64,000 nt of DNA, taken from positions 1-64,000 of the forward strand of contig JABDGM010000003.1 of NCBI GenBank assembly GCA_013286045.1, in the 5' to 3' direction. Position 1 is the stretch's first letter, and every line of letters begins with the position of its first letter. Below the pieces are notes generated by a model, which was given only the letters and a program-made list of their open reading frames with translations, did not search any database and had not been told where the DNA came from. The stretch is from Planctomycetota bacterium. Its GTDB lineage: Bacteria; Planctomycetota; Planctomycetia; Pirellulales; Lacipirellulaceae. Below, in pieces: positions 1 through 64,000 of this stretch. Position numbers and translations under genes: made by a program.

Positions 1-1
1 C

Positions 2-1447
2 GTCCGCGAAACCGCGTACACGATCGCCAACGAAGGCCGCCGCCTAATTGCCTGCGATCGCGTTAGCGTCGCCATCAAACGCGGTAGTCGCTGCCCGATT
101 GAAGCGGTTAGCGGCCAAGACACATTCGATAAGCGTTCGAACGTGACGGTGATGCTCGGTAAACTCGCTGCCGCCGTGGTGAAGACGGGCGAAGACTTGT
201 GGTTCACCGGCGATACCTCGGACATGGCCCCGCAGGTCGAAGCGGCGCTCGATGCTTACGTCGACGAGTCGCACACCAAAGCAATCGCGATCCTGCCGCT
301 CACCGAGCCACAAGACGAAGAAGCCAAACACGCCGAGGAAGGCGAAGAAGTCGATCCGCCTAAAGTCATCGGTGCGCTCATCGTCGAGCAAATGGTCGAC
401 AGCCGCACGCCAGAAGGCTTTTTGCAACGCGTCGAAGTGGTCCGCACTCACAGCGCGACCGCGCTGACGAATTCTCTGGAGTACGAAGGCCTGTTCCTGA
501 TGCCCGTGTGGCGATTCTTGGGAAAAGGCACCAAGCTCTTCCGCGGTCGAACGCTGCCTAAAACGTTAGCGGCTATCACCGCGATTGTGGCCGCCCTCTC
601 CGTGCTCTGCTTCTACCCGGCCGAGCTAAAACTCGAAGGCGAAGGCCACCTCAAACCGAGGATCCGCAAAAACGTGTGGGCCGAGGTCGACGGCAAAGTT
701 GAGCAAGTCAATGTCGACCACGATTCGAAAGTCACCAAAGACGATGTGGTGATTGTTCAGCACAGCCAGGATTTGGAAAAAGAAATCGCTGCGGCGGAAG
801 GCGAGCTCCACAAAAATGAAGCCGAGCTTAACTCGGCCCAGAGCGCATTGTTCGACAGCAAGGACCTGAACGATACGGAACGGACACAAAAGCAAGCCGA
901 CGTCAAAAAATTTAGCGCCTCAGTGAAGAGCTACCAAGATCAATTGAAAATAATGACCGAGAAGAAGGGGAAGCTACAAATTCATAGCCCCATCGATGGT
1001 CGCGTCGTCACGTGGAATGTAAAAGAGCGGCTCCTTAACCGTCCTGTCAGCCGCGGCGAGAATCTGCTCGAGGTTGCCGATCCAACCGGTGATTGGGAGC
1101 TCGAAGTGCAGATGCCTGAAAAGCGCATGGGCCACATCGCCGAAGAGTCCGCGAAATCGAAACAGCCGCTGAGCGTGACATTTTTCTTGGCAACCAACCC
1201 TTCCAAAGAGTTCACCGGCAAGATCGAGGAAATCGAACGCAGTGCCGAAGTCCGTGGCGAAGATGGAAATACCGTTCTGGTTCGCGTCGCATTCGATCAG
1301 CAAGAATTACGCAAAGCGGTCGCGGATCCGAAAATCGGGGCCAGCGCAACCGCCAAGGTCCACTGCGGCAAGCGGCCGCTCGGCTATGTCTGGTTCCACG
1401 ACCTGGTTGATTTCGTTCGCGCAAAAATCTTGTTCCGAATTATGTAG
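2..1447 (+). CDS. GAF domain + HlyD-type (biotin/lipoyl-like) membrane fusion protein, 5'-truncated by window edge
   Basis: Frame stays open to the window start (VRETAYTIANEGRRLIACDRVSVAIKRG..., GAF-like), then a TM segment and HlyD hairpin 'VDGKVEQVNVDHDSKVTKDDVVIVQ...LQIHSPIDGRVVTWNV'. The ORF track starts it only at 143. Confidence 0.8.
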   Translation, partial: VRETAYTIANEGRRLIACDRVSVAIKRGSRCPIEAVSGQDTFDKRSNVTVMLGKLAAAVVKTGEDLWFTGDTSDMAPQVEAALDAYVDESHTKAIAILPLTEPQDEEAKHAEEGEEVDPPKVIGALIVEQMVDSRTPEGFLQRVEVVRTHSATALTNSLEYEGLFLMPVWRFLGKGTKLFRGRTLPKTLAAITAIVAALSVLCFYPAELKLEGEGHLKPRIRKNVWAEVDGKVEQVNVDHDSKVTKDDVVIVQHSQDLEKEIAAAEGELHKNEAELNSAQSALFDSKDLNDTERTQKQADVKKFSASVKSYQDQLKIMTEKKGKLQIHSPIDGRVVTWNVKERLLNRPVSRGENLLEVADPTGDWELEVQMPEKRMGHIAEESAKSKQPLSVTFFLATNPSKEFTGKIEEIERSAEVRGEDGNTVLVRVAFDQQELRKAVADPKIGASATAKVHCGKRPLGYVWFHDLVDFVRAKILFRIM

Positions 1448-1499
1448 AGGAAGTCCGGCAGCGGCTTCGGCCGCGGTCGGTCACATGGAGATCATTCCT

Positions 1500-2441
1500 A
1501 TGAACAAGGCCTCTTTCCCGATTGCCGCGCTGCTCATCGCGACGCTCACGACGCATATTTTCGCGCAAGCGAACTCCGCAGCGCCCGTAAGTGATCCGGT
1601 GATCTCCGGCTGGGTAAAGGTTGCGGACGAAATCAAGCTTCCAGGCAAAGAAGCCGGCGTGCTGATACAGCTCGGCGTTCAAGAAGGCAACCTCGTCCGG
1701 AGTGGACAGGTCATTGGCAAGATCGACGACAGCCAGCCGCAGATGCAAAAGAAAGCAGCAGCAGCCGCTTATCAAGGCGCCTACAACCGCTGGAAGGAAG
1801 ACGTCGAAATCCGATTCGCCCAAGCTCAAGCATTGGTTGCTCAGGCAGACTATGAGCAGATGGTGGAGAGCAACAAGATCGCCGCAAAATCCATCACCGA
1901 TACCGAAGTCCGCGGCAAAAAACTCGAGTGGGACAAGGCTATTCTAGGCGCCGAAAAGTCTCGCCACGATCAAATCATCGCCAAGTTCGAAGCACTCAAC
2001 AAACAAGCCGAGCTGGACGCGTCGGACCTCGCCATACAACGCCGCGTCATTATTGCGCCTTTCGATGGCGTGGTAGAAGAAATCAAACGCCATCAAGAAG
2101 AATGGATTCAGCCGGGCGATACTATTCTCACGCTCCTGCGCATGGATTCGATGCACGTCGAGGGTGCGGTCGAACAAAGCAAATACGATCCGCATGAAGT
2201 CACGAATTGTGCGTGCACGGTGGAAGTCGAAATGGCCCGCGGCCGCAAAGAAGCGTTCCAAGGCCGAATTATCAAAGTCAGTTCTGTGGTCCGTTCCGAT
2301 GGCGTTTACCAAGTCCGCGCCGAAATCGCCAACAAGCAAGAACACGGCAACTGGCTACTCCGCGACGGCATGCCCGCCAGCATGACGATCCACCTCGGCA
2401 GTGGGGCCGCTGCCGCCACAGGTGTAAGCCGCGCACGGTAA
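1500..2441 (+). CDS. HlyD/RND-type periplasmic adaptor protein
   Basis: Signal peptide MNKASFPIAALLIATLTTHIFAQ, lipoyl-like 'GVLIQLGVQEGNLVRSGQVIGKIDDSQ...IIAPFDGVVEEI'. ATG at 1500 chosen over the track's 1242 start, which overlaps the previous gene. Confidence 0.82.
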   Translation: MNKASFPIAALLIATLTTHIFAQANSAAPVSDPVISGWVKVADEIKLPGKEAGVLIQLGVQEGNLVRSGQVIGKIDDSQPQMQKKAAAAAYQGAYNRWKEDVEIRFAQAQALVAQADYEQMVESNKIAAKSITDTEVRGKKLEWDKAILGAEKSRHDQIIAKFEALNKQAELDASDLAIQRRVIIAPFDGVVEEIKRHQEEWIQPGDTILTLLRMDSMHVEGAVEQSKYDPHEVTNCACTVEVEMARGRKEAFQGRIIKVSSVVRSDGVYQVRAEIANKQEHGNWLLRDGMPASMTIHLGSGAAAATGVSRAR

Positions 2442-2459
2442 GCAGTTAGCCGAGACACC

Positions 2460-4712
2460 ATGGCCACCCTTGCAGACAGCCTGGTCTCCAGCTCCTCACG
2501 GAAGCTGCCGATTCGCAAGCGGCCGGATCTCGACGCGCGTCGTCAGCGGTACCAGGGCCGCAACTATTGGGTCGTAAAAGACCCGGTCGGCCTGCAGTAT
2601 TACCGCTTCGAAGAAGAAGAATACGCCATCTTGCAAATGCTCGATGGCGAATCGAGCCTCGACGAAATCGCCGATCGCTTTGAACGCGAGTTTCCCCCGC
2701 AAACGATCCGCACCGAAGAATTGCAGCAGTTCATCGGCATGCTCCACCGTAGCGGGCTGGTGATCACCGACGCCGCCGGCCAAGGCCAGCAGCTGGTGAA
2801 GCGCCGCGCCGAGAAAACTAAGCAAGAACGTCTCGCCACGCTCGCCAACATCCTTTCACTCCGCTTCAAAGGCGTTGATCCAGAGCGCTTTTTCAATTTC
2901 ATCTATCCGTACATTCGCTGGTTCTTCTCTGTGACCGCGATGTGCGTGTGCATTACGATCGGCCTCGCCGCCCTCACGCTAATCCTCGTGCAGTTTGACG
3001 TCTTCCACTCGCGCCTGCCCGATTTCCACTCCTTCTTTAAAGCGAAAAACTGGCTTTGGCTTGGGCTGACGCTGTGCGTGACCAAGATTCTACACGAATT
3101 TGGCCACGGTCTATCCTGCAAACACTTCGGCGGCGAGTGCCATGAAATCGGCATCATGTTTCTCGTGCTCACGCCGTGCCTGTACTGCAACGTCTCCGAC
3201 TCCTGGATGCTTCCGAATCGCTGGCATCGCGCCGCCATCGGCGCGGCAGGCATGTACGTCGAATTGGTGCTGGCCTCGATTTGCACGTTCATCTGGTGGT
3301 TCACCTCACCCACCAGCCCCGTCAGTTACATCTGCCTCAACGTCATGTTCATCAGCTCCGTGAGCACGCTGATGTTCAACGCCAACCCCCTGCTCCGCTA
3401 CGACGGCTATTACATTCTCAGCGACGTCCTTGAAATCCCGAACCTGCGCCAAAAAGCGAGCACTATCCTCAACCGCAAGCTCGGCGCCTGGTGCCTCGGC
3501 CTCGAAGAACCCGAAGACCCGTTCTTGCCGCAACGAAAGCAATGGTTGTTCGCGACCTACACCGTCGCCTCCGCCATCTACCGTTGGGTCGTAACATTTT
3601 CAATTTTGTACTTCTTGAATCGCGTGTTCCAACCGTACGGCCTGAAGGTCCTCGGCCAAGCGATTGCGTTAGGTTCGATTTACGGCCTCATCGGCCAACC
3701 ATTGTGGAGCATGTACAAGTTTTTCAAGGTGCCCGGGAGGTTAGGAGACGTGAAACGTGCTCGCCTTTATGCGACGTTAGCTCTAATCGTGTCTGCAATC
3801 GTCGGCATCGGCCTGATACCGTTTCCGTCGCACGTTTACGCACCGCTCGAAATCAGGGCCCGCCAGGCCGACGCCGATTGGGTTTATGCCGAGGTCGACG
3901 GCATCCTCGAGGAAGTGCGGGTCCACCCCGGCCAGCAAGTAAAGAAGGGCGACCTCCTCGCTCGGCTGCGAAATATTGATACTGAAATTTCGATTGCCGA
4001 GCTCACTGGCCAAAAAAACGTGTTTGCTACTCAGCTCGAAGGACTTAAATACGCCAGCTTCGACGACCACCGCGCTGCCTCGCAGATCGATCCCATTTCC
4101 AAGGCGCTTCGCGGCACGGAAGAGCAACTCGTCCAACGGCACATCGACCTCGAAAAGCTCAACCTCGTTGCGCCGCGCGACGGCACCGTGCTACCGGCAT
4201 CCATCGTCGAGAAACACGGCGATGAAGCGACTCGTTTGCCGACCTGGTATGGCTCGCCTTTCGATCCCGAAAATCTCGGCGCCCGCCTTGTCACTGGCAC
4301 CGTGTTCTGCCAGGTCGGCGACCCCAAAAAAATGGAAGCCGGACTCGTCATCGACCAAAACGATGTCGAATTTGTCCTTCCCGGACAAAAGGTCGAAATC
4401 TTGCTCGATCAAACCGCCGACTACGTCTACACGAACTGCGAGATCGAGCAGGTATCGACGGAAGACCTGAAAAAGGCGTCACCGCATCTATCCAGCCTGC
4501 ACGGCGGCCCACTCGCGAGCAAAATGGACGGCGGCGGCGTCGCACGGCCAATGAATACCATTTTCGAAGCAATCGTGCCCCTGCCAGAAGAAGACCCACA
4601 CAACTTGCTTCGCCTGGGCCTGATTGGCAAAGCGAAGATCACGACCGCTCCACGCACGCTTTTCAGCCGCATTTACCGCTACGCCGCCCACACATTCAAC
4701 TTCGAGCTGTAA
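2460..4712 (+). CDS. PqqD-like N-terminus + M50/site-2-protease-like membrane domain + HlyD-like C-terminus
   Basis: Zinc motif HEFGH (ILHEFGHGLSCKHFGGECHEIG), second motif NANPLLRYDGYYILSD, multiple TMs, C-terminal 'VDGILEEVRVHPGQQVKKGDLLARLRN...LVAPRDGTVLP', N-terminal PqqD-like helical region. Confidence 0.85.
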   Translation: MATLADSLVSSSSRKLPIRKRPDLDARRQRYQGRNYWVVKDPVGLQYYRFEEEEYAILQMLDGESSLDEIADRFEREFPPQTIRTEELQQFIGMLHRSGLVITDAAGQGQQLVKRRAEKTKQERLATLANILSLRFKGVDPERFFNFIYPYIRWFFSVTAMCVCITIGLAALTLILVQFDVFHSRLPDFHSFFKAKNWLWLGLTLCVTKILHEFGHGLSCKHFGGECHEIGIMFLVLTPCLYCNVSDSWMLPNRWHRAAIGAAGMYVELVLASICTFIWWFTSPTSPVSYICLNVMFISSVSTLMFNANPLLRYDGYYILSDVLEIPNLRQKASTILNRKLGAWCLGLEEPEDPFLPQRKQWLFATYTVASAIYRWVVTFSILYFLNRVFQPYGLKVLGQAIALGSIYGLIGQPLWSMYKFFKVPGRLGDVKRARLYATLALIVSAIVGIGLIPFPSHVYAPLEIRARQADADWVYAEVDGILEEVRVHPGQQVKKGDLLARLRNIDTEISIAELTGQKNVFATQLEGLKYASFDDHRAASQIDPISKALRGTEEQLVQRHIDLEKLNLVAPRDGTVLPASIVEKHGDEATRLPTWYGSPFDPENLGARLVTGTVFCQVGDPKKMEAGLVIDQNDVEFVLPGQKVEILLDQTADYVYTNCEIEQVSTEDLKKASPHLSSLHGGPLASKMDGGGVARPMNTIFEAIVPLPEEDPHNLLRLGLIGKAKITTAPRTLFSRIYRYAAHTFNFEL

Positions 4713-4832
4713 CCAGCAGCCTATATTCACTCACAGACTACCTCGCGTCGAAGGCGCCGCGCTTGCAATGCCAGCATCGGCAGCCTCGTCCCGCTCTAGG
4801 CCGTTGCCGGCACTCTTCCTAGAATCCGCCGC

Positions 4833-7800
4833 ATGTTGCGCGGAAATCCAATCACCATCAGTCGACCATTGCGCCTTCACAACGCGCATACGACCACGCG
4901 AACAGGCGGCGTGCGCCGCAAACTCCTGATCTGTCTCGCGCTCCTCGCAATCATCATTGCGCTGCTGCCGACGATCATCGCCAAAACACCGCTTTGCAAC
5001 TCATTGTTGTCCGCGGCCGTTCCCGGTAACTCGGTTCATGTTTCAGTTGGTGGCGCTTCACTCAGCTGGATTTCCGGCCCGGCGCTGTCCGGTATTCAAG
5101 TCAACGACTCGGCTGGCAACCCATTGCTGACCGCCGATGCAATCACGCTCGACCGCACGCCGCTCAACTTACTTGCGAACTCTCACGATTGCGGCATCAT
5201 CGCCATCAATCGACCGCAAATTTATTTAAAACTTCGCCCCGATGGCAGCAACTTGGAAGACTCGCTCCAACAACTGCTCTCGGAAGTCGCGAAGAAAGCG
5301 CCGACTGCCGGCCAGTCCTCAAGCCATGCGCCGTTTCTGTATGCTATCCAACTTGTTGACGGCATCATCACCATCGAGGATTCCACCACCGGCCGCGCGA
5401 GCCGCATCGATCACGTCAACCTCCAGTACGATTGCCACGGTGCCGCGGGCGGGCTCGGCAACGGTTCACTTGCAGGCCAGCTAGCCGTCGCCGGCCCAAA
5501 CGGCGCGGCAATTCCCGCAGGCCGCTTTTCCCTCACCCTCAAACCGAACGGTAATCGCAACGAGCTCTCACTCCAGGCCGACGGTATCGCCCTGGCAACT
5601 CTACAACCCCTGCTCAACCGCTATGCTCCCGGCACGCAAGTCGCCGGCACCCTCGCAGGCAACGGCTCAGCATCTTGGGCAGATTCGGCGAACGCGCCGT
5701 CCGGCTTCACTACCACGGGTGCATTCGCGATTGACCAGGTCGAAGCTGTCTCGCCAGCTTTGTCCGGCGACCATATCCGTCTCGCGCGCGTCGAGCTCCC
5801 GTGGAAAATCACAGCCCAGCCCACCGGTCTCACGATCGATGAACTAGGGCTCAAAACGGATGTAGGTCAAATCGCAGCCCACGGCCACCTCGATCCCACG
5901 CTCCTCTCCACGACTCAAAACGCAAACGTCACGTCACTGCCGCTAAACGGCAACAACGATATCGAACTGAAGGGTGCCATCGACATCGCGCGCCTGGCCG
6001 CAATGATGCCCCGCGCTCTGCGAATTCGCACCGATACCACGATCACTTCGGGTTCCATCGAACTCGCCGGCCGCGTTCAACCAATCGCCAACGGCCAATC
6101 GCTCACAGGCTCGATCCGCGCCGCGCAACTGTCCGCCACCAGCGGCGGAAGACCATTCAGCTGGGACGACCCGGTAAGCGCCAACTTCGCAATCACACGC
6201 TCCGCCAGCGCATTCGCTATCGATAAGCTCCAGTGCGACTCGAAATTCCTCCGCGTCCAGGCCGCGGGCACCATCCAAAAACTCGACGCCGAGGCCACCT
6301 TCGACCTCAACAGCCTCGCCGATCAGCTTTCTAAGTTCATCGACCTCAGCCACATTCAACTCGCCGGCACTGGCAACGCCCAGCTCGCTTGGCAGCAAGT
6401 TGAAGGCAATAAGTTCTCGGCCACGGTGAAGAGCGATCTGTCGCAGCTCCGCGTCGCACTAAGCGATAGCGCCGTTTGGTCCGAGCCGACGCTCGAAGTC
6501 CGCGCCGCCGCCTCAGGCGTGCTTGATGCCGTCTCCCACCAACCAACGCAGATCGACGCCGCACAACTCCAAGTCAACGGCCAGGGCGACCAGCTCGACG
6601 CCCGCCTCACCGGCGCGGTCGCGCTCGCGAGCAACGATGTCGCGTGGCCAGTCTCTGTGCATTCGACAGGCAGCATCTCCCACTGGCTAACTCGCGCGAA
6701 ACCGTGGATCGACACCGCAGGTTGGCAGATCGATGGCGCGAGCGAAATCGCCGCCAACATTCGTGCAACGGGCGCGCAACTTGACGTCACCGAGAGCAAA
6801 ATCACGGTCAACAATTTGCAGGCCAGCAGCCCCGGCTGGAACGTCAACGAACCACGCCTCGAGTTCGCCGGCGATGCCCACATCAACCGCGCCACCGGCG
6901 AGATAATCGCCAACTCGACGCAGCTTGTAACTAGCACCGTCTCCGTCGTTGCAAAAGACGTTCACTTCGCAACCGGCGAGCGCGGCATCGCCCAACTCGC
7001 CGGCGTCGCCGCATTCCGAGCCGATGTCGCTCGCCTCGCCTCTTGGCGTGCCCCCACAAACGCCCCAACGCAATACCTGCCCGCTGGCGAATTCACCGGC
7101 AACATCCGCTTCGCCCAACAGTCGGGCCACATCACCGGCGAAGTCTCCGCCACCGGCCAAAACCTCATCCTTACTTCCACCGCGAGCCGAGGCGCCCCAG
7201 GTGCCGCGCCCTCTCCCGCCGCTTCACAAACGATCTGGCAGGAACCCCGCCTCATCGTGCACGCACTAACAAACTACGATTCCGCAGCCGACCGCGCGAC
7301 GTTCGACCAATTCCAAATTCAATCGAACACACTGCAAGCCAACGCGTCCGGCCAAGTCGACCGCGTCACCACCGCCGCACAGTGCAACATCAACGGCGCG
7401 CTCAACTACGACCTCGACCAACTCTCACCGCTTCTCCGACCCTACATCGGCGAAGGCATCCAGCTCAACGGTCGCGAACAAGCCCGCTTCGCCCTAGCCG
7501 GCGACCTCCTGGATTCTTCCGCCTCATCCGGCGTCAAGCTCCAACCTGTCAGCTACGCCGGCCAGCCCCCAGCCTCCGGCGCCCAGTCCCCTTCCTGGTC
7601 TCGTCGTATTCATGCGCAGTTAGAACTACCGTGGAACGGTGCTAACGTTTACGGCCTGCCTGTCGGTCCCGGCAAGTTGGCCGCAACACTCGGCGACGGC
7701 GCTCTCCAAATCGCGCCCATCGCTCTCACAGTGGGAGAAGGTCGACTCAACCTCGCTCCAAACATTCGCTTCGACCCCGAGCCCGCCGAGCTCACGATGC

Positions 7801-8453
7801 CCGCCGGCCCCGTCATTACCAACGTTCATATCTCGCCCGAGGTCAGTGAGGCGATGCTCAAGTACGTTGCTCCGGTTCTCTCGGGCGCAACCCAAAGCGA
7901 AGGCCAGTTCTCGCTGCAGATCGACGGCCTCCGTGCCCCTTTGGCCGACACCAAGAAAGCTACCAGCTCCGGCATGTTGACCGTTCACTCGGTCCGCGTC
8001 GTACCGGGTCCCAACACCGAGCAATTTGTCGGCCTCGCCCAACAAATTCAGGCGCTCCTCAAGCGAACCGACGCGCAAACCTCGCACACCGCGACGCTCC
8101 TGCAGATTCGCGACCAACAAGTAAACTTCAAAGTCGCCGACGGCCGCGTCTATCACCAGAACATCGAGTTCCAAATCGGCGAAGTCGTCATGCGTTCGCA
8201 GGGTTCCGTCGGTCTCACCGATGAAACGATCTCGCTCACGTTGCAAATCCCCGTGCAAGATGATTGGGTCGCCAAAAACCCAATCCTCGCCGGCCTCAAA
8301 GGCCAAACCCTGCAAATCCCCGTCTCGGGAACACTCAAACAACCGCAAATGGATAAGCGTGCCCTTACCAATATCTCAGGCCAGTTGATCCAAAACGCGG
8401 CCGGCAGCCAGATCAATAAAGCGCTCGACAAGTTCCTCAAGCCGCGACAGTAA
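4833..8453 (+). CDS. large AsmA-like / TamB-type envelope protein
   Basis: 1206 aa; N-terminal TM (LLICLALLAIIIALLPTIIA), long beta-rich repetitive region, C-terminal 'GLTDETISLTLQIPV...LKGQTLQIPVSGTLKQPQMD' typical of AsmA-like C-termini. Confidence 0.65.
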   Translation: MLRGNPITISRPLRLHNAHTTTRTGGVRRKLLICLALLAIIIALLPTIIAKTPLCNSLLSAAVPGNSVHVSVGGASLSWISGPALSGIQVNDSAGNPLLTADAITLDRTPLNLLANSHDCGIIAINRPQIYLKLRPDGSNLEDSLQQLLSEVAKKAPTAGQSSSHAPFLYAIQLVDGIITIEDSTTGRASRIDHVNLQYDCHGAAGGLGNGSLAGQLAVAGPNGAAIPAGRFSLTLKPNGNRNELSLQADGIALATLQPLLNRYAPGTQVAGTLAGNGSASWADSANAPSGFTTTGAFAIDQVEAVSPALSGDHIRLARVELPWKITAQPTGLTIDELGLKTDVGQIAAHGHLDPTLLSTTQNANVTSLPLNGNNDIELKGAIDIARLAAMMPRALRIRTDTTITSGSIELAGRVQPIANGQSLTGSIRAAQLSATSGGRPFSWDDPVSANFAITRSASAFAIDKLQCDSKFLRVQAAGTIQKLDAEATFDLNSLADQLSKFIDLSHIQLAGTGNAQLAWQQVEGNKFSATVKSDLSQLRVALSDSAVWSEPTLEVRAAASGVLDAVSHQPTQIDAAQLQVNGQGDQLDARLTGAVALASNDVAWPVSVHSTGSISHWLTRAKPWIDTAGWQIDGASEIAANIRATGAQLDVTESKITVNNLQASSPGWNVNEPRLEFAGDAHINRATGEIIANSTQLVTSTVSVVAKDVHFATGERGIAQLAGVAAFRADVARLASWRAPTNAPTQYLPAGEFTGNIRFAQQSGHITGEVSATGQNLILTSTASRGAPGAAPSPAASQTIWQEPRLIVHALTNYDSAADRATFDQFQIQSNTLQANASGQVDRVTTAAQCNINGALNYDLDQLSPLLRPYIGEGIQLNGREQARFALAGDLLDSSASSGVKLQPVSYAGQPPASGAQSPSWSRRIHAQLELPWNGANVYGLPVGPGKLAATLGDGALQIAPIALTVGEGRLNLAPNIRFDPEPAELTMPAGPVITNVHISPEVSEAMLKYVAPVLSGATQSEGQFSLQIDGLRAPLADTKKATSSGMLTVHSVRVVPGPNTEQFVGLAQQIQALLKRTDAQTSHTATLLQIRDQQVNFKVADGRVYHQNIEFQIGEVVMRSQGSVGLTDETISLTLQIPVQDDWVAKNPILAGLKGQTLQIPVSGTLKQPQMDKRALTNISGQLIQNAAGSQINKALDKFLKPRQ

Positions 8454-8484
8454 GAAGGCATCCGTTGTGATCGCGTTCCAGAAC

Positions 8485-8985
8485 TCAACGACCTCGACGC
8501 AAAACTCTCGATTCAACGACGAGCGTCTTCGCCAATCGATCTCCGAGTCGTTGGTGATAGGGCGAAAATACAACACTAAGTGCTGCCGGAATTCCACCGA
8601 ACAGCAATGGATTAACTTCCAACAGCCGGAACAGCGTTCGAGTAATCGTCTGCTTCCAACTACAAAAATTTCCATCCGTGTCGACAACCACGAGGCCAGT
8701 GAAAAACTTTCCCGGAGTTCGGCAAAACAAAACTTCGAAGAGGAAGAAGTAACCCAAATACACTCCCACGAGCAGCGAAGCTTGCAAAATCGGCTTTTCG
8801 CTGCCAACCGCTTTTGCTGCAGCAATGGAAAGAATCATCACGAGCAAGTTGTCGATGCTGGCCGCAATGTATCGCGGAACGACGGTGTGAGTCGTGTTGA
8901 CGGTCGTGTAGCACGGTCCCGCGTAGCGCGGTTCCGTGGAGCACGGTTCATCGTCGTGAATCTCTTCGATGCTCTCGCTCGCCAT
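8485..8985 (-). CDS. RDD family membrane protein
   Basis: 'PRYIAASIDNLLVMILSIAAA...CRTPGKFFTGLVVVDTDG...RTLFRLLEVNP...HQRLGDRLAKTLVV' RDD pattern; start MASES at 8985 chosen. Confidence 0.8.
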   Translation of the reverse strand: MASESIEEIHDDEPCSTEPRYAGPCYTTVNTTHTVVPRYIAASIDNLLVMILSIAAAKAVGSEKPILQASLLVGVYLGYFFLFEVLFCRTPGKFFTGLVVVDTDGNFCSWKQTITRTLFRLLEVNPLLFGGIPAALSVVFSPYHQRLGDRLAKTLVVESRVLRRGR

Positions 8986-9163
8986 ATTTTTAACGCTCCT
9001 GCTTCCAGCGGCAGCTTCAACCCGCCAGGTCGACCCGAGTTCCAAAATATATCGTAGTCGCCAAAACACAAGACAACACTCTGCCATATTCCGACCCATA
9101 TTCGCATTAGCCCGAAACAAAACCGCAAGACCCGAACATACTATTCAGTTCGAGGGGCAAACC

Positions 9164-10261
9164 ATGAAACGCATTAAGTGCCGTCCATTCTGTCCTGCAC
9201 TGCTAGTCGTATTGCTCCTCGTCGCAACGACACGCGCCCAATACCAGGTCGTCCAGAACCCAACCGAGATGACGGTCATCAACGCAACGACCGTCTTCTC
9301 CCAGGCCATGGCGATGCCGCAGAACGAAATCCCACGCGGCCTGCTCGCAAACGCCCAAGCCATCGCCATCATCCCCGACATGATGAAAGGTGCCTTCGTC
9401 TTCGGCGCCCAGTACGGTCACGGCGTGCTCATCATTCGCGATGCCAACGGCGCCTGGCAAGCACCACGCATGATCCAAATCGCCGGCTTAAGTTTCGGTT
9501 ACCAAATTGGCGGCCAAGCGACCGATCTCATCCTGGTCTTCCGCACGCCGCAGAGTGTGCAGAATTTGTTGAGAGGCACACTGAAAGTTGGCGTCGATGC
9601 TTCTGCCGCGATCGGCCCCGTCGGTCGCCAAACATCTGCAGGTACTGATTTCCGCACCATGGCAGAAATTCTGTCCTACTCGCGCACTCGTGGCGCGTAC
9701 GTTGGTGCTTCGATCGACGGCTCCACGATCTCACTCGAACCGAGTGCCGAAGCAATTTACTATCAACCGCCCGGCGCGTTCCCAGCCTCTGCAGCTCAGT
9801 TGTTGCAAGTGATCAATGCCTACACGGCGCCCCAACCCGTCGCGCAGCCACCCGTTCTGCCACTGGCACCGGGCCAGGTTTTGCCGGCGCCCGGCCAGGC
9901 CGTTCCTGCGCCTGGCACCTCCGGTTGGCTTCCCGCCGGTCAACACCCGGGCGACGCCGAAACGGCCCGCGCGCAGCTCGATGCCGCCTACCGCCAGCTG
10001 AACTGCTATACCGCAACGCAAGGCCAAGCCTGGCAGTCTTACCTCGCATTGCCGCCGGATGTTTCGATGCCCAATCAAGCTCCGAACCCGCAAGCGATCC
10101 AGACCGCACTTCAAAAGTACGAAACTGTCAGCCGGGACCCGCAGTACACGGCTCTCAGTTCCCGCCCGGACTTTCAACAAACGCTCGCGTCACTACAACG
10201 CATGAGCACCATCCGTACTGCCTCGAACACCGCCGGCCAATTACCACCGCCGCCGCGGTAA
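9164..10261 (+). CDS. SYLF (Ysc84/DUF500) lipid-binding domain protein, secreted
   Basis: Signal peptide MKRIKCRPFCPALLVVLLLVATTRA; 'IPRGLLANAQAIAIIPDMMKGAFVFGAQYGHGVLI...' SYLF signature; Pro/Ala-rich C-terminal linker. Confidence 0.8.
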   Translation: MKRIKCRPFCPALLVVLLLVATTRAQYQVVQNPTEMTVINATTVFSQAMAMPQNEIPRGLLANAQAIAIIPDMMKGAFVFGAQYGHGVLIIRDANGAWQAPRMIQIAGLSFGYQIGGQATDLILVFRTPQSVQNLLRGTLKVGVDASAAIGPVGRQTSAGTDFRTMAEILSYSRTRGAYVGASIDGSTISLEPSAEAIYYQPPGAFPASAAQLLQVINAYTAPQPVAQPPVLPLAPGQVLPAPGQAVPAPGTSGWLPAGQHPGDAETARAQLDAAYRQLNCYTATQGQAWQSYLALPPDVSMPNQAPNPQAIQTALQKYETVSRDPQYTALSSRPDFQQTLASLQRMSTIRTASNTAGQLPPPPR

Positions 10262-10297
10262 AACTCCTGACTCCGCACGCCCCACCGGGTATCATAT

Positions 10298-10468
10298 ATG
10301 TCTCGCACGGACATCGCCCTGCTCGCCGTTGCCGCCTATATCGCGGTGATGACGCTCGTGCGCCTGATGAAAGGCCGCCGAGACACCCTCGTGGCAGACG
10401 TCCAACGCCAGGTCGACGCACGTCGCGGCCAAAAACGCCCCGCCAAAACACAAGACAAAGCTGCCTAA
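10298..10468 (+). CDS. 56-aa small membrane protein (below the ORF-track cutoff)
   Basis: ATG..TAA reads MSRTDIALLAVAAYIAVMTLVRLMKGRRDTLVADVQRQVDARRGQKRPAKTQDKAA; one N-terminal TM then a basic tail; lies directly upstream of miaB. Confidence 0.55.
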   Translation: MSRTDIALLAVAAYIAVMTLVRLMKGRRDTLVADVQRQVDARRGQKRPAKTQDKAA

Positions 10469-10490
10469 CGACCGCTCGCGTTTTTAACGC

Positions 10491-11990
10491 ATGAAACTCT
10501 ACATCGAAACCGTCGGCTGCCAGATGAACGAACTCGACAGCGAGCTCGTCGTCGCCAGCCTGCGCAAAGATGGCTACGAGCTCACGAATAATCCGCACGA
10601 CGCCGACACGATCCTCTTCAACACCTGCAGCGTCCGCCAACACGCCGAAGACAAAATCTACAGCGCTCTCGGCCGCCTCAAGAATGCGAAGCGCGAACAC
10701 CCGAACAAAGTCATCGGCGTCCTCGGCTGCATGGCCCAGAATCACCAGGGCATCATTTTCAAGCGCGCCCCCTACGTCGACTTGATCGTCGGCCCCGGCC
10801 AGCTCCACCAGGTGCCCGCGTTGGTACGCGACATTCGCGCCGAAGGCGTGACTCGCACGCAACGCATGGAAGTCAGCCTCGGCCGCAACGACGGCAGCCG
10901 CGACCAAATCGAGCGTAGCCACGAAAGCTTCGACCCGCTCCGCGATCCCGCGATGCGACCCACGCCGTACCAGGCGTATGTCCGCATCATGATCGGCTGC
11001 GATAAGTTCTGCACCTACTGCATTGTCCCCAGCGTCCGCGGCCCCGAACAAAGCCGCTCCCCGAGTGCCATCCTCGCCGAGTCGCGCCAACTCGCCGCCG
11101 AAGGCTGCCGAGAAATCACGCTCCTTGGCCAAACCGTCAACAGCTACCGCTTTCAAGAAGGTGACCGCCAATGGCGGCTTAGCGATCTTCTCGTCGCCCT
11201 GCACGATATCGAAGGCATCAATCGCATCAAGTTCGTCACCAACTACCCGAAAGACATGACGAACGACCTGCTGGCCGCCGTCCGCGATCTGCCGAAGGTC
11301 AGCAAGTATCTCCATATCCCCTTGCAAAGCGGTTCCAACACCGTGCTCGAACGCATGAAGCGCGGTTACACGGTAGAAGACTACCGCGAAATGCTCCTTC
11401 GCACCCGCGAGTGGATTCCAAACGTCGCCGTATCGAGCGATTTCATCGTAGGCTTCTGCGGCGAAACCGATGCCGAGTTCCAACTCACGATGGACCTCGT
11501 GCGCGAGTCGCGATTCAAAAACAGTTTTATCTTCAAATACAGTGAACGCCCCGGCACCAAGGGCGCCACTCTGTACGCCGATGACGTCCCCGACGAAGTC
11601 AAACGCCGCCGCAACAATGAGCTTCTCGCACTCCAAAACCAAATCAGCGAAGAAGACAACCACGCCTTCCTCGGCCGCGAGGTCGAAGTCCTCGTCGAGG
11701 GCCCCAGCAAAACCGCAGAAAAAGCGTCGGCGGCTGACAGTGAGGCGCCGGCAACTGCAAGCGGTCCCATCCAACTCACCGGCCGCACCCATTGCGACAG
11801 AATTGTCGTGTTCGACGGCAATCCTCGCCAAATCGGCCAGACGCTTCCCGTCACGATATACGACGCGAACGCCCACACGCTGTTCGGCGAGGTGGTCACG
11901 CGGCACTCAGGCGTCGAATTGTTCACGCTATCGGTGACCAAGCGTTCTGAGCCCGCCAGCCAAAAAGAAGCGCTGTCCATTTTGAAGTAA
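10491..11990 (+). CDS. miaB: tRNA-2-methylthio-N6-dimethylallyladenosine synthase MiaB
   Basis: UPF0004 'YIETVGCQMNELDSE', radical SAM 'CDKFCTYCIVPSVRGPEQSR', TRAM domain 'LTGRTHCDRIVVFDG'. Confidence 0.95.
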   Translation: MKLYIETVGCQMNELDSELVVASLRKDGYELTNNPHDADTILFNTCSVRQHAEDKIYSALGRLKNAKREHPNKVIGVLGCMAQNHQGIIFKRAPYVDLIVGPGQLHQVPALVRDIRAEGVTRTQRMEVSLGRNDGSRDQIERSHESFDPLRDPAMRPTPYQAYVRIMIGCDKFCTYCIVPSVRGPEQSRSPSAILAESRQLAAEGCREITLLGQTVNSYRFQEGDRQWRLSDLLVALHDIEGINRIKFVTNYPKDMTNDLLAAVRDLPKVSKYLHIPLQSGSNTVLERMKRGYTVEDYREMLLRTREWIPNVAVSSDFIVGFCGETDAEFQLTMDLVRESRFKNSFIFKYSERPGTKGATLYADDVPDEVKRRRNNELLALQNQISEEDNHAFLGREVEVLVEGPSKTAEKASAADSEAPATASGPIQLTGRTHCDRIVVFDGNPRQIGQTLPVTIYDANAHTLFGEVVTRHSGVELFTLSVTKRSEPASQKEALSILK

Positions 11991-12046
11991 CTAGTTACAA
12001 TAAAGGTTCCTCCAGGCGGTCGTCTCCGGCCTCTCCACGCGCTGTC

Positions 12047-15000
12047 ATGATCGACATCGACCGCCTTCGCTCTTGTCTCGACGACGCTCAAACCGCAGAG
12101 CCTTGGTTGCGTTCGCTTTGCGTCGCGAATCTGCCTGCCGCACTCGCCAACTTCACACGCATGGCGGACAACGGCGTCACGCTCGATCTGCTCACGCAAA
12201 TCAGCGAGCAATTCGCCGCGGCCGCCCCGATGCTCGCCGATCCGGACATGGCGATCAACAATCTCGAACGGTTTATCGCCGCCTCGCGGAACCCGATGGC
12301 GACGGCCGCCCTGTTCGAGCGCGATCCCGACGCCCTGCCGAACTTGCTTCAAATCTTTTCGACCAGTCAGTACCTCAGCGACCTGCTCGTCTCCGACAAA
12401 GAAGCCTACGACCTGCTGCGAATGACCGAAGGGCAACCGGTGGCTCGGTTGGCACTCGTCGATGAATTGGTGAACGAAGTCCGCTCGCTTCGCAACTATA
12501 ACGAAGTGCTCACATCGCTTCGTCGTTTCAAGCGACGCGAAACGCTGCGGATAGCGTATGGCGATATCGTCCGCAACCAGCCGGTCGATACCGTCGCACG
12601 CCAAATCTCCTACGTCGCGGATGCCATCGTCGAAGCCGCGCTCGATTACGCTCGCCGGCATCTGCAAGAGCAGTACGGCACGCCACTGCGGCCGGACCTG
12701 GAACGAAGCCGGTTCTGCGTCCTCGGTCTCGGCAAGCTGGGCGGTATTGAGTTGAACTACTCGAGCGATATCGACCTCATCTTCCTTTACGAATCCGACG
12801 GGCTGACCGACGCCCGACGAAACGTCACTAACCAGGAATACTTCGAACGGCTCTCCAAGGAGGTCGTGCGGTTGCTTACCGAATCTTCGGACCTCGGGAC
12901 CGCATATCGCGTTGACTTGCGGCTGCGGCCAGATGGGACGCACGGCGCAATCTGCATGAGCTTCGATAGCACGCTGTCGTACTACGACGTCAAAGGCCGC
13001 ACCTGGGAACGGCAGGCGTTCGTCAAAGCGCGACCGATCGCGGGGGACCGTGAACTCGGCCGCGAGCTGCTGAAGCGCCTGGAGCCTTGGATCTATCGCA
13101 AGTACCTCAGCCTGGCGGATATCACCGGCATCAAGTCGCTCAAACGCCGTATTGAGCATCGCACGGAGAGCGAAGGCGGCGATTTGCGGAACGTCAAAAC
13201 GGGTCATGGTGGCATTCGCGATATTGAATTTGTGATTCAGTTTCTGCAACTGCTTAACGGCGGTGGGCTTCCTGAAGTACGCACCGGCAATACGCTGGAC
13301 GCGATCTCTCGCCTTGAAAAGGCAGGGTCGCTCACGCCGGACGAACGCGGCAAACTCGAGGACAACTACAACCTGCTGCGTAAGCTGGAACATCGGCTGC
13401 AGATCATGTTCGATCTCAAGACGCACATGCTGCCGGATGATCGAACCGAACTTACTAAGGTCGCGGTTCGGATGGGGTACACCGGTACGCGGCATCACTC
13501 GCCGTTGCAGTCGTTCCGCGATGACTACACGCGGCGAACGCGGCAGAATCGGGAGATGCTGGATCACCTGCTGCACAATGCCTTTCCTGGTGACGGGGTT
13601 GCGGAGCCGGAAGTTGATCTTGTGAACGACCCTGATCCGCCGGCGGAGCGCATTCAGCGGGTGCTGGGCCGGTACCCGTTTGAGGATGTCCAGGCCGCGT
13701 ATCAGAACCTGATGGAACTCGCGACGGAAAAAATCCGCTTCCTTTCCACGCGCCGCTGCCGGCATTTTTTGGCCGCCATTGCTCCGCGGCTGCTGGCGGC
13801 GATTGCTCAGACGCCGGAGCCGGATACGACGCTCGTGAACCTGACCCGGGTGAGTGATTCGCTCGGCGGCAAGGCGGCGCTCTGGGAGCTGTTCAGCTTC
13901 AATCGGCCGTCGCTCGAACTGTACGTGCGGTTGTGTGCGGCCTGCCCTTACCTGTCGGGCATCCTCACGAGCAATCCGGGCATGATCGATGAGCTGATGG
14001 ACAGCATGCTGGTCGAGCACTTGCCGACGCTCGCGATCCTGGAGGAGTCGCTGGCCGAGTTGAGCCGCGGGGCCGAGGATATCGATCCGATTTTGCATAG
14101 CTTTAAAAATGCTCAGCACTTGCGTGTAGGCGTGCGTGACGTGGTCGGTAAGGACGACATTCGATCGACGCACGCGGCGCTGGCGGATATCGCGGAGGCG
14201 GTGCTCAAACAAATTGGCCAGCGGGAGTATGCGAAGCTCACGTCGAAGTTTGGCAACCCGATGATTGGGCGGCCTAGTGAGCATGAGCTGGCAAACGAGA
14301 TCACGCGGCGGCATTGGGAGCGGTTCGCCGCGCGCGAATCGGACGTGTGCCAACCGGTGGTGCTCGCACTTGGCAAGCTGGGCGGGCGGGAGCCGAACTA
14401 TCATAGCGATCTCGACCTCATCTTTTTGTTCGAGGCGGGCGGAAATACGTTCCCGTCGCTCGCGCGCGGGGATCGGGCGTCGGCGACGATTACGAGCAAT
14501 AGCCATTTTTTCAGCGAGTTCGGGCAGCGGCTGATTCGGGTGTGCAACCAACTCGGTCCGTTTGGGCGGCTGTACGAGGTGGATGCCCGGCTGCGTCCGA
14601 CTGGCAAGAGCGGGGCGCTTGCGGTTTCGTTCGATGCGCTGGCCAGGTACTTTGCGGAAGGGCCAGCCCAACTTTGGGAGCGGCAGGCGTTGTGCAAGGC
14701 TCGGCCGGTGTTCGGCAGTGAAGCAGCTCGCGCGGCGGCGATGGAGATCGTGTCGGCGGCGGCCTACGGCACGCCTTGGCGGCCGGCGTTCGCGACGGAG
14801 ATTCGCGCAATGCGGACTCGACTTGAAGACACGGCGTCGAAGCGGAACTTGAAGCGCGGGCCGGGCGGCACGGTGGATACCGAGTTCCTGGTACAAATGC
14901 TGCAGCTGAAACATGGCGGAGCCGATGCTTCCGTTCGCGTGCCGGGGACGCTGGACGCGCTCACGGCGTTGGAAACAGGCGGGTACATCGCGGGCGATGA

Positions 15001-15232
15001 TGCCGCATTCTTCAGCCAGAGCTACCGGTTCCAGCGGAGTATTGAAGCCCGCATTCGGTTGATGGACGCGACGGGCCGGCATGAGGTTCCGGAAAGCGAT
15101 CGGGAACTGGCGAAGCTGGCGTACTTGCTGGGTTATGCGAATCCGCGGGCTCTAGTGGGCGAGGCGGAGCATACGTTTGCGGAGACTCGCGAGCGATTCA
15201 ATCGAATCTTCGACGCGGCGGAACGCGGCTAA
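12047..15232 (+). CDS. glnE: bifunctional glutamine synthetase adenylyltransferase/deadenylyltransferase GlnE
   Basis: 1061 aa with two nucleotidyltransferase motifs: GLGKLGGIELNYSSDIDLIFLYE and ALGKLGGREPNYHSDLDLIFLFE. Confidence 0.95.
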   Translation: MIDIDRLRSCLDDAQTAEPWLRSLCVANLPAALANFTRMADNGVTLDLLTQISEQFAAAAPMLADPDMAINNLERFIAASRNPMATAALFERDPDALPNLLQIFSTSQYLSDLLVSDKEAYDLLRMTEGQPVARLALVDELVNEVRSLRNYNEVLTSLRRFKRRETLRIAYGDIVRNQPVDTVARQISYVADAIVEAALDYARRHLQEQYGTPLRPDLERSRFCVLGLGKLGGIELNYSSDIDLIFLYESDGLTDARRNVTNQEYFERLSKEVVRLLTESSDLGTAYRVDLRLRPDGTHGAICMSFDSTLSYYDVKGRTWERQAFVKARPIAGDRELGRELLKRLEPWIYRKYLSLADITGIKSLKRRIEHRTESEGGDLRNVKTGHGGIRDIEFVIQFLQLLNGGGLPEVRTGNTLDAISRLEKAGSLTPDERGKLEDNYNLLRKLEHRLQIMFDLKTHMLPDDRTELTKVAVRMGYTGTRHHSPLQSFRDDYTRRTRQNREMLDHLLHNAFPGDGVAEPEVDLVNDPDPPAERIQRVLGRYPFEDVQAAYQNLMELATEKIRFLSTRRCRHFLAAIAPRLLAAIAQTPEPDTTLVNLTRVSDSLGGKAALWELFSFNRPSLELYVRLCAACPYLSGILTSNPGMIDELMDSMLVEHLPTLAILEESLAELSRGAEDIDPILHSFKNAQHLRVGVRDVVGKDDIRSTHAALADIAEAVLKQIGQREYAKLTSKFGNPMIGRPSEHELANEITRRHWERFAARESDVCQPVVLALGKLGGREPNYHSDLDLIFLFEAGGNTFPSLARGDRASATITSNSHFFSEFGQRLIRVCNQLGPFGRLYEVDARLRPTGKSGALAVSFDALARYFAEGPAQLWERQALCKARPVFGSEAARAAAMEIVSAAAYGTPWRPAFATEIRAMRTRLEDTASKRNLKRGPGGTVDTEFLVQMLQLKHGGADASVRVPGTLDALTALETGGYIAGDDAAFFSQSYRFQRSIEARIRLMDATGRHEVPESDRELAKLAYLLGYANPRALVGEAEHTFAETRERFNRIFDAAERG

Positions 15233-15712
15233 ATGCCGGCTCGGGATTGCCTCACCTCGCCGCGGCGAGTTCCGAGCAACCCAGCCCTCTCCTGAAGGGA
15301 AACGGGGGAGAGCGGTTTTTGTCGCGGCGCGCGAAGTCGATTTTTTAATACAATATTCATGGGTATTGGAACCCCGTCTCGGCGCGCGACTCTGGAAAAA
15401 CCGTGCTTTGCCGCAACTTGATGCTCCCGTGGTCGGGTATTTTTGAGATTCCTGGCGCGCTCGCGAAGCAAAAATCGAACGGATTCGGATTCTAAAAGGT
15501 ATGCGCGCAGCGTGAGCCGTGCCCGCCCACTACTTGCGGCTGGCTGGTGTCGCGGTAGGTTGTCAAAGAGCGAAAGCTGGCGTAGTGCGTGTGATCGTAG
15601 TGATTATTATACTTTTGTACAGTACTTTTTTGGCCACCAGAAAGAGGTCTTTGGGAGACTTCAGCAGGTAGCAGGCAATTTCTTTCGATGACGTGCAAGC
15701 CATCGACAGGAA

Positions 15713-15743
15713 GAGCACTGCTGGACAAGCCAGCAGTGGCACC
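15713..15743. repeat. dispersed palindrome family B, copy 1 (CACTGCTGG-acaag-CCAGCAGTG)
   Basis: Perfect 9-bp arms; near-identical copy at 17716-17748. Confidence 0.8.
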
Positions 15744-16151
15744 TGGCCAAAGCACGACGTTCAAGTCGCCGTGGATACGGTGACCGATTACGAAGGCCTG
15801 ACTGGTCGGTTGAAGAGCGGTGAGCCAGACTTGGCGAAGTCTGAAATCACGCATATTTGCATTGACCCGCTCCCCGGTCAGCCAGTTATGTATATTGGGA
15901 TTCGGGAATTTATTCAGCAGTTGCCGCGTGAGAAGGCAGGGACGTAATTTTGGAACAACAACAACTGCTCCGTCCTCGCCCACTGGACAACTGATGTTGG
16001 TTCCACGCAGCAGCCAGTGGACAGCGGCGAACGTTACTCGCCATCACAACTGACTTCCGACCATATGCACGTGCACATGCATAAAAATTAGCCGAGTTGA
16101 TTTCCAGCACACATCTCGTAGCAGATTTTTTGCCGCAGGAGGAACAAAGAG

Positions 16152-16574
16152 ATGAGACCCCTATTTTGTTGTTCGCTGACATTTGCGGCCACGATTGGGT
16201 TCGCGACCGCGACATTTGCCCAATTCGGAAACTACGTCAACGGAGCAAGCCTGACTGGACGCAACAACCTTGATCAGAATGGGGTCAGCGGGGTCAACGG
16301 AGCAAGCGTGACCGGACGCAACAACCTCGATCAGAATGGGGTCAGTGGGGTCAACGGTGCAAGCCTGACCGGACGCAACAACCTCGGTCAGAATGGGGTC
16401 AGTGGGGTCAACGGTGCAAGCCTGACTGGACGCAACAACCTCGATCAGAATGGGGTCAGCGGGGTCAACGGTGCAAGCCTGACCGGACGCAACAACCTCG
16501 GTCAGAATGGGGGCAGTGGGGTCAACGGTGCAAGCCTGACTGGACGCAACAACCTCGGTCAGAACTCGTTCTGA
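16152..16574 (+). CDS. secreted tandem-repeat protein, 19-aa unit VNGASLTGRNNLDQNGVSG
   Basis: RBS-like aggagg upstream, signal peptide MRPLFCCSLTFAATIGFATATFA, then five full repeats plus a truncated sixth. Confidence 0.8.
   Translation: MRPLFCCSLTFAATIGFATATFAQFGNYVNGASLTGRNNLDQNGVSGVNGASVTGRNNLDQNGVSGVNGASLTGRNNLGQNGVSGVNGASLTGRNNLDQNGVSGVNGASLTGRNNLGQNGGSGVNGASLTGRNNLGQNSF
16236..16571 (+). repeat. 57-bp tandem repeat (about 5.9 copies)
   Basis: Units at 16236, 16293, 16350, 16407, 16464 and 16521 (last truncated), differing at only a few positions. Confidence 0.95.
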
Positions 16575-16800
16575 AAGTTGACGGAATACGGTTCGCGTCG
16601 TTTCGAGGCCGAACAGGATTCCGGATTGCAACCAATCCAAGTTGCGAACCCTGCGGGTTCGATGGTCGCCCTGGCCATCGTCACCGACGGTGTCGCTCCG
16701 CTCGCGTTGGGCGCGATAGCAATTACATAGTCCTGGTCGATGTGGAGGGACCAGAAGAGAGTGGTGTTCGAGATTGATCAGCGCGTTTTGCGGTCGCTGC

Positions 16801-16848
16801 CTCTTGCGGCTGCGCCGCCCAGGTTCGAGAACCTGGGCTACCCAGGGG
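16801..16848. repeat. dispersed repeat family C, copy 1 (ctcttgcggctgcgccgccCAGGTTCGAGAACCTGggctaccca)
   Basis: Contains perfect hairpin CCCAGGTTC-GA-GAACCTGGG at 16818-16837; related copy at 18931-18980. Confidence 0.7.
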
Positions 16849-16871
16849 TGCGTAAGCGGTAGGATGAGAGC

Positions 16872-17073
16872 ATGGAAAATCCGGCCAGCAATAAATCGCC
16901 CCGAGTTGTCACCGTGTTGGTTGGCGTCTTTTTTTTTGCTCGTCGTCGCCTACCTACTTCCCCTTGCCGTAGTTTTTCTGGATGAGGCGGTGTTTCGCAC
17001 TTACTTCATTAGCCGCGCACTGCCCGAATCGGCTGGCGATACATTCAGGAAGCTCTATCCTTTCCACAGATAG
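16872..17073 (+). pseudogene. small membrane protein gene with reading frame broken at a 9-T homopolymer
   Basis: ATG at 16872 gives MENPASNKSPRVVTVLVGVFFF, then goes out of frame at TTTTTTTTT; removing one T continues as LLVVAYLLPLAVVFLDEAVFRTYFISRALPESAGDTFRKLYPFHR. Confidence 0.6.
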
Positions 17074-17121
17074 TGCTCCCGGTCTCGAAAATAATTTTCC
17101 ATTAGCGCGCTAATAGGATCG

Positions 17122-17568
17122 ATGACACACCGGAAGCTGCGAATCGCGTGGTCGGTTGTGTGGGGGATGGGGGCGGTGCTGCTGGTCGCGTTTTGGGTGC
17201 GGAGTTATTGGGTGCATGATTTTTACTATGGTTGGTTTCATCCGACTGGGTTCGTGCAAATAGATTCTGACTATGGTCGGCTTCGACTAATTGCAATTGA
17301 TGAAACGGCTCCGCGGAATTCTCAATGGGAGTGTGAATCCAGAGACGCGGTTGGAACTGACGGGCAATGGCGATGGTACTTCGCGCTTGAAAGGCAGCCT
17401 CGATGGCGGCTACTTGCAATCGTTCCTGATTGGTTGGCGTTCGGTCTAGCAACTGTTGCTTCGGCGCTGCCTTGGACGAATTGGTGGAAGCGTTTCAGCG
17501 TACGCTTCCTGCTAATAGTGATGACGCTTGTGGCAGTTGTGCTAGGGGTGTTCGCTTGGCGGCATTGA
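17122..17568 (+). CDS. hypothetical membrane protein
   Basis: 148 aa, N-terminal TM and C-terminal TM (FLLIVMTLVAVVLGVFAW). Confidence 0.65.
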   Translation: MTHRKLRIAWSVVWGMGAVLLVAFWVRSYWVHDFYYGWFHPTGFVQIDSDYGRLRLIAIDETAPRNSQWECESRDAVGTDGQWRWYFALERQPRWRLLAIVPDWLAFGLATVASALPWTNWWKRFSVRFLLIVMTLVAVVLGVFAWRH

Positions 17569-17622
17569 AAACGGAATGGGAGGCACCGTGAGGTGTGAAT
17601 TGCTTGGTTGGTGGGGTGGGTA

Positions 17623-17644
17623 ACTGGTCGCTGAAGCGACCAGT
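17623..17644. repeat. palindrome family A, copy 1: ACTGGTCGCT-GA-AGCGACCAGT (intergenic)
   Basis: Perfect 10-bp arms; other copies at 23822-23843 and 53561-53582. Confidence 0.9.
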
Positions 17645-17715
17645 CCGTGCGGAGGGTTACACTTTCTCGATTGGAACGCTCTTCGTTCGTTAGGGTGCAA
17701 AACTACGGCAAGGCG

Positions 17716-17748
17716 GAGCACTGCTGGGCAAAGCCAGCAGCGGCACCC
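17716..17748. repeat. dispersed palindrome family B, copy 2
   Basis: gagcactgctgggcaaagccagcagcggcaccc, near-identical to 15713-15743. Confidence 0.8.
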
Positions 17749-17758
17749 GGCGAGCATG

Positions 17759-18739
17759 TTAGCGGCTGGACTTTGGAATCATTTTTAAGAATTTGGTGGA
17801 GACGGTATCGCCGAAGAGTTGGCCGGCGATTTTGACGATTTTTTTTGCTTTGGCATAGTCCTTGTGATTCACTGCATCGAGAACCCAATTGTGGAGTTTT
17901 ATCCCGACTCCATCGGCATAGAGCGTATTCGTTGGACACAAGCAACAGGCTTTGAGGGCGTCTGCCGTTTTGTCTTCGAATTTCTTGCGGTTATTGCTGC
18001 GGTCATAATAGATGGCGCCGATGAGGCCCATTCGATTGGTCGAGCGATAGTGCTTGTCGCCGTAGATCAATGGGTCGGTGGAATCTGCCTCGGCCCATTG
18101 CTCATCGAGAATTTTCTGATGACGTTCGGTGGACTGAGCAAAACCGCCGGTGGGTTCAATGCACAGGTCGCCCATTTGCAGGAAGACGTGCTGTGGAATT
18201 TCTTGTGCCCGCGTTTTGATTCCGAGTTGTAGTCCAACAACCGAGTAGAGAATGGCGGATGAAACACAGTTGAAAGTTCCTTTGTCTAGCAGCAGGGCCA
18301 TATTCACCTGGCCAGTCTTAAAGCCGCCGTGGAGCGGGTGTTTGTAGAGGTATTTGGCGAGGGCTTTTGCTTTTTCTTCCAGCGTGGTCGCGCTGGAGAT
18401 GGCTTGGCCGGCGCGATTGGCGATGGCGTCGATCTTTTCGGCGTACTTCAGTCGCTTCTGTGGATCGGTGATGCCTGAGGCGACGATCAAGGTGTCTTTA
18501 ACATCGCATTGTTCGGGATGGCCGGCGGCGATCCTTTTGAAGATCTCGAGCTCGGGCTCGGCGATGAGAGGTCTATTCTTTTGATCGGCTAATTTCGCGA
18601 CCTCTTCGAGGGCCACGAGGGGGGCGATATGGTTCTTAGAAAACTTGTAGAAAGCAGCGGTATCGGCGAGTGCCGGGACGGCGCTTGCGGTTAGCAAGAT
18701 CAGGCTGAGGGAGAGCCAGGATAGGGATTTTGCGAACAT
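17759..18739 (-). CDS. secreted transglutaminase-like protein
   Basis: Signal peptide MFAKSLSWLSLSLILLTASAVPALA; 'GTFNCVSSAILYSVVGLQLGI...QHVFLQM' resembles a transglutaminase-like Cys/His core. Confidence 0.6.
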   Translation of the reverse strand: MFAKSLSWLSLSLILLTASAVPALADTAAFYKFSKNHIAPLVALEEVAKLADQKNRPLIAEPELEIFKRIAAGHPEQCDVKDTLIVASGITDPQKRLKYAEKIDAIANRAGQAISSATTLEEKAKALAKYLYKHPLHGGFKTGQVNMALLLDKGTFNCVSSAILYSVVGLQLGIKTRAQEIPQHVFLQMGDLCIEPTGGFAQSTERHQKILDEQWAEADSTDPLIYGDKHYRSTNRMGLIGAIYYDRSNNRKKFEDKTADALKACCLCPTNTLYADGVGIKLHNWVLDAVNHKDYAKAKKIVKIAGQLFGDTVSTKFLKMIPKSSR

Positions 18740-18930
18740 GGTTACCACCACGGAGCAACACGGCGGCGGGATGGAAGTCATCCCACGAAACTGCTTCACC
18801 GGGGGCTCTTACGGTGGAAAACGAGAGTGTTACAGGCGCGTGGAATTTGCGAATTCTTCGGCCGCGGCTATTGGTTTCTGCGCGCGGATGAAGGCTGCCC
18901 AGTGGGCGGAAACGGTGGAACTTTGATACG

Positions 18931-18980
18931 CCTCTTGCGGCTTCGCCGCCCACCATCAGAGAACCTGGGGTACCCATGGG
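18931..18980. repeat. dispersed repeat family C, copy 2
   Basis: cctcttgcggcttcgccgcccaccatcagagaacctggggtacccatggg parallels 16801-16848. Confidence 0.65.
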
Positions 18981-18991
18981 CCGGCGGTTGG

Positions 18992-19240
18992 TTAGCTGCG
19001 GCTGTTCCAATCTTGCCATTCGCGCCATTCGGCTTCTTGGCTTTTTCGCAGCAAGTAGCCGGGCAGCATGCAAGCGCCAAGAGATACGGCGCCGGCGGCG
19101 ACGGCCACCAAGGCGTGATACTTTCGGAGCGCTTCCGCGGCCTCCCAGGGACCGGAGGAGTTGCGGACGATTCCGCTGAGGATCGTGCAGCTACCGAAGT
19201 ACAGAACGACAAACAGTGCGAGTCCTGCTACGCAGCGCAT
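18992..19240 (-). CDS. small two-TM hypothetical protein
   Basis: 82 aa, MRCVAGLALFVVLYFGS... and HALVAVAAGAVSLGACMLPGYLL. Confidence 0.45.
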   Translation of the reverse strand: MRCVAGLALFVVLYFGSCTILSGIVRNSSGPWEAAEALRKYHALVAVAAGAVSLGACMLPGYLLRKSQEAEWREWQDWNSRS

Positions 19241-19330
19241 GCCGATTTCTCCATGCGAGACCGAAAAGCCCGTGAAAGCGTAGCATATTCCGCACGGCCG
19301 GTTGTATCGCGGGTGCGACAGTTTTGCAGG

Positions 19331-19750
19331 TCAGTTAGATGAGCCGGCCGGAGCCTTTGTTACATGGGGAACGCTCGATTCCTGCCAGCGCTCCAGTTGA
19401 TAGCCGAGAGGCGTTGCACGGATGACCACCGTGTGTTGACGATCGTATTGGTCGCCGTCGGCGTACCAAGTGACCGTTGCAGCGAAACGTCGCTGGCCGT
19501 GCAAAATATCGTTCCAAGATCTCTTCAGAAGTTGGGCCGTGACAGTCTTTGTGGTGGCTGATTCATAATGAAGAAACGCGGCGGATCCGGTTGGGCGATC
19601 GACGAGTTGATATGGATCCGACCGACCGTCGTTGATTGCGGCGTTGCATCGCATGGCTTTGGCAGTTGGGTAGACAACCCAGATGAACAATGCGATTGCC
19701 AACACGGCGACGACTGTTAGCAGGCGCCTTAAAGAGAACGTTGGACGCAT
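19331..19750 (-). CDS. hypothetical membrane-anchored protein
   Basis: MRPTFSLRRLLTVVAVLAIALFIWVVYPTAKA..., N-terminal anchor followed by a soluble domain. Confidence 0.55.
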   Translation of the reverse strand: MRPTFSLRRLLTVVAVLAIALFIWVVYPTAKAMRCNAAINDGRSDPYQLVDRPTGSAAFLHYESATTKTVTAQLLKRSWNDILHGQRRFAATVTWYADGDQYDRQHTVVIRATPLGYQLERWQESSVPHVTKAPAGSSN

Positions 19751-19942
19751 TGCCGTTCTGGGTGGTGAGGTTTTGAATCGAACTGAATTGAGGCTGCCGC
19801 AATCGAGAGAACTCGCGTAGACCAATATACAAAGGTTACGAGAGTCTGGGTTTGAGCGGCTGGACCGCAGAAAGCGGTAGATGACCAGCCGTTGATTTAA
19901 CTGGCAAGTCGGACTGGCTTTGCGGCGGCTTTCGCAAAACTG

Positions 19943-20563
19943 TTAGCGGCCGTTCGAAGCTTCCGTCGGCTTCGCTGCGTGCTTGTCGGCCTTTGCTTTT
20001 TTTTCGGCGGTTTCGAGTTGGTTGAGGACGTGTTCCGCGGAGACTTCCTGCTCAAGTGCCGCGCATGTTTCCTCCGCGACGTTTATCCCGTTTGCCTCAC
20101 ACAGCTTGCGTAGGAGGTGGAGCATCTCGGTGTTTTCTTGCTCGGAAAGCAGATTGATTTGCAAGTCGAGGCGGTTTCGCCGATCGGCCAGTTGCGATTG
20201 GCGATTCTGGCTCATCATGATGATGGGGCTGGCGTAGGCGGCCTGGAAGGAAAGAGCCAGGTTGAGCAAGATGAATGGATAGGGGTCCCAGCGATAGGTC
20301 CAGGCGATGAGATTTAACGTGACCCAAATTACTAATAGCACGCTTTGGATAACGATGAACGTCCAACTGCCGACGATCGCCGCGAAACGGTCGGCCATTC
20401 GCTCGCCGAAGGTTCTACGCGCTTCGGAAACACGCTCGACCTCGGCGATGGTGCGGATGTTCTTATCGGTCAGCGCATCGACAGCTGCTTGTTTGGAAAC
20501 AGCGTGGTGCGAGTTGCTGAGTTTTTCATCGGCGGAGTCTCGTTGTTGCAAACGGGAATTCAT
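19943..20563 (-). CDS. DUF1003 domain membrane protein
   Basis: 'ADRFAAIVGSWTFIVIQSVLLVIWVTLNL...WDPYPFILLNLALSFQAAYASPIIMMSQNRQ' DUF1003 signature. Confidence 0.9.
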   Translation of the reverse strand: MNSRLQQRDSADEKLSNSHHAVSKQAAVDALTDKNIRTIAEVERVSEARRTFGERMADRFAAIVGSWTFIVIQSVLLVIWVTLNLIAWTYRWDPYPFILLNLALSFQAAYASPIIMMSQNRQSQLADRRNRLDLQINLLSEQENTEMLHLLRKLCEANGINVAEETCAALEQEVSAEHVLNQLETAEKKAKADKHAAKPTEASNGR

Positions 20564-20570
20564 GAGAGGC

Positions 20571-21140
20571 CTATTCCAGACCCACGGCTTCCAAGATCCG
20601 ACTTCCGACGGATTTTGATGTGCCTTTTTTGGCTTTTGCGGATCGCTTCGGAGGCGCTTCGGCTTTGACGTTCAACTTTTTGGCTGCTTGAGTGAGCTTT
20701 TTATCGGTGGCACCTTCTTCGTTAAGCGTTTTCTGCAGGATTTTGGCGGCCGTTTTGTGGCCCATGAGTTCGGCGAACGTTTGGACGCAGCCGTAGCCTG
20801 CCATTTCGTAGTGTTCAACCCGCTGAGCGGCGGCGATGAGGGCGGCGTCGCGGACTTCGGGTTGCATGTCCTCGCTGATAACTTCCTGGCCCTCGGCGAT
20901 AAGGCCTTCCATCGCCTTGCAGGTTTTTCCGGACGGGGAAACACCGAGCGTTTTGAAGATGTCTTTCAATCGCTGAACGTGCTGCTTGGTTTCGGCGAGG
21001 TGTTTGGTGAAGCCGTCCTTCAGCGCTTTCGCTGTGGCCGCCTTGGCCATTTTTGGGAGTGCCTTCACTAGTTGGTTTTCGGCGCTGTACAGGTCCTTTA
21101 ACTCGTCGACGTACAAATCGTGCAATGTGTTGAGTGCCAT
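20571..21140 (-). CDS. YciE/YciF-type ferritin-like (DUF892) protein
   Basis: 'LHDLYVDELKDLYSAENQLVKALPKMAKAA...HYEMAGYGCVQTFAELMG'. Confidence 0.9.
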   Translation of the reverse strand: MALNTLHDLYVDELKDLYSAENQLVKALPKMAKAATAKALKDGFTKHLAETKQHVQRLKDIFKTLGVSPSGKTCKAMEGLIAEGQEVISEDMQPEVRDAALIAAAQRVEHYEMAGYGCVQTFAELMGHKTAAKILQKTLNEEGATDKKLTQAAKKLNVKAEAPPKRSAKAKKGTSKSVGSRILEAVGLE

Positions 21141-21328
21141 GGTTGTTCTCGAGTGTTATTTGGTTCGGATGTGGTCACGCTGACGCCAGTTGCGGCTGCG
21201 TGACGGCGAATTGGGCCAGCTAATGGTCGTTTTTTGCGGCCGCTGGGGAGTAATACAAATGGCGTGCCATCCTGGCGTAGAGCTGGCGCAACGGTCGATT
21301 CCAGGAGGCCGGCGCGAGGGGCGGATTG

Positions 21329-22285
21329 TTAGCGCGCTACCGTGCTGAGAAGCGGTTCAATCACTGTGGGAATGTCGAGCCGATGGTCGACGGCTGCCAC
21401 CAGACCATTGCGGTCGACGACGAACGTCGTCGGCAGGGCGCTGATGCGATAGAGTTTGGCGGCGTCTGGACCTGCCCAGGCGACCGTGAGATTTGGCCAA
21501 TGATGGCTAGTGAACGATGCGAGTGCTTCTGTTTCGTTTTCGTCGATGCTGACGGCGAGCAGTTCAACCTGGTCTTTCCATTCTGGGTGCTGAGAACCGA
21601 TCGAATCCAGGTACTCGTTGGCCTTGAGGCAAGGGCCGCACCAGGAGGCCCAGAACTCAATAACGATCACGTGACCGGTGAATTCGGAGAGCTGCATCTC
21701 CTTTTTGTCGTTAAGTCGGGTGAATTTGAAATTCGGCGGTTTGGAACCTACAGGCAGAAGTCGGCCGTCCACGAACGAATCGATTTGTTTGATGTCGCCG
21801 CGCATGAGGCTCACGACGACTTCGTCGGCGTCGTCCTTACCGGCGGGGACGATTGCCAATCGGACGACGGTTCCGATGGGTCCACGGATCATTCCGACGA
21901 CTTTTGCGACATCCTTCGTGCCTGAAACTTCGATGGGTTTGTTATCTGCCTCGGCGATGGAAATTATCTGGTCGTTCGGCTGAATCAACTTACTTGCCGC
22001 TGCGGGTGAATCGGGAAGGACTTTGTTTACAAAGACTTTCCCCTCGTCGATTCGCAGTGCAATGCCGACGCCGGCTTGTTTTGCGGCAGCTTGAGCCACG
22101 AGATTAGAAGTCGGTGACGCCTTGGACTCGGTGCCTAATTCCTTGGCGGCGGACTCGGGTGTTGAGCTATTCGGCGCGGTGAAGGAATCAATTTTGCGAT
22201 GGCTGTGGATCCACAGCGCGATAAGTAGCGCGCCGACCATACTGCATGTGAGTGAGAACGCCGTTCGCCGCCTGTGCAGTTTCAT
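21329..22285 (-). CDS. PDZ-like + TlpA/thioredoxin-fold redoxin protein
   Basis: 'VIVIEFWASWCGPCLKANEYLDSI' CxxC; upstream PDZ-like 'KVFVNKVLPDSPAAASKLIQPNDQIISI'; N-terminal anchor. Confidence 0.85.
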   Translation of the reverse strand: MKLHRRRTAFSLTCSMVGALLIALWIHSHRKIDSFTAPNSSTPESAAKELGTESKASPTSNLVAQAAAKQAGVGIALRIDEGKVFVNKVLPDSPAAASKLIQPNDQIISIAEADNKPIEVSGTKDVAKVVGMIRGPIGTVVRLAIVPAGKDDADEVVVSLMRGDIKQIDSFVDGRLLPVGSKPPNFKFTRLNDKKEMQLSEFTGHVIVIEFWASWCGPCLKANEYLDSIGSQHPEWKDQVELLAVSIDENETEALASFTSHHWPNLTVAWAGPDAAKLYRISALPTTFVVDRNGLVAAVDHRLDIPTVIEPLLSTVAR

Positions 22286-22382
22286 TGGGGGGGAATAAGT
22301 GAGCGATGACAGCAATCGATTTGGCGATTCGATCTAAGGGGTTGAAAACTTTCAGGACACGAATTGGGCGCCTTATTCTGGC

Positions 22383-22481
22383 ATGATCCAGGTCAACGCG
22401 GTGCCGGAACCGACGAGCGTAGCTTTAGTTGCGCTTGGTTCGCTCGCGCTGGCTTGGCGGCGCCGACAGGCCACGACGTAA
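22383..22481 (+). pseudogene. orphan PEP-CTERM tail (truncated remnant of an exported protein gene)
   Basis: Frame reads (VENFQDTNWAPYSG)MIQVNAVPEPTSVALVALGSLALAWRRRQATT*, with an upstream in-frame TAA before ggggttgaa. Confidence 0.7.
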
Positions 22482-22518
22482 CGGACTCGTTCGTTGCGTT
22501 ATCGAACCGATAATAAAC

Positions 22519-22554
22519 AGGGGTCGGGACTATTATCTGATAGTACCGACCCCT
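22519..22554. repeat. 36-bp inverted repeat AGGGGTCGG...CCGACCCCT
   Basis: 9-bp perfect outer arms, one mismatch, then further pairing ACTAT/ATAGT; REP-like hairpin or bidirectional terminator. Confidence 0.75.
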
Positions 22555-22696
22555 TAGTCATTGGCCAATTGCTCGAGAACGGCCGGAGAAAGGCGTGGCT
22601 CTTGGCTCGGTGGGAGCCGCACATTCCTCTCGACTGGTTCACAAGTATTCGGGATGGAGCCATAATAAGGTCCACTGGAGAACCTTTTGGGGGCAT

Positions 22697-23608
22697 ATGC
22701 GAAGAACTCACACATTTTGGATTGTCGGTTCGACGTTGGTGGGGGTTGGCTGGGTGCTTGTCGGCCGCGGAGTTGTGCAGGCGACGACGATTGATCTGTC
22801 GCCGGCGGCGATTGCGGCGCGGACGGCCGTGTACAGCGTGCCGGGGCGGGCGGATTTGACCGGCCCTGGCTCCCCACTCAAACCGTCTACGAAGATCGAC
22901 TTCTTTGGCGATTCGATTACGTGGCTCAACGGCTATGTGTCGAACATTCAAGTTGCGATTAACACGGGCGCGGGAACGACAGGCAAGAATATCGTGTGCG
23001 TGAATCGCGGCGATGATGGGGCGGGCGTACTGCAAATCTTGAACGGTGACCCGGGCACGACTAATGGGTATGGGCACATCACGCAGAAGTCGTTTGCCGC
23101 GACGATTGCGGGCGACCACCCGAATATCGCGGTGGTCTTCATCGGCGTGAATGACGTGTGGTGGCGTGGGACGCCGGCGGATACATTCCGGCAAGGGCTA
23201 CAGGACATCGTTGCGCAAGGTAACGCGGCTGGTGTAACGATGGTGCTCGCGACGCTTGCGGTGAATGGCGAGAAGCCTGATGGATCGAATCCGAATGATG
23301 CGGTTTACGATCAATATGCGCAGATCACGCGCGACGTGGCGGCGGCCACGCACACTTCGCTAGTCGACCTGCGGACGGCGTACATCGATTACGAAATGAA
23401 CACAAATTTGAGCACGCAGCGCTTCGGGTTTCAAAGCATTTGGCAATTGACGTATGACGGGATACACCCGACGGCGCAGGGCAACAGTCTGCTGGCTGAT
23501 CAAATTTCAGAGGGGATCTTTAGGGCGCTGGTTCCGGAGCCTAGCTTGGCGGGGTTACTGGCGATTGCCTGCGCTGCGATGTGTGGCGGTCGACGGCGCA
23601 TTGGCTAG
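22697..23608 (+). CDS. SGNH/GDSL hydrolase with PEP-CTERM tail
   Basis: 'IDFFGDSITWLNGY...VVFIGVNDVWW...YDGIHPTAQGN' and C-terminal 'VPEPSLAGLLAIACAAMCGGRRRIG'. Confidence 0.85.
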   Translation: MRRTHTFWIVGSTLVGVGWVLVGRGVVQATTIDLSPAAIAARTAVYSVPGRADLTGPGSPLKPSTKIDFFGDSITWLNGYVSNIQVAINTGAGTTGKNIVCVNRGDDGAGVLQILNGDPGTTNGYGHITQKSFAATIAGDHPNIAVVFIGVNDVWWRGTPADTFRQGLQDIVAQGNAAGVTMVLATLAVNGEKPDGSNPNDAVYDQYAQITRDVAAATHTSLVDLRTAYIDYEMNTNLSTQRFGFQSIWQLTYDGIHPTAQGNSLLADQISEGIFRALVPEPSLAGLLAIACAAMCGGRRRIG

Positions 23609-23655
23609 AAGGCACGGCTCCGCTGGAGCCTCGCCCTCCCCTTTTTCTGCATGTG

Positions 23656-24621
23656 CTATTCCGGGCCGAGATGCCCGGTTGCTTCTATGCGATAGCCGCG
23701 GCTGAAATCCTGGGCAGACATGGAGCGCTTGCCGGCGGGTTGGAGGTCGAGGATTTCCAACGGGACGTCGGCGGTGGCGATCAGAAGTTGGTCCTTTGAT
23801 TCGAGGATGGAGCCTGGGGCACCTGGTCGCTGAAGCGACCAGGCCGACGGGGAAATGGAGGCGGTGGGGGGTAATGTTACGCGGTCGATGTTTAGGCGTA
23901 AGGGGACGGCGTTGGGACGGTGGAGGAAGGTGTAGGCGCGGGGCCAGGGGCGTAGCGCGCGGACCTGGTTTTTTATTTCTTGCGCGGGGCGGGTCCAGTC
24001 GATGGCGCCTTGTTCTTTTTTTAGGCGCGGAGCTTTCGAGGCGAGGCTTTTGTCTTGAGGGATGGGGTGCTCGCGGTTGTGATCCAGATCCTCGATGACT
24101 TGGAGGACGGCTTCGGCGCCGAGTTTCGAGAGGCGAGTCTCGAGTTGGGCGGCGTCTTCGTCGGGGTCGATTGGGGTGCGTTGTTGGGCGAGGCATGGGC
24201 CGGCGTCTAGGCCGGGGGTCATTTGGATGACGCTGTTGCCGGTTTCGGTTTCGCCGCGGAGGATTGCCGTTTGAACGGGGGCTGCGCCACGGAATTTGGG
24301 GAGCAGCGAGCCGTGGAGGTTGATGCCGCCGAGACGGGTGGTGGCGAGGGTTTCTGGTTTTAGGATTTCGCCGTAGTCGCAGACTACTAGGAGGTCGGCG
24401 GCAAGGGATGTGAGGCGCGCTTGGGGGTCGGGGGCGTTGACTGTGTCGGGAGTCCAGAGCGGGAGGCTGAGTTGTTCGCCGGCCCGCTGAAGCGGGCTCG
24501 CCTGCGGGGTGCGACCTGTGGGGGGACGTGAGACAACCAGCGCGATTTCGTGGGGGGATGCGGAGAGGGCTTCGAGTGTGGGGACTGCGAAGGGGCCGGT
24601 GCCTAGCATGATTACGCGCAT
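23656..24621 (-). CDS. fmt: methionyl-tRNA formyltransferase
   Basis: 'LGGINLHGSLLPKFRGAAPVQTAILRGETETGNSVIQMTPGLDAGPCL', C-terminal 'LEILDLQPAGKRSMSAQDFSRG'. Confidence 0.95.
   Translation of the reverse strand: MRVIMLGTGPFAVPTLEALSASPHEIALVVSRPPTGRTPQASPLQRAGEQLSLPLWTPDTVNAPDPQARLTSLAADLLVVCDYGEILKPETLATTRLGGINLHGSLLPKFRGAAPVQTAILRGETETGNSVIQMTPGLDAGPCLAQQRTPIDPDEDAAQLETRLSKLGAEAVLQVIEDLDHNREHPIPQDKSLASKAPRLKKEQGAIDWTRPAQEIKNQVRALRPWPRAYTFLHRPNAVPLRLNIDRVTLPPTASISPSAWSLQRPGAPGSILESKDQLLIATADVPLEILDLQPAGKRSMSAQDFSRGYRIEATGHLGPE
23822..23843. repeat. palindrome family A, copy 2, inside fmt (CCTGGTCGCT-GA-AGCGACCAGG)
   Basis: Read on the minus strand in the fmt frame it encodes WSLQRP. Confidence 0.9.
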
Positions 24622-24630
24622 AACGACTCG

Positions 24631-25218
24631 CTAAGTCCGCAGCTGTTCTAGTTCGCGGAGGCGCTTTGCCATGTCGTCGGCGTTGGGGAGTTCGCCGGTT
24701 TCTAGTTTGCTTTGGAACGCGAATTCGAACTCTTCGAGTTGATCGCGGAGGTCGAGGGCTTGGGCGGGGCCGAGGCGATCGATGAAGAGCGTGCCATCGA
24801 GATGGTCGGTTTCGTGTTGGACGATGCGGGCCATGAAGTCGGTCACTTCGCCGGAGATTTCGTTGCCGTCGAGATCGTAGGCTTGGATCTTAATCGAGGT
24901 GTTGCGCGTGACGGGGGCGCGGAGGCCGGGGATGCTGAGGCAGCCTTCTTCGTCTTCGGCGAGGCCGCGGCCGGCGCTGAGGACGGGATTGATGAAGACG
25001 CCCTCGGATTCTCTCGCGTCGGGGTTGCCTTCGGGGTTAGCGATGAAGAGGCGGTAGGGCAAGTCGACCTGGTTGGCGGCGAGACCGACGCCTTCGTGTT
25101 CGTACATGAGGTCGAACATTTCTTCGACGAGCTTGCGCAGCTCGGCATCGACGCGGCGGAGGGGCTTCGAGCGGTGGCGAAGCGTCGGGTGGGGGTATTG
25201 GATGATTTGGAGAGGCAA
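24631..25218 (-). CDS. def: peptide deformylase
   Basis: Motifs GVGLAANQV, EEGCLSIPG, QHETDHLDG. Confidence 0.96.
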   Translation of the reverse strand: MPLQIIQYPHPTLRHRSKPLRRVDAELRKLVEEMFDLMYEHEGVGLAANQVDLPYRLFIANPEGNPDARESEGVFINPVLSAGRGLAEDEEGCLSIPGLRAPVTRNTSIKIQAYDLDGNEISGEVTDFMARIVQHETDHLDGTLFIDRLGPAQALDLRDQLEEFEFAFQSKLETGELPNADDMAKRLRELEQLRT

Positions 25219-25401
25219 GGGAGTGGCCGGTTGTGGGTCGAGTCGTGAGGAAGTGCTGGCACGAGGGAATGGAATTATAAGTGGGGAAACGTGCGGGGCG
25301 AAGCGTAAAACCGCAGGCGAAATGCTCGCGTTGACCGCGATTTGTGGGGGCGCTAGAATCGCGCGGTTTTTGGGGGCGAAAATGCAGGAAGTATAGCGCC
25401 G

Positions 25402-26337
25402 ATGCGGCGATTCTTATTCTCGGCGTGGGGTGTTTCGCTATTGCTGCATCTGGCTGCGCTCGCGGCGCTGGGCGTTTCGATGCAGACGTGGCCGCGCGGG
25501 GCGGGCGACGGTAGCTCGCACTCGATGGGGATTGTGCTCAATCATTCGGGCGATGAGGGGGAGCTGCGCAATGGTGATAACGGGGATGGCGAGCATCTGA
25601 GAAAGCTGGAGGCGCTGCAAGCGCCGGAGCTGTTGGCTCCGCCCGTGCCGGAGTTGCCCACGCCTGAGGTGAGTGGCGGTGCAGCGCAGAGTGCGGCGGC
25701 CGCGGAAGTAGTACAAGCTAGCGCGACTCAAGCGACGAATGCGCGGCCGGCATCGTCGGGGCATGGGCGCAATGGTACACAGGGCGCGACGGGCGAAGCG
25801 AAGGTCACGGTGTTCGGGGTCGAAGGGCGCGGGAAGAAGTTTTTGTATTTGTTCGACCGGTCGGCAAGTATGGAAGGCGCGCCGCTTTCGGCAGCGAAGC
25901 GGCAACTGGTGCAGAGCATGCAATCGCTCGGCAACGGGCAGCAGTTTCACATCATCTTTTTCAACACCAAGACGCAATCGTTTTCAGGAGATGACGGACC
26001 GAATCGGAATGTGCTTGCGACAGATCGCAATAAGCAGTTGGCTGCGAATTTTGTCGGCGGGATTACGGCCGACGGCGGGACGGATCGGATGGTGGCGCTC
26101 GAGGAAGCGCTGAAGTGTCAGCCAGATGTCATCTTCTTTCTGACAGATGCGGATGATCCGCTCTCGGTACAAGAGTTGATGGAGATCTCGCAGTGGAATC
26201 GCCGGCTGCATGCGGCCATTTGTGCAATTGAGTTTGGGGACGAGCCCAGACCGATGGAAGATAATTTTTTGATGCGGATGGCGCGCGAGAGTGGGGGGCA
26301 GTATGGGTATGTAGATACGGAGACGCTGCGGCGGTGA
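25402..26337 (+). CDS. membrane-anchored von Willebrand factor A domain protein
   Basis: N-terminal TM; MIDAS-like 'FLYLFDRSASMEGAPL', 'ADGGTDRMVALEEAL', 'VIFFLTDADDP'. Confidence 0.8.
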   Translation: MRRFLFSAWGVSLLLHLAALAALGVSMQTWPRGAGDGSSHSMGIVLNHSGDEGELRNGDNGDGEHLRKLEALQAPELLAPPVPELPTPEVSGGAAQSAAAAEVVQASATQATNARPASSGHGRNGTQGATGEAKVTVFGVEGRGKKFLYLFDRSASMEGAPLSAAKRQLVQSMQSLGNGQQFHIIFFNTKTQSFSGDDGPNRNVLATDRNKQLAANFVGGITADGGTDRMVALEEALKCQPDVIFFLTDADDPLSVQELMEISQWNRRLHAAICAIEFGDEPRPMEDNFLMRMARESGGQYGYVDTETLRR

Positions 26338-26367
26338 TGTCAGACTTATTGATAAGGAATACATCAA

Positions 26368-27432
26368 GTGGCAATGACTGGTTATTACAGCCAAATTACT
26401 GTGAATCGCATCTTCATCTGTGCGCTCGTGGCAGTTGCTGTGTGCACTTCTCATGGCAAATGCGAGGCAAACACGGACGGCGAATCAGACTCGTTGTCGG
26501 CACGTGCAGAAAAGGCCTTTGAGCACGAAGAGTATGAAACGGCGATTTCTCTTTTAACGGAAGCCCTTAAGGGTAAGCCCAACCCAGAGTTTTTGTGCGA
26601 ACGGGCGGCGGCAAAATCCGAACTGCGCGATTACGCAGGAGCTATAAGAGATTGCGATGATGCCCTTAAGTTACACCCTAATGAACATGCTCTTATTATG
26701 GCCTATCTGTGTCGGGCTCAATGTTTTGTTGCAACTAACGATCACAATCACGCAATATCGGATTGCACACTAGCGCTTGATATAGACGCCAAATGCATGG
26801 AAGCCTGGATAATTAGAGCGGGCGTATGGTACCAACTCGAAAATGCCAAATTGGCAATTGTGGATATAAATCATTGCATAGATCTAGATCCAACTCGTCC
26901 GGAAGCTTATGGATTTCGAAGTGCGTGTCACCAAACACTAGGCGATTGGACAAATGCGGTCGCTGACGCTGACAAAGCGGTTCAACTCGATGACAAAAAC
27001 TCGAACTGTTACATGTTTCGTGGTAGCGCGCATGCCGGTAACTTGGAGTTTGATAAGTCGCTTGCAGACTTCGATAAGGCGCTCAGTTTAGATCCAGGTA
27101 ATGACGCAGCAGTTGCTGCGCAGTGCGTGATCTTAGCGACGTGCCCAAAGCCGGACCTGCGTGACACGACTAGGGCATTGCAATTGGCACAAAGGCTCTG
27201 CGAACAAAAAGGGATGACTGACTGCAACCGTCTGTCACTTCTCGCAAGCGTTTACGCCGAAACAGGTGATTTCAAAAACGCTGTTGAATGGCAAGAACAA
27301 GCCATCAAGGCTGCAACTGCAGATCAAAAAAATGTGGCGAGCGAGCGTCTGAAGCGATTTCAAAGCGGGCGCACCGCGTTAGGCGATGGAAACACGTACC
27401 TCGGTCTGACAACCTTAAAGAGTTGGCGATAG
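26368..27432 (+). CDS. secreted tetratricopeptide repeat protein
   Basis: Signal peptide; repeated TPR-like 34-aa units (AISLLTEALKGKPNPEFLCERAAAKSELRDYAGAIRDCDDALKLHPN...). Confidence 0.8.
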   Translation: MAMTGYYSQITVNRIFICALVAVAVCTSHGKCEANTDGESDSLSARAEKAFEHEEYETAISLLTEALKGKPNPEFLCERAAAKSELRDYAGAIRDCDDALKLHPNEHALIMAYLCRAQCFVATNDHNHAISDCTLALDIDAKCMEAWIIRAGVWYQLENAKLAIVDINHCIDLDPTRPEAYGFRSACHQTLGDWTNAVADADKAVQLDDKNSNCYMFRGSAHAGNLEFDKSLADFDKALSLDPGNDAAVAAQCVILATCPKPDLRDTTRALQLAQRLCEQKGMTDCNRLSLLASVYAETGDFKNAVEWQEQAIKAATADQKNVASERLKRFQSGRTALGDGNTYLGLTTLKSWR

Positions 27433-27503
27433 TTTACCGCGTTACCGAGTCATTGATTCGAGGTCCAGTAGTTCGAATCGCCTAAGTGTTGATGTGGGGA
27501 AAC

Positions 27504-27529
27504 GAAAAACCCCCGGCTTTCGACGGGGG
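27504..27529 (-). terminator. intrinsic terminator for the 27572-27970 gene
   Basis: On the minus strand CCCCCG-tcgaaagc-CGGGGG followed by TTTTTCG. Confidence 0.6.
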
Positions 27530-27571
27530 CAATGCGAGGGGATCGCAAGGTGTGATTTTGCTGCGCGAGAC

Positions 27572-27970
27572 TTACCACGGCGCGCGGACGGGGTAGACGC
27601 CGAACTCGACTGTGTCGCTAGGCCAGAGCGGGGTCGGGCGGTAGGGGCCGCCGAAGGGGCCGTTGCCTGGGTAGTTGCGCTGGTACTGGTGGTCGATGCG
27701 CGAGATGCGCGAGCTAGCTACGCCCCAGCCCCAGTTGGTTTGAAGCTGGGCTGTCGGCGGGACGACTAGCGCCGTGGGGGCGCCGTAGTTGGTGTAGGCG
27801 TAGTTGCGGTTCCAGTTGTAGTAGCGGGCGCGGTAAGTCGGCGTCATGTAGCCGACATCGCAAACGGTGGGCGTCCAACAATCTAAGGCGGATGCGATGG
27901 GTGCCGTGGCGGTGAGGCCGCCGCCGGCGATGATCGCGGCGATGATCGGTAGGGTGAGACGGCGTAGCAT
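27572..27970 (-). CDS. secreted Tyr/Asn/Pro-rich hypothetical protein
   Basis: Signal peptide MLRRLTLPIIAAIIAGGGLTATAPIASA; aromatic-rich mature region. Confidence 0.6.
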   Translation of the reverse strand: MLRRLTLPIIAAIIAGGGLTATAPIASALDCWTPTVCDVGYMTPTYRARYYNWNRNYAYTNYGAPTALVVPPTAQLQTNWGWGVASSRISRIDHQYQRNYPGNGPFGGPYRPTPLWPSDTVEFGVYPVRAPW

Positions 27971-28058
27971 GGGGTGTCTCCGGTTTAGCTAAACCGCAAG
28001 CGGTAGGGTGAGTGAGCGGTGAACTTGGCGGGAAGTGTGTGGCGGGAGGCGCTCGTTG

Positions 28059-28532
28059 TTACCAACGGAGGCCGGGATAGTAGAAGTCGTTGTGGAGGCC
28101 CCAGATGTTGTTGGACATTGGGAACTTCATATCCATGATGCAGTCTTCGAGTCGAAGGCCGCAGGTACCGTAGCGGACGTTGGTGCGTCGCCAGCCGGCG
28201 CCGGGGTTGTAGGTGTAGTACGAGCGTTCATGCTTGTACATGAATTCGTGCGGCATGAAGGGTTGGTAGGTGACCCACGTTTGGCCACCGAGCGGCGGCA
28301 CTGGGCGGGGGCAAAGGTACATGCCGGCGGCGGCGCCGTTGTACGGGCCCGGTTGAGCGTAGTAGTTGTAGAACAGGTCTTTTTGTTGCTGGTAGCTAAT
28401 GTGTCGTTTGCCATCCCAGCCGGGTTGCTGGTACGGTTCGTACAACCATTGGGCTGAGGACTTTGACGCAGCGAACGAGACGAGGGTGAGCGCCAGAACG
28501 GCGAGGCTGATTTTGAATGCCGTAAACCGCAT
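28059..28532 (-). CDS. secreted Tyr-rich hypothetical protein
   Basis: Signal peptide MRFTAFKISLAVLALTLVSFAASKSSAQ; start 28532 chosen over the track start 28658. Confidence 0.6.
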   Translation of the reverse strand: MRFTAFKISLAVLALTLVSFAASKSSAQWLYEPYQQPGWDGKRHISYQQQKDLFYNYYAQPGPYNGAAAGMYLCPRPVPPLGGQTWVTYQPFMPHEFMYKHERSYYTYNPGAGWRRTNVRYGTCGLRLEDCIMDMKFPMSNNIWGLHNDFYYPGLRW

Positions 28533-28864
28533 CGGATTACCTCCAACGGACGAGTGTGCCTCTCGCGGGACGAGAAGTTTGCGGCCCAGCGGGACGGGCA
28601 GCGACACTGAATTGATTTGTAGGCGGCAGGCGAGTTGGGTCGTGACCGCCGGTGGCAAGGTCTATGAATGGTGTCGGCCAGGACCGGAGGAAGGGGTGAA
28701 TCTTTGTGTAGCGGATATTCGCGATGCATGTATTGTGGGGGCCGCAGCGTGGCAAAATGTGTCTTCGTTGAGGGCTTTTCCGCGGGTATAATCGGCACGA
28801 TCGTCACAGATTAACATCAGCGATATGGCGGCCGCGTTCGCGCGAGGTCGCAGGGAGATGTGGG

Positions 28865-31135
28865 TTGGCAGTTAAGCAAACGAAGAAACCGACGAAGCGG
28901 GAAACCTCGGTAACGAATAACGGTAAAGCGGGCGGCAAGAAGGGGACGCGGCGGCCGGGCCGCGCACCTGCGCCGAGCGCGAACGGCGACGAAGAGGGTG
29001 CGGAAGAAGAAGAGCTGGAGGAGGAAGACGACGCTGAGGAAGTTGAAGCCGAGGCAAACGGTAAGGCGGAATCGCGTGCGACGCCGAGGCGACGGGCCAC
29101 GGCCCAGTCGATGGCGGCGAAGCAGCGCGATATCAGCGTTAGCGAATTCTTTGCCAAGAATCGGCATCTGCTAGGCTTCGATAATCCGCGGAAGGCGCTG
29201 CTGACGACGGTGAAAGAGGCCGTCGATAACTCGCTCGATGCTTGTGAAGAAGCGGGGATTCTGCCGGAGATTTGGGTTCATATCGAAGCGATTGGCGCGG
29301 ACCACTACAAGGTTGGGATTCAGGACAATGGACCCGGCATTGTTAAAAAGCAGATTCCACTCATCTTCGGCAAGCTGCTGTATGGGTCGAAGTTTCATCG
29401 ACTGCGGCAGAGCCGCGGGCAGCAAGGTATCGGCATTAGCGCAGCCGGTATGTACGGCGTGCAAACGACTGGCAAGCCGGTGAAGATCGTTTCGAAGATT
29501 GACGCCAAGAAGCCGGCGCACTACTTCGAAATTCAGATCGATACGAAGCGGAACGAAGCGAAGATTCTCAACGGCAAAGGGGAAGGCGAAGATATTCCGC
29601 CCGGCGAAAAGGGGAAGGCTTACCGCGAGAAGCATGGCATCGAGTGGGTAGATGAGCCGCACGGCACGCGGGTGACGATTGAACTGCAGGCGAAGTTCAC
29701 TCGCGGGCGCGGCAGTGTGGATGAGTATTTGATGCAGACGGCGATTGCGAATCCGCACATCGCCCTGCACTATCGCGACCCGGATAGCGCGGATCCGGCG
29801 AAGGATAGCTTCTTCTTTCAGCGTTCGGCAGCAAAGCTTCCGCCGGAACCGAAAGAAATTTTGCCGCATCCGTACGGCGTGGAGTTAGGACGATTGGCGG
29901 CGCTGCTGACGGAGGCTGAGGGCGTTTCGATCACGCAGTTTTTAACGAACAATTTTTCGCGGGTGTCGTCGGGCATTGCGCGGCGAATTTGCCAAACTGC
30001 GAAAATTTCGCCGCGTGGGTGGGCGAAGAAAATGGGGCGTGTGGAAGCGGAGGCGTTGTTTCACGCCATCCAGGGAACGAAGATTCCCCCGCCGGCGACG
30101 GATTGTATTTGCCCAATTGGTGAGGACTTGATTCTCAAGGGGCTGCATCAAGTCGTGCCGGGCGAGTTTTACTCGGCGGCGACGCGACCGCCGGCCGTTT
30201 ATCGTGGGAACCCGTTTGTGATTGAAGTGGGATTGGCGTACGGTGGTGCGGCGGCGACGCAGAATGTAACTAAAGACTTGCTGTTGGATTTGCTGGAAGA
30301 AACGGATGCTCGCACGGTGCGGCAGTTTCTTATCAGCACGTTCAATGGGCTGGGTTCGGACGCTGCGGATCGAATTCTCAAGGCGGCGGACCTGGGCACG
30401 CGGCAAACGCCCAAAATGCTGAAGCCGAAGGAACGCGAGCGGCTGCTCAACGCAATGCAGAGCGTAAACGTTGCGGAAGGCCAGACGATGGAAGTCATGA
30501 GATATGCCAATCGCGTGCCGCTGCAATTCCAACAGGCGGCATGCGCGATTACGCAGACCGTGATGCAAACAAATTGGCGAAGTTATGGCTTGCAGCAATC
30601 GCGCGGCGGTTTGCCACGTGGACCGGTGAGCGTGATGGTACACATCGCGAGCGTGTGGGTGCCGTTTACGAGCGAATCGAAAGAAGCGATTGCCAGTTAT
30701 CCGGAGATTCAAAAGGAAATACGGCTCGGTTTGCAGACGGCGGGGCGCAAACTCGGCATGTACTTAAATCGTCGGCTTCGAGTGAAACAGCAAACGGATC
30801 GGCGTGAGATTTTCTTAAGGTATCTAAAGGAAGTATCGGGAGCGGTGAGCGAAATAAACGGCGCCGAGGCGAGCAGTTTGTACGAGGAGCTCGTGAAGGT
30901 AGCCAGGAAAGTGACTGCCGACGCGGACATGAAGATGGATGACCGCGGACGGAAGGTTTCACCAGAAGAGGCTGAGTTGGCGAAAGACGCGTCGGTGTTG
31001 ATCGTCGACCCGCTGCATGCGGCGGCGGCGCTCAACCGGGCGACGACGACTGTCGAAGAAGCGCCGCCTGTAGAAGCATCGGAGCCGGCGAAAGAAAAAT
31101 CTCGCAAAGGCGCGAAGACGCAAAAAACTAAATAA
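28865..31135 (+). CDS. top6B: DNA topoisomerase VI subunit B
   Basis: GHKL ATPase motifs '[16 protein letters not shown]', '[10 protein letters not shown]', '[18 protein letters not shown]'; TTG start; Lys/Glu-rich N-terminal extension. Confidence 0.93.
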
Positions 31136-31189
31136 GAAACTGAGCCGCTGTGTTTTGGGCCGCACCTATTGAAGAACTGAAAGAATTGC

Positions 31190-32347
31190 ATGGCCAAGAA
31201 GAAGACTGAAGATTCCGCCGCAAAGAAATCCGCCCCGGTGAAGCTTTCGGCTCGCGACAAGAAGACGAACGAATCGCTCGTTGGGCTCGCGGATCGCGTG
31301 GTTAGCGCTGCCAAGAATCGGAAAGATCCTTACGTAGAGATTCCCTCGCGCACGCTGGCGAACGTGCACTATTCGCCACGTAAGAAGATCCTCGAGATGG
31401 GGAATGCGAAGAACCGACGGCAGCTGTTTGATCTTTCGCAGGCGAAGGCTTACATGCGGACGATGCTCGTAGCGAGCGGGTGTAAGAAGCTGATCATGCA
31501 AGGCAAGTCGACGAGCCTCCGGGGTTTGTTCTACATGCTCAAGCACACGATCGAAGGCGCCAAAGAGAACACTTTCGATGATCAGGATGAGTGCGACACG
31601 ATCATTGAAGATACTGAAGTGTTGCTCGATGCGATCCGCGAAGAGCTACATCTCTACGCAGAGAATCGCGGTGCGATGGTCGGGAACATCACTTTTACGG
31701 ACAAGGGCGATGAAATCAACTGCGCGCGGATGGGCTCGGGCGGGTATGCGATCCCATCGATATGCGAACCTGAAGTGATTCAATTCGACGCGAGTAAGTG
31801 CAAGGCCAAGTTTATTCTGCATGTTGAAAAAGGCACGGTTTGGCAGCGGTTCAATGAGGATCGCTTTTGGGAGACGCACAACTGCATCCTTACGCACGGC
31901 AGTGGGCAGCCGCCGCGTGGCGTTCGGCGGATGCTGTTCCGACTGCACAATGAATTGAAGTTGCCGCTGTACTGCGTGCTCGATAACGATCCGTGGGGAT
32001 ACTACATCTATAGCGTCATCAAGCAGGGCTCGATTAATCTGGCGTTTGAATCGCAGCGGATGGCGATTCCCGAGGCGAAGTATCTTGGTCTGCGAAGCAT
32101 TGATTTAGAGCGGTGCGATCTTGCAGACAGCGTGAAAATCACGCTGAATGATACCGATCGCAAGCGGGCGAAGCAGGTGGCGGCCTACCCGTGGTTCGCG
32201 AAGAAACGCGAGTGGCAACGGGAGATCGAGAAGATGATCAAGAACGACTTCAAGCTGGAAGTCGAATCTTTGATTTCGAAGGGGCTGAGCTTTGTTACGG
32301 AAGAGTATGTGCCGGCTCGGTTGGCGAATCAGGATTGGTTGGACTGA
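31190..32347 (+). CDS. top6A: DNA topoisomerase VI subunit A (Spo11-like)
   Basis: 'STSLRGLFYMLKHT' catalytic-Tyr region and Toprim 'LPLYCVLDNDPWGYYIYSVIKQGSINLAFESQRMAIPEAKYLGL'. Confidence 0.93.
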   Translation: MAKKKTEDSAAKKSAPVKLSARDKKTNESLVGLADRVVSAAKNRKDPYVEIPSRTLANVHYSPRKKILEMGNAKNRRQLFDLSQAKAYMRTMLVASGCKKLIMQGKSTSLRGLFYMLKHTIEGAKENTFDDQDECDTIIEDTEVLLDAIREELHLYAENRGAMVGNITFTDKGDEINCARMGSGGYAIPSICEPEVIQFDASKCKAKFILHVEKGTVWQRFNEDRFWETHNCILTHGSGQPPRGVRRMLFRLHNELKLPLYCVLDNDPWGYYIYSVIKQGSINLAFESQRMAIPEAKYLGLRSIDLERCDLADSVKITLNDTDRKRAKQVAAYPWFAKKREWQREIEKMIKNDFKLEVESLISKGLSFVTEEYVPARLANQDWLD

Positions 32348-32748
32348 GCGGGACGGACGTTCGGCTGGTTTCGCTAAACCGCAAGCGGCGGGCGGTCGCC
32401 CGGTTTCTTGGCAGTTCTTGCCTGCGAATTAAGCGGGGTGTCCGAAGGCGTCTGAGCGCCGGATATCAAAAAAGCATAAAAATCGGCGGTGCGGCGTTTA
32501 TGTAGGGTTGCTAGCACCTTGCGGCACGCCAGTTGCTTTGCGTGACGCGCTGCGTCTGGCGGGACGCCAACTTACGCCTGTATGGCGATTTCCTTCCTTC
32601 TGGAAATTGTCGGTTTCAATCGAAACGCCGTTCGGCGGTTCGTTCCGGCTGATTCCACGGGGTGGGTCGGCTTCCTTTTAGACGCTTATCGCGCTGGCAT
32701 TGTGCAGATGTCGGTGCGCCAAAAACCCTTCTGACGCGGAGAAAGATT

Positions 32749-34479
32749 ATGTGGTTTGGTAAAGCAAGTGACTCAGCGCGCTTCTTGCCGCGCGAACCGA
32801 GGATGTCGTTTACCGACAAGGTCGGCCGACTTTGCGAACGGTTAAAGGACCCAGAGTGGCGTCGCCACGGCGGATTAGTGTTGGCGGGCAAACTGCTCGG
32901 CATTGCGGCCGTTTTCGGTGTGATGTTTGCGTTTGAACTTGCGCCCCGCATGATGGGGAGCCAAACCGCTGTAGCGCAAGAAACGCCGGCCGCTCCGGCG
33001 GCAGCGCCGCCTGCTGCGGGCGAAACCCCAGCTGCCCCGGCCGCTGGAGCACCTGCGGCGGCACCCGATCCATACGATGCCGTGAAAGCGCGTGACATCG
33101 TAAACCCCGTTAACACGTTGTGGGTGCTGCTCGCGGCGTTCCTCGTGTTCGGCATGCAAGTGGGTTTCACGATGCTCGAAGCCGGCTTCTGCCGCTCGCG
33201 TGAAACGGTGAACGTGCTGATGGAGTGCATCGTCGACACTTGTTTGTGCGGCGTGTTGTTTTACGCATGGGGGTTTGCGTTCATGTTTGGTCATGGTAAT
33301 CCCTGGATCGGCTGGGGTGGACTCGGCGCAGATGGCAAGACGATTACGGATTGGTTTCTGTTGCATAACGCGCCAGATACCTATGAAGGCACGGGCATTG
33401 CGTTTTTGGCTTACTGGTTGTTCCAATTCGCGTTCGCCGATTGTGCCTCGACGATTTGCTCGGGTGCTATGATTGGCCGCACCAGTTTCTGGGGCGACTT
33501 GATCTACAGCGTATGCGTGTCGGGTTTCATTTATCCAATCGTTGGCCACTGGGCTTGGGGTCCAGATGGCGTACTCGCCACGATGGGCAGCGACGGCAAC
33601 TTCTTGCCGTGGGTTGGTACGAGCTTCCACGACTTCGCCGGTTCGACCGTGGTTCATACGATCGGTGGTGCCATCGCCTTGGCGGGTGCCATCGTCTTGG
33701 GACCGCGGCTTGGTCGCAAATTCAAGCGTGATGGCGGCGGGCCGATGATGCCGCACGATCTCACGATCGCTGCCGTCGGTGGTTTGATCCTGTGGTTCGG
33801 CTGGTACGGGTTTAACCCGGGCAGCACGCTCTCAATCATGGACATGGCCGGTGCGGGCCGCGTGGCCGCGAACACGACGCTGGCTGCAAGCTCGGCTGGT
33901 TTGCTCGCCGCGTTTTGGGGTTACTTCAAGACCGGCAAGTGGGACGTCAGCTACACGGTGAACGGCTTCCTCGCCGGTTTGGTGGCAATTACTTGCCCCT
34001 GCTACTGGGTCAGCCCGGCGGGCGCACTCGCGCTGGGTGCCGTGGCGGGCGTGCTCGTTATTCTTGGAGCCGACCTGTTGGAATTCTTGCGGATCGATGA
34101 TCCGGTTGGTGCTGTGCCGGTGCACTGCATCAACGGTATCTGGGGTACGCTCTCGCTTGGGCTGTTCGCTTGCGGTCAGTTCAACGCGTCGGGTCCGATT
34201 AGCGGCTCGACGGATAGCCCACTCACCGGTTTGTTCTACGGTGGCGGCACCACGGTGCTTGTGGCTCAAGCGATAGGCAGCGCGATGATCACGCTATCTA
34301 CGTTTGTCTTGGCGATGGTGATGTTCGCAATCATCAACGCGATGGGCATGCTGCGTGTGTCGAAGGAAGTCGAAGAGTACGGCTTGGACCTGCACGAGCA
34401 TGGTATCCCGGCGTACCCCGAGTATCTTGTTTCGCCGTCGGCGATGCCTGGCGGGCACATGTCACAGGGAGGGCACTAA
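32749..34479 (+). CDS. amtB: ammonium transporter with extended TM/Ala-Pro-rich N-terminus
   Basis: 'NTLWVLLAAFLVFGMQVGFTMLEAGFCRSRE', 'DFAGSTVVHTIGG', 'PVHCINGIWGTLSLGLFA'; start MWFGK at 32749. Confidence 0.93.
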   Translation: MWFGKASDSARFLPREPRMSFTDKVGRLCERLKDPEWRRHGGLVLAGKLLGIAAVFGVMFAFELAPRMMGSQTAVAQETPAAPAAAPPAAGETPAAPAAGAPAAAPDPYDAVKARDIVNPVNTLWVLLAAFLVFGMQVGFTMLEAGFCRSRETVNVLMECIVDTCLCGVLFYAWGFAFMFGHGNPWIGWGGLGADGKTITDWFLLHNAPDTYEGTGIAFLAYWLFQFAFADCASTICSGAMIGRTSFWGDLIYSVCVSGFIYPIVGHWAWGPDGVLATMGSDGNFLPWVGTSFHDFAGSTVVHTIGGAIALAGAIVLGPRLGRKFKRDGGGPMMPHDLTIAAVGGLILWFGWYGFNPGSTLSIMDMAGAGRVAANTTLAASSAGLLAAFWGYFKTGKWDVSYTVNGFLAGLVAITCPCYWVSPAGALALGAVAGVLVILGADLLEFLRIDDPVGAVPVHCINGIWGTLSLGLFACGQFNASGPISGSTDSPLTGLFYGGGTTVLVAQAIGSAMITLSTFVLAMVMFAIINAMGMLRVSKEVEEYGLDLHEHGIPAYPEYLVSPSAMPGGHMSQGGH

Positions 34480-34594
34480 TTCGCGCCGCCAGAAATTGGC
34501 GGAGCGGAATTGCCGCTCTAGTAAAAACAGTTATAACAGGAGCGCGTGGGCTCCCGTGGGAACCGCTCTTGCGGCTCCCGCTGGCAACGGGATT

Positions 34595-34646
34595 GTGAAT
34601 TCGTCGTCCGCCACGCCGGACGGCTGTTCAATGTGAACGAATTCAC
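34595..34646. promoter_or_regulatory. inverted-repeat element between amt and glnB
   Basis: GTGAATTCGT (34595-34604) pairs with ACGAATTCAC (34637-34646); inner hairpin CGTCCG-ccacgc-CGGACG. Confidence 0.55.
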
Positions 34647-34663
34647 TGTTAAGTTACTATTGA

Positions 34664-35026
<363 letters not shown>

Positions 35027-35059
35027 ATCCAAGCGATCTTACGATTTTGTGCTCAAATG

Positions 35060-35098
35060 ACGGGCAAGAGCGTGGATGCGCTCTTGCCCGTTTTATTT
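35060..35098 (+). terminator. intrinsic terminator downstream of glnB
   Basis: ACGGGCAAGAGCG-tggatg-CGCTCTTGCCCGT followed by TTTATTT. Confidence 0.85.
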
Positions 35099-35119
35099 GG
35101 CGGCGCTTACAAGTAGTCT

Positions 35120-36652
35120 GTGGCGCCAAATCAGCAATTCATAGTTCCCGCGGGGCTGCTCGCAATCATCTTTGGGTATGTGATTGCGCTCGGCGTTGGT
35201 TGGCCGCAGGCCGGCACGAGGGAAATTGTCGCCGCTTCGCACGCGGCGGCTGAAGCGCGGCATACGCCCGTCGGAGTTGAAGCGCCGCCATTTTGGACGG
35301 TACTTCCCTTCATTCTGCTGCTGGTGGGAATCGCGGTCTTGCCGCTTCTGCCGCACACGTCGCACTGGTGGGAATCGAATCTTAACCGGTTCATGGTCGC
35401 CGGTGGCTTAGCAGGGGTGACAATCGCTTATTATGCGTTCTTGCACGGTGCAGCTGTTGAAGGCCATTGGCCGGTCCACCATGTGGTCGCGCCCGCGGAA
35501 GGCGGAATTCAGACAGGCTTGGCGACCACCGTTTTAGCGAACGCGCTGCTTCAGGAATTCGTGCCGTTCATCGTGTTGCTCTTCAGCTTGTATACGATCA
35601 GCGGCGGCATTCGGATTACGGGCGACTTGCGGGCGCGGCCGACGACAAACGCGGCGTTCATGGGTATTGGAAGTTTGCTCGCGAGTCTTATCGGAACGAC
35701 GGGGGCGGCGATGCTGCTCATTCGCCCGCTATTGGAAACGAACCGGGAACGGAAGCACGTGGCTCACACGGTGGTGTTGTTCGTATTCATCGTGTGCAAT
35801 TGCGGCGGATGTCTGCTGCCAATCGGCGATCCCCCTTTGTTTCTGGGGTATCTCGAAGGCGTGCCGTTCATGTGGACGCTGCGGCTATGGCCTGCGTGGT
35901 TGTTCGTGAATGGCTTATTGATCGTTACATACCTGCTGCTCGATGGGCTATGGTTCTATCGCCGCGAAGTGAAGTCCGACATCGAGCGCGATACGCGGGT
36001 CACCCATCGAATCCGCATCGCCGGATGGCACGTGAATGCGCCGGTGCTGATGGGAGTGGTGCTCGCGGTGGCGCTGCTTGACCCTGGCAAGTCGTTCCCG
36101 GGCACTGATTGGCATCCCTGGATGTATTTGCGAGAAGTGGTGCAACTGTGCCTGGTCGGTTTGTCGTTGTGGTTGGGGAGCCGCGAGATTCGGGATGCGA
36201 ATTTGTTTACGTACGGCGCGATCATCGAGGTTGCGGCTTTGTTCGTGGGTATTTTCATTTGCATGCAGCCGGCGTTGCAAATTCTGGCGGTAAAGGGTCA
36301 TGAGTTGGGGCTTACATCGCCGGTTCACTTCTTCTGGGCGTGCGGCGGGCTTTCGGGCGTGCTCGACAATGCGCCCACCTACCTCGTCTTCTTCAAGGCA
36401 GCGCAATCGCTACCGGATGATTCGCGCGTCGCGACGGTGGCTGGCGTTAACTCGTTGATTCTTGTCGCCATTAGTTTGGGCTCGGTGTTCATGGGCGCGA
36501 TGACGTACATCGGCAATGGCCCGAATTTTATGGTCCGCTCGATCGCGGAATCCTCCGGCGTAAAGATGCCGAGCTTCTTTGGCTACATGATCTACAGCTT
36601 CCTGATCTTGCTGCCGATTCTTGGGCTGACGGTGTGGCTGTTCTTGATGTAA
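35120..36652 (+). CDS. NhaD-like sodium:proton antiporter / citrate-transporter family permease
   Basis: Polytopic; 'LLIRPLLETNRERKHVAHTVVLFVFIVCNCGGCLLPIGDPPLFLGYLEGVPF', 'SGVLDNAPTYLVF', 'MGAMTYIGNGPNFMVRSIAE'. Confidence 0.85.
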   Translation: MAPNQQFIVPAGLLAIIFGYVIALGVGWPQAGTREIVAASHAAAEARHTPVGVEAPPFWTVLPFILLLVGIAVLPLLPHTSHWWESNLNRFMVAGGLAGVTIAYYAFLHGAAVEGHWPVHHVVAPAEGGIQTGLATTVLANALLQEFVPFIVLLFSLYTISGGIRITGDLRARPTTNAAFMGIGSLLASLIGTTGAAMLLIRPLLETNRERKHVAHTVVLFVFIVCNCGGCLLPIGDPPLFLGYLEGVPFMWTLRLWPAWLFVNGLLIVTYLLLDGLWFYRREVKSDIERDTRVTHRIRIAGWHVNAPVLMGVVLAVALLDPGKSFPGTDWHPWMYLREVVQLCLVGLSLWLGSREIRDANLFTYGAIIEVAALFVGIFICMQPALQILAVKGHELGLTSPVHFFWACGGLSGVLDNAPTYLVFFKAAQSLPDDSRVATVAGVNSLILVAISLGSVFMGAMTYIGNGPNFMVRSIAESSGVKMPSFFGYMIYSFLILLPILGLTVWLFLM

Positions 36653-36731
36653 AGAATGCCGTCCGAGACCCAAGGTCAGTTACTATTCTGTCGGACCAGC
36701 CGACTACGACATAAGTTGCTATGCTGTCAGG

Positions 36732-37877
36732 GTGAATCGAACCTATCAACTGAATCGAATCGTACGGGCGGCGCTGGCCTTCGTTGTTTTTTACGTTGGC
36801 CAGGCAAATGCAGCGCCCTTTAGCAACCTGATCGTATTCGGCGACAGCCTGAGCGATGTGGGTAATATTTCGTACGCTTCCTTCGGGACGAACCCTGGAC
36901 GTTATTATTCGAACGGTCGCTTTTCGAACGGGCCGATCTATGCGGAATCGCTGGCGACGGGTCTTGGGTTGCCGGTGCTTACGCGAAGCACGGCCGGAGG
37001 TAATGACTACGCCTTCGGCGGCGCGCAAACTACGGGAACCAAGGGCGGGCAAGGACTGTTCATCAATGATGTCGATGAGCAAGTAACCAAGTATCTTTCT
37101 ACGCACAACGGCGTTGCCGATACGCTGTATGACGTGTTCGCGGGCGCGAATGATCTTTTCAACGGGCAAACGAATGTCAGTGTGCCGATTACCAGTTTGC
37201 AGACCAGCATCAATCGGCTGATTTCGAGCGGGGCGCGTCAATTCTTGGTGTTTAATTTGCCGCCGCTTGGGGACACGCCGAAGTATAACGGCAATGCTTC
37301 GACGATCGTGCAGTACAACGCGCTATCGCAGCAGTTTAACGCGGGGTTGGGAACGATGCTTGATGGGCTGCAATCTGCGAACCCGCAAATCAAGATCTAT
37401 CGATTCGACATGTTTGGATTGTTTGAACAGGTGCTCGCGAATCCAGCCGGGTTCGATCTGACGAACGTTACGAGCTCGGCGGCGCCGGGATTAACTACAG
37501 GGACGACTTCCTACGATACGAGCCGCGAGGTGTCGAATCCGAACCAGTATTTGTTCTGGGATGATGTGCATCCCACGACCGCGGTGCACGCGATTCTTGC
37601 CCAGCGGGTGCTCGACTTGTTTCGTCTGCCGGGCGATTTCAATGGCGACGGCGTAGTGGATGGGGGCGACTATATCTTGTGGCGCGAGGGGCAGAGTCCG
37701 TCGCGTATTCCGGATGATTACAACGTGTGGCGGACGCATTTTGGGCAGGTTGCGGTGGGAGGCGCTTCGTTGGGTGGAAGTGACTCTTCGGGGAGCGTGC
37801 CGGAACCAGCCGCGGTGGCACTTTGTATCTTAGCGGTTGTTTTTAGCGCCTGTCGTAGAGTCCGGCACGCTGGGTGA
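36732..37877 (+). CDS. SGNH/GDSL esterase with dockerin-like calcium loop and PEP-CTERM tail
   Basis: 'LIVFGDSLSDVGN', 'WDDVHPTTAVHAILA', 'GDFNGDGVVDGGDYILWREGQ', 'VPEPAAVALCILAVVFSACRRVRHAG'; GTG start. Confidence 0.85.
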   Translation: MNRTYQLNRIVRAALAFVVFYVGQANAAPFSNLIVFGDSLSDVGNISYASFGTNPGRYYSNGRFSNGPIYAESLATGLGLPVLTRSTAGGNDYAFGGAQTTGTKGGQGLFINDVDEQVTKYLSTHNGVADTLYDVFAGANDLFNGQTNVSVPITSLQTSINRLISSGARQFLVFNLPPLGDTPKYNGNASTIVQYNALSQQFNAGLGTMLDGLQSANPQIKIYRFDMFGLFEQVLANPAGFDLTNVTSSAAPGLTTGTTSYDTSREVSNPNQYLFWDDVHPTTAVHAILAQRVLDLFRLPGDFNGDGVVDGGDYILWREGQSPSRIPDDYNVWRTHFGQVAVGGASLGGSDSSGSVPEPAAVALCILAVVFSACRRVRHAG

Positions 37878-38013
37878 GTAAGGCGTTTGGCCATTCTCGT
37901 TCCTGGCGTACGAGCGTACTGCTACCGGATTTTGCGGCCATCCGCTAACGTGAAAGTGCTCGATCACCGAGTTGCGGGGGCAATTCAGTGATCCTTCGGA
38001 AGAGGGGAATCGA

Positions 38014-38943
38014 GTGCAATTGAATTGTACAGAGCACGCGAGTTGCTTTTCTTGCCGTCGAACCCGGAGGGAAACGGCGTTTACTCTTGTCGAGCTGCTG
38101 GTCGTGATCGCGATCATCGGCACGCTCGTCGCGCTGTTATTGCCTGCGGTGCAGCATGCGCGGGAGGCAGCGCGGCGAACGTCGTGCGCCAATAACACCA
38201 AGCAAATCGGACTGGCGATTGCCGGTTATCAGCTTTCGAAGAACATCTACCCGCCAAGTAATACCGATACGTTGCTAGTGTGGGACGACGGTGGCGTGCT
38301 GCGCAATCAGAGTTGGGCGAGCGTGATTTTGCCTTACTTTGAAGAAGGCGGGCTGGCAGACAAAGTTGACTTCACGGTTTCGTCGATGGCGGCGACGAAT
38401 CAACCTGCCGCGGCAATTCCGTTGGCGATTTATCGGTGCCCTTCGTACACGGGAGCGGCGCTGACGGCCGACTCGCACTACCCGCCCGGCAAATATGCGA
38501 TTGGCAATTATGTATCGATTGGTGCGACTGATGTGGATCACCTGTACTCCGTCGGGCTGAAGCCGGAGGGAGTGATTTATCCGGTGTCGAAGGTACGGCC
38601 AGTCGACGTGACGGATGGGCTATCAAAAACGATGTTCATTTCGGAGAGCCGCGAGGAGCGGATGCGGGTGTGGATCGATGGGCGGACTGCGGCGTACACC
38701 GCCCTGCCCTATGGCGACGGAAGCCCGGTCTTTGGTACGCCAGTGAGTGCGCTCAATTACAAACCTTACTACAACGATGGCGATGTTGATTGCGAGTATG
38801 GGCCATCGAGTATGCATGTGGGAGGCGTTTATCATCTGTTCGGCGATGGGTCGGTACATTTCTTGTCGGACAAGATTAGCTCTACGGTGTATGTCGCGCT
38901 GTGCACGCGCGCTGGTGGCGAGGTAGTCCAGGATGTCGATTAA
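38014..38943 (+). CDS. DUF1559 domain protein with type IV prepilin-like N-terminus
   Basis: '[47 protein letters not shown]'; GTG at 38014 after AGAGGGG chosen, start uncertain. Confidence 0.88.
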
Positions 38944-39592
38944 TCTCTTGGTCCGCAGGTCGTACGTTGCTTTGTGCGTCATCGTTTGCGGTTGCGGCGG
39001 CGATGCGGCGAGCAAGCTCGTGGCGGAACTTGGCGACAGTGAAGCACCTGTGCGGCGGACCGCCGTGCGCGCTCTCGCGGAACGATCAATTGCGGACGAC
39101 CGTGTGGTGGCGGCGCTCACGAAGTGCGTCGCTGATAGCGATGCGGAGGTCAGATACTTCTCAATTGAGGCGCTCGGGAAAACTGGGTCGGACGCGAAAT
39201 CAAGTTTGGGGGCATTGAAACTCGCGTTGCAGGACGCGGAACCTCGCGTGCGTTTGGCCGCAGCATTGGCGATGGCGCGAATCGATCCGCAGGATCGCAG
39301 TTTCATGCCGACGCTCGTCAGCTCGATGCGCGAGGGGGATGGGGGCACGCTGCGGGAAGTCGGCTCGCTGGGACCGAGCGCGGTTTGGGCTGTGCCGACG
39401 CTCTGCGAGCTAGTGTCGCATCCGTTGCCGCAGGTGCGGGTGTTGGCGGAACACGATTTAGGGCGGATCGGGCCGGAAGCGAGCAGCGCGTTGCCGGCGC
39501 TTCAGGCAGCGATGCAGGATTCGAACCCGGCAGTGAAGCGGGCCGCGGAGGAGGCTTCGAAGCAGATCCACCGGCAGAAGCCCGGCGGTTAA
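38933..39592 (+). CDS. HEAT-repeat putative lipoprotein
   Basis: Cys-containing lipobox-like N-terminus ([12 protein letters not shown]) then HEAT units; overlaps previous CDS by 11 bp. Confidence 0.75.
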
Positions 39593-39690
39593 GTTCTTCC
39601 GGAGCCCGCGTCCAGCGCACTCTCTTCGTTGGCTTTCAGTATCGGTGCGTTCGCACGGAACTATTCGTTGCGCCGCTGCTCCCGCCTCGA

Positions 39691-40362
39691 CTAACGCAGG
39701 CGGCGCGAGGACGCGAACAAAAGGCCAACGAGCGTCATTCCCAGCAGGATGCTTGACGGCTCAGGGACTTGTGGGATGCCTGAGTTCATCGGCGTGGGCG
39801 ACGTGTTTTCCGTGAAGGGGCCGGTACCATTGGGTACGCGGCTGATGGATGTGGTGTCGGTGTCGATGTACTGAGTGGACTGACCGAGAGACGCAAGCAA
39901 AGTTGTATCTGGCGGGTTGTTGCTGCCACCGTAAACGATGGCGTCAACGAGATTCGTCGTGGTGGCCGGTGTGCCCAGGGGAAAATCGGTGGCATTGCCC
40001 AAGTAGAGGGCTACGGCGTCGGCGCCGTTTTGGAGCGTCGTGGTCGGAAAGAGGACGTCCGGCGTGGGAACCACTCCCGGATTGCCCAAGAGGAAGAATC
40101 CCGTGTTGCCGAGTTGATAGCCATCCAAGTCAAACGACAGATAGGAGGCATCGGTGGCGCCATTGATAAAGACAACGACGTAACCGTTGAGGCTAAGATT
40201 GGCAGGACCGCTGAGCTCGACGAATTCTTGCAGGTCGGTCGAGCCGGTTTGGTTGGCGTCGATTTCGTTGATGACGACTGCGGCCTGGCTTGAGAACGCA
40301 ATTGCGAGGCACGTGGCGATTGTCGCCAAGAAGGTTAAAGAACGAACTTGGTTGGCAGTCAT
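39691..40362 (-). CDS. lamin-tail-like domain protein with PEP-CTERM tail
   Basis: 'AAVVINEIDANQTGSTDLQEFVELSGPANLSLNGYVVVFING' and 'VPEPSSILLGMTLVGLLFASSRRLR'. Confidence 0.75.
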   Translation of the reverse strand: MTANQVRSLTFLATIATCLAIAFSSQAAVVINEIDANQTGSTDLQEFVELSGPANLSLNGYVVVFINGATDASYLSFDLDGYQLGNTGFFLLGNPGVVPTPDVLFPTTTLQNGADAVALYLGNATDFPLGTPATTTNLVDAIVYGGSNNPPDTTLLASLGQSTQYIDTDTTSISRVPNGTGPFTENTSPTPMNSGIPQVPEPSSILLGMTLVGLLFASSRRLR

Positions 40363-40522
40363 TAGCGATCCCCCCTCGGTGCAAGTGAAGTTCAGTGACG
40401 TTTAGGATAGTTGACGGTGGGGGCTGGGTAAAGGAATTTGTGGGGTCGGAGCGGGAGGCGGCCGGGGGGCGCGCACCGCTGCGCGTTGCGGCTAAACGAG
40501 GACGTTGCGGGAGGCGTGCGCG

Positions 40523-43342
40523 TTATTCGAGGCCGTTGACGCCGACGGGGTCGATTTCGATACCGGTGTGAGCGGTCGTTTGAAGTTTCGGCAGGAAGCG
40601 CGGTTCAATCAGGAAATGAGCGCCGACAGTGCCCTTGGAGGCGTCGACGTTGGCGCCAACCGTCATCAGCAACGATTCGCCGATGCGGGTGAAGGAGAAC
40701 GCCTGGCCGATGTTGCCGGTGGGGCCGAAGTCGAGGGAGGAACTGGCGGAGCCAATCCACTTTTCGGTCATGCGATAATTGACAGCCGCGGTAAGTACGT
40801 CGGCCTCGAACAGGCCGGTGGCGGCGCGGAAGCCGAGGTAAAAGTTGCCGGTTTTTGGGCGGGTGATGAGCATGCCAAGGCTGGCAGTTTTCAAGCCGTC
40901 GCCGAACGTGTCGGCGTATCCGTCGCTTAGGATTGAGAAGCGATCGCCCAGGTACCAATGCCAGTCGTAGTTGATGAGGCCGACGCTGGAGCCGAAGTCA
41001 TCGCGGTTGGCGTTCGGGAAGATGGTGGCGTCGGCATCGAAGGTCATCCAGTCGACGACGTGTTCGTCGCCGGGGCCGCCGTGTCGGGTTTGCAGGCGGT
41101 GGTGCATTCCGAGGCGCACGGCGGTCAGATCGTCTGCAACTTCGCTGGAGGGCGAGGTGACCCAATCTTGCAGGCCGTAACGAAGCGCGTAATAGCGCGG
41201 ATCGAATTTTGGGTTGATGGTCGATGGCGTACCGGGGGCACCAGGAATGTAGTAATTGTTCGGCAGGATGCCACCGAATGGATCGAAGAACAGTCGGCGC
41301 TGGAACTCTTCGATCGAGGTGTCCTCGAGTTCATCGTATTCAGGGAAGCGGCTTAGGTCTTGGGTAGAGTCGGCGTAGGAGAACTGAGCGTCGAAGACAA
41401 CCTTGTGGGCGAGGCCATTGAGGTTGAACAGCGGTTCTTGGATCGATGGGTCGGCATACCAGAATGGAATGCTGGCTCGGACGCCGGTGTTGATGTACGC
41501 GCGATCGACCGGGTTGCCATTGATATCTTCGCCAGCGTGGTAGAGTTCGCCGAGCACGAATGGAACGACTTTGAAGGGTGCGAGATCAATCGGGTAATCG
41601 AGCTCATTGCGAGTGACGAAGCGCCCGCCCTGACCGGAGATGGGATTGCCATTTGAATCGTCTTCCCACGGGAAGCGCGAGAACTGCGATAGCAAAGTTG
41701 GATTGGTCGGGTTGGTGGCGACGCCGATGTTGGCGTAGGCCACGTTGGAGTGCTCGTACCAAGTTATGTTGTCGTCGAGCAGTGGTTCGCCGAGCCAGAA
41801 GTGGTCGAGCCGCGGCAGCCATTGCGTTTCTGTAAAGAAGTCGTTGATTCGACCGTTGGCCTCGATCGAGATCGCCTGGTTGTCGTACGTGCGTTTGAGG
41901 CGCACGCCCGTGGTCTGGTCCTTATTGTCGTCCCAATCGTTTTTGTAATACTCTTCGTCGAACGTGCGGTCGCTGAGCCAGCCGACTTCGCCTTGCACGA
42001 CCCAATCGTCGAGCAGGCCACCCTTGATTTGTTGGCGGTGATTCCAGAAGACGCGGAAGCGGGAGTCTTTTTCGGGATCGATGTCGCGGCGTTCACGGCC
42101 GAGGTTATCGACGCCGTGGTCTTGAATGAAAAAGGCATCGAACCGGCCGCTGGTGGGACCGTCGATTGAAAAGAAGGAGTCGCGATTGTATTGGACGCCG
42201 GTGCCGATGCCGAGACCGCGCTCGCTCAAGTAGTCGATGTCGGCGTCCCACTTCACGCCCTGGGGCCGCTGCATGCCGAGGAGTTGGAAGGTGTCGAACT
42301 TAAAGAGTGTTTGGTAGCCAAATACACCGTCGTGTTTGAAGCGGAAGCTTTCGATGTAATAGTGCGGATCGTCCAGGTCGAGTTGCAACGAAGGATAGTA
42401 GAAGACGGGCACGTCGCCGATGTAAACGTAGTTGTCCGTACCTTGGGCGAGGCGGCGGTGGGCGACGAGCGGTTGGCCGGTGATTGGATCAACGGCTGGA
42501 GCGCCGGTGACAGGATCGACGACAGGATTTTGAAGGTCTTCGAACTGGATTTCGTTGGCGGTGAACGCGTAGCTCGGGTCTTCCAGGCGGCTGGTGGTGA
42601 CGAGTCCGTTTTGGGCGGCGAAGTGAGAGTCGTCGAGTTGGCGGATGACTGACGCGCGAAGGCGGACCAAGCCCACGGAATTCAAGTTGTGAATTGCGGG
42701 CACGGGGGCGATCAATTCACCGTTGATCTGGAGGCCAATCTGGCGGCGGACGTCGTAGAACATGCGATCGGCTAGCTCGGTGCGATCGCCTTGGCGGAAG
42801 ACGATGTTGCCTTCCATGTAGATTTCAAGGGGCGTATCGGCCGATTGAGTTGTGCCGGCGAGACCACTGCCAGTATCAAGACCCCAGATCACGACGCGGT
42901 CGGTTTCGATATCGACGTCGCCCAACGGGCCGAGTGTGGACGGGAGCTTGTCATTGGATAGACCTTGGATAACGACGTTCACGCCGCCGCTGATGACGGT
43001 GACTTTTTGGCCGTCGGGCATCGTGAATGATTCGGCGGACGGGCCCATGCCTTCGGACCGAGGGAAGACTTGAATCTTGCGGAATGCGGAAATCGGCGGC
43101 CGTGTGGGCATTGGCGCAGGCACGGTTTGTGGCGGCGCGAAGGGGACGGCCGGAAGCTGCGCCATTTGAACGGGCGCGGGGTCGGTGGAAGGTAGCCTCG
43201 TCATTCCTCCGGAAGGCGGCGGTTGAGCCGACGAGAGATTGCAAAGTGCAAATTGCAGAATGCAAATTGCAAATGGCAGCAGCGATCGGCGCGCACGGCG
43301 GGCGCGGAGATTGCGTCGGGGTGCTCGAAGGCACCCGCTCAT
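40523..43342 (-). CDS. lptD: LptD/OstA-like outer-membrane LPS assembly protein
   Basis: OstA-like N-terminal region ('IYMEGNIVFRQGDRTELADRMFYDVRRQIGLQINGEL') and long beta-rich C-terminus; start within the track ORF uncertain. Confidence 0.7.
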   Translation of the reverse strand: MSGCLRAPRRNLRARRARRSLLPFAICILQFALCNLSSAQPPPSGGMTRLPSTDPAPVQMAQLPAVPFAPPQTVPAPMPTRPPISAFRKIQVFPRSEGMGPSAESFTMPDGQKVTVISGGVNVVIQGLSNDKLPSTLGPLGDVDIETDRVVIWGLDTGSGLAGTTQSADTPLEIYMEGNIVFRQGDRTELADRMFYDVRRQIGLQINGELIAPVPAIHNLNSVGLVRLRASVIRQLDDSHFAAQNGLVTTSRLEDPSYAFTANEIQFEDLQNPVVDPVTGAPAVDPITGQPLVAHRRLAQGTDNYVYIGDVPVFYYPSLQLDLDDPHYYIESFRFKHDGVFGYQTLFKFDTFQLLGMQRPQGVKWDADIDYLSERGLGIGTGVQYNRDSFFSIDGPTSGRFDAFFIQDHGVDNLGRERRDIDPEKDSRFRVFWNHRQQIKGGLLDDWVVQGEVGWLSDRTFDEEYYKNDWDDNKDQTTGVRLKRTYDNQAISIEANGRINDFFTETQWLPRLDHFWLGEPLLDDNITWYEHSNVAYANIGVATNPTNPTLLSQFSRFPWEDDSNGNPISGQGGRFVTRNELDYPIDLAPFKVVPFVLGELYHAGEDINGNPVDRAYINTGVRASIPFWYADPSIQEPLFNLNGLAHKVVFDAQFSYADSTQDLSRFPEYDELEDTSIEEFQRRLFFDPFGGILPNNYYIPGAPGTPSTINPKFDPRYYALRYGLQDWVTSPSSEVADDLTAVRLGMHHRLQTRHGGPGDEHVVDWMTFDADATIFPNANRDDFGSSVGLINYDWHWYLGDRFSILSDGYADTFGDGLKTASLGMLITRPKTGNFYLGFRAATGLFEADVLTAAVNYRMTEKWIGSASSSLDFGPTGNIGQAFSFTRIGESLLMTVGANVDASKGTVGAHFLIEPRFLPKLQTTAHTGIEIDPVGVNGLE
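43236..43280. repeat. TGCAAATTGCA-word repeat in the signal-peptide region of the LptD-like gene
   Basis: gattgcaaagtgcaaattgcagaatgcaaattgcaaatggcagca. Confidence 0.6.
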
Positions 43343-43660
43343 CGCGATGGATTTACGAGACGAGATCAGACTGGCATCCTTGCCTGAAAAGTGCGCACGC
43401 ATGGCGAGCGCGTATTTATCGCGCGGCAATCGGCTCGTTGTGCGTAACACAAAGCGACGCAAACGATTAGGAAATGCCACAACGAAAAATGCGGCGGATT
43501 ATAAGAGCGCGGCGCGCCAGCGGTCAATCGCGGTTAACGTCGCTAGCGACTCGCGCAACATGATCGATGGCAACGAGTTGGATCGCGCGATAGCAGTGCA
43601 GCAAAGTGTGCGGGCGCGCGACTCGCGGTTGGATCTCGAAATGCGCCGGTGCTAACGGTG

Positions 43661-46012
43661 CTACTGGTTTAGTGTGTAGAGCAGTACGTTGAGGCCGATG
43701 CGGGCGGCGTCTTGCTGAATGTAGCCGCGGCAACCGACAGCCTCATGGCTTTCCAGGGCGCAGCTAATGTCGTAAGGCGAGAAGATTACGGCCCAGCGGT
43801 GATCAAGCTGAATGCCTTCGATTTCGGGCGTCACCTGTCGAATGCGAGCCGCGACGGGTTGATTGTCGCCGTTGGCGGCGGCGGGGTCGCGGAGCGAGAC
43901 GTTGCGGATATCGTAACCGCCAAAGGCATTCGTAAAGATCGGATCGGTCGCTGGAATTCGTTCGAAAGCGTGTCCCGGAAGTGCTGCTGAAATTTCGCGG
44001 CGCAAGGCCGTGGCGAACGGCTTGCTGGCACAGATCGAATCGGCGAGCACGGTTCCGCCGCGTTCAAGGTATTCCTTGAGGTGCGTGCGCTCGGCGTCGG
44101 TGAGGTGGAAATCGTACCGGCCGTGCATAAAGGCAAGGTGATATCGAAACAGGCTGGGATCGGAGATGTTGATCAGATCGGGGGCAGCACGAACTTGGAG
44201 CTTCAACTCGCCTTGCGACGCGGTGCGGAGCAGATTGAGTAGCGCGCCGGGCGCATCGTTGCAGCCGCCGCCGTGTCGGAGCTTCGCGATTTCGATGACG
44301 CCGCGGGAAGTTTTGTCGTTGACAGCGTCGGCGGCGAGCGGCGTCTCGAAGCTCTGCTCTTTGCCTTTGGGTTCACGGTTAGTGGCGTACGTGAGCACAT
44401 TGACTCCGATCGCGAGGGCATCGGTGATGTGCTGGACGACGTCGGCCGGGTAGTGGCTCCATTGGCCGGGGCGAGCTAGTTCCCAGAAGCACGACAGATC
44501 TTGATCGCAGTAGACGACGCACGTGCGGCAGCCGTACTCGACGCCGTAGAGGTGCCCGACGTAGGGCGAGTCGGGTCGCACCATATCTTGCATGCGCCAC
44601 ACCGGATGGCCGGGCGGTATAGGTTGCAATTTGTATTCGGGCTCGGGGAAGACGGCCGTGAGCAGTTGACGCATGCCGGAATCGAATCGGCTCGAATCTT
44701 TACAGCAGGCCTCGGCGAAGATGAATCCACCGCGGTCGACGTAGTCGCGCAACTTCTGAGCTTGGGGCAGCAGATTGGGCGCTTGGCTGCCGCTGATGTA
44801 GAGAACCGGCGCTTGCAGCAAGTCTTCGACGCTGGCTTTCGTCGGATCCATGACTTGCCAGGTAAGACCGAGATTCCAAGCGTCTTCGGTGTATTCGGTG
44901 AGATGGGCGGCGTCGCGGCGGTGTTGATTCCAGATGTCGTTGTCACCGTACTTGAGTTTCGCCATGACGATCGGGCGGCGCCCCTTTGATAAGAACAGCA
45001 GCGCCATCGGCGTGCTGATCCACTCCTTAGTTTCGGCGTACCAGGAGCCTTTCCAAAAATGAGAGAGTGAATCCTGTTCGCGGATGAGAAGTTCGGCGCC
45101 CTCGCGGTACCAATCGTGCTCGCCAATGAATCGGCGACCGGTGAGGCGGCCGGCGCGCTCCAGACCGTAGAGATAGTAGTAGAGGCAGGCTTGCCCACCG
45201 CCGGCGGGGCGCGGGTTGTGGTTCACGGAGAAATGCGTCGCTAGCCAATCGACGGCGCGGTCGAGTTTGTCATCGACTTCGTGAGGGCGGCAGCAAACGA
45301 CTTTACCGTCCTCGACAGACGCGTCGCCCGATTCGAGCGCGGCGGTGGAGACGGCGAGTCCGCCGATGCCGGCGCATGTCATGCTGCCCGTGCCGGAGTC
45401 GCCGGGGACGTAACCCCAAGAGCCGTCGTCGTTTTGCGTGGAGCGCCAATAGTTGGCAGCGAGCGTCCAAGTGTCGCGGCTGACGTCGACCCCTGCGTGT
45501 TGGGCATCGTAGAGCGCGAGCACGGCGAATTGCGAATTGCTGTTATCGCCGCCGGGGCCGGGATAGGACCAAGCGCCTTTGCGTTGACCTTCTTTAATTT
45601 GGTGCTCTTCTAGCCACTTCACGTTGCGGCGGATGATGAGCAGGTCCTTTTTGGGATCGGCAGCGCAGAGGACCATCGTCTGTAGTGAAATCGTGTACGT
45701 TTTATCGAGATCCAGGCTGCGAAGATGGTCAACCGCTTTGCTAACGACGGGGTCGTCGGCCGGCACGCCGGAATTAATCAGGGCGAGGGTGCAGAGCGCG
45801 GTGACGCCGCCGTCGTAACCGGGGAGTTCATTCCAGGATCCGCGAGGTCCTTGCTGGCGTTTGAGATAGGCGATGCCGTGATCAATCGCGGACATCACTT
45901 GGGTCGCGTCGATTGGCTGTTCGGCTGGCTTTTGAGCCAAGGCTTCGGCCGGCGATACAACTGCTACGATCGGCAAGATCGCAACACAAAATAGCGCGGC
46001 AGGGAGCCTCAT
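43661..46012 (-). CDS. DUF4159 domain protein with N-terminal prenyltransferase/squalene-oxidase-like repeats
   Basis: 'AIDHGIAYLKRQQGPRGSWNELPGYDGGVTALCTLALINSG', 'WLATHFSVNHNP', C-terminal DUF4159-like 'YHLAFMHGRYDFHLTDAERTHLKEYLERGGTVLADSICASKPF'. Confidence 0.8.
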   Translation of the reverse strand: MRLPAALFCVAILPIVAVVSPAEALAQKPAEQPIDATQVMSAIDHGIAYLKRQQGPRGSWNELPGYDGGVTALCTLALINSGVPADDPVVSKAVDHLRSLDLDKTYTISLQTMVLCAADPKKDLLIIRRNVKWLEEHQIKEGQRKGAWSYPGPGGDNSNSQFAVLALYDAQHAGVDVSRDTWTLAANYWRSTQNDDGSWGYVPGDSGTGSMTCAGIGGLAVSTAALESGDASVEDGKVVCCRPHEVDDKLDRAVDWLATHFSVNHNPRPAGGGQACLYYYLYGLERAGRLTGRRFIGEHDWYREGAELLIREQDSLSHFWKGSWYAETKEWISTPMALLFLSKGRRPIVMAKLKYGDNDIWNQHRRDAAHLTEYTEDAWNLGLTWQVMDPTKASVEDLLQAPVLYISGSQAPNLLPQAQKLRDYVDRGGFIFAEACCKDSSRFDSGMRQLLTAVFPEPEYKLQPIPPGHPVWRMQDMVRPDSPYVGHLYGVEYGCRTCVVYCDQDLSCFWELARPGQWSHYPADVVQHITDALAIGVNVLTYATNREPKGKEQSFETPLAADAVNDKTSRGVIEIAKLRHGGGCNDAPGALLNLLRTASQGELKLQVRAAPDLINISDPSLFRYHLAFMHGRYDFHLTDAERTHLKEYLERGGTVLADSICASKPFATALRREISAALPGHAFERIPATDPIFTNAFGGYDIRNVSLRDPAAANGDNQPVAARIRQVTPEIEGIQLDHRWAVIFSPYDISCALESHEAVGCRGYIQQDAARIGLNVLLYTLNQ

Positions 46013-46144
46013 CCGATATCCTTCGCGGGCGAGCCAGCAAACTGTCTGTAAGTAGTTTACGATTCAGAGGTTGAGGCGGCAACGCTCGGCGGCACCGAGT
46101 GATTGTCGCTTGTGTATGGCACCTATAGAATGCGAGTGGACTCA

Positions 46145-46236
46145 CTGTCCGTTGTCCGTGGTCAGTGATCCGTCAGCTCGAAATAGCCGCGACTGGTGAA
46201 TTGCGACGGACGTCTGACAACGGACCACGGACGAAT
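46145..46236. repeat. imperfect inverted repeat built of CCGTTGTC/CCGTGGTC words, upstream of moxR
   Basis: ctgtccgttgtccgtggtcagtgatccgtc ... gacggacgtctgacaacggaccacggacga. Confidence 0.6.
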
Positions 46237-46239
46237 TTC

Positions 46240-47286
46240 ATGGCCACAACGACACCGCCGACGCCGCAAGCCGGCAAGACGCGTAATTTGGGCGACGTCT
46301 TGCAGGAGTTTCGCAATCATCGCGTCATCATGCAGCGCGAGCTGCAGAAGGTGATCATTGGTCAGGACCTCGTGATCGAGCAGATTTTCGCGGCGATTTT
46401 TACGCGCGGGCATTGTCTGCTCGTCGGTGTGCCGGGGCTCGCGAAAACGTTGATCGTGAGCACGCTTGCGCAGATTCTAGATCTGCAGTTCAAGCGGATT
46501 CAGTTCACGCCGGATCTCATGCCGAGCGACATCACGGGCACGAGCGTGCTGGAAGAGGACGATCAAGGGCGGCGGAATTTTCGATTTGTCGAAGGGCCGA
46601 TATTTACGAACATTCTTCTCGCGGACGAAATCAACCGTACGCCGCCGAAGACGCAGGCCGCACTTCTGCAGGCGATGCAAGAGCGCGAAGTGACGGCGGG
46701 GCAATCGACCTACTCGTTGCCGAATCCGTTTTTCACCATCGCGACGCAGAACCCGATCGAACAAGAAGGCACGTACCCGCTGCCGGAAGCACAATTGGAT
46801 CGGTTCATGTTCAATATCAAGGTTGATTATCCGAGCGCGTCGGAAGAGGAGCAGATTCTCGCAGCAACGACGCGGCAGGAAAAACCAGAAGTTAGCAAAG
46901 TGCTTTCGGAGCGCGCGATTCTCAATTTGCAGAAGCTGGTCGCTTCGGTGGCGGTGAGTGAGCACATCATAAAGTACGCTGCGGCGCTGATTCGAGCGAC
47001 GCGGCCGAAGGATGTGTCGGCGCCGAAGTTCGTCCAGGACCTGGTTGATTGGGGTGCGGGTCCGCGGGCCGGGCAGTTTCTTATCAACGGCGGGAAGGCG
47101 CTCGCGGCGATGGACGGGCGGTTCAGCGTCTCGATTGATGACGTGCAGAAAGTTGCTGTGCCAGTGTTGCGGCATCGGATCAGCACGAACTTTCAAGCGC
47201 AAGCGGAAGGCATGACAACCGAAGATGTGATTGCGCGGTTGCTCAAAGAGATTCCTGTGCCGGCGATTCCGAAGTTTGCGGGCTGA
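46240..47286 (+). CDS. MoxR family AAA+ ATPase
   Basis: Walker A 'LLVGVPGLAKT', 'ILLADEINRTPPKTQAALLQAMQEREVT', 'FFTIATQNPIEQEGTYPLPEAQLDRFMF'; start at 46240. Confidence 0.94.
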   Translation: MATTTPPTPQAGKTRNLGDVLQEFRNHRVIMQRELQKVIIGQDLVIEQIFAAIFTRGHCLLVGVPGLAKTLIVSTLAQILDLQFKRIQFTPDLMPSDITGTSVLEEDDQGRRNFRFVEGPIFTNILLADEINRTPPKTQAALLQAMQEREVTAGQSTYSLPNPFFTIATQNPIEQEGTYPLPEAQLDRFMFNIKVDYPSASEEEQILAATTRQEKPEVSKVLSERAILNLQKLVASVAVSEHIIKYAAALIRATRPKDVSAPKFVQDLVDWGAGPRAGQFLINGGKALAAMDGRFSVSIDDVQKVAVPVLRHRISTNFQAQAEGMTTEDVIARLLKEIPVPAIPKFAG

Positions 47287-47298
47287 CAAGACAATTGT

Positions 47299-47365
47299 TG
47301 ACCACGGAGGCACGGAGAACACGGAGAAGGAATTCTTAATCTCTATGTTCTCCGTGCCTCGTTTC
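47299..47365. repeat. CACGGAG-type inverted repeat between moxR and DUF58 gene
   Basis: ttgaccacggaggcacggagaacacggagaa ... ttctccgtgcctcg. Confidence 0.75.
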
Positions 47366-47380
47366 TAAATAGTGCGCGCT

Positions 47381-48277
47381 ATGTCGACCGTAGAGAAATA
47401 CCTTAAGCCGGAAGTGATTCGGCAGATTTCGCGGTTGGACTTGCGCGCGCAGTTCATCGTGCGCGGGTTTCTGCATGGTTTACATGCGAGCCCGTTTCAC
47501 GGGTTTTCGGTCGAGTTCAGCGAACATCGCAGGTATACACCCGGCGACAACCCGCACGATATCGATTGGCTGGTCTACGCCAAGACGGACAAGTATTACG
47601 TCAAAAAGTTTGAAGCCGAGACGAACATCACCGGCTACTTGGCGATGGATTTGAGCGAGTCGATGGCGTACACGTATCGCCAGGAGCTGACGAAGCTCGA
47701 TTACGCGATTTGCTTGGCGGCCGCACTTTCCTATTTGATGATCCACCAGAGCGATCCCGTCGGGGTGGTGACGTTTGGAGAGAGCATTACGCACCACCTC
47801 GCGCCGAAGAGCAAGCGGCAACAGATTGGAAATATTCTGTCGCTACTTGCGCGAATAAAACCAAGTGGGACGACGGACGTGGGGCGGAGCCTCGTACAGC
47901 TGGCGGCGATGCTGAAGCATGCCAGCCTGATTATGGTCTTCAGCGATTTGCTGGCCGATCCGGAGCCGATCATCACGGCGATGCGACGGCTGCGGCACGG
48001 CGGGCACGACGTGATTTTGTTCCATATTCTGGACGAGGCGGAGGTCGCATTTCCGTTTTCCGGTATGGTTGAGTTCGAAGAGCCGGAGACTCATACACGG
48101 CTGGAGGTAGATGCCGACAGTTATCGACGCGACTACCTGCAAGAGATTGAGCAGTTCCGCGAAACTTATCGCCGCGAATGCTTTCAGAGCGGGATCGATT
48201 ACGTGCCGCTGGATACGAGCATGCCGTTTGATCGGGCGCTGACGGAGTATTTGGTGATGCGGCAGTCGCGAGGATAA
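47381..48277 (+). CDS. DUF58 domain protein
   Basis: 'GFLHGLHASPFHGFSVEFSEHRRYTPGDNPHDIDWLVYAKTDKYYVKKFEAETN'. Confidence 0.92.
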   Translation: MSTVEKYLKPEVIRQISRLDLRAQFIVRGFLHGLHASPFHGFSVEFSEHRRYTPGDNPHDIDWLVYAKTDKYYVKKFEAETNITGYLAMDLSESMAYTYRQELTKLDYAICLAAALSYLMIHQSDPVGVVTFGESITHHLAPKSKRQQIGNILSLLARIKPSGTTDVGRSLVQLAAMLKHASLIMVFSDLLADPEPIITAMRRLRHGGHDVILFHILDEAEVAFPFSGMVEFEEPETHTRLEVDADSYRRDYLQEIEQFRETYRRECFQSGIDYVPLDTSMPFDRALTEYLVMRQSRG

Positions 48278-48283
48278 AGGCAG

Positions 48284-48436
48284 ATTAACCACGGAGACAC
48301 GGAAATCACGGAGAAACATGAAATGGGAATTGCAAAAATGAGTGATGCGAAGTGCTCACTGCAGGTTCTGCATTTTGAATCTCGCTTTTTGCGTGCTTAA
48401 TTTCCTCTCCGTGCCCTCCGTGCCTCCGTGGTTAAT
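48284..48436. repeat. 153-bp MITE-like element with 13-bp perfect terminal inverted repeats (ATTAACCACGGAG/CTCCGTGGTTAAT)
   Basis: Termini at 48284-48296 and 48424-48436; internal CACGGAG words. Confidence 0.75.
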
Positions 48437-48456
48437 TGTTCCGGGATGTTTTTGAG

Positions 48457-50652
48457 ATGGGTTTTGTCACACCAGCATTGATCGGCGGCGCGGCGCTCGT
48501 GGCGTTGCCGATCGTGCTGCATCTCATCATGCGGCGGGAGACGAAGCTGCTTACGTTTCCGGCGCTGCGGTTTGTGCAACAACGGCGGTTGATGAATCAG
48601 CATCGGCTGCGGTTGCGGCAGTTGCTGCTCTTGGCGTTGCGATGCGCGATCATTGCTTTGCTTGCGCTGGCCTTGGCACGCCCGACGTTGCGCGGCTCAG
48701 CCGGAGCGGGCAAGGAAGGCGCGGCGGTCGCGACGGCCCTCGTATTCGATAATTCGCTGCGGATGCAGTACGAGCAGGAAAGCCAGACACGCTGGCAGAA
48801 AGCTAAGGAGCTGGCGGGGTGGGTGGTGAAGCAATTGCCCGCTGATGCGCCGATCACGGTAGTCGATCGCGGTGGAAGGCAGCGTGGGCAGGATTTGAAC
48901 CGCGACGCGGCGGAGATGCGAATTGAGCGGCTGGAGCCTAGTGCCGCCGTCCGACCGATGGAGGACACGCTGCGAGATGCGACGCGATGGCTGGCGAGCA
49001 AAAAAGACTTTCGCGGTGAAGTCTATGTGTTTACGGATCTCTCGGCCGAGGCTTGGTCTGCTACTGCCGTGAGCGAATTTACAAAATCGCTCGACTCGTT
49101 GCCTGGCGCGAACGTGTACTTGATAGACGTTGGAGTGCTCGACCCGCAGGAGCGGGGGTTGGGGCCGCTGCGTCTTTCGAGCCAGCGGGTGGCGACGACG
49201 GGCAAGCTGCAACTCACTGCCGATCTAACGCGAACGGGTGCTGCGAGCAAGGAACCGGAAACGACCGTGGAACTGTATTTGAGCGATCGCGCCAATAAGT
49301 TCGAGAAGCGCGGTCAGGAGGTGGTGTCGAACAGTGCAGAATCAGCCCCCGTTGAGTTTTCGCTTTCGGGGTTGGAGCCGGGACCACATCAGGGGTTTGT
49401 GCGGATCGTGGGGAGTGATCCGCTGAGCTGCGACGACACGCGGTACTTCACGATCGATGTTCGCCCGCCGAGCAAAGTTTTGCTGCTGGGTGAGAAAGCG
49501 GATGACACGATCTTTCTGCGCGAAGCGCTAGCTCCGACGGCGGCAGCGGGAAGCGCGCAGTCGGAATTCTCATGCGAGGTGCGGACGTATTCCGACATGG
49601 GGCGGCTGAAGTTGGCGGACTATTCGGCGGTATTTTTGGTGAATCCGCCGCCGCTCGCGAAAACTGCGTGGGACGCGCTGGCCGAATTCGCGGAAGCGGG
49701 CGGCGGCGTGGGAATTTCGCTGGGTCGCAATGCGCGGCGCGAAGAGATGGACGGCGCCGACGCCCAGCGATTGCTGCCGGCGAAGTTGAAATGGCAATCG
49801 CACGATACCACATACTTGCGACCGGTTGCAGTCGAACATCCAGCGCTGCGCGACTTGGCCTCGGTTACGGACAGCGCGCCGTGGTCGGAGTTTCCGGTGT
49901 TCAAATACTGGGAACTCGAGCCCGGGGCAGAGCCGGCCGAAGTCATCTCCACGTTTGCCAATGGCAAACCAGCGATTGTTGAGCGGCAAATTGGTTCGGG
50001 CCGCGTGGTGATGTTCACGACGTCGATGTCCGACTACGCTTCGGCGGATGCTTGGAATTTGTTGCCGACGGCACCAGATCCTTGGCCATTCATCGCATTG
50101 GCGAACGGCATCGCACGCTATCTAACCGGAGCGGGTCAGGCGCAATTGAATTATTTAGCAGGCCAAACGGTCGTGTTGCCGCTGACACCGGACGAGCAGG
50201 TTTCTAGTTACGTGCTGCAGCTCCCAGATGCGAGTGCGATGCGGCAAACGCTGGCGGCGGGGCAACACGATCTATCGATCGCTTCGACCGAGGAGTTGGG
50301 GAATTATCGAGTTCGTGCGGGCGGCGACCAGGAAAAGCTGGATCGCGGCTTTAGCGTGAATTTGCCGACGGATGAGACTCAATTGGGGCGGGTCGCGGTA
50401 CCTGAGCTCGTTAAAAGCTTGGGAAGCGAACGTACGAGGACGGCGAGAACGCGTGAAGAAATCGAAGTGCGGGTCGGAGTTGGCCGAGTGGGTCACGAGC
50501 TTTTCCCGGCATTGATTCTCGCCGTGGCGTTAGCGTTGGCGGCGGAACAGTTGCTTGCTAATCGGTTCTACGAATCGGTAGGGGCGACAGGGCGAACGGA
50601 GCCCAAGACGGCTGCGAACCTCGTGGGAGGCGCGCCGTCGACTTCGCCATGA
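48457..50652 (+). CDS. BatA-domain / VWA-like membrane protein
   Basis: 'PALIGGAALVALPIVLHLIMRRETKLLTFPALRFVQ...LRQLLLLALRCAIIALLALALARP' BatA N-terminus; ATG 48457 chosen over TTG 48436, which lies at the repeat boundary. Confidence 0.85.
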   Translation: MGFVTPALIGGAALVALPIVLHLIMRRETKLLTFPALRFVQQRRLMNQHRLRLRQLLLLALRCAIIALLALALARPTLRGSAGAGKEGAAVATALVFDNSLRMQYEQESQTRWQKAKELAGWVVKQLPADAPITVVDRGGRQRGQDLNRDAAEMRIERLEPSAAVRPMEDTLRDATRWLASKKDFRGEVYVFTDLSAEAWSATAVSEFTKSLDSLPGANVYLIDVGVLDPQERGLGPLRLSSQRVATTGKLQLTADLTRTGAASKEPETTVELYLSDRANKFEKRGQEVVSNSAESAPVEFSLSGLEPGPHQGFVRIVGSDPLSCDDTRYFTIDVRPPSKVLLLGEKADDTIFLREALAPTAAAGSAQSEFSCEVRTYSDMGRLKLADYSAVFLVNPPPLAKTAWDALAEFAEAGGGVGISLGRNARREEMDGADAQRLLPAKLKWQSHDTTYLRPVAVEHPALRDLASVTDSAPWSEFPVFKYWELEPGAEPAEVISTFANGKPAIVERQIGSGRVVMFTTSMSDYASADAWNLLPTAPDPWPFIALANGIARYLTGAGQAQLNYLAGQTVVLPLTPDEQVSSYVLQLPDASAMRQTLAAGQHDLSIASTEELGNYRVRAGGDQEKLDRGFSVNLPTDETQLGRVAVPELVKSLGSERTRTARTREEIEVRVGVGRVGHELFPALILAVALALAAEQLLANRFYESVGATGRTEPKTAANLVGGAPSTSP

Positions 50653-52985
50653 ACGGATTCGAAATACGCCTGCAGCCAGTGGTTGGCTGGCCGACCGTGC
50701 TCATTGTGACGGCGGTGCTGCTTGGGCTTCTGTTGGTGCGGCCGCGGCATGTTCGATTGATCAAGCGGCAATGGGCTGCGCTCATCGCCTTGCGGCTACT
50801 GGTCATTCTCTTGATGTTTTTCGCCCTGCTGCGACCGTCATTCGTGTACACGAAAACGGAACCGGTGCCGGGATCGCTGATTCTGCTTGTCGATGGTTCG
50901 CGCAGCATGCAGGTGGCCGACTCGCTTGGCGATAAGCCGCGTTGGGATGCGATGAAGCTGCTGCTGGATGCGGCATCGAAGGACCTGGGAAAATTGGCGG
51001 CCAAATGGAATGTTACGGCCTATGAGTTTGGCGGCGAAACCAAGAAGGTCGATTTACAGGATGGGAAGCTGACGCTGGCCGCGAGTGCCGATGGCGAAGA
51101 GTCGGCAATTGGCGCAGCGATCGGCGATGCGCTCGATCGAGAGCCGAGCAAACACGTGATGGGCGTGCTGCTGTTGAGCGATGGGGCGCAGCGTGCGGCG
51201 CCGCCTCGCGATATGCCGCCGCAGGTGGCGGCGCGCCGCTTAACGGCGGAGAACATTCCGCTGTATACGTTCACGTTCGGTAAATCAGGCGGGCGCGAGC
51301 GGGCCGATCTGAGCATGAGTGACCTGGTGACGAACGAAACCATCTTCACGGAAACTCCGACGGAAGTCCGTGCTCGGCTCACTGCGTTAGGCTACGCCAA
51401 TCAGCGCGTGAAAGTGCAGCTGTTGTGGGAAACCGCAAAAGGAATGGAGGCAGTCGATACGACCCAGGTTGATACCGGGATTGAAGGCGGGGCCACGCCT
51501 GTGGTCCTGCACTACACCCCGCAGAAGCCGGGCGAATATAAGGTGACGGTCCGCGTTGAGCCGCGAGAAGGGGAACTCATCACAACAAATAATGAAGTCA
51601 GCACGTTTGTTACTGTACGTCCGGGCGGAATCAATGTGTTGTATCTAGTTGGTACGCAGCGTGTGAGCGGCGGACCGGGACAGGAACAACGGTTCGTGCG
51701 GGCATCGCTTGCGCAGTCGCCAGATATTGTCGTGGCGCGGCGGCTGGTTAATTACCAACCGATGGGGGCGGATATCACGGATTTAATTGGTCACGGAAAA
51801 GGTGGCGGACATTCGTCGACACCGGAACCCGATGTGACGATCGTTGACAATGTCGATGAACAGGGACTGAGCGAGGGAAGTTGGAAAGCGATCGCGGATC
51901 GCGTGCAGCACGGGATGGGCCTTCTCATGACGGGCGGCTACCACAGTTTTGGGCCGGGCGGTTACCGTGGCACGCCGCTCGCGGACGTGTTGCCAATCGA
52001 AATTGGGCCCGCTCAAAGGCAAGATTTTAACGAGCCGCTGCGGCAAGACGTGCAGATTGCGGGCCCGCTTCACATTCGGCCGGCAGCGCCGCTAGGCGAG
52101 CGGCATCCGGTGATGCAGTTGGAAGGTTCGGGAGCAGCCGGCCCGGGCGCAGCGAAGACAAATACCGGCAATGTATGGAACCAATTGCCGCCATTGGATG
52201 GCGCGAATCGGATCGAACGAAGCGAATTGAAACCGAACTCGCAGGTGCTCGCTGAGGCCGATGATCCGCAGAAGCACCCGCTAGTTGTCGCGGGTCAAGC
52301 TGGTGAAGGCCGGGTGTTGGCATTGGCAGGAGACTCCACGTGGCGTTGGCAGATGAGTGGATTCGGCGAGGCCCATCGGCGATTTTGGCGGCAAGTAGTG
52401 TTGTGGCTCGCAAAAAAGGACGAGCACACTGAGGGAAAAGTCTGGATCAAATTAGCGGGGCGTCGCGTGATGCGGGGCTCGCATGTGGAATTCAGTGTTG
52501 GCGCCGACAGTCCGCAAGGCGAGCCGATGCCGAACGCGCAGTTCGACATTTCTGTTCAAACGCCTGAGGGTCACAGCGAGGCGGTACGACCGGCTAAAAC
52601 CTCGGATGGCATTGCGGCCACGTTTCGCGAGACATCGAAACCGGGCGATTATCGGATTGTTGTGAAAGCAAAAGACGGTGGCACAGAATTGGGGACCGCG
52701 GAGGCTCGGTTCCTGGTGCCGAACCAGGATCTGGAACTCGATCGCCCGGCGGCAGAGCCGACGTTAATGGCTCAGTTGGCGGAAATGACGAAGCCGGCCG
52801 GCGGGGCCGCGATGGCCGCGGAGGAATTGCCGGATTTGCTAAAGCGGTTGGCGGCGAAGCCGCCGGAGTTGAAAGAAGAGGTGACGGCCAAAGTTACCTA
52901 TTGGGATACGTGGCCGTTTTTCCTGGCGTTTGTCGGATTGCTAGGCGGCGAGTGGTATTTGCGTAAGCGATGGGGAATGGTTTAG
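50649..52985 (+). CDS. VWA / glutamine-amidotransferase-like membrane protein
   Basis: TMs at both ends, 'LILLVDGSRSMQVADSLGD'; 4-bp overlap with previous CDS. Confidence 0.85.
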   Translation: MNGFEIRLQPVVGWPTVLIVTAVLLGLLLVRPRHVRLIKRQWAALIALRLLVILLMFFALLRPSFVYTKTEPVPGSLILLVDGSRSMQVADSLGDKPRWDAMKLLLDAASKDLGKLAAKWNVTAYEFGGETKKVDLQDGKLTLAASADGEESAIGAAIGDALDREPSKHVMGVLLLSDGAQRAAPPRDMPPQVAARRLTAENIPLYTFTFGKSGGRERADLSMSDLVTNETIFTETPTEVRARLTALGYANQRVKVQLLWETAKGMEAVDTTQVDTGIEGGATPVVLHYTPQKPGEYKVTVRVEPREGELITTNNEVSTFVTVRPGGINVLYLVGTQRVSGGPGQEQRFVRASLAQSPDIVVARRLVNYQPMGADITDLIGHGKGGGHSSTPEPDVTIVDNVDEQGLSEGSWKAIADRVQHGMGLLMTGGYHSFGPGGYRGTPLADVLPIEIGPAQRQDFNEPLRQDVQIAGPLHIRPAAPLGERHPVMQLEGSGAAGPGAAKTNTGNVWNQLPPLDGANRIERSELKPNSQVLAEADDPQKHPLVVAGQAGEGRVLALAGDSTWRWQMSGFGEAHRRFWRQVVLWLAKKDEHTEGKVWIKLAGRRVMRGSHVEFSVGADSPQGEPMPNAQFDISVQTPEGHSEAVRPAKTSDGIAATFRETSKPGDYRIVVKAKDGGTELGTAEARFLVPNQDLELDRPAAEPTLMAQLAEMTKPAGGAAMAAEELPDLLKRLAAKPPELKEEVTAKVTYWDTWPFFLAFVGLLGGEWYLRKRWGMV

Positions 52986-53007
52986 CCCGTCCTTCGGCCG
53001 AGATCTG

Positions 53008-53706
53008 CTAACGCTCCGATTTAGATGCGGTCCAGGTCCAATGGCGATCGGATGTCATGCGAAGTGATTCCCGATCGAATGCATAGCGTGCGACAAGATC
53101 GCTCATTTCTTTAACGGTCAGCGCCGCTTGGAGTGATTCCGTGAAAAGTCGGCGCTGATATTGGGTGGCATCTCCGGCGTACGTTGCGGCCAGCCGCCGA
53201 AGTGCGGGTTCATCGTGCGGGCGAGCGAGGTCGCGATGAAACAAGAGCCCGCCTGGCTTCGTAGTTCGCACGGCTTCTGCGATGACGGTTACGGGCTCGG
53301 GAATGTGGTGGAAGCTACTGTTGCTGATGACGACGTCAAAAGTGTCTAAATCGAACGGCAATTGCTTGGCATCTGCGAGGATCAGCGTGATGCAGTTTGC
53401 GACACCCGCCGCGGTGACGTTTTTTTCTGCGAGCATGAGCATGTTCTTGGCGGCGTCGACTGCAGTGATCCGCGCATTCTGGAAATGGCGGGCTAGTTCG
53501 ATGGCGATTTGCGCGGTGCCGGCGCCGAGGTCGAGAATTTGTAGCGGGGCGTGGGTGTTTACTGGTCGCTGAAGCGACCAGTCCGTCATGGCAGCGAGCA
53601 GGTCGGTGACGAAGATTTCGTTCACCGCCGTGTGGTCCATTGCGTCGTATTCAGCGGCGTCCTCGGCGGAGTCCATCACTTCGGGTTCGAGGATACGTTG
53701 GAGCAT
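53008..53706 (-). CDS. class I SAM-dependent methyltransferase
   Basis: 'ILDLGAGTAQIAIELARHFQNARITAVDAAKNML', 'FDVVISNSSFHHIP'. Confidence 0.88.
   Translation of the reverse strand: MLQRILEPEVMDSAEDAAEYDAMDHTAVNEIFVTDLLAAMTDWSLQRPVNTHAPLQILDLGAGTAQIAIELARHFQNARITAVDAAKNMLMLAEKNVTAAGVANCITLILADAKQLPFDLDTFDVVISNSSFHHIPEPVTVIAEAVRTTKPGGLLFHRDLARPHDEPALRRLAATYAGDATQYQRRLFTESLQAALTVKEMSDLVARYAFDRESLRMTSDRHWTWTASKSER
53561..53582. repeat. palindrome family A, copy 3, inside the methyltransferase gene
   Basis: ACTGGTCGCT-GA-AGCGACCAGT; minus-strand frame encodes DWSLQRPV. Confidence 0.9.
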
Positions 53707-53769
53707 AACGGCAATCTCATTTCGCCACAGTGAACACCGAGGCCACTGAGATGTCAGCCGCCAGGCCCA

Positions 53770-54762
53770 CTAGGGTTTGATCACAATCTTACCAGCGAGC
53801 GCTCCGGATTTTGCGACGGTGCTCTCTTCTTGCAGGCGGTGGGCTTCGGCGGCCTGATCGAGCGGCATGACTCGATCGATGCGAGGCTTGAGTTTGCCCG
53901 CGGCCAACCAGCGGTTGATGTCATCGGCTCCCGCGCGCAGTTCTTCGGGTGTGGCGTTGAATACCGCGAAGCCATAGAGGCTACACCCCTTCACGTAGAA
54001 AGTGCCGACGGGGAAAACCGGCTTGGCATCGCGGCCTGCCATCAGAATAAAGCGGCCACGCGGGGCAAGTAACGGAAAGGCGAGTTCGAAGTTTGGTTCC
54101 CGCAATGTTTCCCACCATACGTTGATGCCGTTTGGCGCGGCTTCCTTAATTCGCGCGCCAACATCTTCGGTTTTGTAGTTGATGGCGACATCGGCGCCCA
54201 AATCGTGGCAGAGTTTGACTTTTTCGTCGGTGCCGGCGGTTGTGACGACGCGGGCGCCAAGCGCCTTAGACATTTGAACGACCATCGAACCGATTCCGCC
54301 AGTGCCGCCGTTCACAAAAAGCGTTTCGCCGGACTGTAACTTTGCGTCGCGTACAAGACCGAGATGCGCCGTCAGGCTGACGAGCGCACACGCGGCTGCA
54401 GTTTCGTCACTCACGCCCGGGGGAATCAAGTAGAGCCAACTTTCGTCGACGGCGGCGAATTCGGCGAATGTGCCTTGTCGACCAAGGAGCCCTTGGTTCG
54501 ATCCCCACACGCGGTCGCCTACTTTGAATCGTTTGGCGGTGGGGCCGACTTTCTCGACGACGCCTGCAAGATCGCAACCTACCACGAACGGCAGTGGGAT
54601 GTTCATCGGGACCGTGCCGGCGCGAATGTAGGTATCTACCGGATTGAGTGCGGCGGCTTTTACGCGAACCAGCAACTGGCTTGAGGTGGGTTCCGGAGTG
54701 GGAAGCTCGCCGACGATGATATTTTCGGGAGGGCCGGTTTGTTTGATGTAGGCGGCTTTCAT
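53770..54762 (-). CDS. zinc-type alcohol dehydrogenase-like / quinone oxidoreductase
   Basis: 'MKAAYIKQTGPPENIIVGELPTPEPTSSQLLVRVKAAALNPVD', 'LFVNGGTGGIGSMVVQMSKALGARVVTTAGT'. Confidence 0.92.
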   Translation of the reverse strand: MKAAYIKQTGPPENIIVGELPTPEPTSSQLLVRVKAAALNPVDTYIRAGTVPMNIPLPFVVGCDLAGVVEKVGPTAKRFKVGDRVWGSNQGLLGRQGTFAEFAAVDESWLYLIPPGVSDETAAACALVSLTAHLGLVRDAKLQSGETLFVNGGTGGIGSMVVQMSKALGARVVTTAGTDEKVKLCHDLGADVAINYKTEDVGARIKEAAPNGINVWWETLREPNFELAFPLLAPRGRFILMAGRDAKPVFPVGTFYVKGCSLYGFAVFNATPEELRAGADDINRWLAAGKLKPRIDRVMPLDQAAEAHRLQEESTVAKSGALAGKIVIKP

Positions 54763-54857
54763 AATGGGTGGCCTGAGCGCTGCGCTGCGCGTCGCGGCTA
54801 AACTTGGTGATCGATAGGTCATTGGAGAGGGTTCGGCGAGTGACCTATAATAGCCGC

Positions 54858-56417
54858 ATGTCGCAGTCTCGAACTACCACCGGCGTTTTTCTCATCATTT
54901 TGCTGGCAGTCATTGGGTACGTTCTCATTACACTGCCGACGGGAATCATCGAGCAGTATCATCACGCGTATCAGATTAGCCCGTGGATAGCGTACGTTTA
55001 TGCCGGCATAGTTGGTTTTGGGAGTTTATTGTTAGCGTCGCTGTTGCTCGCGATCTTGCTGAACATCTGGAAGAACACGCGACAGAAATCGGCATCCCGA
55101 GCGCGGCGGAATTTGGATCCCGGCGAGATGTCGAGCAGAGAGCAAGAAAGCGAATTCAGCGACAATCTGGCCGCGGGTCGCGACTTCGCAAATGCATGGC
55201 GCGTAACGCCGGAGCTCAAAGCGGAGATTGCTGCTGCCGTCGCGGAGCTGGAAGCGAAGCGTGAGTCGCAACGGATTGAAATCGTGGCGTTCGGCACGAT
55301 TTCGAGCGGAAAGTCTTCGCTATTGAATGCGCTCGCCGGGCGCGATGTGTTCCGAACGAATGTTGTCGGGGGTACGACGACGACGCGCAGCGAAATTCCC
55401 TGGCCAGCGGGAGACAAAGTGGTACTGATTGATACGCCCGGTCTGGGTGAAGTGCGTGGCGAGTCGCGCGCGGCGGAGGCCGCGGAGGCGGCCAAGAATG
55501 CGGATCTTGTGCTGTTTGTCGTGGATGGGCCACTGAAATCGTATGAATCGGAGTTGCTGGAAGCGCTGGCCGCGATGGGCAAGCGGATTGTCGTCTGCCT
55601 TAACAAGGAAGATTGGTACGACGCGCCGCAGCGAGACGAATTGCTGAAGCAACTATCGGAGCAGATTGCGCCGGCGGTGCGTCCGGCAGACGTTGTGGCT
55701 GTCCGCAGTCGACCGACGAAGCGGCGGCGGGTGCACGTGCTTTCCGATGGATCGGAGCAGCAAGAAGAGGTGGCGGTTGAACCAGACATTGGACCGCTCG
55801 CGAAGCGGATGATGTCAATTGTGGAGCGCGACGGGCGACAACTGCTGCTCGGCAACTTGCTGTTGCAATCGCGGGGGCTAGTGGATGAGGCGAAAGAACG
55901 GGTGTTGGCGGCGTTGGATGAAAGGGCCGACGAACTCATCAGCAAGTACATGTGGGCGGCCGGGGGGGCGGCGGCAGTTAACCCATTTCCGCTGTTAGAC
56001 TTGGCGGGCGGAAGTGTGATTACGGTCAAGATGGTGCTCGACCTCGCGAATGTATATGGGCAGAAGATTGATGCGGACACGATCGTCACGTTGCTCGCTC
56101 AACTCGGAAAGAATCTGGTAGCGATGGTCGGCGCGACCGCCGCGGCGCCGGCCTTGGGGGCGGCAATCGGATCGGTGCTCAAGACAGTCCCAGGCATCGG
56201 CACGATTGCGGGCGGCGTGGTGCAAGGTTTGGTGCAAGCTGTCGTAACGCGGTGGATTGGCCGCATATTCTGCCAATACTTTCGTCGTGAGATGCAGCCT
56301 CCGCCGGGCGGTTTGGCAGAGCTCGCACGGCACGAGTGGGCCGACATTACGCGACCCGAACAACTTAAGAAACTCATCCAAATGGGCCGCGATCGCCTCA
56401 CTCAGAGGCAAGACTGA
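54858..56417 (+). CDS. membrane-anchored dynamin/Era-like GTPase with DUF697-like C-terminus
   Basis: Two N-terminal TMs; G1 'GTISSGKSSLLNAL', G3 'DTPGLGE', G4 'NKED'; C-terminal 'LLDLAGGSVITVKMVLDLANVYGQKID'. Confidence 0.85.
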   Translation: MSQSRTTTGVFLIILLAVIGYVLITLPTGIIEQYHHAYQISPWIAYVYAGIVGFGSLLLASLLLAILLNIWKNTRQKSASRARRNLDPGEMSSREQESEFSDNLAAGRDFANAWRVTPELKAEIAAAVAELEAKRESQRIEIVAFGTISSGKSSLLNALAGRDVFRTNVVGGTTTTRSEIPWPAGDKVVLIDTPGLGEVRGESRAAEAAEAAKNADLVLFVVDGPLKSYESELLEALAAMGKRIVVCLNKEDWYDAPQRDELLKQLSEQIAPAVRPADVVAVRSRPTKRRRVHVLSDGSEQQEEVAVEPDIGPLAKRMMSIVERDGRQLLLGNLLLQSRGLVDEAKERVLAALDERADELISKYMWAAGGAAAVNPFPLLDLAGGSVITVKMVLDLANVYGQKIDADTIVTLLAQLGKNLVAMVGATAAAPALGAAIGSVLKTVPGIGTIAGGVVQGLVQAVVTRWIGRIFCQYFRREMQPPPGGLAELARHEWADITRPEQLKKLIQMGRDRLTQRQD

Positions 56418-57808
56418 TGTTCACCGATGGGCAGAATGAGGATTCGCGCCAGGTGATTCCCGCGCGCAGCGCAGCATCGCCGGTGATTGGATTAGATCGC
56501 GACTATGAAGCGGCGATGAACTCGGTCCGCAGCGCGATCGCAACGTTTCGCGGTTGCAGCCCTGACGAGCGAGCGGCTCTGCAACGAGACCTCGATCAGT
56601 TGCACGCCATGGCTGAGAAGTTGGCTGCCGGCAAAGTTGAGATCGTAGTGTTTGGCGAAATCAGCACGGGAAAAAGTGCGCTGATCAACGCCCTGGTGGG
56701 CGAAGCGGTTGCAGACGTTAACGTACGCGGTGGTTGGACGAAGGATGTGTGGAACCTGAGTTGGAAGGGTGCCGGATATTGCGTGCCGGGCCTGGCCGAT
56801 TCGCAAGTAGTGCTGATCGATACGCCTGGTCTTAATGAAGTTGACGGTGCGCAGCGAGCTTTGATGGCCCACGAGGCGGCGGCACGGGCCGACTTGGTCT
56901 TGTTTGTCGTCGATTCCGATTTAAACGACGTAGAGTATTCCGCGCTCCTCGAAATCGCGGCAACTCATAAGCCGATCATTTTGGTGCTTAACAAGGCGGA
57001 CCTATACTCGCCGAACGATTTGTCGGACTTGATGTCGGTGTTCACGGGGCCAAGGCTGGCAGGAATCGTTGATTCGCAGAATGTGGTGCCGACGACCGCG
57101 GATCCGCGACAGCTCGAATACTTCGTTGAGTCTGCCGATGGAACGGCTCGGCAAGAGTGGCGAAAGCCGACGCCAGATGTTGGGGCACTTCGTGAACGCG
57201 TATTGGAAGTGCTGGCGGTCGAGGGTAAGGCATTGGTAGCCCTAAACGCGGCAATGTACGCGGCAGATAAAAGCGATCGCATGGGCGCGATGCGCGTACG
57301 GATGCGCAATGAAAAGGCCACTGCCACGATCTGGAGTTTCGCCGTGATGAAGGCGCTGGGCGTAGCGTCGAATCCGCTGGCAATTGCCGACGTGCTGGGT
57401 GGAACGGCAGTCGACGCCGTAATGGTGGTGACGTTGGGAAATGTTTACGGGATCGAAATCACGACGGCGAACGCACGCGAGCTCATTACGTCGATCCTAA
57501 AGGCTGCCGGTTGGGTAATGCTTAGCGAGGCGGCGGTCAGCTACACTTCGTCGTTTTTCAAAGCCGTTACGGGCGGCTGGGGAACGTTGCTCACCGCCCT
57601 GCCCCAAGGGGCCGCAGCCGGATATGGGTCGTATATTGTGGGACAAGCGGCAAGATACTACTTCGAACATGGCGCCAGTTGGGGCCAGCAGGGTCCGAAG
57701 CGGGTGGTGACGCAAATTCTGGAGAATACCGATAAACAATCGGTTCTGCGGCGGATCAAAGAGGAGATCAAGAACAAGATCTCGATAAATCGCTACGCGC
57801 AGAAATAG
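56417..57808 (+). CDS. second dynamin/Era-like GTPase with DUF697-like C-terminus
   Basis: G1 'GEISTGKSALINAL', G3 'DTPGLNE', G4 'NKAD'; C-terminal 'PLAIADVLGGTAVDAVMVVTLGNVYGIEIT'; ATG overlaps the previous stop (tgATGa). Confidence 0.85.
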   Translation: MFTDGQNEDSRQVIPARSAASPVIGLDRDYEAAMNSVRSAIATFRGCSPDERAALQRDLDQLHAMAEKLAAGKVEIVVFGEISTGKSALINALVGEAVADVNVRGGWTKDVWNLSWKGAGYCVPGLADSQVVLIDTPGLNEVDGAQRALMAHEAAARADLVLFVVDSDLNDVEYSALLEIAATHKPIILVLNKADLYSPNDLSDLMSVFTGPRLAGIVDSQNVVPTTADPRQLEYFVESADGTARQEWRKPTPDVGALRERVLEVLAVEGKALVALNAAMYAADKSDRMGAMRVRMRNEKATATIWSFAVMKALGVASNPLAIADVLGGTAVDAVMVVTLGNVYGIEITTANARELITSILKAAGWVMLSEAAVSYTSSFFKAVTGGWGTLLTALPQGAAAGYGSYIVGQAARYYFEHGASWGQQGPKRVVTQILENTDKQSVLRRIKEEIKNKISINRYAQK

Positions 57809-57845
57809 GAACACTGTCGTTGCTGGCCCGCCAGCACGGCGACTT

Positions 57846-58385
57846 TTATCGTCGTTGCGTTTGTGGCACGGGGTTAGGCCAGAAAGCCGCACAGGCGGCA
57901 ATAATTCCAAAACAGCCCGCCATTGCCCAAAGCATGTAGCGTAAGAAACTGATTTCACCCTTCCTCGTTTCAATTTGAGCGGCATTGGCAACCTGAAAGA
58001 CGGGAATTCCTCGTTCGGCCAAGGGACGGTAATAGCCGATCCATGACTCCCACGCTCCCAAGGGCGTTTTGATTTGCTGCTCGACAGCTTTCAGCCGCGA
58101 AGCCGGGTCGAACTTTGGTACGGCGGGTTCATTTCGCCAGATCCAGCCGCTCCAACCTAGTAATGCGAGGGCGGCGATCAGACTTGCAGCCACGATTCCC
58201 TGGCGGGGGCCCCAGGCCGCCGCTTGCTGGACATTGACGACCGGCGCTCGCTGCAAATGGCGAAGTTGGCGGAGCGTCGGAACGTCGAGCCGGGCGCCAC
58301 AGGCGCACTCAACTTGGCCACCTGCTTGGCCGACTTCGACTGGCACCAGTTTCCCGCATGTACAAGGAAGTAAGTATTCGGACAT
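57846..58385 (-). CDS. membrane protein with short N-terminal zinc-ribbon-like motif
   Basis: 'MSEYLLPCTCGKLVPVEVGQAGGQVECACGARLDVP' (CxC...CxC) and two TM segments. Confidence 0.65.
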   Translation of the reverse strand: MSEYLLPCTCGKLVPVEVGQAGGQVECACGARLDVPTLRQLRHLQRAPVVNVQQAAAWGPRQGIVAASLIAALALLGWSGWIWRNEPAVPKFDPASRLKAVEQQIKTPLGAWESWIGYYRPLAERGIPVFQVANAAQIETRKGEISFLRYMLWAMAGCFGIIAACAAFWPNPVPQTQRR

Positions 58386-59236
58386 GGTGTTGGCGAGAAT
58401 CGCTTCGTCGCAAGTCTTTATTGGACAATAGGTTGGAACGAAGCGATGTCGCCGGCCGCGCTTTTTTGCGTGGCCTCGCGCGTAATCGCAGCGATCTTCA
58501 ATGATCTGAATCGCGAGTAAAGTGGTAGAGATCGTTCGGATGCTACCATCAATAGTAATCGTAATGTTTTTTTCGCCCCTGCCTATGGACTCGATAATTG
58601 GGCCGCTTAGAATTGAAAGGCTTCACCTCCCGAGCTAGGGCAGCATTCACAGTGTCCATGGACGCGGCGCCAGGGGGAGGCCATGCGGAATGACTGCGCA
58701 TGGGGCGCGAGCGCTCTGACTAGACCATCGGTACGACCGCCGGCGGTCGAGGGAAGCGAAGGAGGGCTGGACGAATTTGGTGTATGTCCGCCGCCATCCG
58801 AATCCGCTAGCCGGACCTCGATTCGGTTGTCGCTCTATTTATTTGAAATGCAAGTAGGAGTGGCCGATTCGCGGAGCTTAAGAAATTGATTCCATGAGGA
58901 TGTATCGATCAGGTAAACATCACCGTCAGCTGGAAGAGTTTGTCTCGAAGTAATCTTTTACCAAATACCGCGACAAGCCGGACAGTGAACTAGTCGGTGT
59001 TAGAATTAGTCATTCGCTTTACTGAAATTGGATTGAGATAGAGAATTTTGCTGGAGGAGTTTTAACTGCCGACCGACGTTCGGCTCGATCACATGCGTGT
59101 GTCGCAGGGGGCTCTTACCTACCAAGGCGCCTGCCACCCGGTGATTGGAGCAATTGAAGCCGGCAGTTTTTACGAGTGTCTGTTCGCTCGTTACTAGGTT
59201 TCTCGTTGGACTATTCAACTGGTAGGAGTGTGAATT

Positions 59237-60805
59237 TTGTACGATTCTTTATTGGATCATGACCTAGAGGATGAAGTAGCGGTCGTCGCCGATGTCGCCC
59301 CGGATTTGGACGACAAGCCGTTGGATGACGAAGACGAGACAGATAGCCTGGCCGAAACCGATGACGCCGAAGCGTCGGATGCCGATGGCCAGGACGCGGA
59401 TGCCGAGGGTCTGCTAGAAGCTGGTGACAGCGAGTCGTGGTCAGACGATCCGGTTCGCATGTACCTCACTCAAATGGGTGAGATTCCGCTGCTGACGCGG
59501 AAAGAGGAAATTCACCTCGCACGCAAGATTGAAATCACCCGCGCGGCGTTTCGCCGTAAGCTGCTGTGTTGCGACTATGTGATTCGCAGCGCGGTAAAAG
59601 TATTGCACCGAGTGCATCGCGGCGAATTGCCGTTTGACCGGACGGTGCAGGTTTCTGTGACCGATCGGCTGGAAAAGGATCAAATCCTGGGCCGGCTACC
59701 GCATAATCTTGCGACACTTGATCGCCTGTTGGAACGGAATGCGGAAGACTACCGCGTTGCGACCAGCAAGTCGCATAAGCCGAACGAGCGGAAGGCCGCT
59801 TGGAAGCGATTGAGCCGCCGGCGTTGTCGTGCGGTGCTTCTGGTGGAAGAACTCGGCCTGCGGACTCAGCGGATCGAACCGATGATCGGTCAGCTCGAGC
59901 AATTCAGCGCCCGGATCGATCAGCTCGGCACGCAAATCGAACAGATGAAGCGGGACAAGAAGTCTCCTGCTGAACGTAAGCCTTTGTTGATTGAACGACG
60001 CAATATTTTGCGTGCTTTGCAGGAAACACCTTCTAGCTTGCGGAATCGCATCAAAGACCTCAAGAAGGTGTACAGCGAGTATCAGCGAGCGAAACGTGGA
60101 CTTTCGGAAGGCAACTTGCGGCTCGTGGTTTCGATCGCCAAGAAGTACCGCAACCGTGGTTTGTCGTTCCTGGATTTGATTCAGGAAGGCAATGCCGGCT
60201 TGATGCGGGCGGTCGACAAGTTCGAATATCGCCGCGGTTTCAAGTTCTGCACGTACGCTACGTGGTGGATTCGCCAGGCGATCACCCGGGCTGTGGCCGA
60301 CCAAAGCCGCACGATTCGTATTCCGGTCCACATGGTCGAAACCATGAGCCGGGTGCGAAATGTATCGCGGCAGCTGTTGCAGCGATTGGGCCGCGAGCCC
60401 TCGATTGAAGAAACGGCCCGCGCGGCCGATTGCACGATCGAAGAAGCCCGCCGCGTGTTGGCAATGAGCCGCTACCCAATCAGCCTCGATCGGCCGGTCG
60501 GCAACAGTGAAGATAGCCACTTCGGCGATTTGCTACCCGATTCGGGTGCCGAGAGCCCGGCGATCGGCGCCGCTCAGGAAATGCTGCGTGGTCAGATCTC
60601 AAAGGTGCTGAAGACGCTTAGCTACCGCGAGCGCGAGATTATCAAGCTCCGCTACGGCTTGGGCGACGGCTACAGCTACACGCTGGAAGAAGTGGGCCAC
60701 ATTTTTAAGGTCACCCGCGAGCGTATTCGCCAGATCGAAGCCAAGGCCGTTCGCAAGCTGCAGCAACCCAGCCGCAGCGGCGAATTGATTGGGTTCTTGG
60801 ACTAA
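59237..60805 (+). CDS. rpoD: primary RNA polymerase sigma factor (RpoD/SigA)
   Basis: Region 2 '[52 protein letters not shown]', region 4 '[45 protein letters not shown]'; TTG start. Confidence 0.95.
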
Positions 60806-60835
60806 CAAATCAAGGCAACTCGTTTGCCTTCTACC

Positions 60836-60875
60836 AGAGACCGGGGCGTTCCCGCACGCCCCGGTCTCTTTTTGT
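60836..60875 (+). terminator. rpoD intrinsic terminator (copy 1)
   Basis: Perfect 14-bp stem AGAGACCGGGGCGT-tcccgc-ACGCCCCGGTCTCT then TTTTT. Confidence 0.93.
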
Positions 60876-60918
60876 TGCGCCGGCGTATCGTCGCGAATTA
60901 ACTGGCGATCCGCTTGCT

Positions 60919-60960
60919 ATACCTAGCGCCACTAGGTATATTGCCTAGATCAGTTAGGTA
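60919..60960. promoter_or_regulatory. two-site operator candidate upstream of padR-like gene
   Basis: ATACCTAG-cgcca-CTAGGTAT (60919-60939) and TGCCTAG-atcag-TTAGGTA (60942-60960); centres 22 bp apart. Confidence 0.7.
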
Positions 60961-60979
60961 TTAACCCGGGGCTTTGGCC

Positions 60980-61318
60980 ATGATTCCTAAAGAACTGGCA
61001 GCAGCGTCTTCTCGGCCGCTCGTGTTGGCGATCCTGGCGAAAGGCGACGACTACGGATACTCGATCATTCAGCGAGTGAAGGAGGCATCCGGCGGGCAGA
61101 TCGAGTGGAGTGAAGGAATGCTCTACCCTGTGCTTCACCGTTTGGAAAAGGAAGAATTGATTCGCTCGTTCTGGAAGCAAACGGACAATGGGCGACGTCG
61201 CAAGTATTACCGCTTGAGCGCATCTGGCAAGCGATCCTTAACTGTTCACCGCGATCAATGGAACTCTGTCCACAAAACCCTCAGCCAGTTATGGGGAACC
61301 GAACCATGTTTCAGCTAG
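60980..61318 (+). CDS. PadR family transcriptional regulator
   Basis: 'LVLAILAKGDDYGYSIIQRVKEASGGQIEWSEGMLYPVLHRLEKEELIRSFWKQTDNGRRRKYYRLSASGK'; ATG at 60980 (track start 60974). Confidence 0.92.
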   Translation: MIPKELAAASSRPLVLAILAKGDDYGYSIIQRVKEASGGQIEWSEGMLYPVLHRLEKEELIRSFWKQTDNGRRRKYYRLSASGKRSLTVHRDQWNSVHKTLSQLWGTEPCFS

Positions 61319-62007
61319 AACAGCATCTACAAGAATGGACTAAGCGTTTTGGCCCTACGACATCAATGCGTGACTGCGATATCGAAGAGTTAGCGCAGCA
61401 CGTTCGCGATTCGATTGCCTCGCTGACGGCAAAAGGGCTCGATGATGAAGAGGCTTTTCTCGTGGCAACGCATAGAATTGGGCCGGCATGTGCTCTGGAG
61501 GAAGAATTCGCCAAAGTGAATAGCGGACGCATCAAGGTTTACCAGCTGTTTTGGATGGTTTCTGGTGTTCTGCTTTTTGAAATGTGCCGCTTCTTCATCG
61601 GTGCCGCAACCAGTTTTGGGGGAATATTGGCGGCTTCAGCCGGCGGCAATGGATCGGTAATTGGATATTCGTCTGTTGCGATCACAACGCTTCTATGGCT
61701 GGGAGTCGCAATTTGGCTGTATCGGGTGTCTGTAGCTCCTAACGGGCAGAGATCGATTGATCGCGTCCTGACACAACCTTATGGCAAATGGGTCGGAATT
61801 GCGGGCGTACTTCTTTTCCTTGTCTCGGCCATGACGAAATTCGGCAGCCAAATCGTTATGGCCTATTTGACGCCACTTGCCGACTACGGACAGGCAGCCG
61901 CAATACTCGCATTGGCTAATGCTGTTTTGGCGTTACTGATTCCGATGGCATTTCTTTTCGTAATGCTGTCGATTCGAAATCGGTTGCGAGATTCTGCAAT
62001 TACATAG
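61306..62007 (+). CDS. membrane protein with HAAS/permease-prefix-like N-terminus, PadR partner
   Basis: 'MFQLEQHLQEWTKRFG...DIEELAQHVRDSIASLTAKGLDDEEAFLVATHRIG' followed by four TMs; 13-bp overlap with padR-like gene. Confidence 0.75.
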   Translation: MFQLEQHLQEWTKRFGPTTSMRDCDIEELAQHVRDSIASLTAKGLDDEEAFLVATHRIGPACALEEEFAKVNSGRIKVYQLFWMVSGVLLFEMCRFFIGAATSFGGILAASAGGNGSVIGYSSVAITTLLWLGVAIWLYRVSVAPNGQRSIDRVLTQPYGKWVGIAGVLLFLVSAMTKFGSQIVMAYLTPLADYGQAAAILALANAVLALLIPMAFLFVMLSIRNRLRDSAIT

Positions 62008-62037
62008 TGATATTTTGAGGAAGAATACGAGTTGAAA

Positions 62038-62074
62038 ACCGGGGCGTTCCCGCACGCCCCGGTCTTTTTTGTTG
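62038..62074 (+). terminator. intrinsic terminator, near-identical copy 2 of the rpoD terminator
   Basis: ACCGGGGCGT-tcccgc-ACGCCCCGGT then CTTTTTT; 28-bp core identical to 60840-60867. Confidence 0.92.
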
Positions 62075-62079
62075 GGCCT

Positions 62080-62688
62080 CTATGCCTCTCTCCGCCATAC
62101 GCTGCCGACGCGCTCGTGCTCCATTTCGCCTGCAACACGTCCGGCGATTTCTTTGCTTGCATACCTCTCCACGAGCCAAAGCGCGAGGTCCAAGCCAGAC
62201 GTGACGCCGCCGGCGGTGATCAACTGACCGTCGTCAACGACGCGTTCTTGAACAATCTCGGCGCCCGCCGCGCGCAGATCCTCAATGGCACCGCGGTGCG
62301 TGATCGCAGGTCGCCCACGCAGCAAGCCGGTCGCGGCAACGATCATTGCCCCGGTACACACGGCTGCGATCGTGACCCCGCTCTGATGCAACTCGGCCAA
62401 ATACGCTGGAATATCGCCGCGCTCAGTTTCCGCTCTTGCTCCTTGCGCTCGGCGATCATTCCAACCGCCTCCCGGAACTAAGATCAACTCTGGACTTGGC
62501 TTCGATCTAAGAGCAGCTTCGGCCTTAACTCGCAAGCCATGCGCGCCGACCACCTCGCTTGCTCCCGCCGGTGCGACAAGACGCACAATGAAGTCCGCTC
62601 CATTCAATGCGGCATTTTGGAAGACTTCAAACGGCCCGAGGGCGTCCAGTTCGTCAAAACCATCGAACAGGATGATATCGATACGCAT
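62080..62688 (-). CDS. DJ-1/PfpI family protein (isonitrile-hydratase/transcriptional-regulator-like)
   Basis: 'ELILVPGGGWNDRR', 'VTIAAVCTGAMIVAATGLLRGRPAITH', 'DDGQLITAGGVTSGLDLALWLVER'. Confidence 0.9.
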   Translation of the reverse strand: MRIDIILFDGFDELDALGPFEVFQNAALNGADFIVRLVAPAGASEVVGAHGLRVKAEAALRSKPSPELILVPGGGWNDRRAQGARAETERGDIPAYLAELHQSGVTIAAVCTGAMIVAATGLLRGRPAITHRGAIEDLRAAGAEIVQERVVDDGQLITAGGVTSGLDLALWLVERYASKEIAGRVAGEMEHERVGSVWRREA

Positions 62689-62889
62689 CGTTAGCCTCGT
62701 TTTTCGCCGAAACCTCGGCCGCCAAACAGATTACCAACACTGAACCTTGATCTGTAGAGCCGGCAGTTAATGAAAATTTCTCCGTCGGCCATTGACGTTA
62801 CTATTTAGTCACGTTATTATTTGGTCACACAAACAAATGCCGCGACGCGGCGTGCCCTGCCCTAATTTTTTTACTGCACGGAGAAACCT

Positions 62890-63333
62890 ATGACCACGGC
62901 CACCGCACCCCTCGAAGATTTGACATTCGACATTAATCAGGAGCTTGAAATCAAGGCACCGGTCGGCGACGTGTATCGCAACATGATCGAGCAGATCAGC
63001 CACATCATGGGCGGCGACGGTAAGGCGATGGACCTTGTTTTGGAAGAGTGGCCGGGCGGGAGATGGTTCCGTGACCTGGGCCACGGCCAGGGACATTTGT
63101 GGGGCTTTGTGCAAGTCATCAAGCCGCCCACGCTGCTCGAAATTACCGGCCCTATGATGATGTCGTACGCCGTGGCGGGCTTCTTACAGATGCGGTTAGC
63201 ACAAATCAGCGGCGGCACACTCATGACGCTACGCCATCAGGCGATCGGCATGATCGACCCGAAGCATCGCGAAGGGCTAACTCAGGGCTGGGGCAAGATC
63301 ATGCAGAAGATCAAGGAAAGCGCTGAGAAGTAA
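62890..63333 (+). CDS. SRPBCC (Aha1-like) domain protein
   Basis: 'LEIKAPVGDVYRNMIEQISHI...GRWFRDLGHGQGHLWGFVQVIKPPTLLEITGPM'. Confidence 0.8.
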   Translation: MTTATAPLEDLTFDINQELEIKAPVGDVYRNMIEQISHIMGGDGKAMDLVLEEWPGGRWFRDLGHGQGHLWGFVQVIKPPTLLEITGPMMMSYAVAGFLQMRLAQISGGTLMTLRHQAIGMIDPKHREGLTQGWGKIMQKIKESAEK

Positions 63334-63387
63334 GGAGTCGAGATCGCCCAGCTTTCGATCCAATTTCCACAGTTTGTCGAAATCACT

Positions 63388-63783
63388 ATGGCCGAAGACC
63401 TCGATCCAATCTGGAAAGCGCTCGCTGACGAGACTCGCCGGACGATTCTCGACTTTCTACGCTCAGGTCCAAAACCGACGACGGCGATTGTTGAGCAGTT
63501 TCCCCACCTGTCGCGGTTTGCCGTGATGAAGCACCTCGATGTGCTGCGGCAGGCGGCGCTCGTGCTGACCCGCGAGGAAGGCCGACAGCGCATCAACTCG
63601 CTCAATGCGGTGCCGATTCGGATGATTTACGAACGGTGGGTCAGCGGCTTCGAAGGGAACTGGGCGAGCACGCTGCTGCGGGTCAAGGAGGCGGCCGAAC
63701 GGGCGGCAGGAACCCATCCCCCTACTCCGCCGGCAAAAGCGCCGAAGGCTAAGCGAAAGAGAAAAACACCCTCGCGAAGTTAA
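63388..63783 (+). CDS. ArsR family HTH regulator
   Basis: 'PIWKALADETRRTILDFLRSGPKPTTAIVEQFPHLSRFAVMKHLDVLRQAALVLTREEGRQRI'. Confidence 0.92.
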   Translation: MAEDLDPIWKALADETRRTILDFLRSGPKPTTAIVEQFPHLSRFAVMKHLDVLRQAALVLTREEGRQRINSLNAVPIRMIYERWVSGFEGNWASTLLRVKEAAERAAGTHPPTPPAKAPKAKRKRKTPSRS

Positions 63784-63914
63784 AAATGAACGACCGACAG
63801 CGCGAAAATTTGTCCTAGCGGCGCGCGGCCTGCGGTGGTGCAGAAATTGCTGCAAAATGGTGGATTCACCGGAATCATCGCACAAATTCGATTATTAAAA
63901 ACTGGCTAAGGAGC

Positions 63915-64000
63915 ATGAGCATGACGAGCCACCGAGTTGTTTCACGCAAAGAGTGGACAGACGCTCGCACGAAACTACTGGTCGAAGAAAAAGAGCTGAC
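63915..64000 (+). CDS. DUF899-like protein, 3'-truncated by window edge
   Basis: MSMTSHRVVSRKEWTDARTKLLVEEKEL matches the DUF899 N-terminal pattern. Confidence 0.65.
   Translation, partial: MSMTSHRVVSRKEWTDARTKLLVEEKEL

Follow-up and report, generated by a model that had tools for sequence, protein, structure and literature searches.

A short palindrome that recurs in a 64-kb stretch of DNA from the planctomycete family Lacipirellulaceae (hereafter, the window) is very probably the REP of a REP-RAYT system, spread by its cognate RAYT (REP-associated tyrosine transposase) with some in-frame coding copies kept. The first-pass annotation of the window had inferred a mobile or spreading palindrome that tolerates coding insertion. 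We found that the element is dispersed, enriched and tolerated in frame, as proposed; its mobility and mechanism we infer by analogy with relatives.

Structure and distribution of the REP unit

The 20-mer CTGGTCGCTGAAGCGACCAG occurs exactly at positions 17624-17643, 23823-23842 and 53562-53581 of the window (+ strand), compared with an average of 0.01 matches in dinucleotide shuffles of the window. These are the three sites reported in the first-pass annotation, whose 22-nt coordinates are correct once the paired outermost base is counted in. The loop of the hairpin, given there as 2 nt, consists of four bases when folded (TTCA or TGAA). The copies and the genes containing two of them are listed below; both gene identities proposed earlier hold.

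17623..17647, minus strand: REP copy 1, intergenic; the minus strand reads a CGG foot followed by A-CTGGTCGCTTCAGCGACCAG-T
23656..24621, minus strand: fmt (methionyl-tRNA formyltransferase; PF00551 and PF02911), with REP copy 2 at residues 261-266
23822..23846, minus strand: REP copy 2, in frame in fmt; CGG followed by C-CTGGTCGCTTCAGCGACCAG-G, encoding AWSLQRPG
53008..53706, minus strand: SAM-dependent methyltransferase (PF08241 and others, Methyltransf_11/25), with REP copy 3 at residues 43-48, directly before motif I
53561..53585, minus strand: REP copy 3, in frame in the methyltransferase; CGG followed by A-CTGGTCGCTTCAGCGACCAG-T, encoding DWSLQRPV

To place these copies in a wider context, we counted the element by pattern searches in the genome to which the window belongs (G000; 4.38 Mb in 253 contigs, 59% complete). 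The searches identified nine exact matches to CTGGTCGCTNNAGCGACCAG and four more with one mismatch, giving 13 copies at up to one mismatch and 20 matches at up to three mismatches. The reversed pattern, used as a control, gave no exact match and two at up to three mismatches, so that the 20-mer is enriched genome-wide, as the earlier reading had anticipated.

When the 13 near-exact copies were aligned on the TTCA strand, CGG was found directly 5′ of the stem in every one of them, and the outermost pair was complementary throughout but covarying (A-T in 10 copies and C-G in 3; A-T, C-G and A-T at window sites 1, 2 and 3, respectively). Because conservation mostly stops beyond the CGG and the paired outer base, the unit is polar and approximately 25 nt long, consisting of a 5′-CGG foot and a 22-nt hairpin, 5′-CGG-ACTGGTCGCTTCAGCGACCAGT-3′. 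The polarity that characterizes REPs, an unpaired foot conserved on one side only, was also evident among 109 copies, where the CGGA foot lies on the 5′ side in 21 of the 23 TTCA-loop copies and on the 3′ side in 4 of 23. Folded as single-stranded DNA, the REP unit reaches -10 to -11 kcal/mol, compared with about -2.4 to -4.2 kcal/mol for shuffled sequences.

Within the family, the 20-mer is present in 8 of 44 genomes at 4 to 43 copies each, including 29-43 copies in each of three Lacipirellula genomes, and has no copy of the exact type in the sister species G001 and G002. In a scan of 84,980 species genomes it was almost confined to planctomycete records, with single stray matches elsewhere; the carriers were Lacipirellula limnantheis I41 (a member of Lacipirellulaceae, Pirellulales), the 'Pirellula sp.' PB1.3.31 MAG, Bythopirellula polymerisocia Pla144 and several MAGs. 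Three copies occur in a MAG that bears the label Phycisphaeraceae (SJ399), possibly through transfer or because the bin is mislabelled. Outside the window's genome, in Lacipirellula and Bythopirellula, about 7 of 100 copies appear to be coding and about 93% non-coding, an approximate count from a scan with a simple codon model and short flanks, since fmt escaped detection when the flanks were 180 bases long. Three of these approximately seven coding copies represent one common site, in an NDH-2-like oxidoreductase of the three Lacipirellula genomes. The element is thus a short palindrome with many dispersed copies located chiefly between genes, as is typical of REPs.

The window also contains other repeats. 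A second dispersed palindrome, CTGCTGG(A/G)CAA(A)GCCAGCAG(T/C)GGCACC, occurs at 15718-15743 and 17721-17747, the latter approximately 75 bases from REP copy 1. A tandem array of a 57-nt unit at 16179-16621 (spacing 57, inner copies 94-96% alike) overlaps a minus-strand ORF of 159 aa. Two 33-nt hairpins followed by T-runs, at 60840-60872 and 62038-62070, are 97% identical, lie 1.2 kb apart and look like duplicated intrinsic terminators.

A cognate transposase in related genomes

In four relatives (G017, G028, G025 and G035), pairs of REP copies 0.6-0.7 kb apart bracket an ORF of approximately 200 aa with the motif DNHYHxLGYL, that is, a transposase gene between copies of its own repeat, as in REP-RAYT systems. 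The hosts of this gene are Lacipirellula and Bythopirellula, and guaA adjoins the flanked ORF in G017 and G035. The gene of G028 is located at C1:5235349-5235942. In some RAYT genes, the stop codon (TAA or TGA) comes from the loop of the downstream REP.

All six RAYTs tested matched NCBIfam NF047646 (REP-associated tyrosine transposase) with E~1e-18 but below the curated cut-off (67 bits for the first RAYT versus a cut-off of 80). The Pfam Y1_Tnp match was weak or marginal (best E 0.0017), so that Pfam on its own did not identify the transposase, and a sequence profile search against PDB chains returned only unrelated matches for it. The fold search did identify it: for an AlphaFold2 model (pLDDT 77.5), the best PDB match found by Foldseek was 4ER8 (E=1.7e-7), the E. 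coli RAYT with a REP hairpin bound, followed by the TnpA proteins of IS200/IS608/ISDra2. With a conserved NHYH motif, a conserved Y145 and a fold closest to 4ER8, the protein has the features of a Y1/HUH transposase.

The type of repeat corresponds to the type of transposase. Close to nine other RAYT loci lie palindromes of different sequence, with a similar tip that is usually CGCTNNAGCG; at one locus, a truncated gene in G449, none was seen. A tree, several forks of which are weak, places the RAYTs whose repeats are CGGA-CTGGTCGC apart from those next to repeats with a GGCGA foot: the A-clade RAYTs (G017a, G028, G025 and G035) pair with CTGGTCGC REPs, and most B-clade RAYTs adjoin GGCGA-footed REPs. 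Of the family genomes, the four that have an A-clade RAYT all contain the 20-mer, compared to 4 of the 40 others (Fisher p=5e-4). The suggestion made earlier that a RAYT should be looked for was thus borne out in relatives; in the window's own genome (59% complete, 253 contigs) no RAYT was found, and no A-clade RAYT was found in the three other 20-mer carriers, all of which are drafts.

Based on these relatives, the cognate Y1/HUH transposase probably recognizes the hairpin and the CGGA foot as single-stranded DNA and would copy or move REPs to new sites. Most copies would land or survive between genes, and a minority would be kept inside proteins where they are free of stops in the reading direction and lie in a tolerant linker. 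Transposition by an A-clade RAYT, a single-strand mechanism and neutrality of the inserted peptides are each what we infer for this element.

In-frame copies and their sites in sister species

Four of the 13 copies in the window's genome lie in frame in proteins, namely Fmt, the methyltransferase, cysteinyl-tRNA synthetase (CysRS; PF01406, PF09190) and a GH57 glucanotransferase (PF03065, PF09095). The Fmt and methyltransferase copies both encode WSLQRP on the minus strand and share one reading frame (SAWSLQRPGAPG and TDWSLQRPVNTH), as the first-pass annotation had stated. Because the CysRS copy (LVASAT, in the context GLVASATS) and the GH57 copy (GRFSDQ, in the context TGRFSDQS) use the other two frames, this shared frame does not hold generally. 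Across the four copies, every frame of the TTCA strand is used, which led us to reject WSLQRP as a special peptide or frame. The TTCA strand is without a stop codon in any frame; the opposite strand has a TGA in one frame.

The possibility that WSLQRP is ancestral in these proteins was rejected as well. In alignments, it was absent from 29 other Fmt orthologues and 25 other methyltransferase homologues, and the element was absent from orthologues outside the genus; the proposal of an inserted element therefore survived the search for WSLQRP in distant orthologues, with the nuance that the methyltransferase of the congeneric G002 has a similar RSLQRP, encoded by the related palindrome CCGGCGAGGTCGCTGCAGCGACCGG at the same site. 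In a structural model of Fmt (mean pLDDT 92), WSLQRP falls in the loop that is modelled with the least confidence (pLDDT 66-73), between the C-terminal strands 241-249 and 271-274.

Most orthologues have a GH57 linker of 19 residues, compared with 29 in the window's species, and this step is the cleanest evidence of insertion. Linkers of 40-47 residues without a recognizable REP in G011 (another genus) and G001 are possibly decayed insertions. Because linker length in Fmt, the methyltransferase and CysRS varies among relatives, with some REP-free Fmt linkers (46 residues) equalling the filled one in length, a clean length step is seen only at GH57; for the other three proteins, the evidence of insertion is the identity of the repeat and not a length step. 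Apart from the GH57 step, the flanks were too diverged for comparison with sister species to give insertion boundaries, and we found no strain pair with one filled and one empty site from which the target, a duplication or the exact inserted length could be derived.

The same sites in sister species carry REPs of their own. The GH57 site of G002 holds the same REP in decayed form, CCGGACTGGCCGCTTGAGCGAACAGT, and that insertion is therefore older than the species split. An unrelated palindrome of the GTAG type is present three times in the Fmt linker of G002, as GTAGGGTGGGCACYGCCCACC and as its inverse (VGWAPPT...VGWALPT...GGQSPPY), and six such repeats occur within about 40 kb on the contig with fmt. 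Linkers open to one REP family are also open to others. At the CysRS site, REPs are of the GGCGA type, with different stems, in G001, G002 and G011 and of the CGGA type in the window's species; orientation and reading frame are the same, with the core codons Ala-Ser-Ala. The REP type at this position was either replaced or separately inserted. That it can be swapped in place at one fixed position within an essential gene is conceivable but rather doubtful; if true, existing REPs would be targets for, or converted by, the REP type active in a lineage, which would amount to concerted evolution of coding hairpins.

We also considered a REP-like 21-mer, GGCGAGCCCGCTTCAGCGGGC, in the N-terminal part of fmt (24482-24502, minus strand) as a second insertion, and rejected it because the alignment shows no indel. 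It is identical to the G002-type REP, encodes QASPLQRAGE in Fmt and is present in G002 too, and represents either chance or a replacement without insertion.

Alternative explanations and relation to known systems

Chance similarity, that is, similar linkers in two proteins combined with an accidental hairpin, is so improbable that we reject it: we found nothing in its support, and the expectation of 0.01 matches in the window and of ~6e-5 for a given 18-position pattern in 4.4 Mb stands against nine exact copies and further copies in relatives. The hairpin might instead be a selected functional site (an RNA stability element, a terminator, or a protein-binding or recombination site) rather than a mobile repeat. 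Perfect stems, the covarying outer pair and sites common to three Lacipirellula species with the stem intact would fit such a role; because these shared-site loci were chosen for exact matches, however, their conservation is biased upward. Copies between genes and in any frame of unrelated proteins, the lack of the exact type in G001 and G002, the association of the 20-mer with RAYT presence and a hairpin without a T-run make this reading improbable.

A passive relic family deserves more weight, even if we lean against it. REPs would have spread in an ancestor, none would now be moving in the lineage, and the coding copies would be fossils that persist because their loss would break the frame. 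Such a history is consistent with the lack of a detected RAYT in G000, with the GH57 copy that is common to G002 but decayed there and thus predates the split, and with a coding share that is higher in the window's genome (4/13) than in Lacipirellula and Bythopirellula (7/100; Fisher p=0.02). On the other hand, nine copies retain perfect stems, against a divergence of about 25% in the orthologous DNA of the sister species, and a RAYT may be missed in a genome that is only 59% complete.

REPs, RAYTs and REPs inside genes are already known, and the element is a REP of a RAYT system rather than something unexplained. The statement in the first-pass annotation that no equivalent is known in planctomycetes does not hold: GTAG-tagged REPs have been reported in planctomycetes (PMC3733652), as has a planctomycete class of Y1 transposases (class 3) with CnGA-footed repeats (Quentin et al. 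2018, PMC6006769). As in the REP-RAYT/REPtron systems of E. coli (TnpA-REP) and Pseudomonas (REPIN/RAYT; PMC2817692, PMC3116915), the hairpin is polar and carries its foot at the 5′ base, the repeats flank a Y1/HUH gene of low copy number, and repeat and transposase types correspond. In Lacipirellulaceae, however, the foot is CGG(A) and not GTAG, the catalytic motif of the RAYT is Y---Q with NHYH, and copies number 4-43 and not hundreds. The coding share of 4/13 in the window's genome compares with 14 of 1,067 16-mers overlapping genes in P. fluorescens SBW25 (PMC3116915).

TnpA-Y1 class 3 is found mainly in planctomycetes, acidobacteria and proteobacteria and has repeated flanking structures with a 5′ CnGA foot (PMC6006769). 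The CGGA of the A-clade RAYTs agrees with this foot, and the GGCGA of the B clade shows no clear fit. The published class 3 motifs are NHVH and YV[VI][AENY]EQ (Table 1, PMC6006769), whereas the Lacipirellulaceae RAYTs have NHYH and YTL[RT]Q and so depart from them.

Intragenic GTAG and CGTC REPs occur in several species, most in Opitutus terrae (a PVC bacterium) and R. conorii; they are found inside genes of known function, where flexible linkers have been suggested as their possible location (Di Nocera et al. 2013, PMC3733652). The present element resembles them in its intragenic copies but differs in foot and stem, and we found neither the element nor its host lineage described there. Because its foot is CGGA or CGGC and not GTAG/GTGG or CGTC, the element falls outside the GTAG and CGTC super-families. 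Rickettsia palindromic elements are likewise palindromic repeats in frame in unrelated proteins; those analysed in PMC3733652 carry a CGTC tag and have no known dedicated transposase, whereas the Lacipirellulaceae element has a cognate RAYT in relatives. A literature search confined largely to freely accessible papers found no work on REPs in Lacipirellula.

The findings extend REP-RAYT systems to Lacipirellulaceae, where the foot is not GTAG and the motifs of the transposase clade match none of the subclasses tabulated in PMC6006769, and they provide clear cases of REPs within unrelated proteins, including an essential enzyme, CysRS. Related genomes that differ in their RAYTs, and in the REPs at common coding sites, offer a way to test the retargeting of existing REPs by RAYTs, and the system is present in two named strains, Lacipirellula limnantheis I41 and Bythopirellula polymerisocia Pla144.
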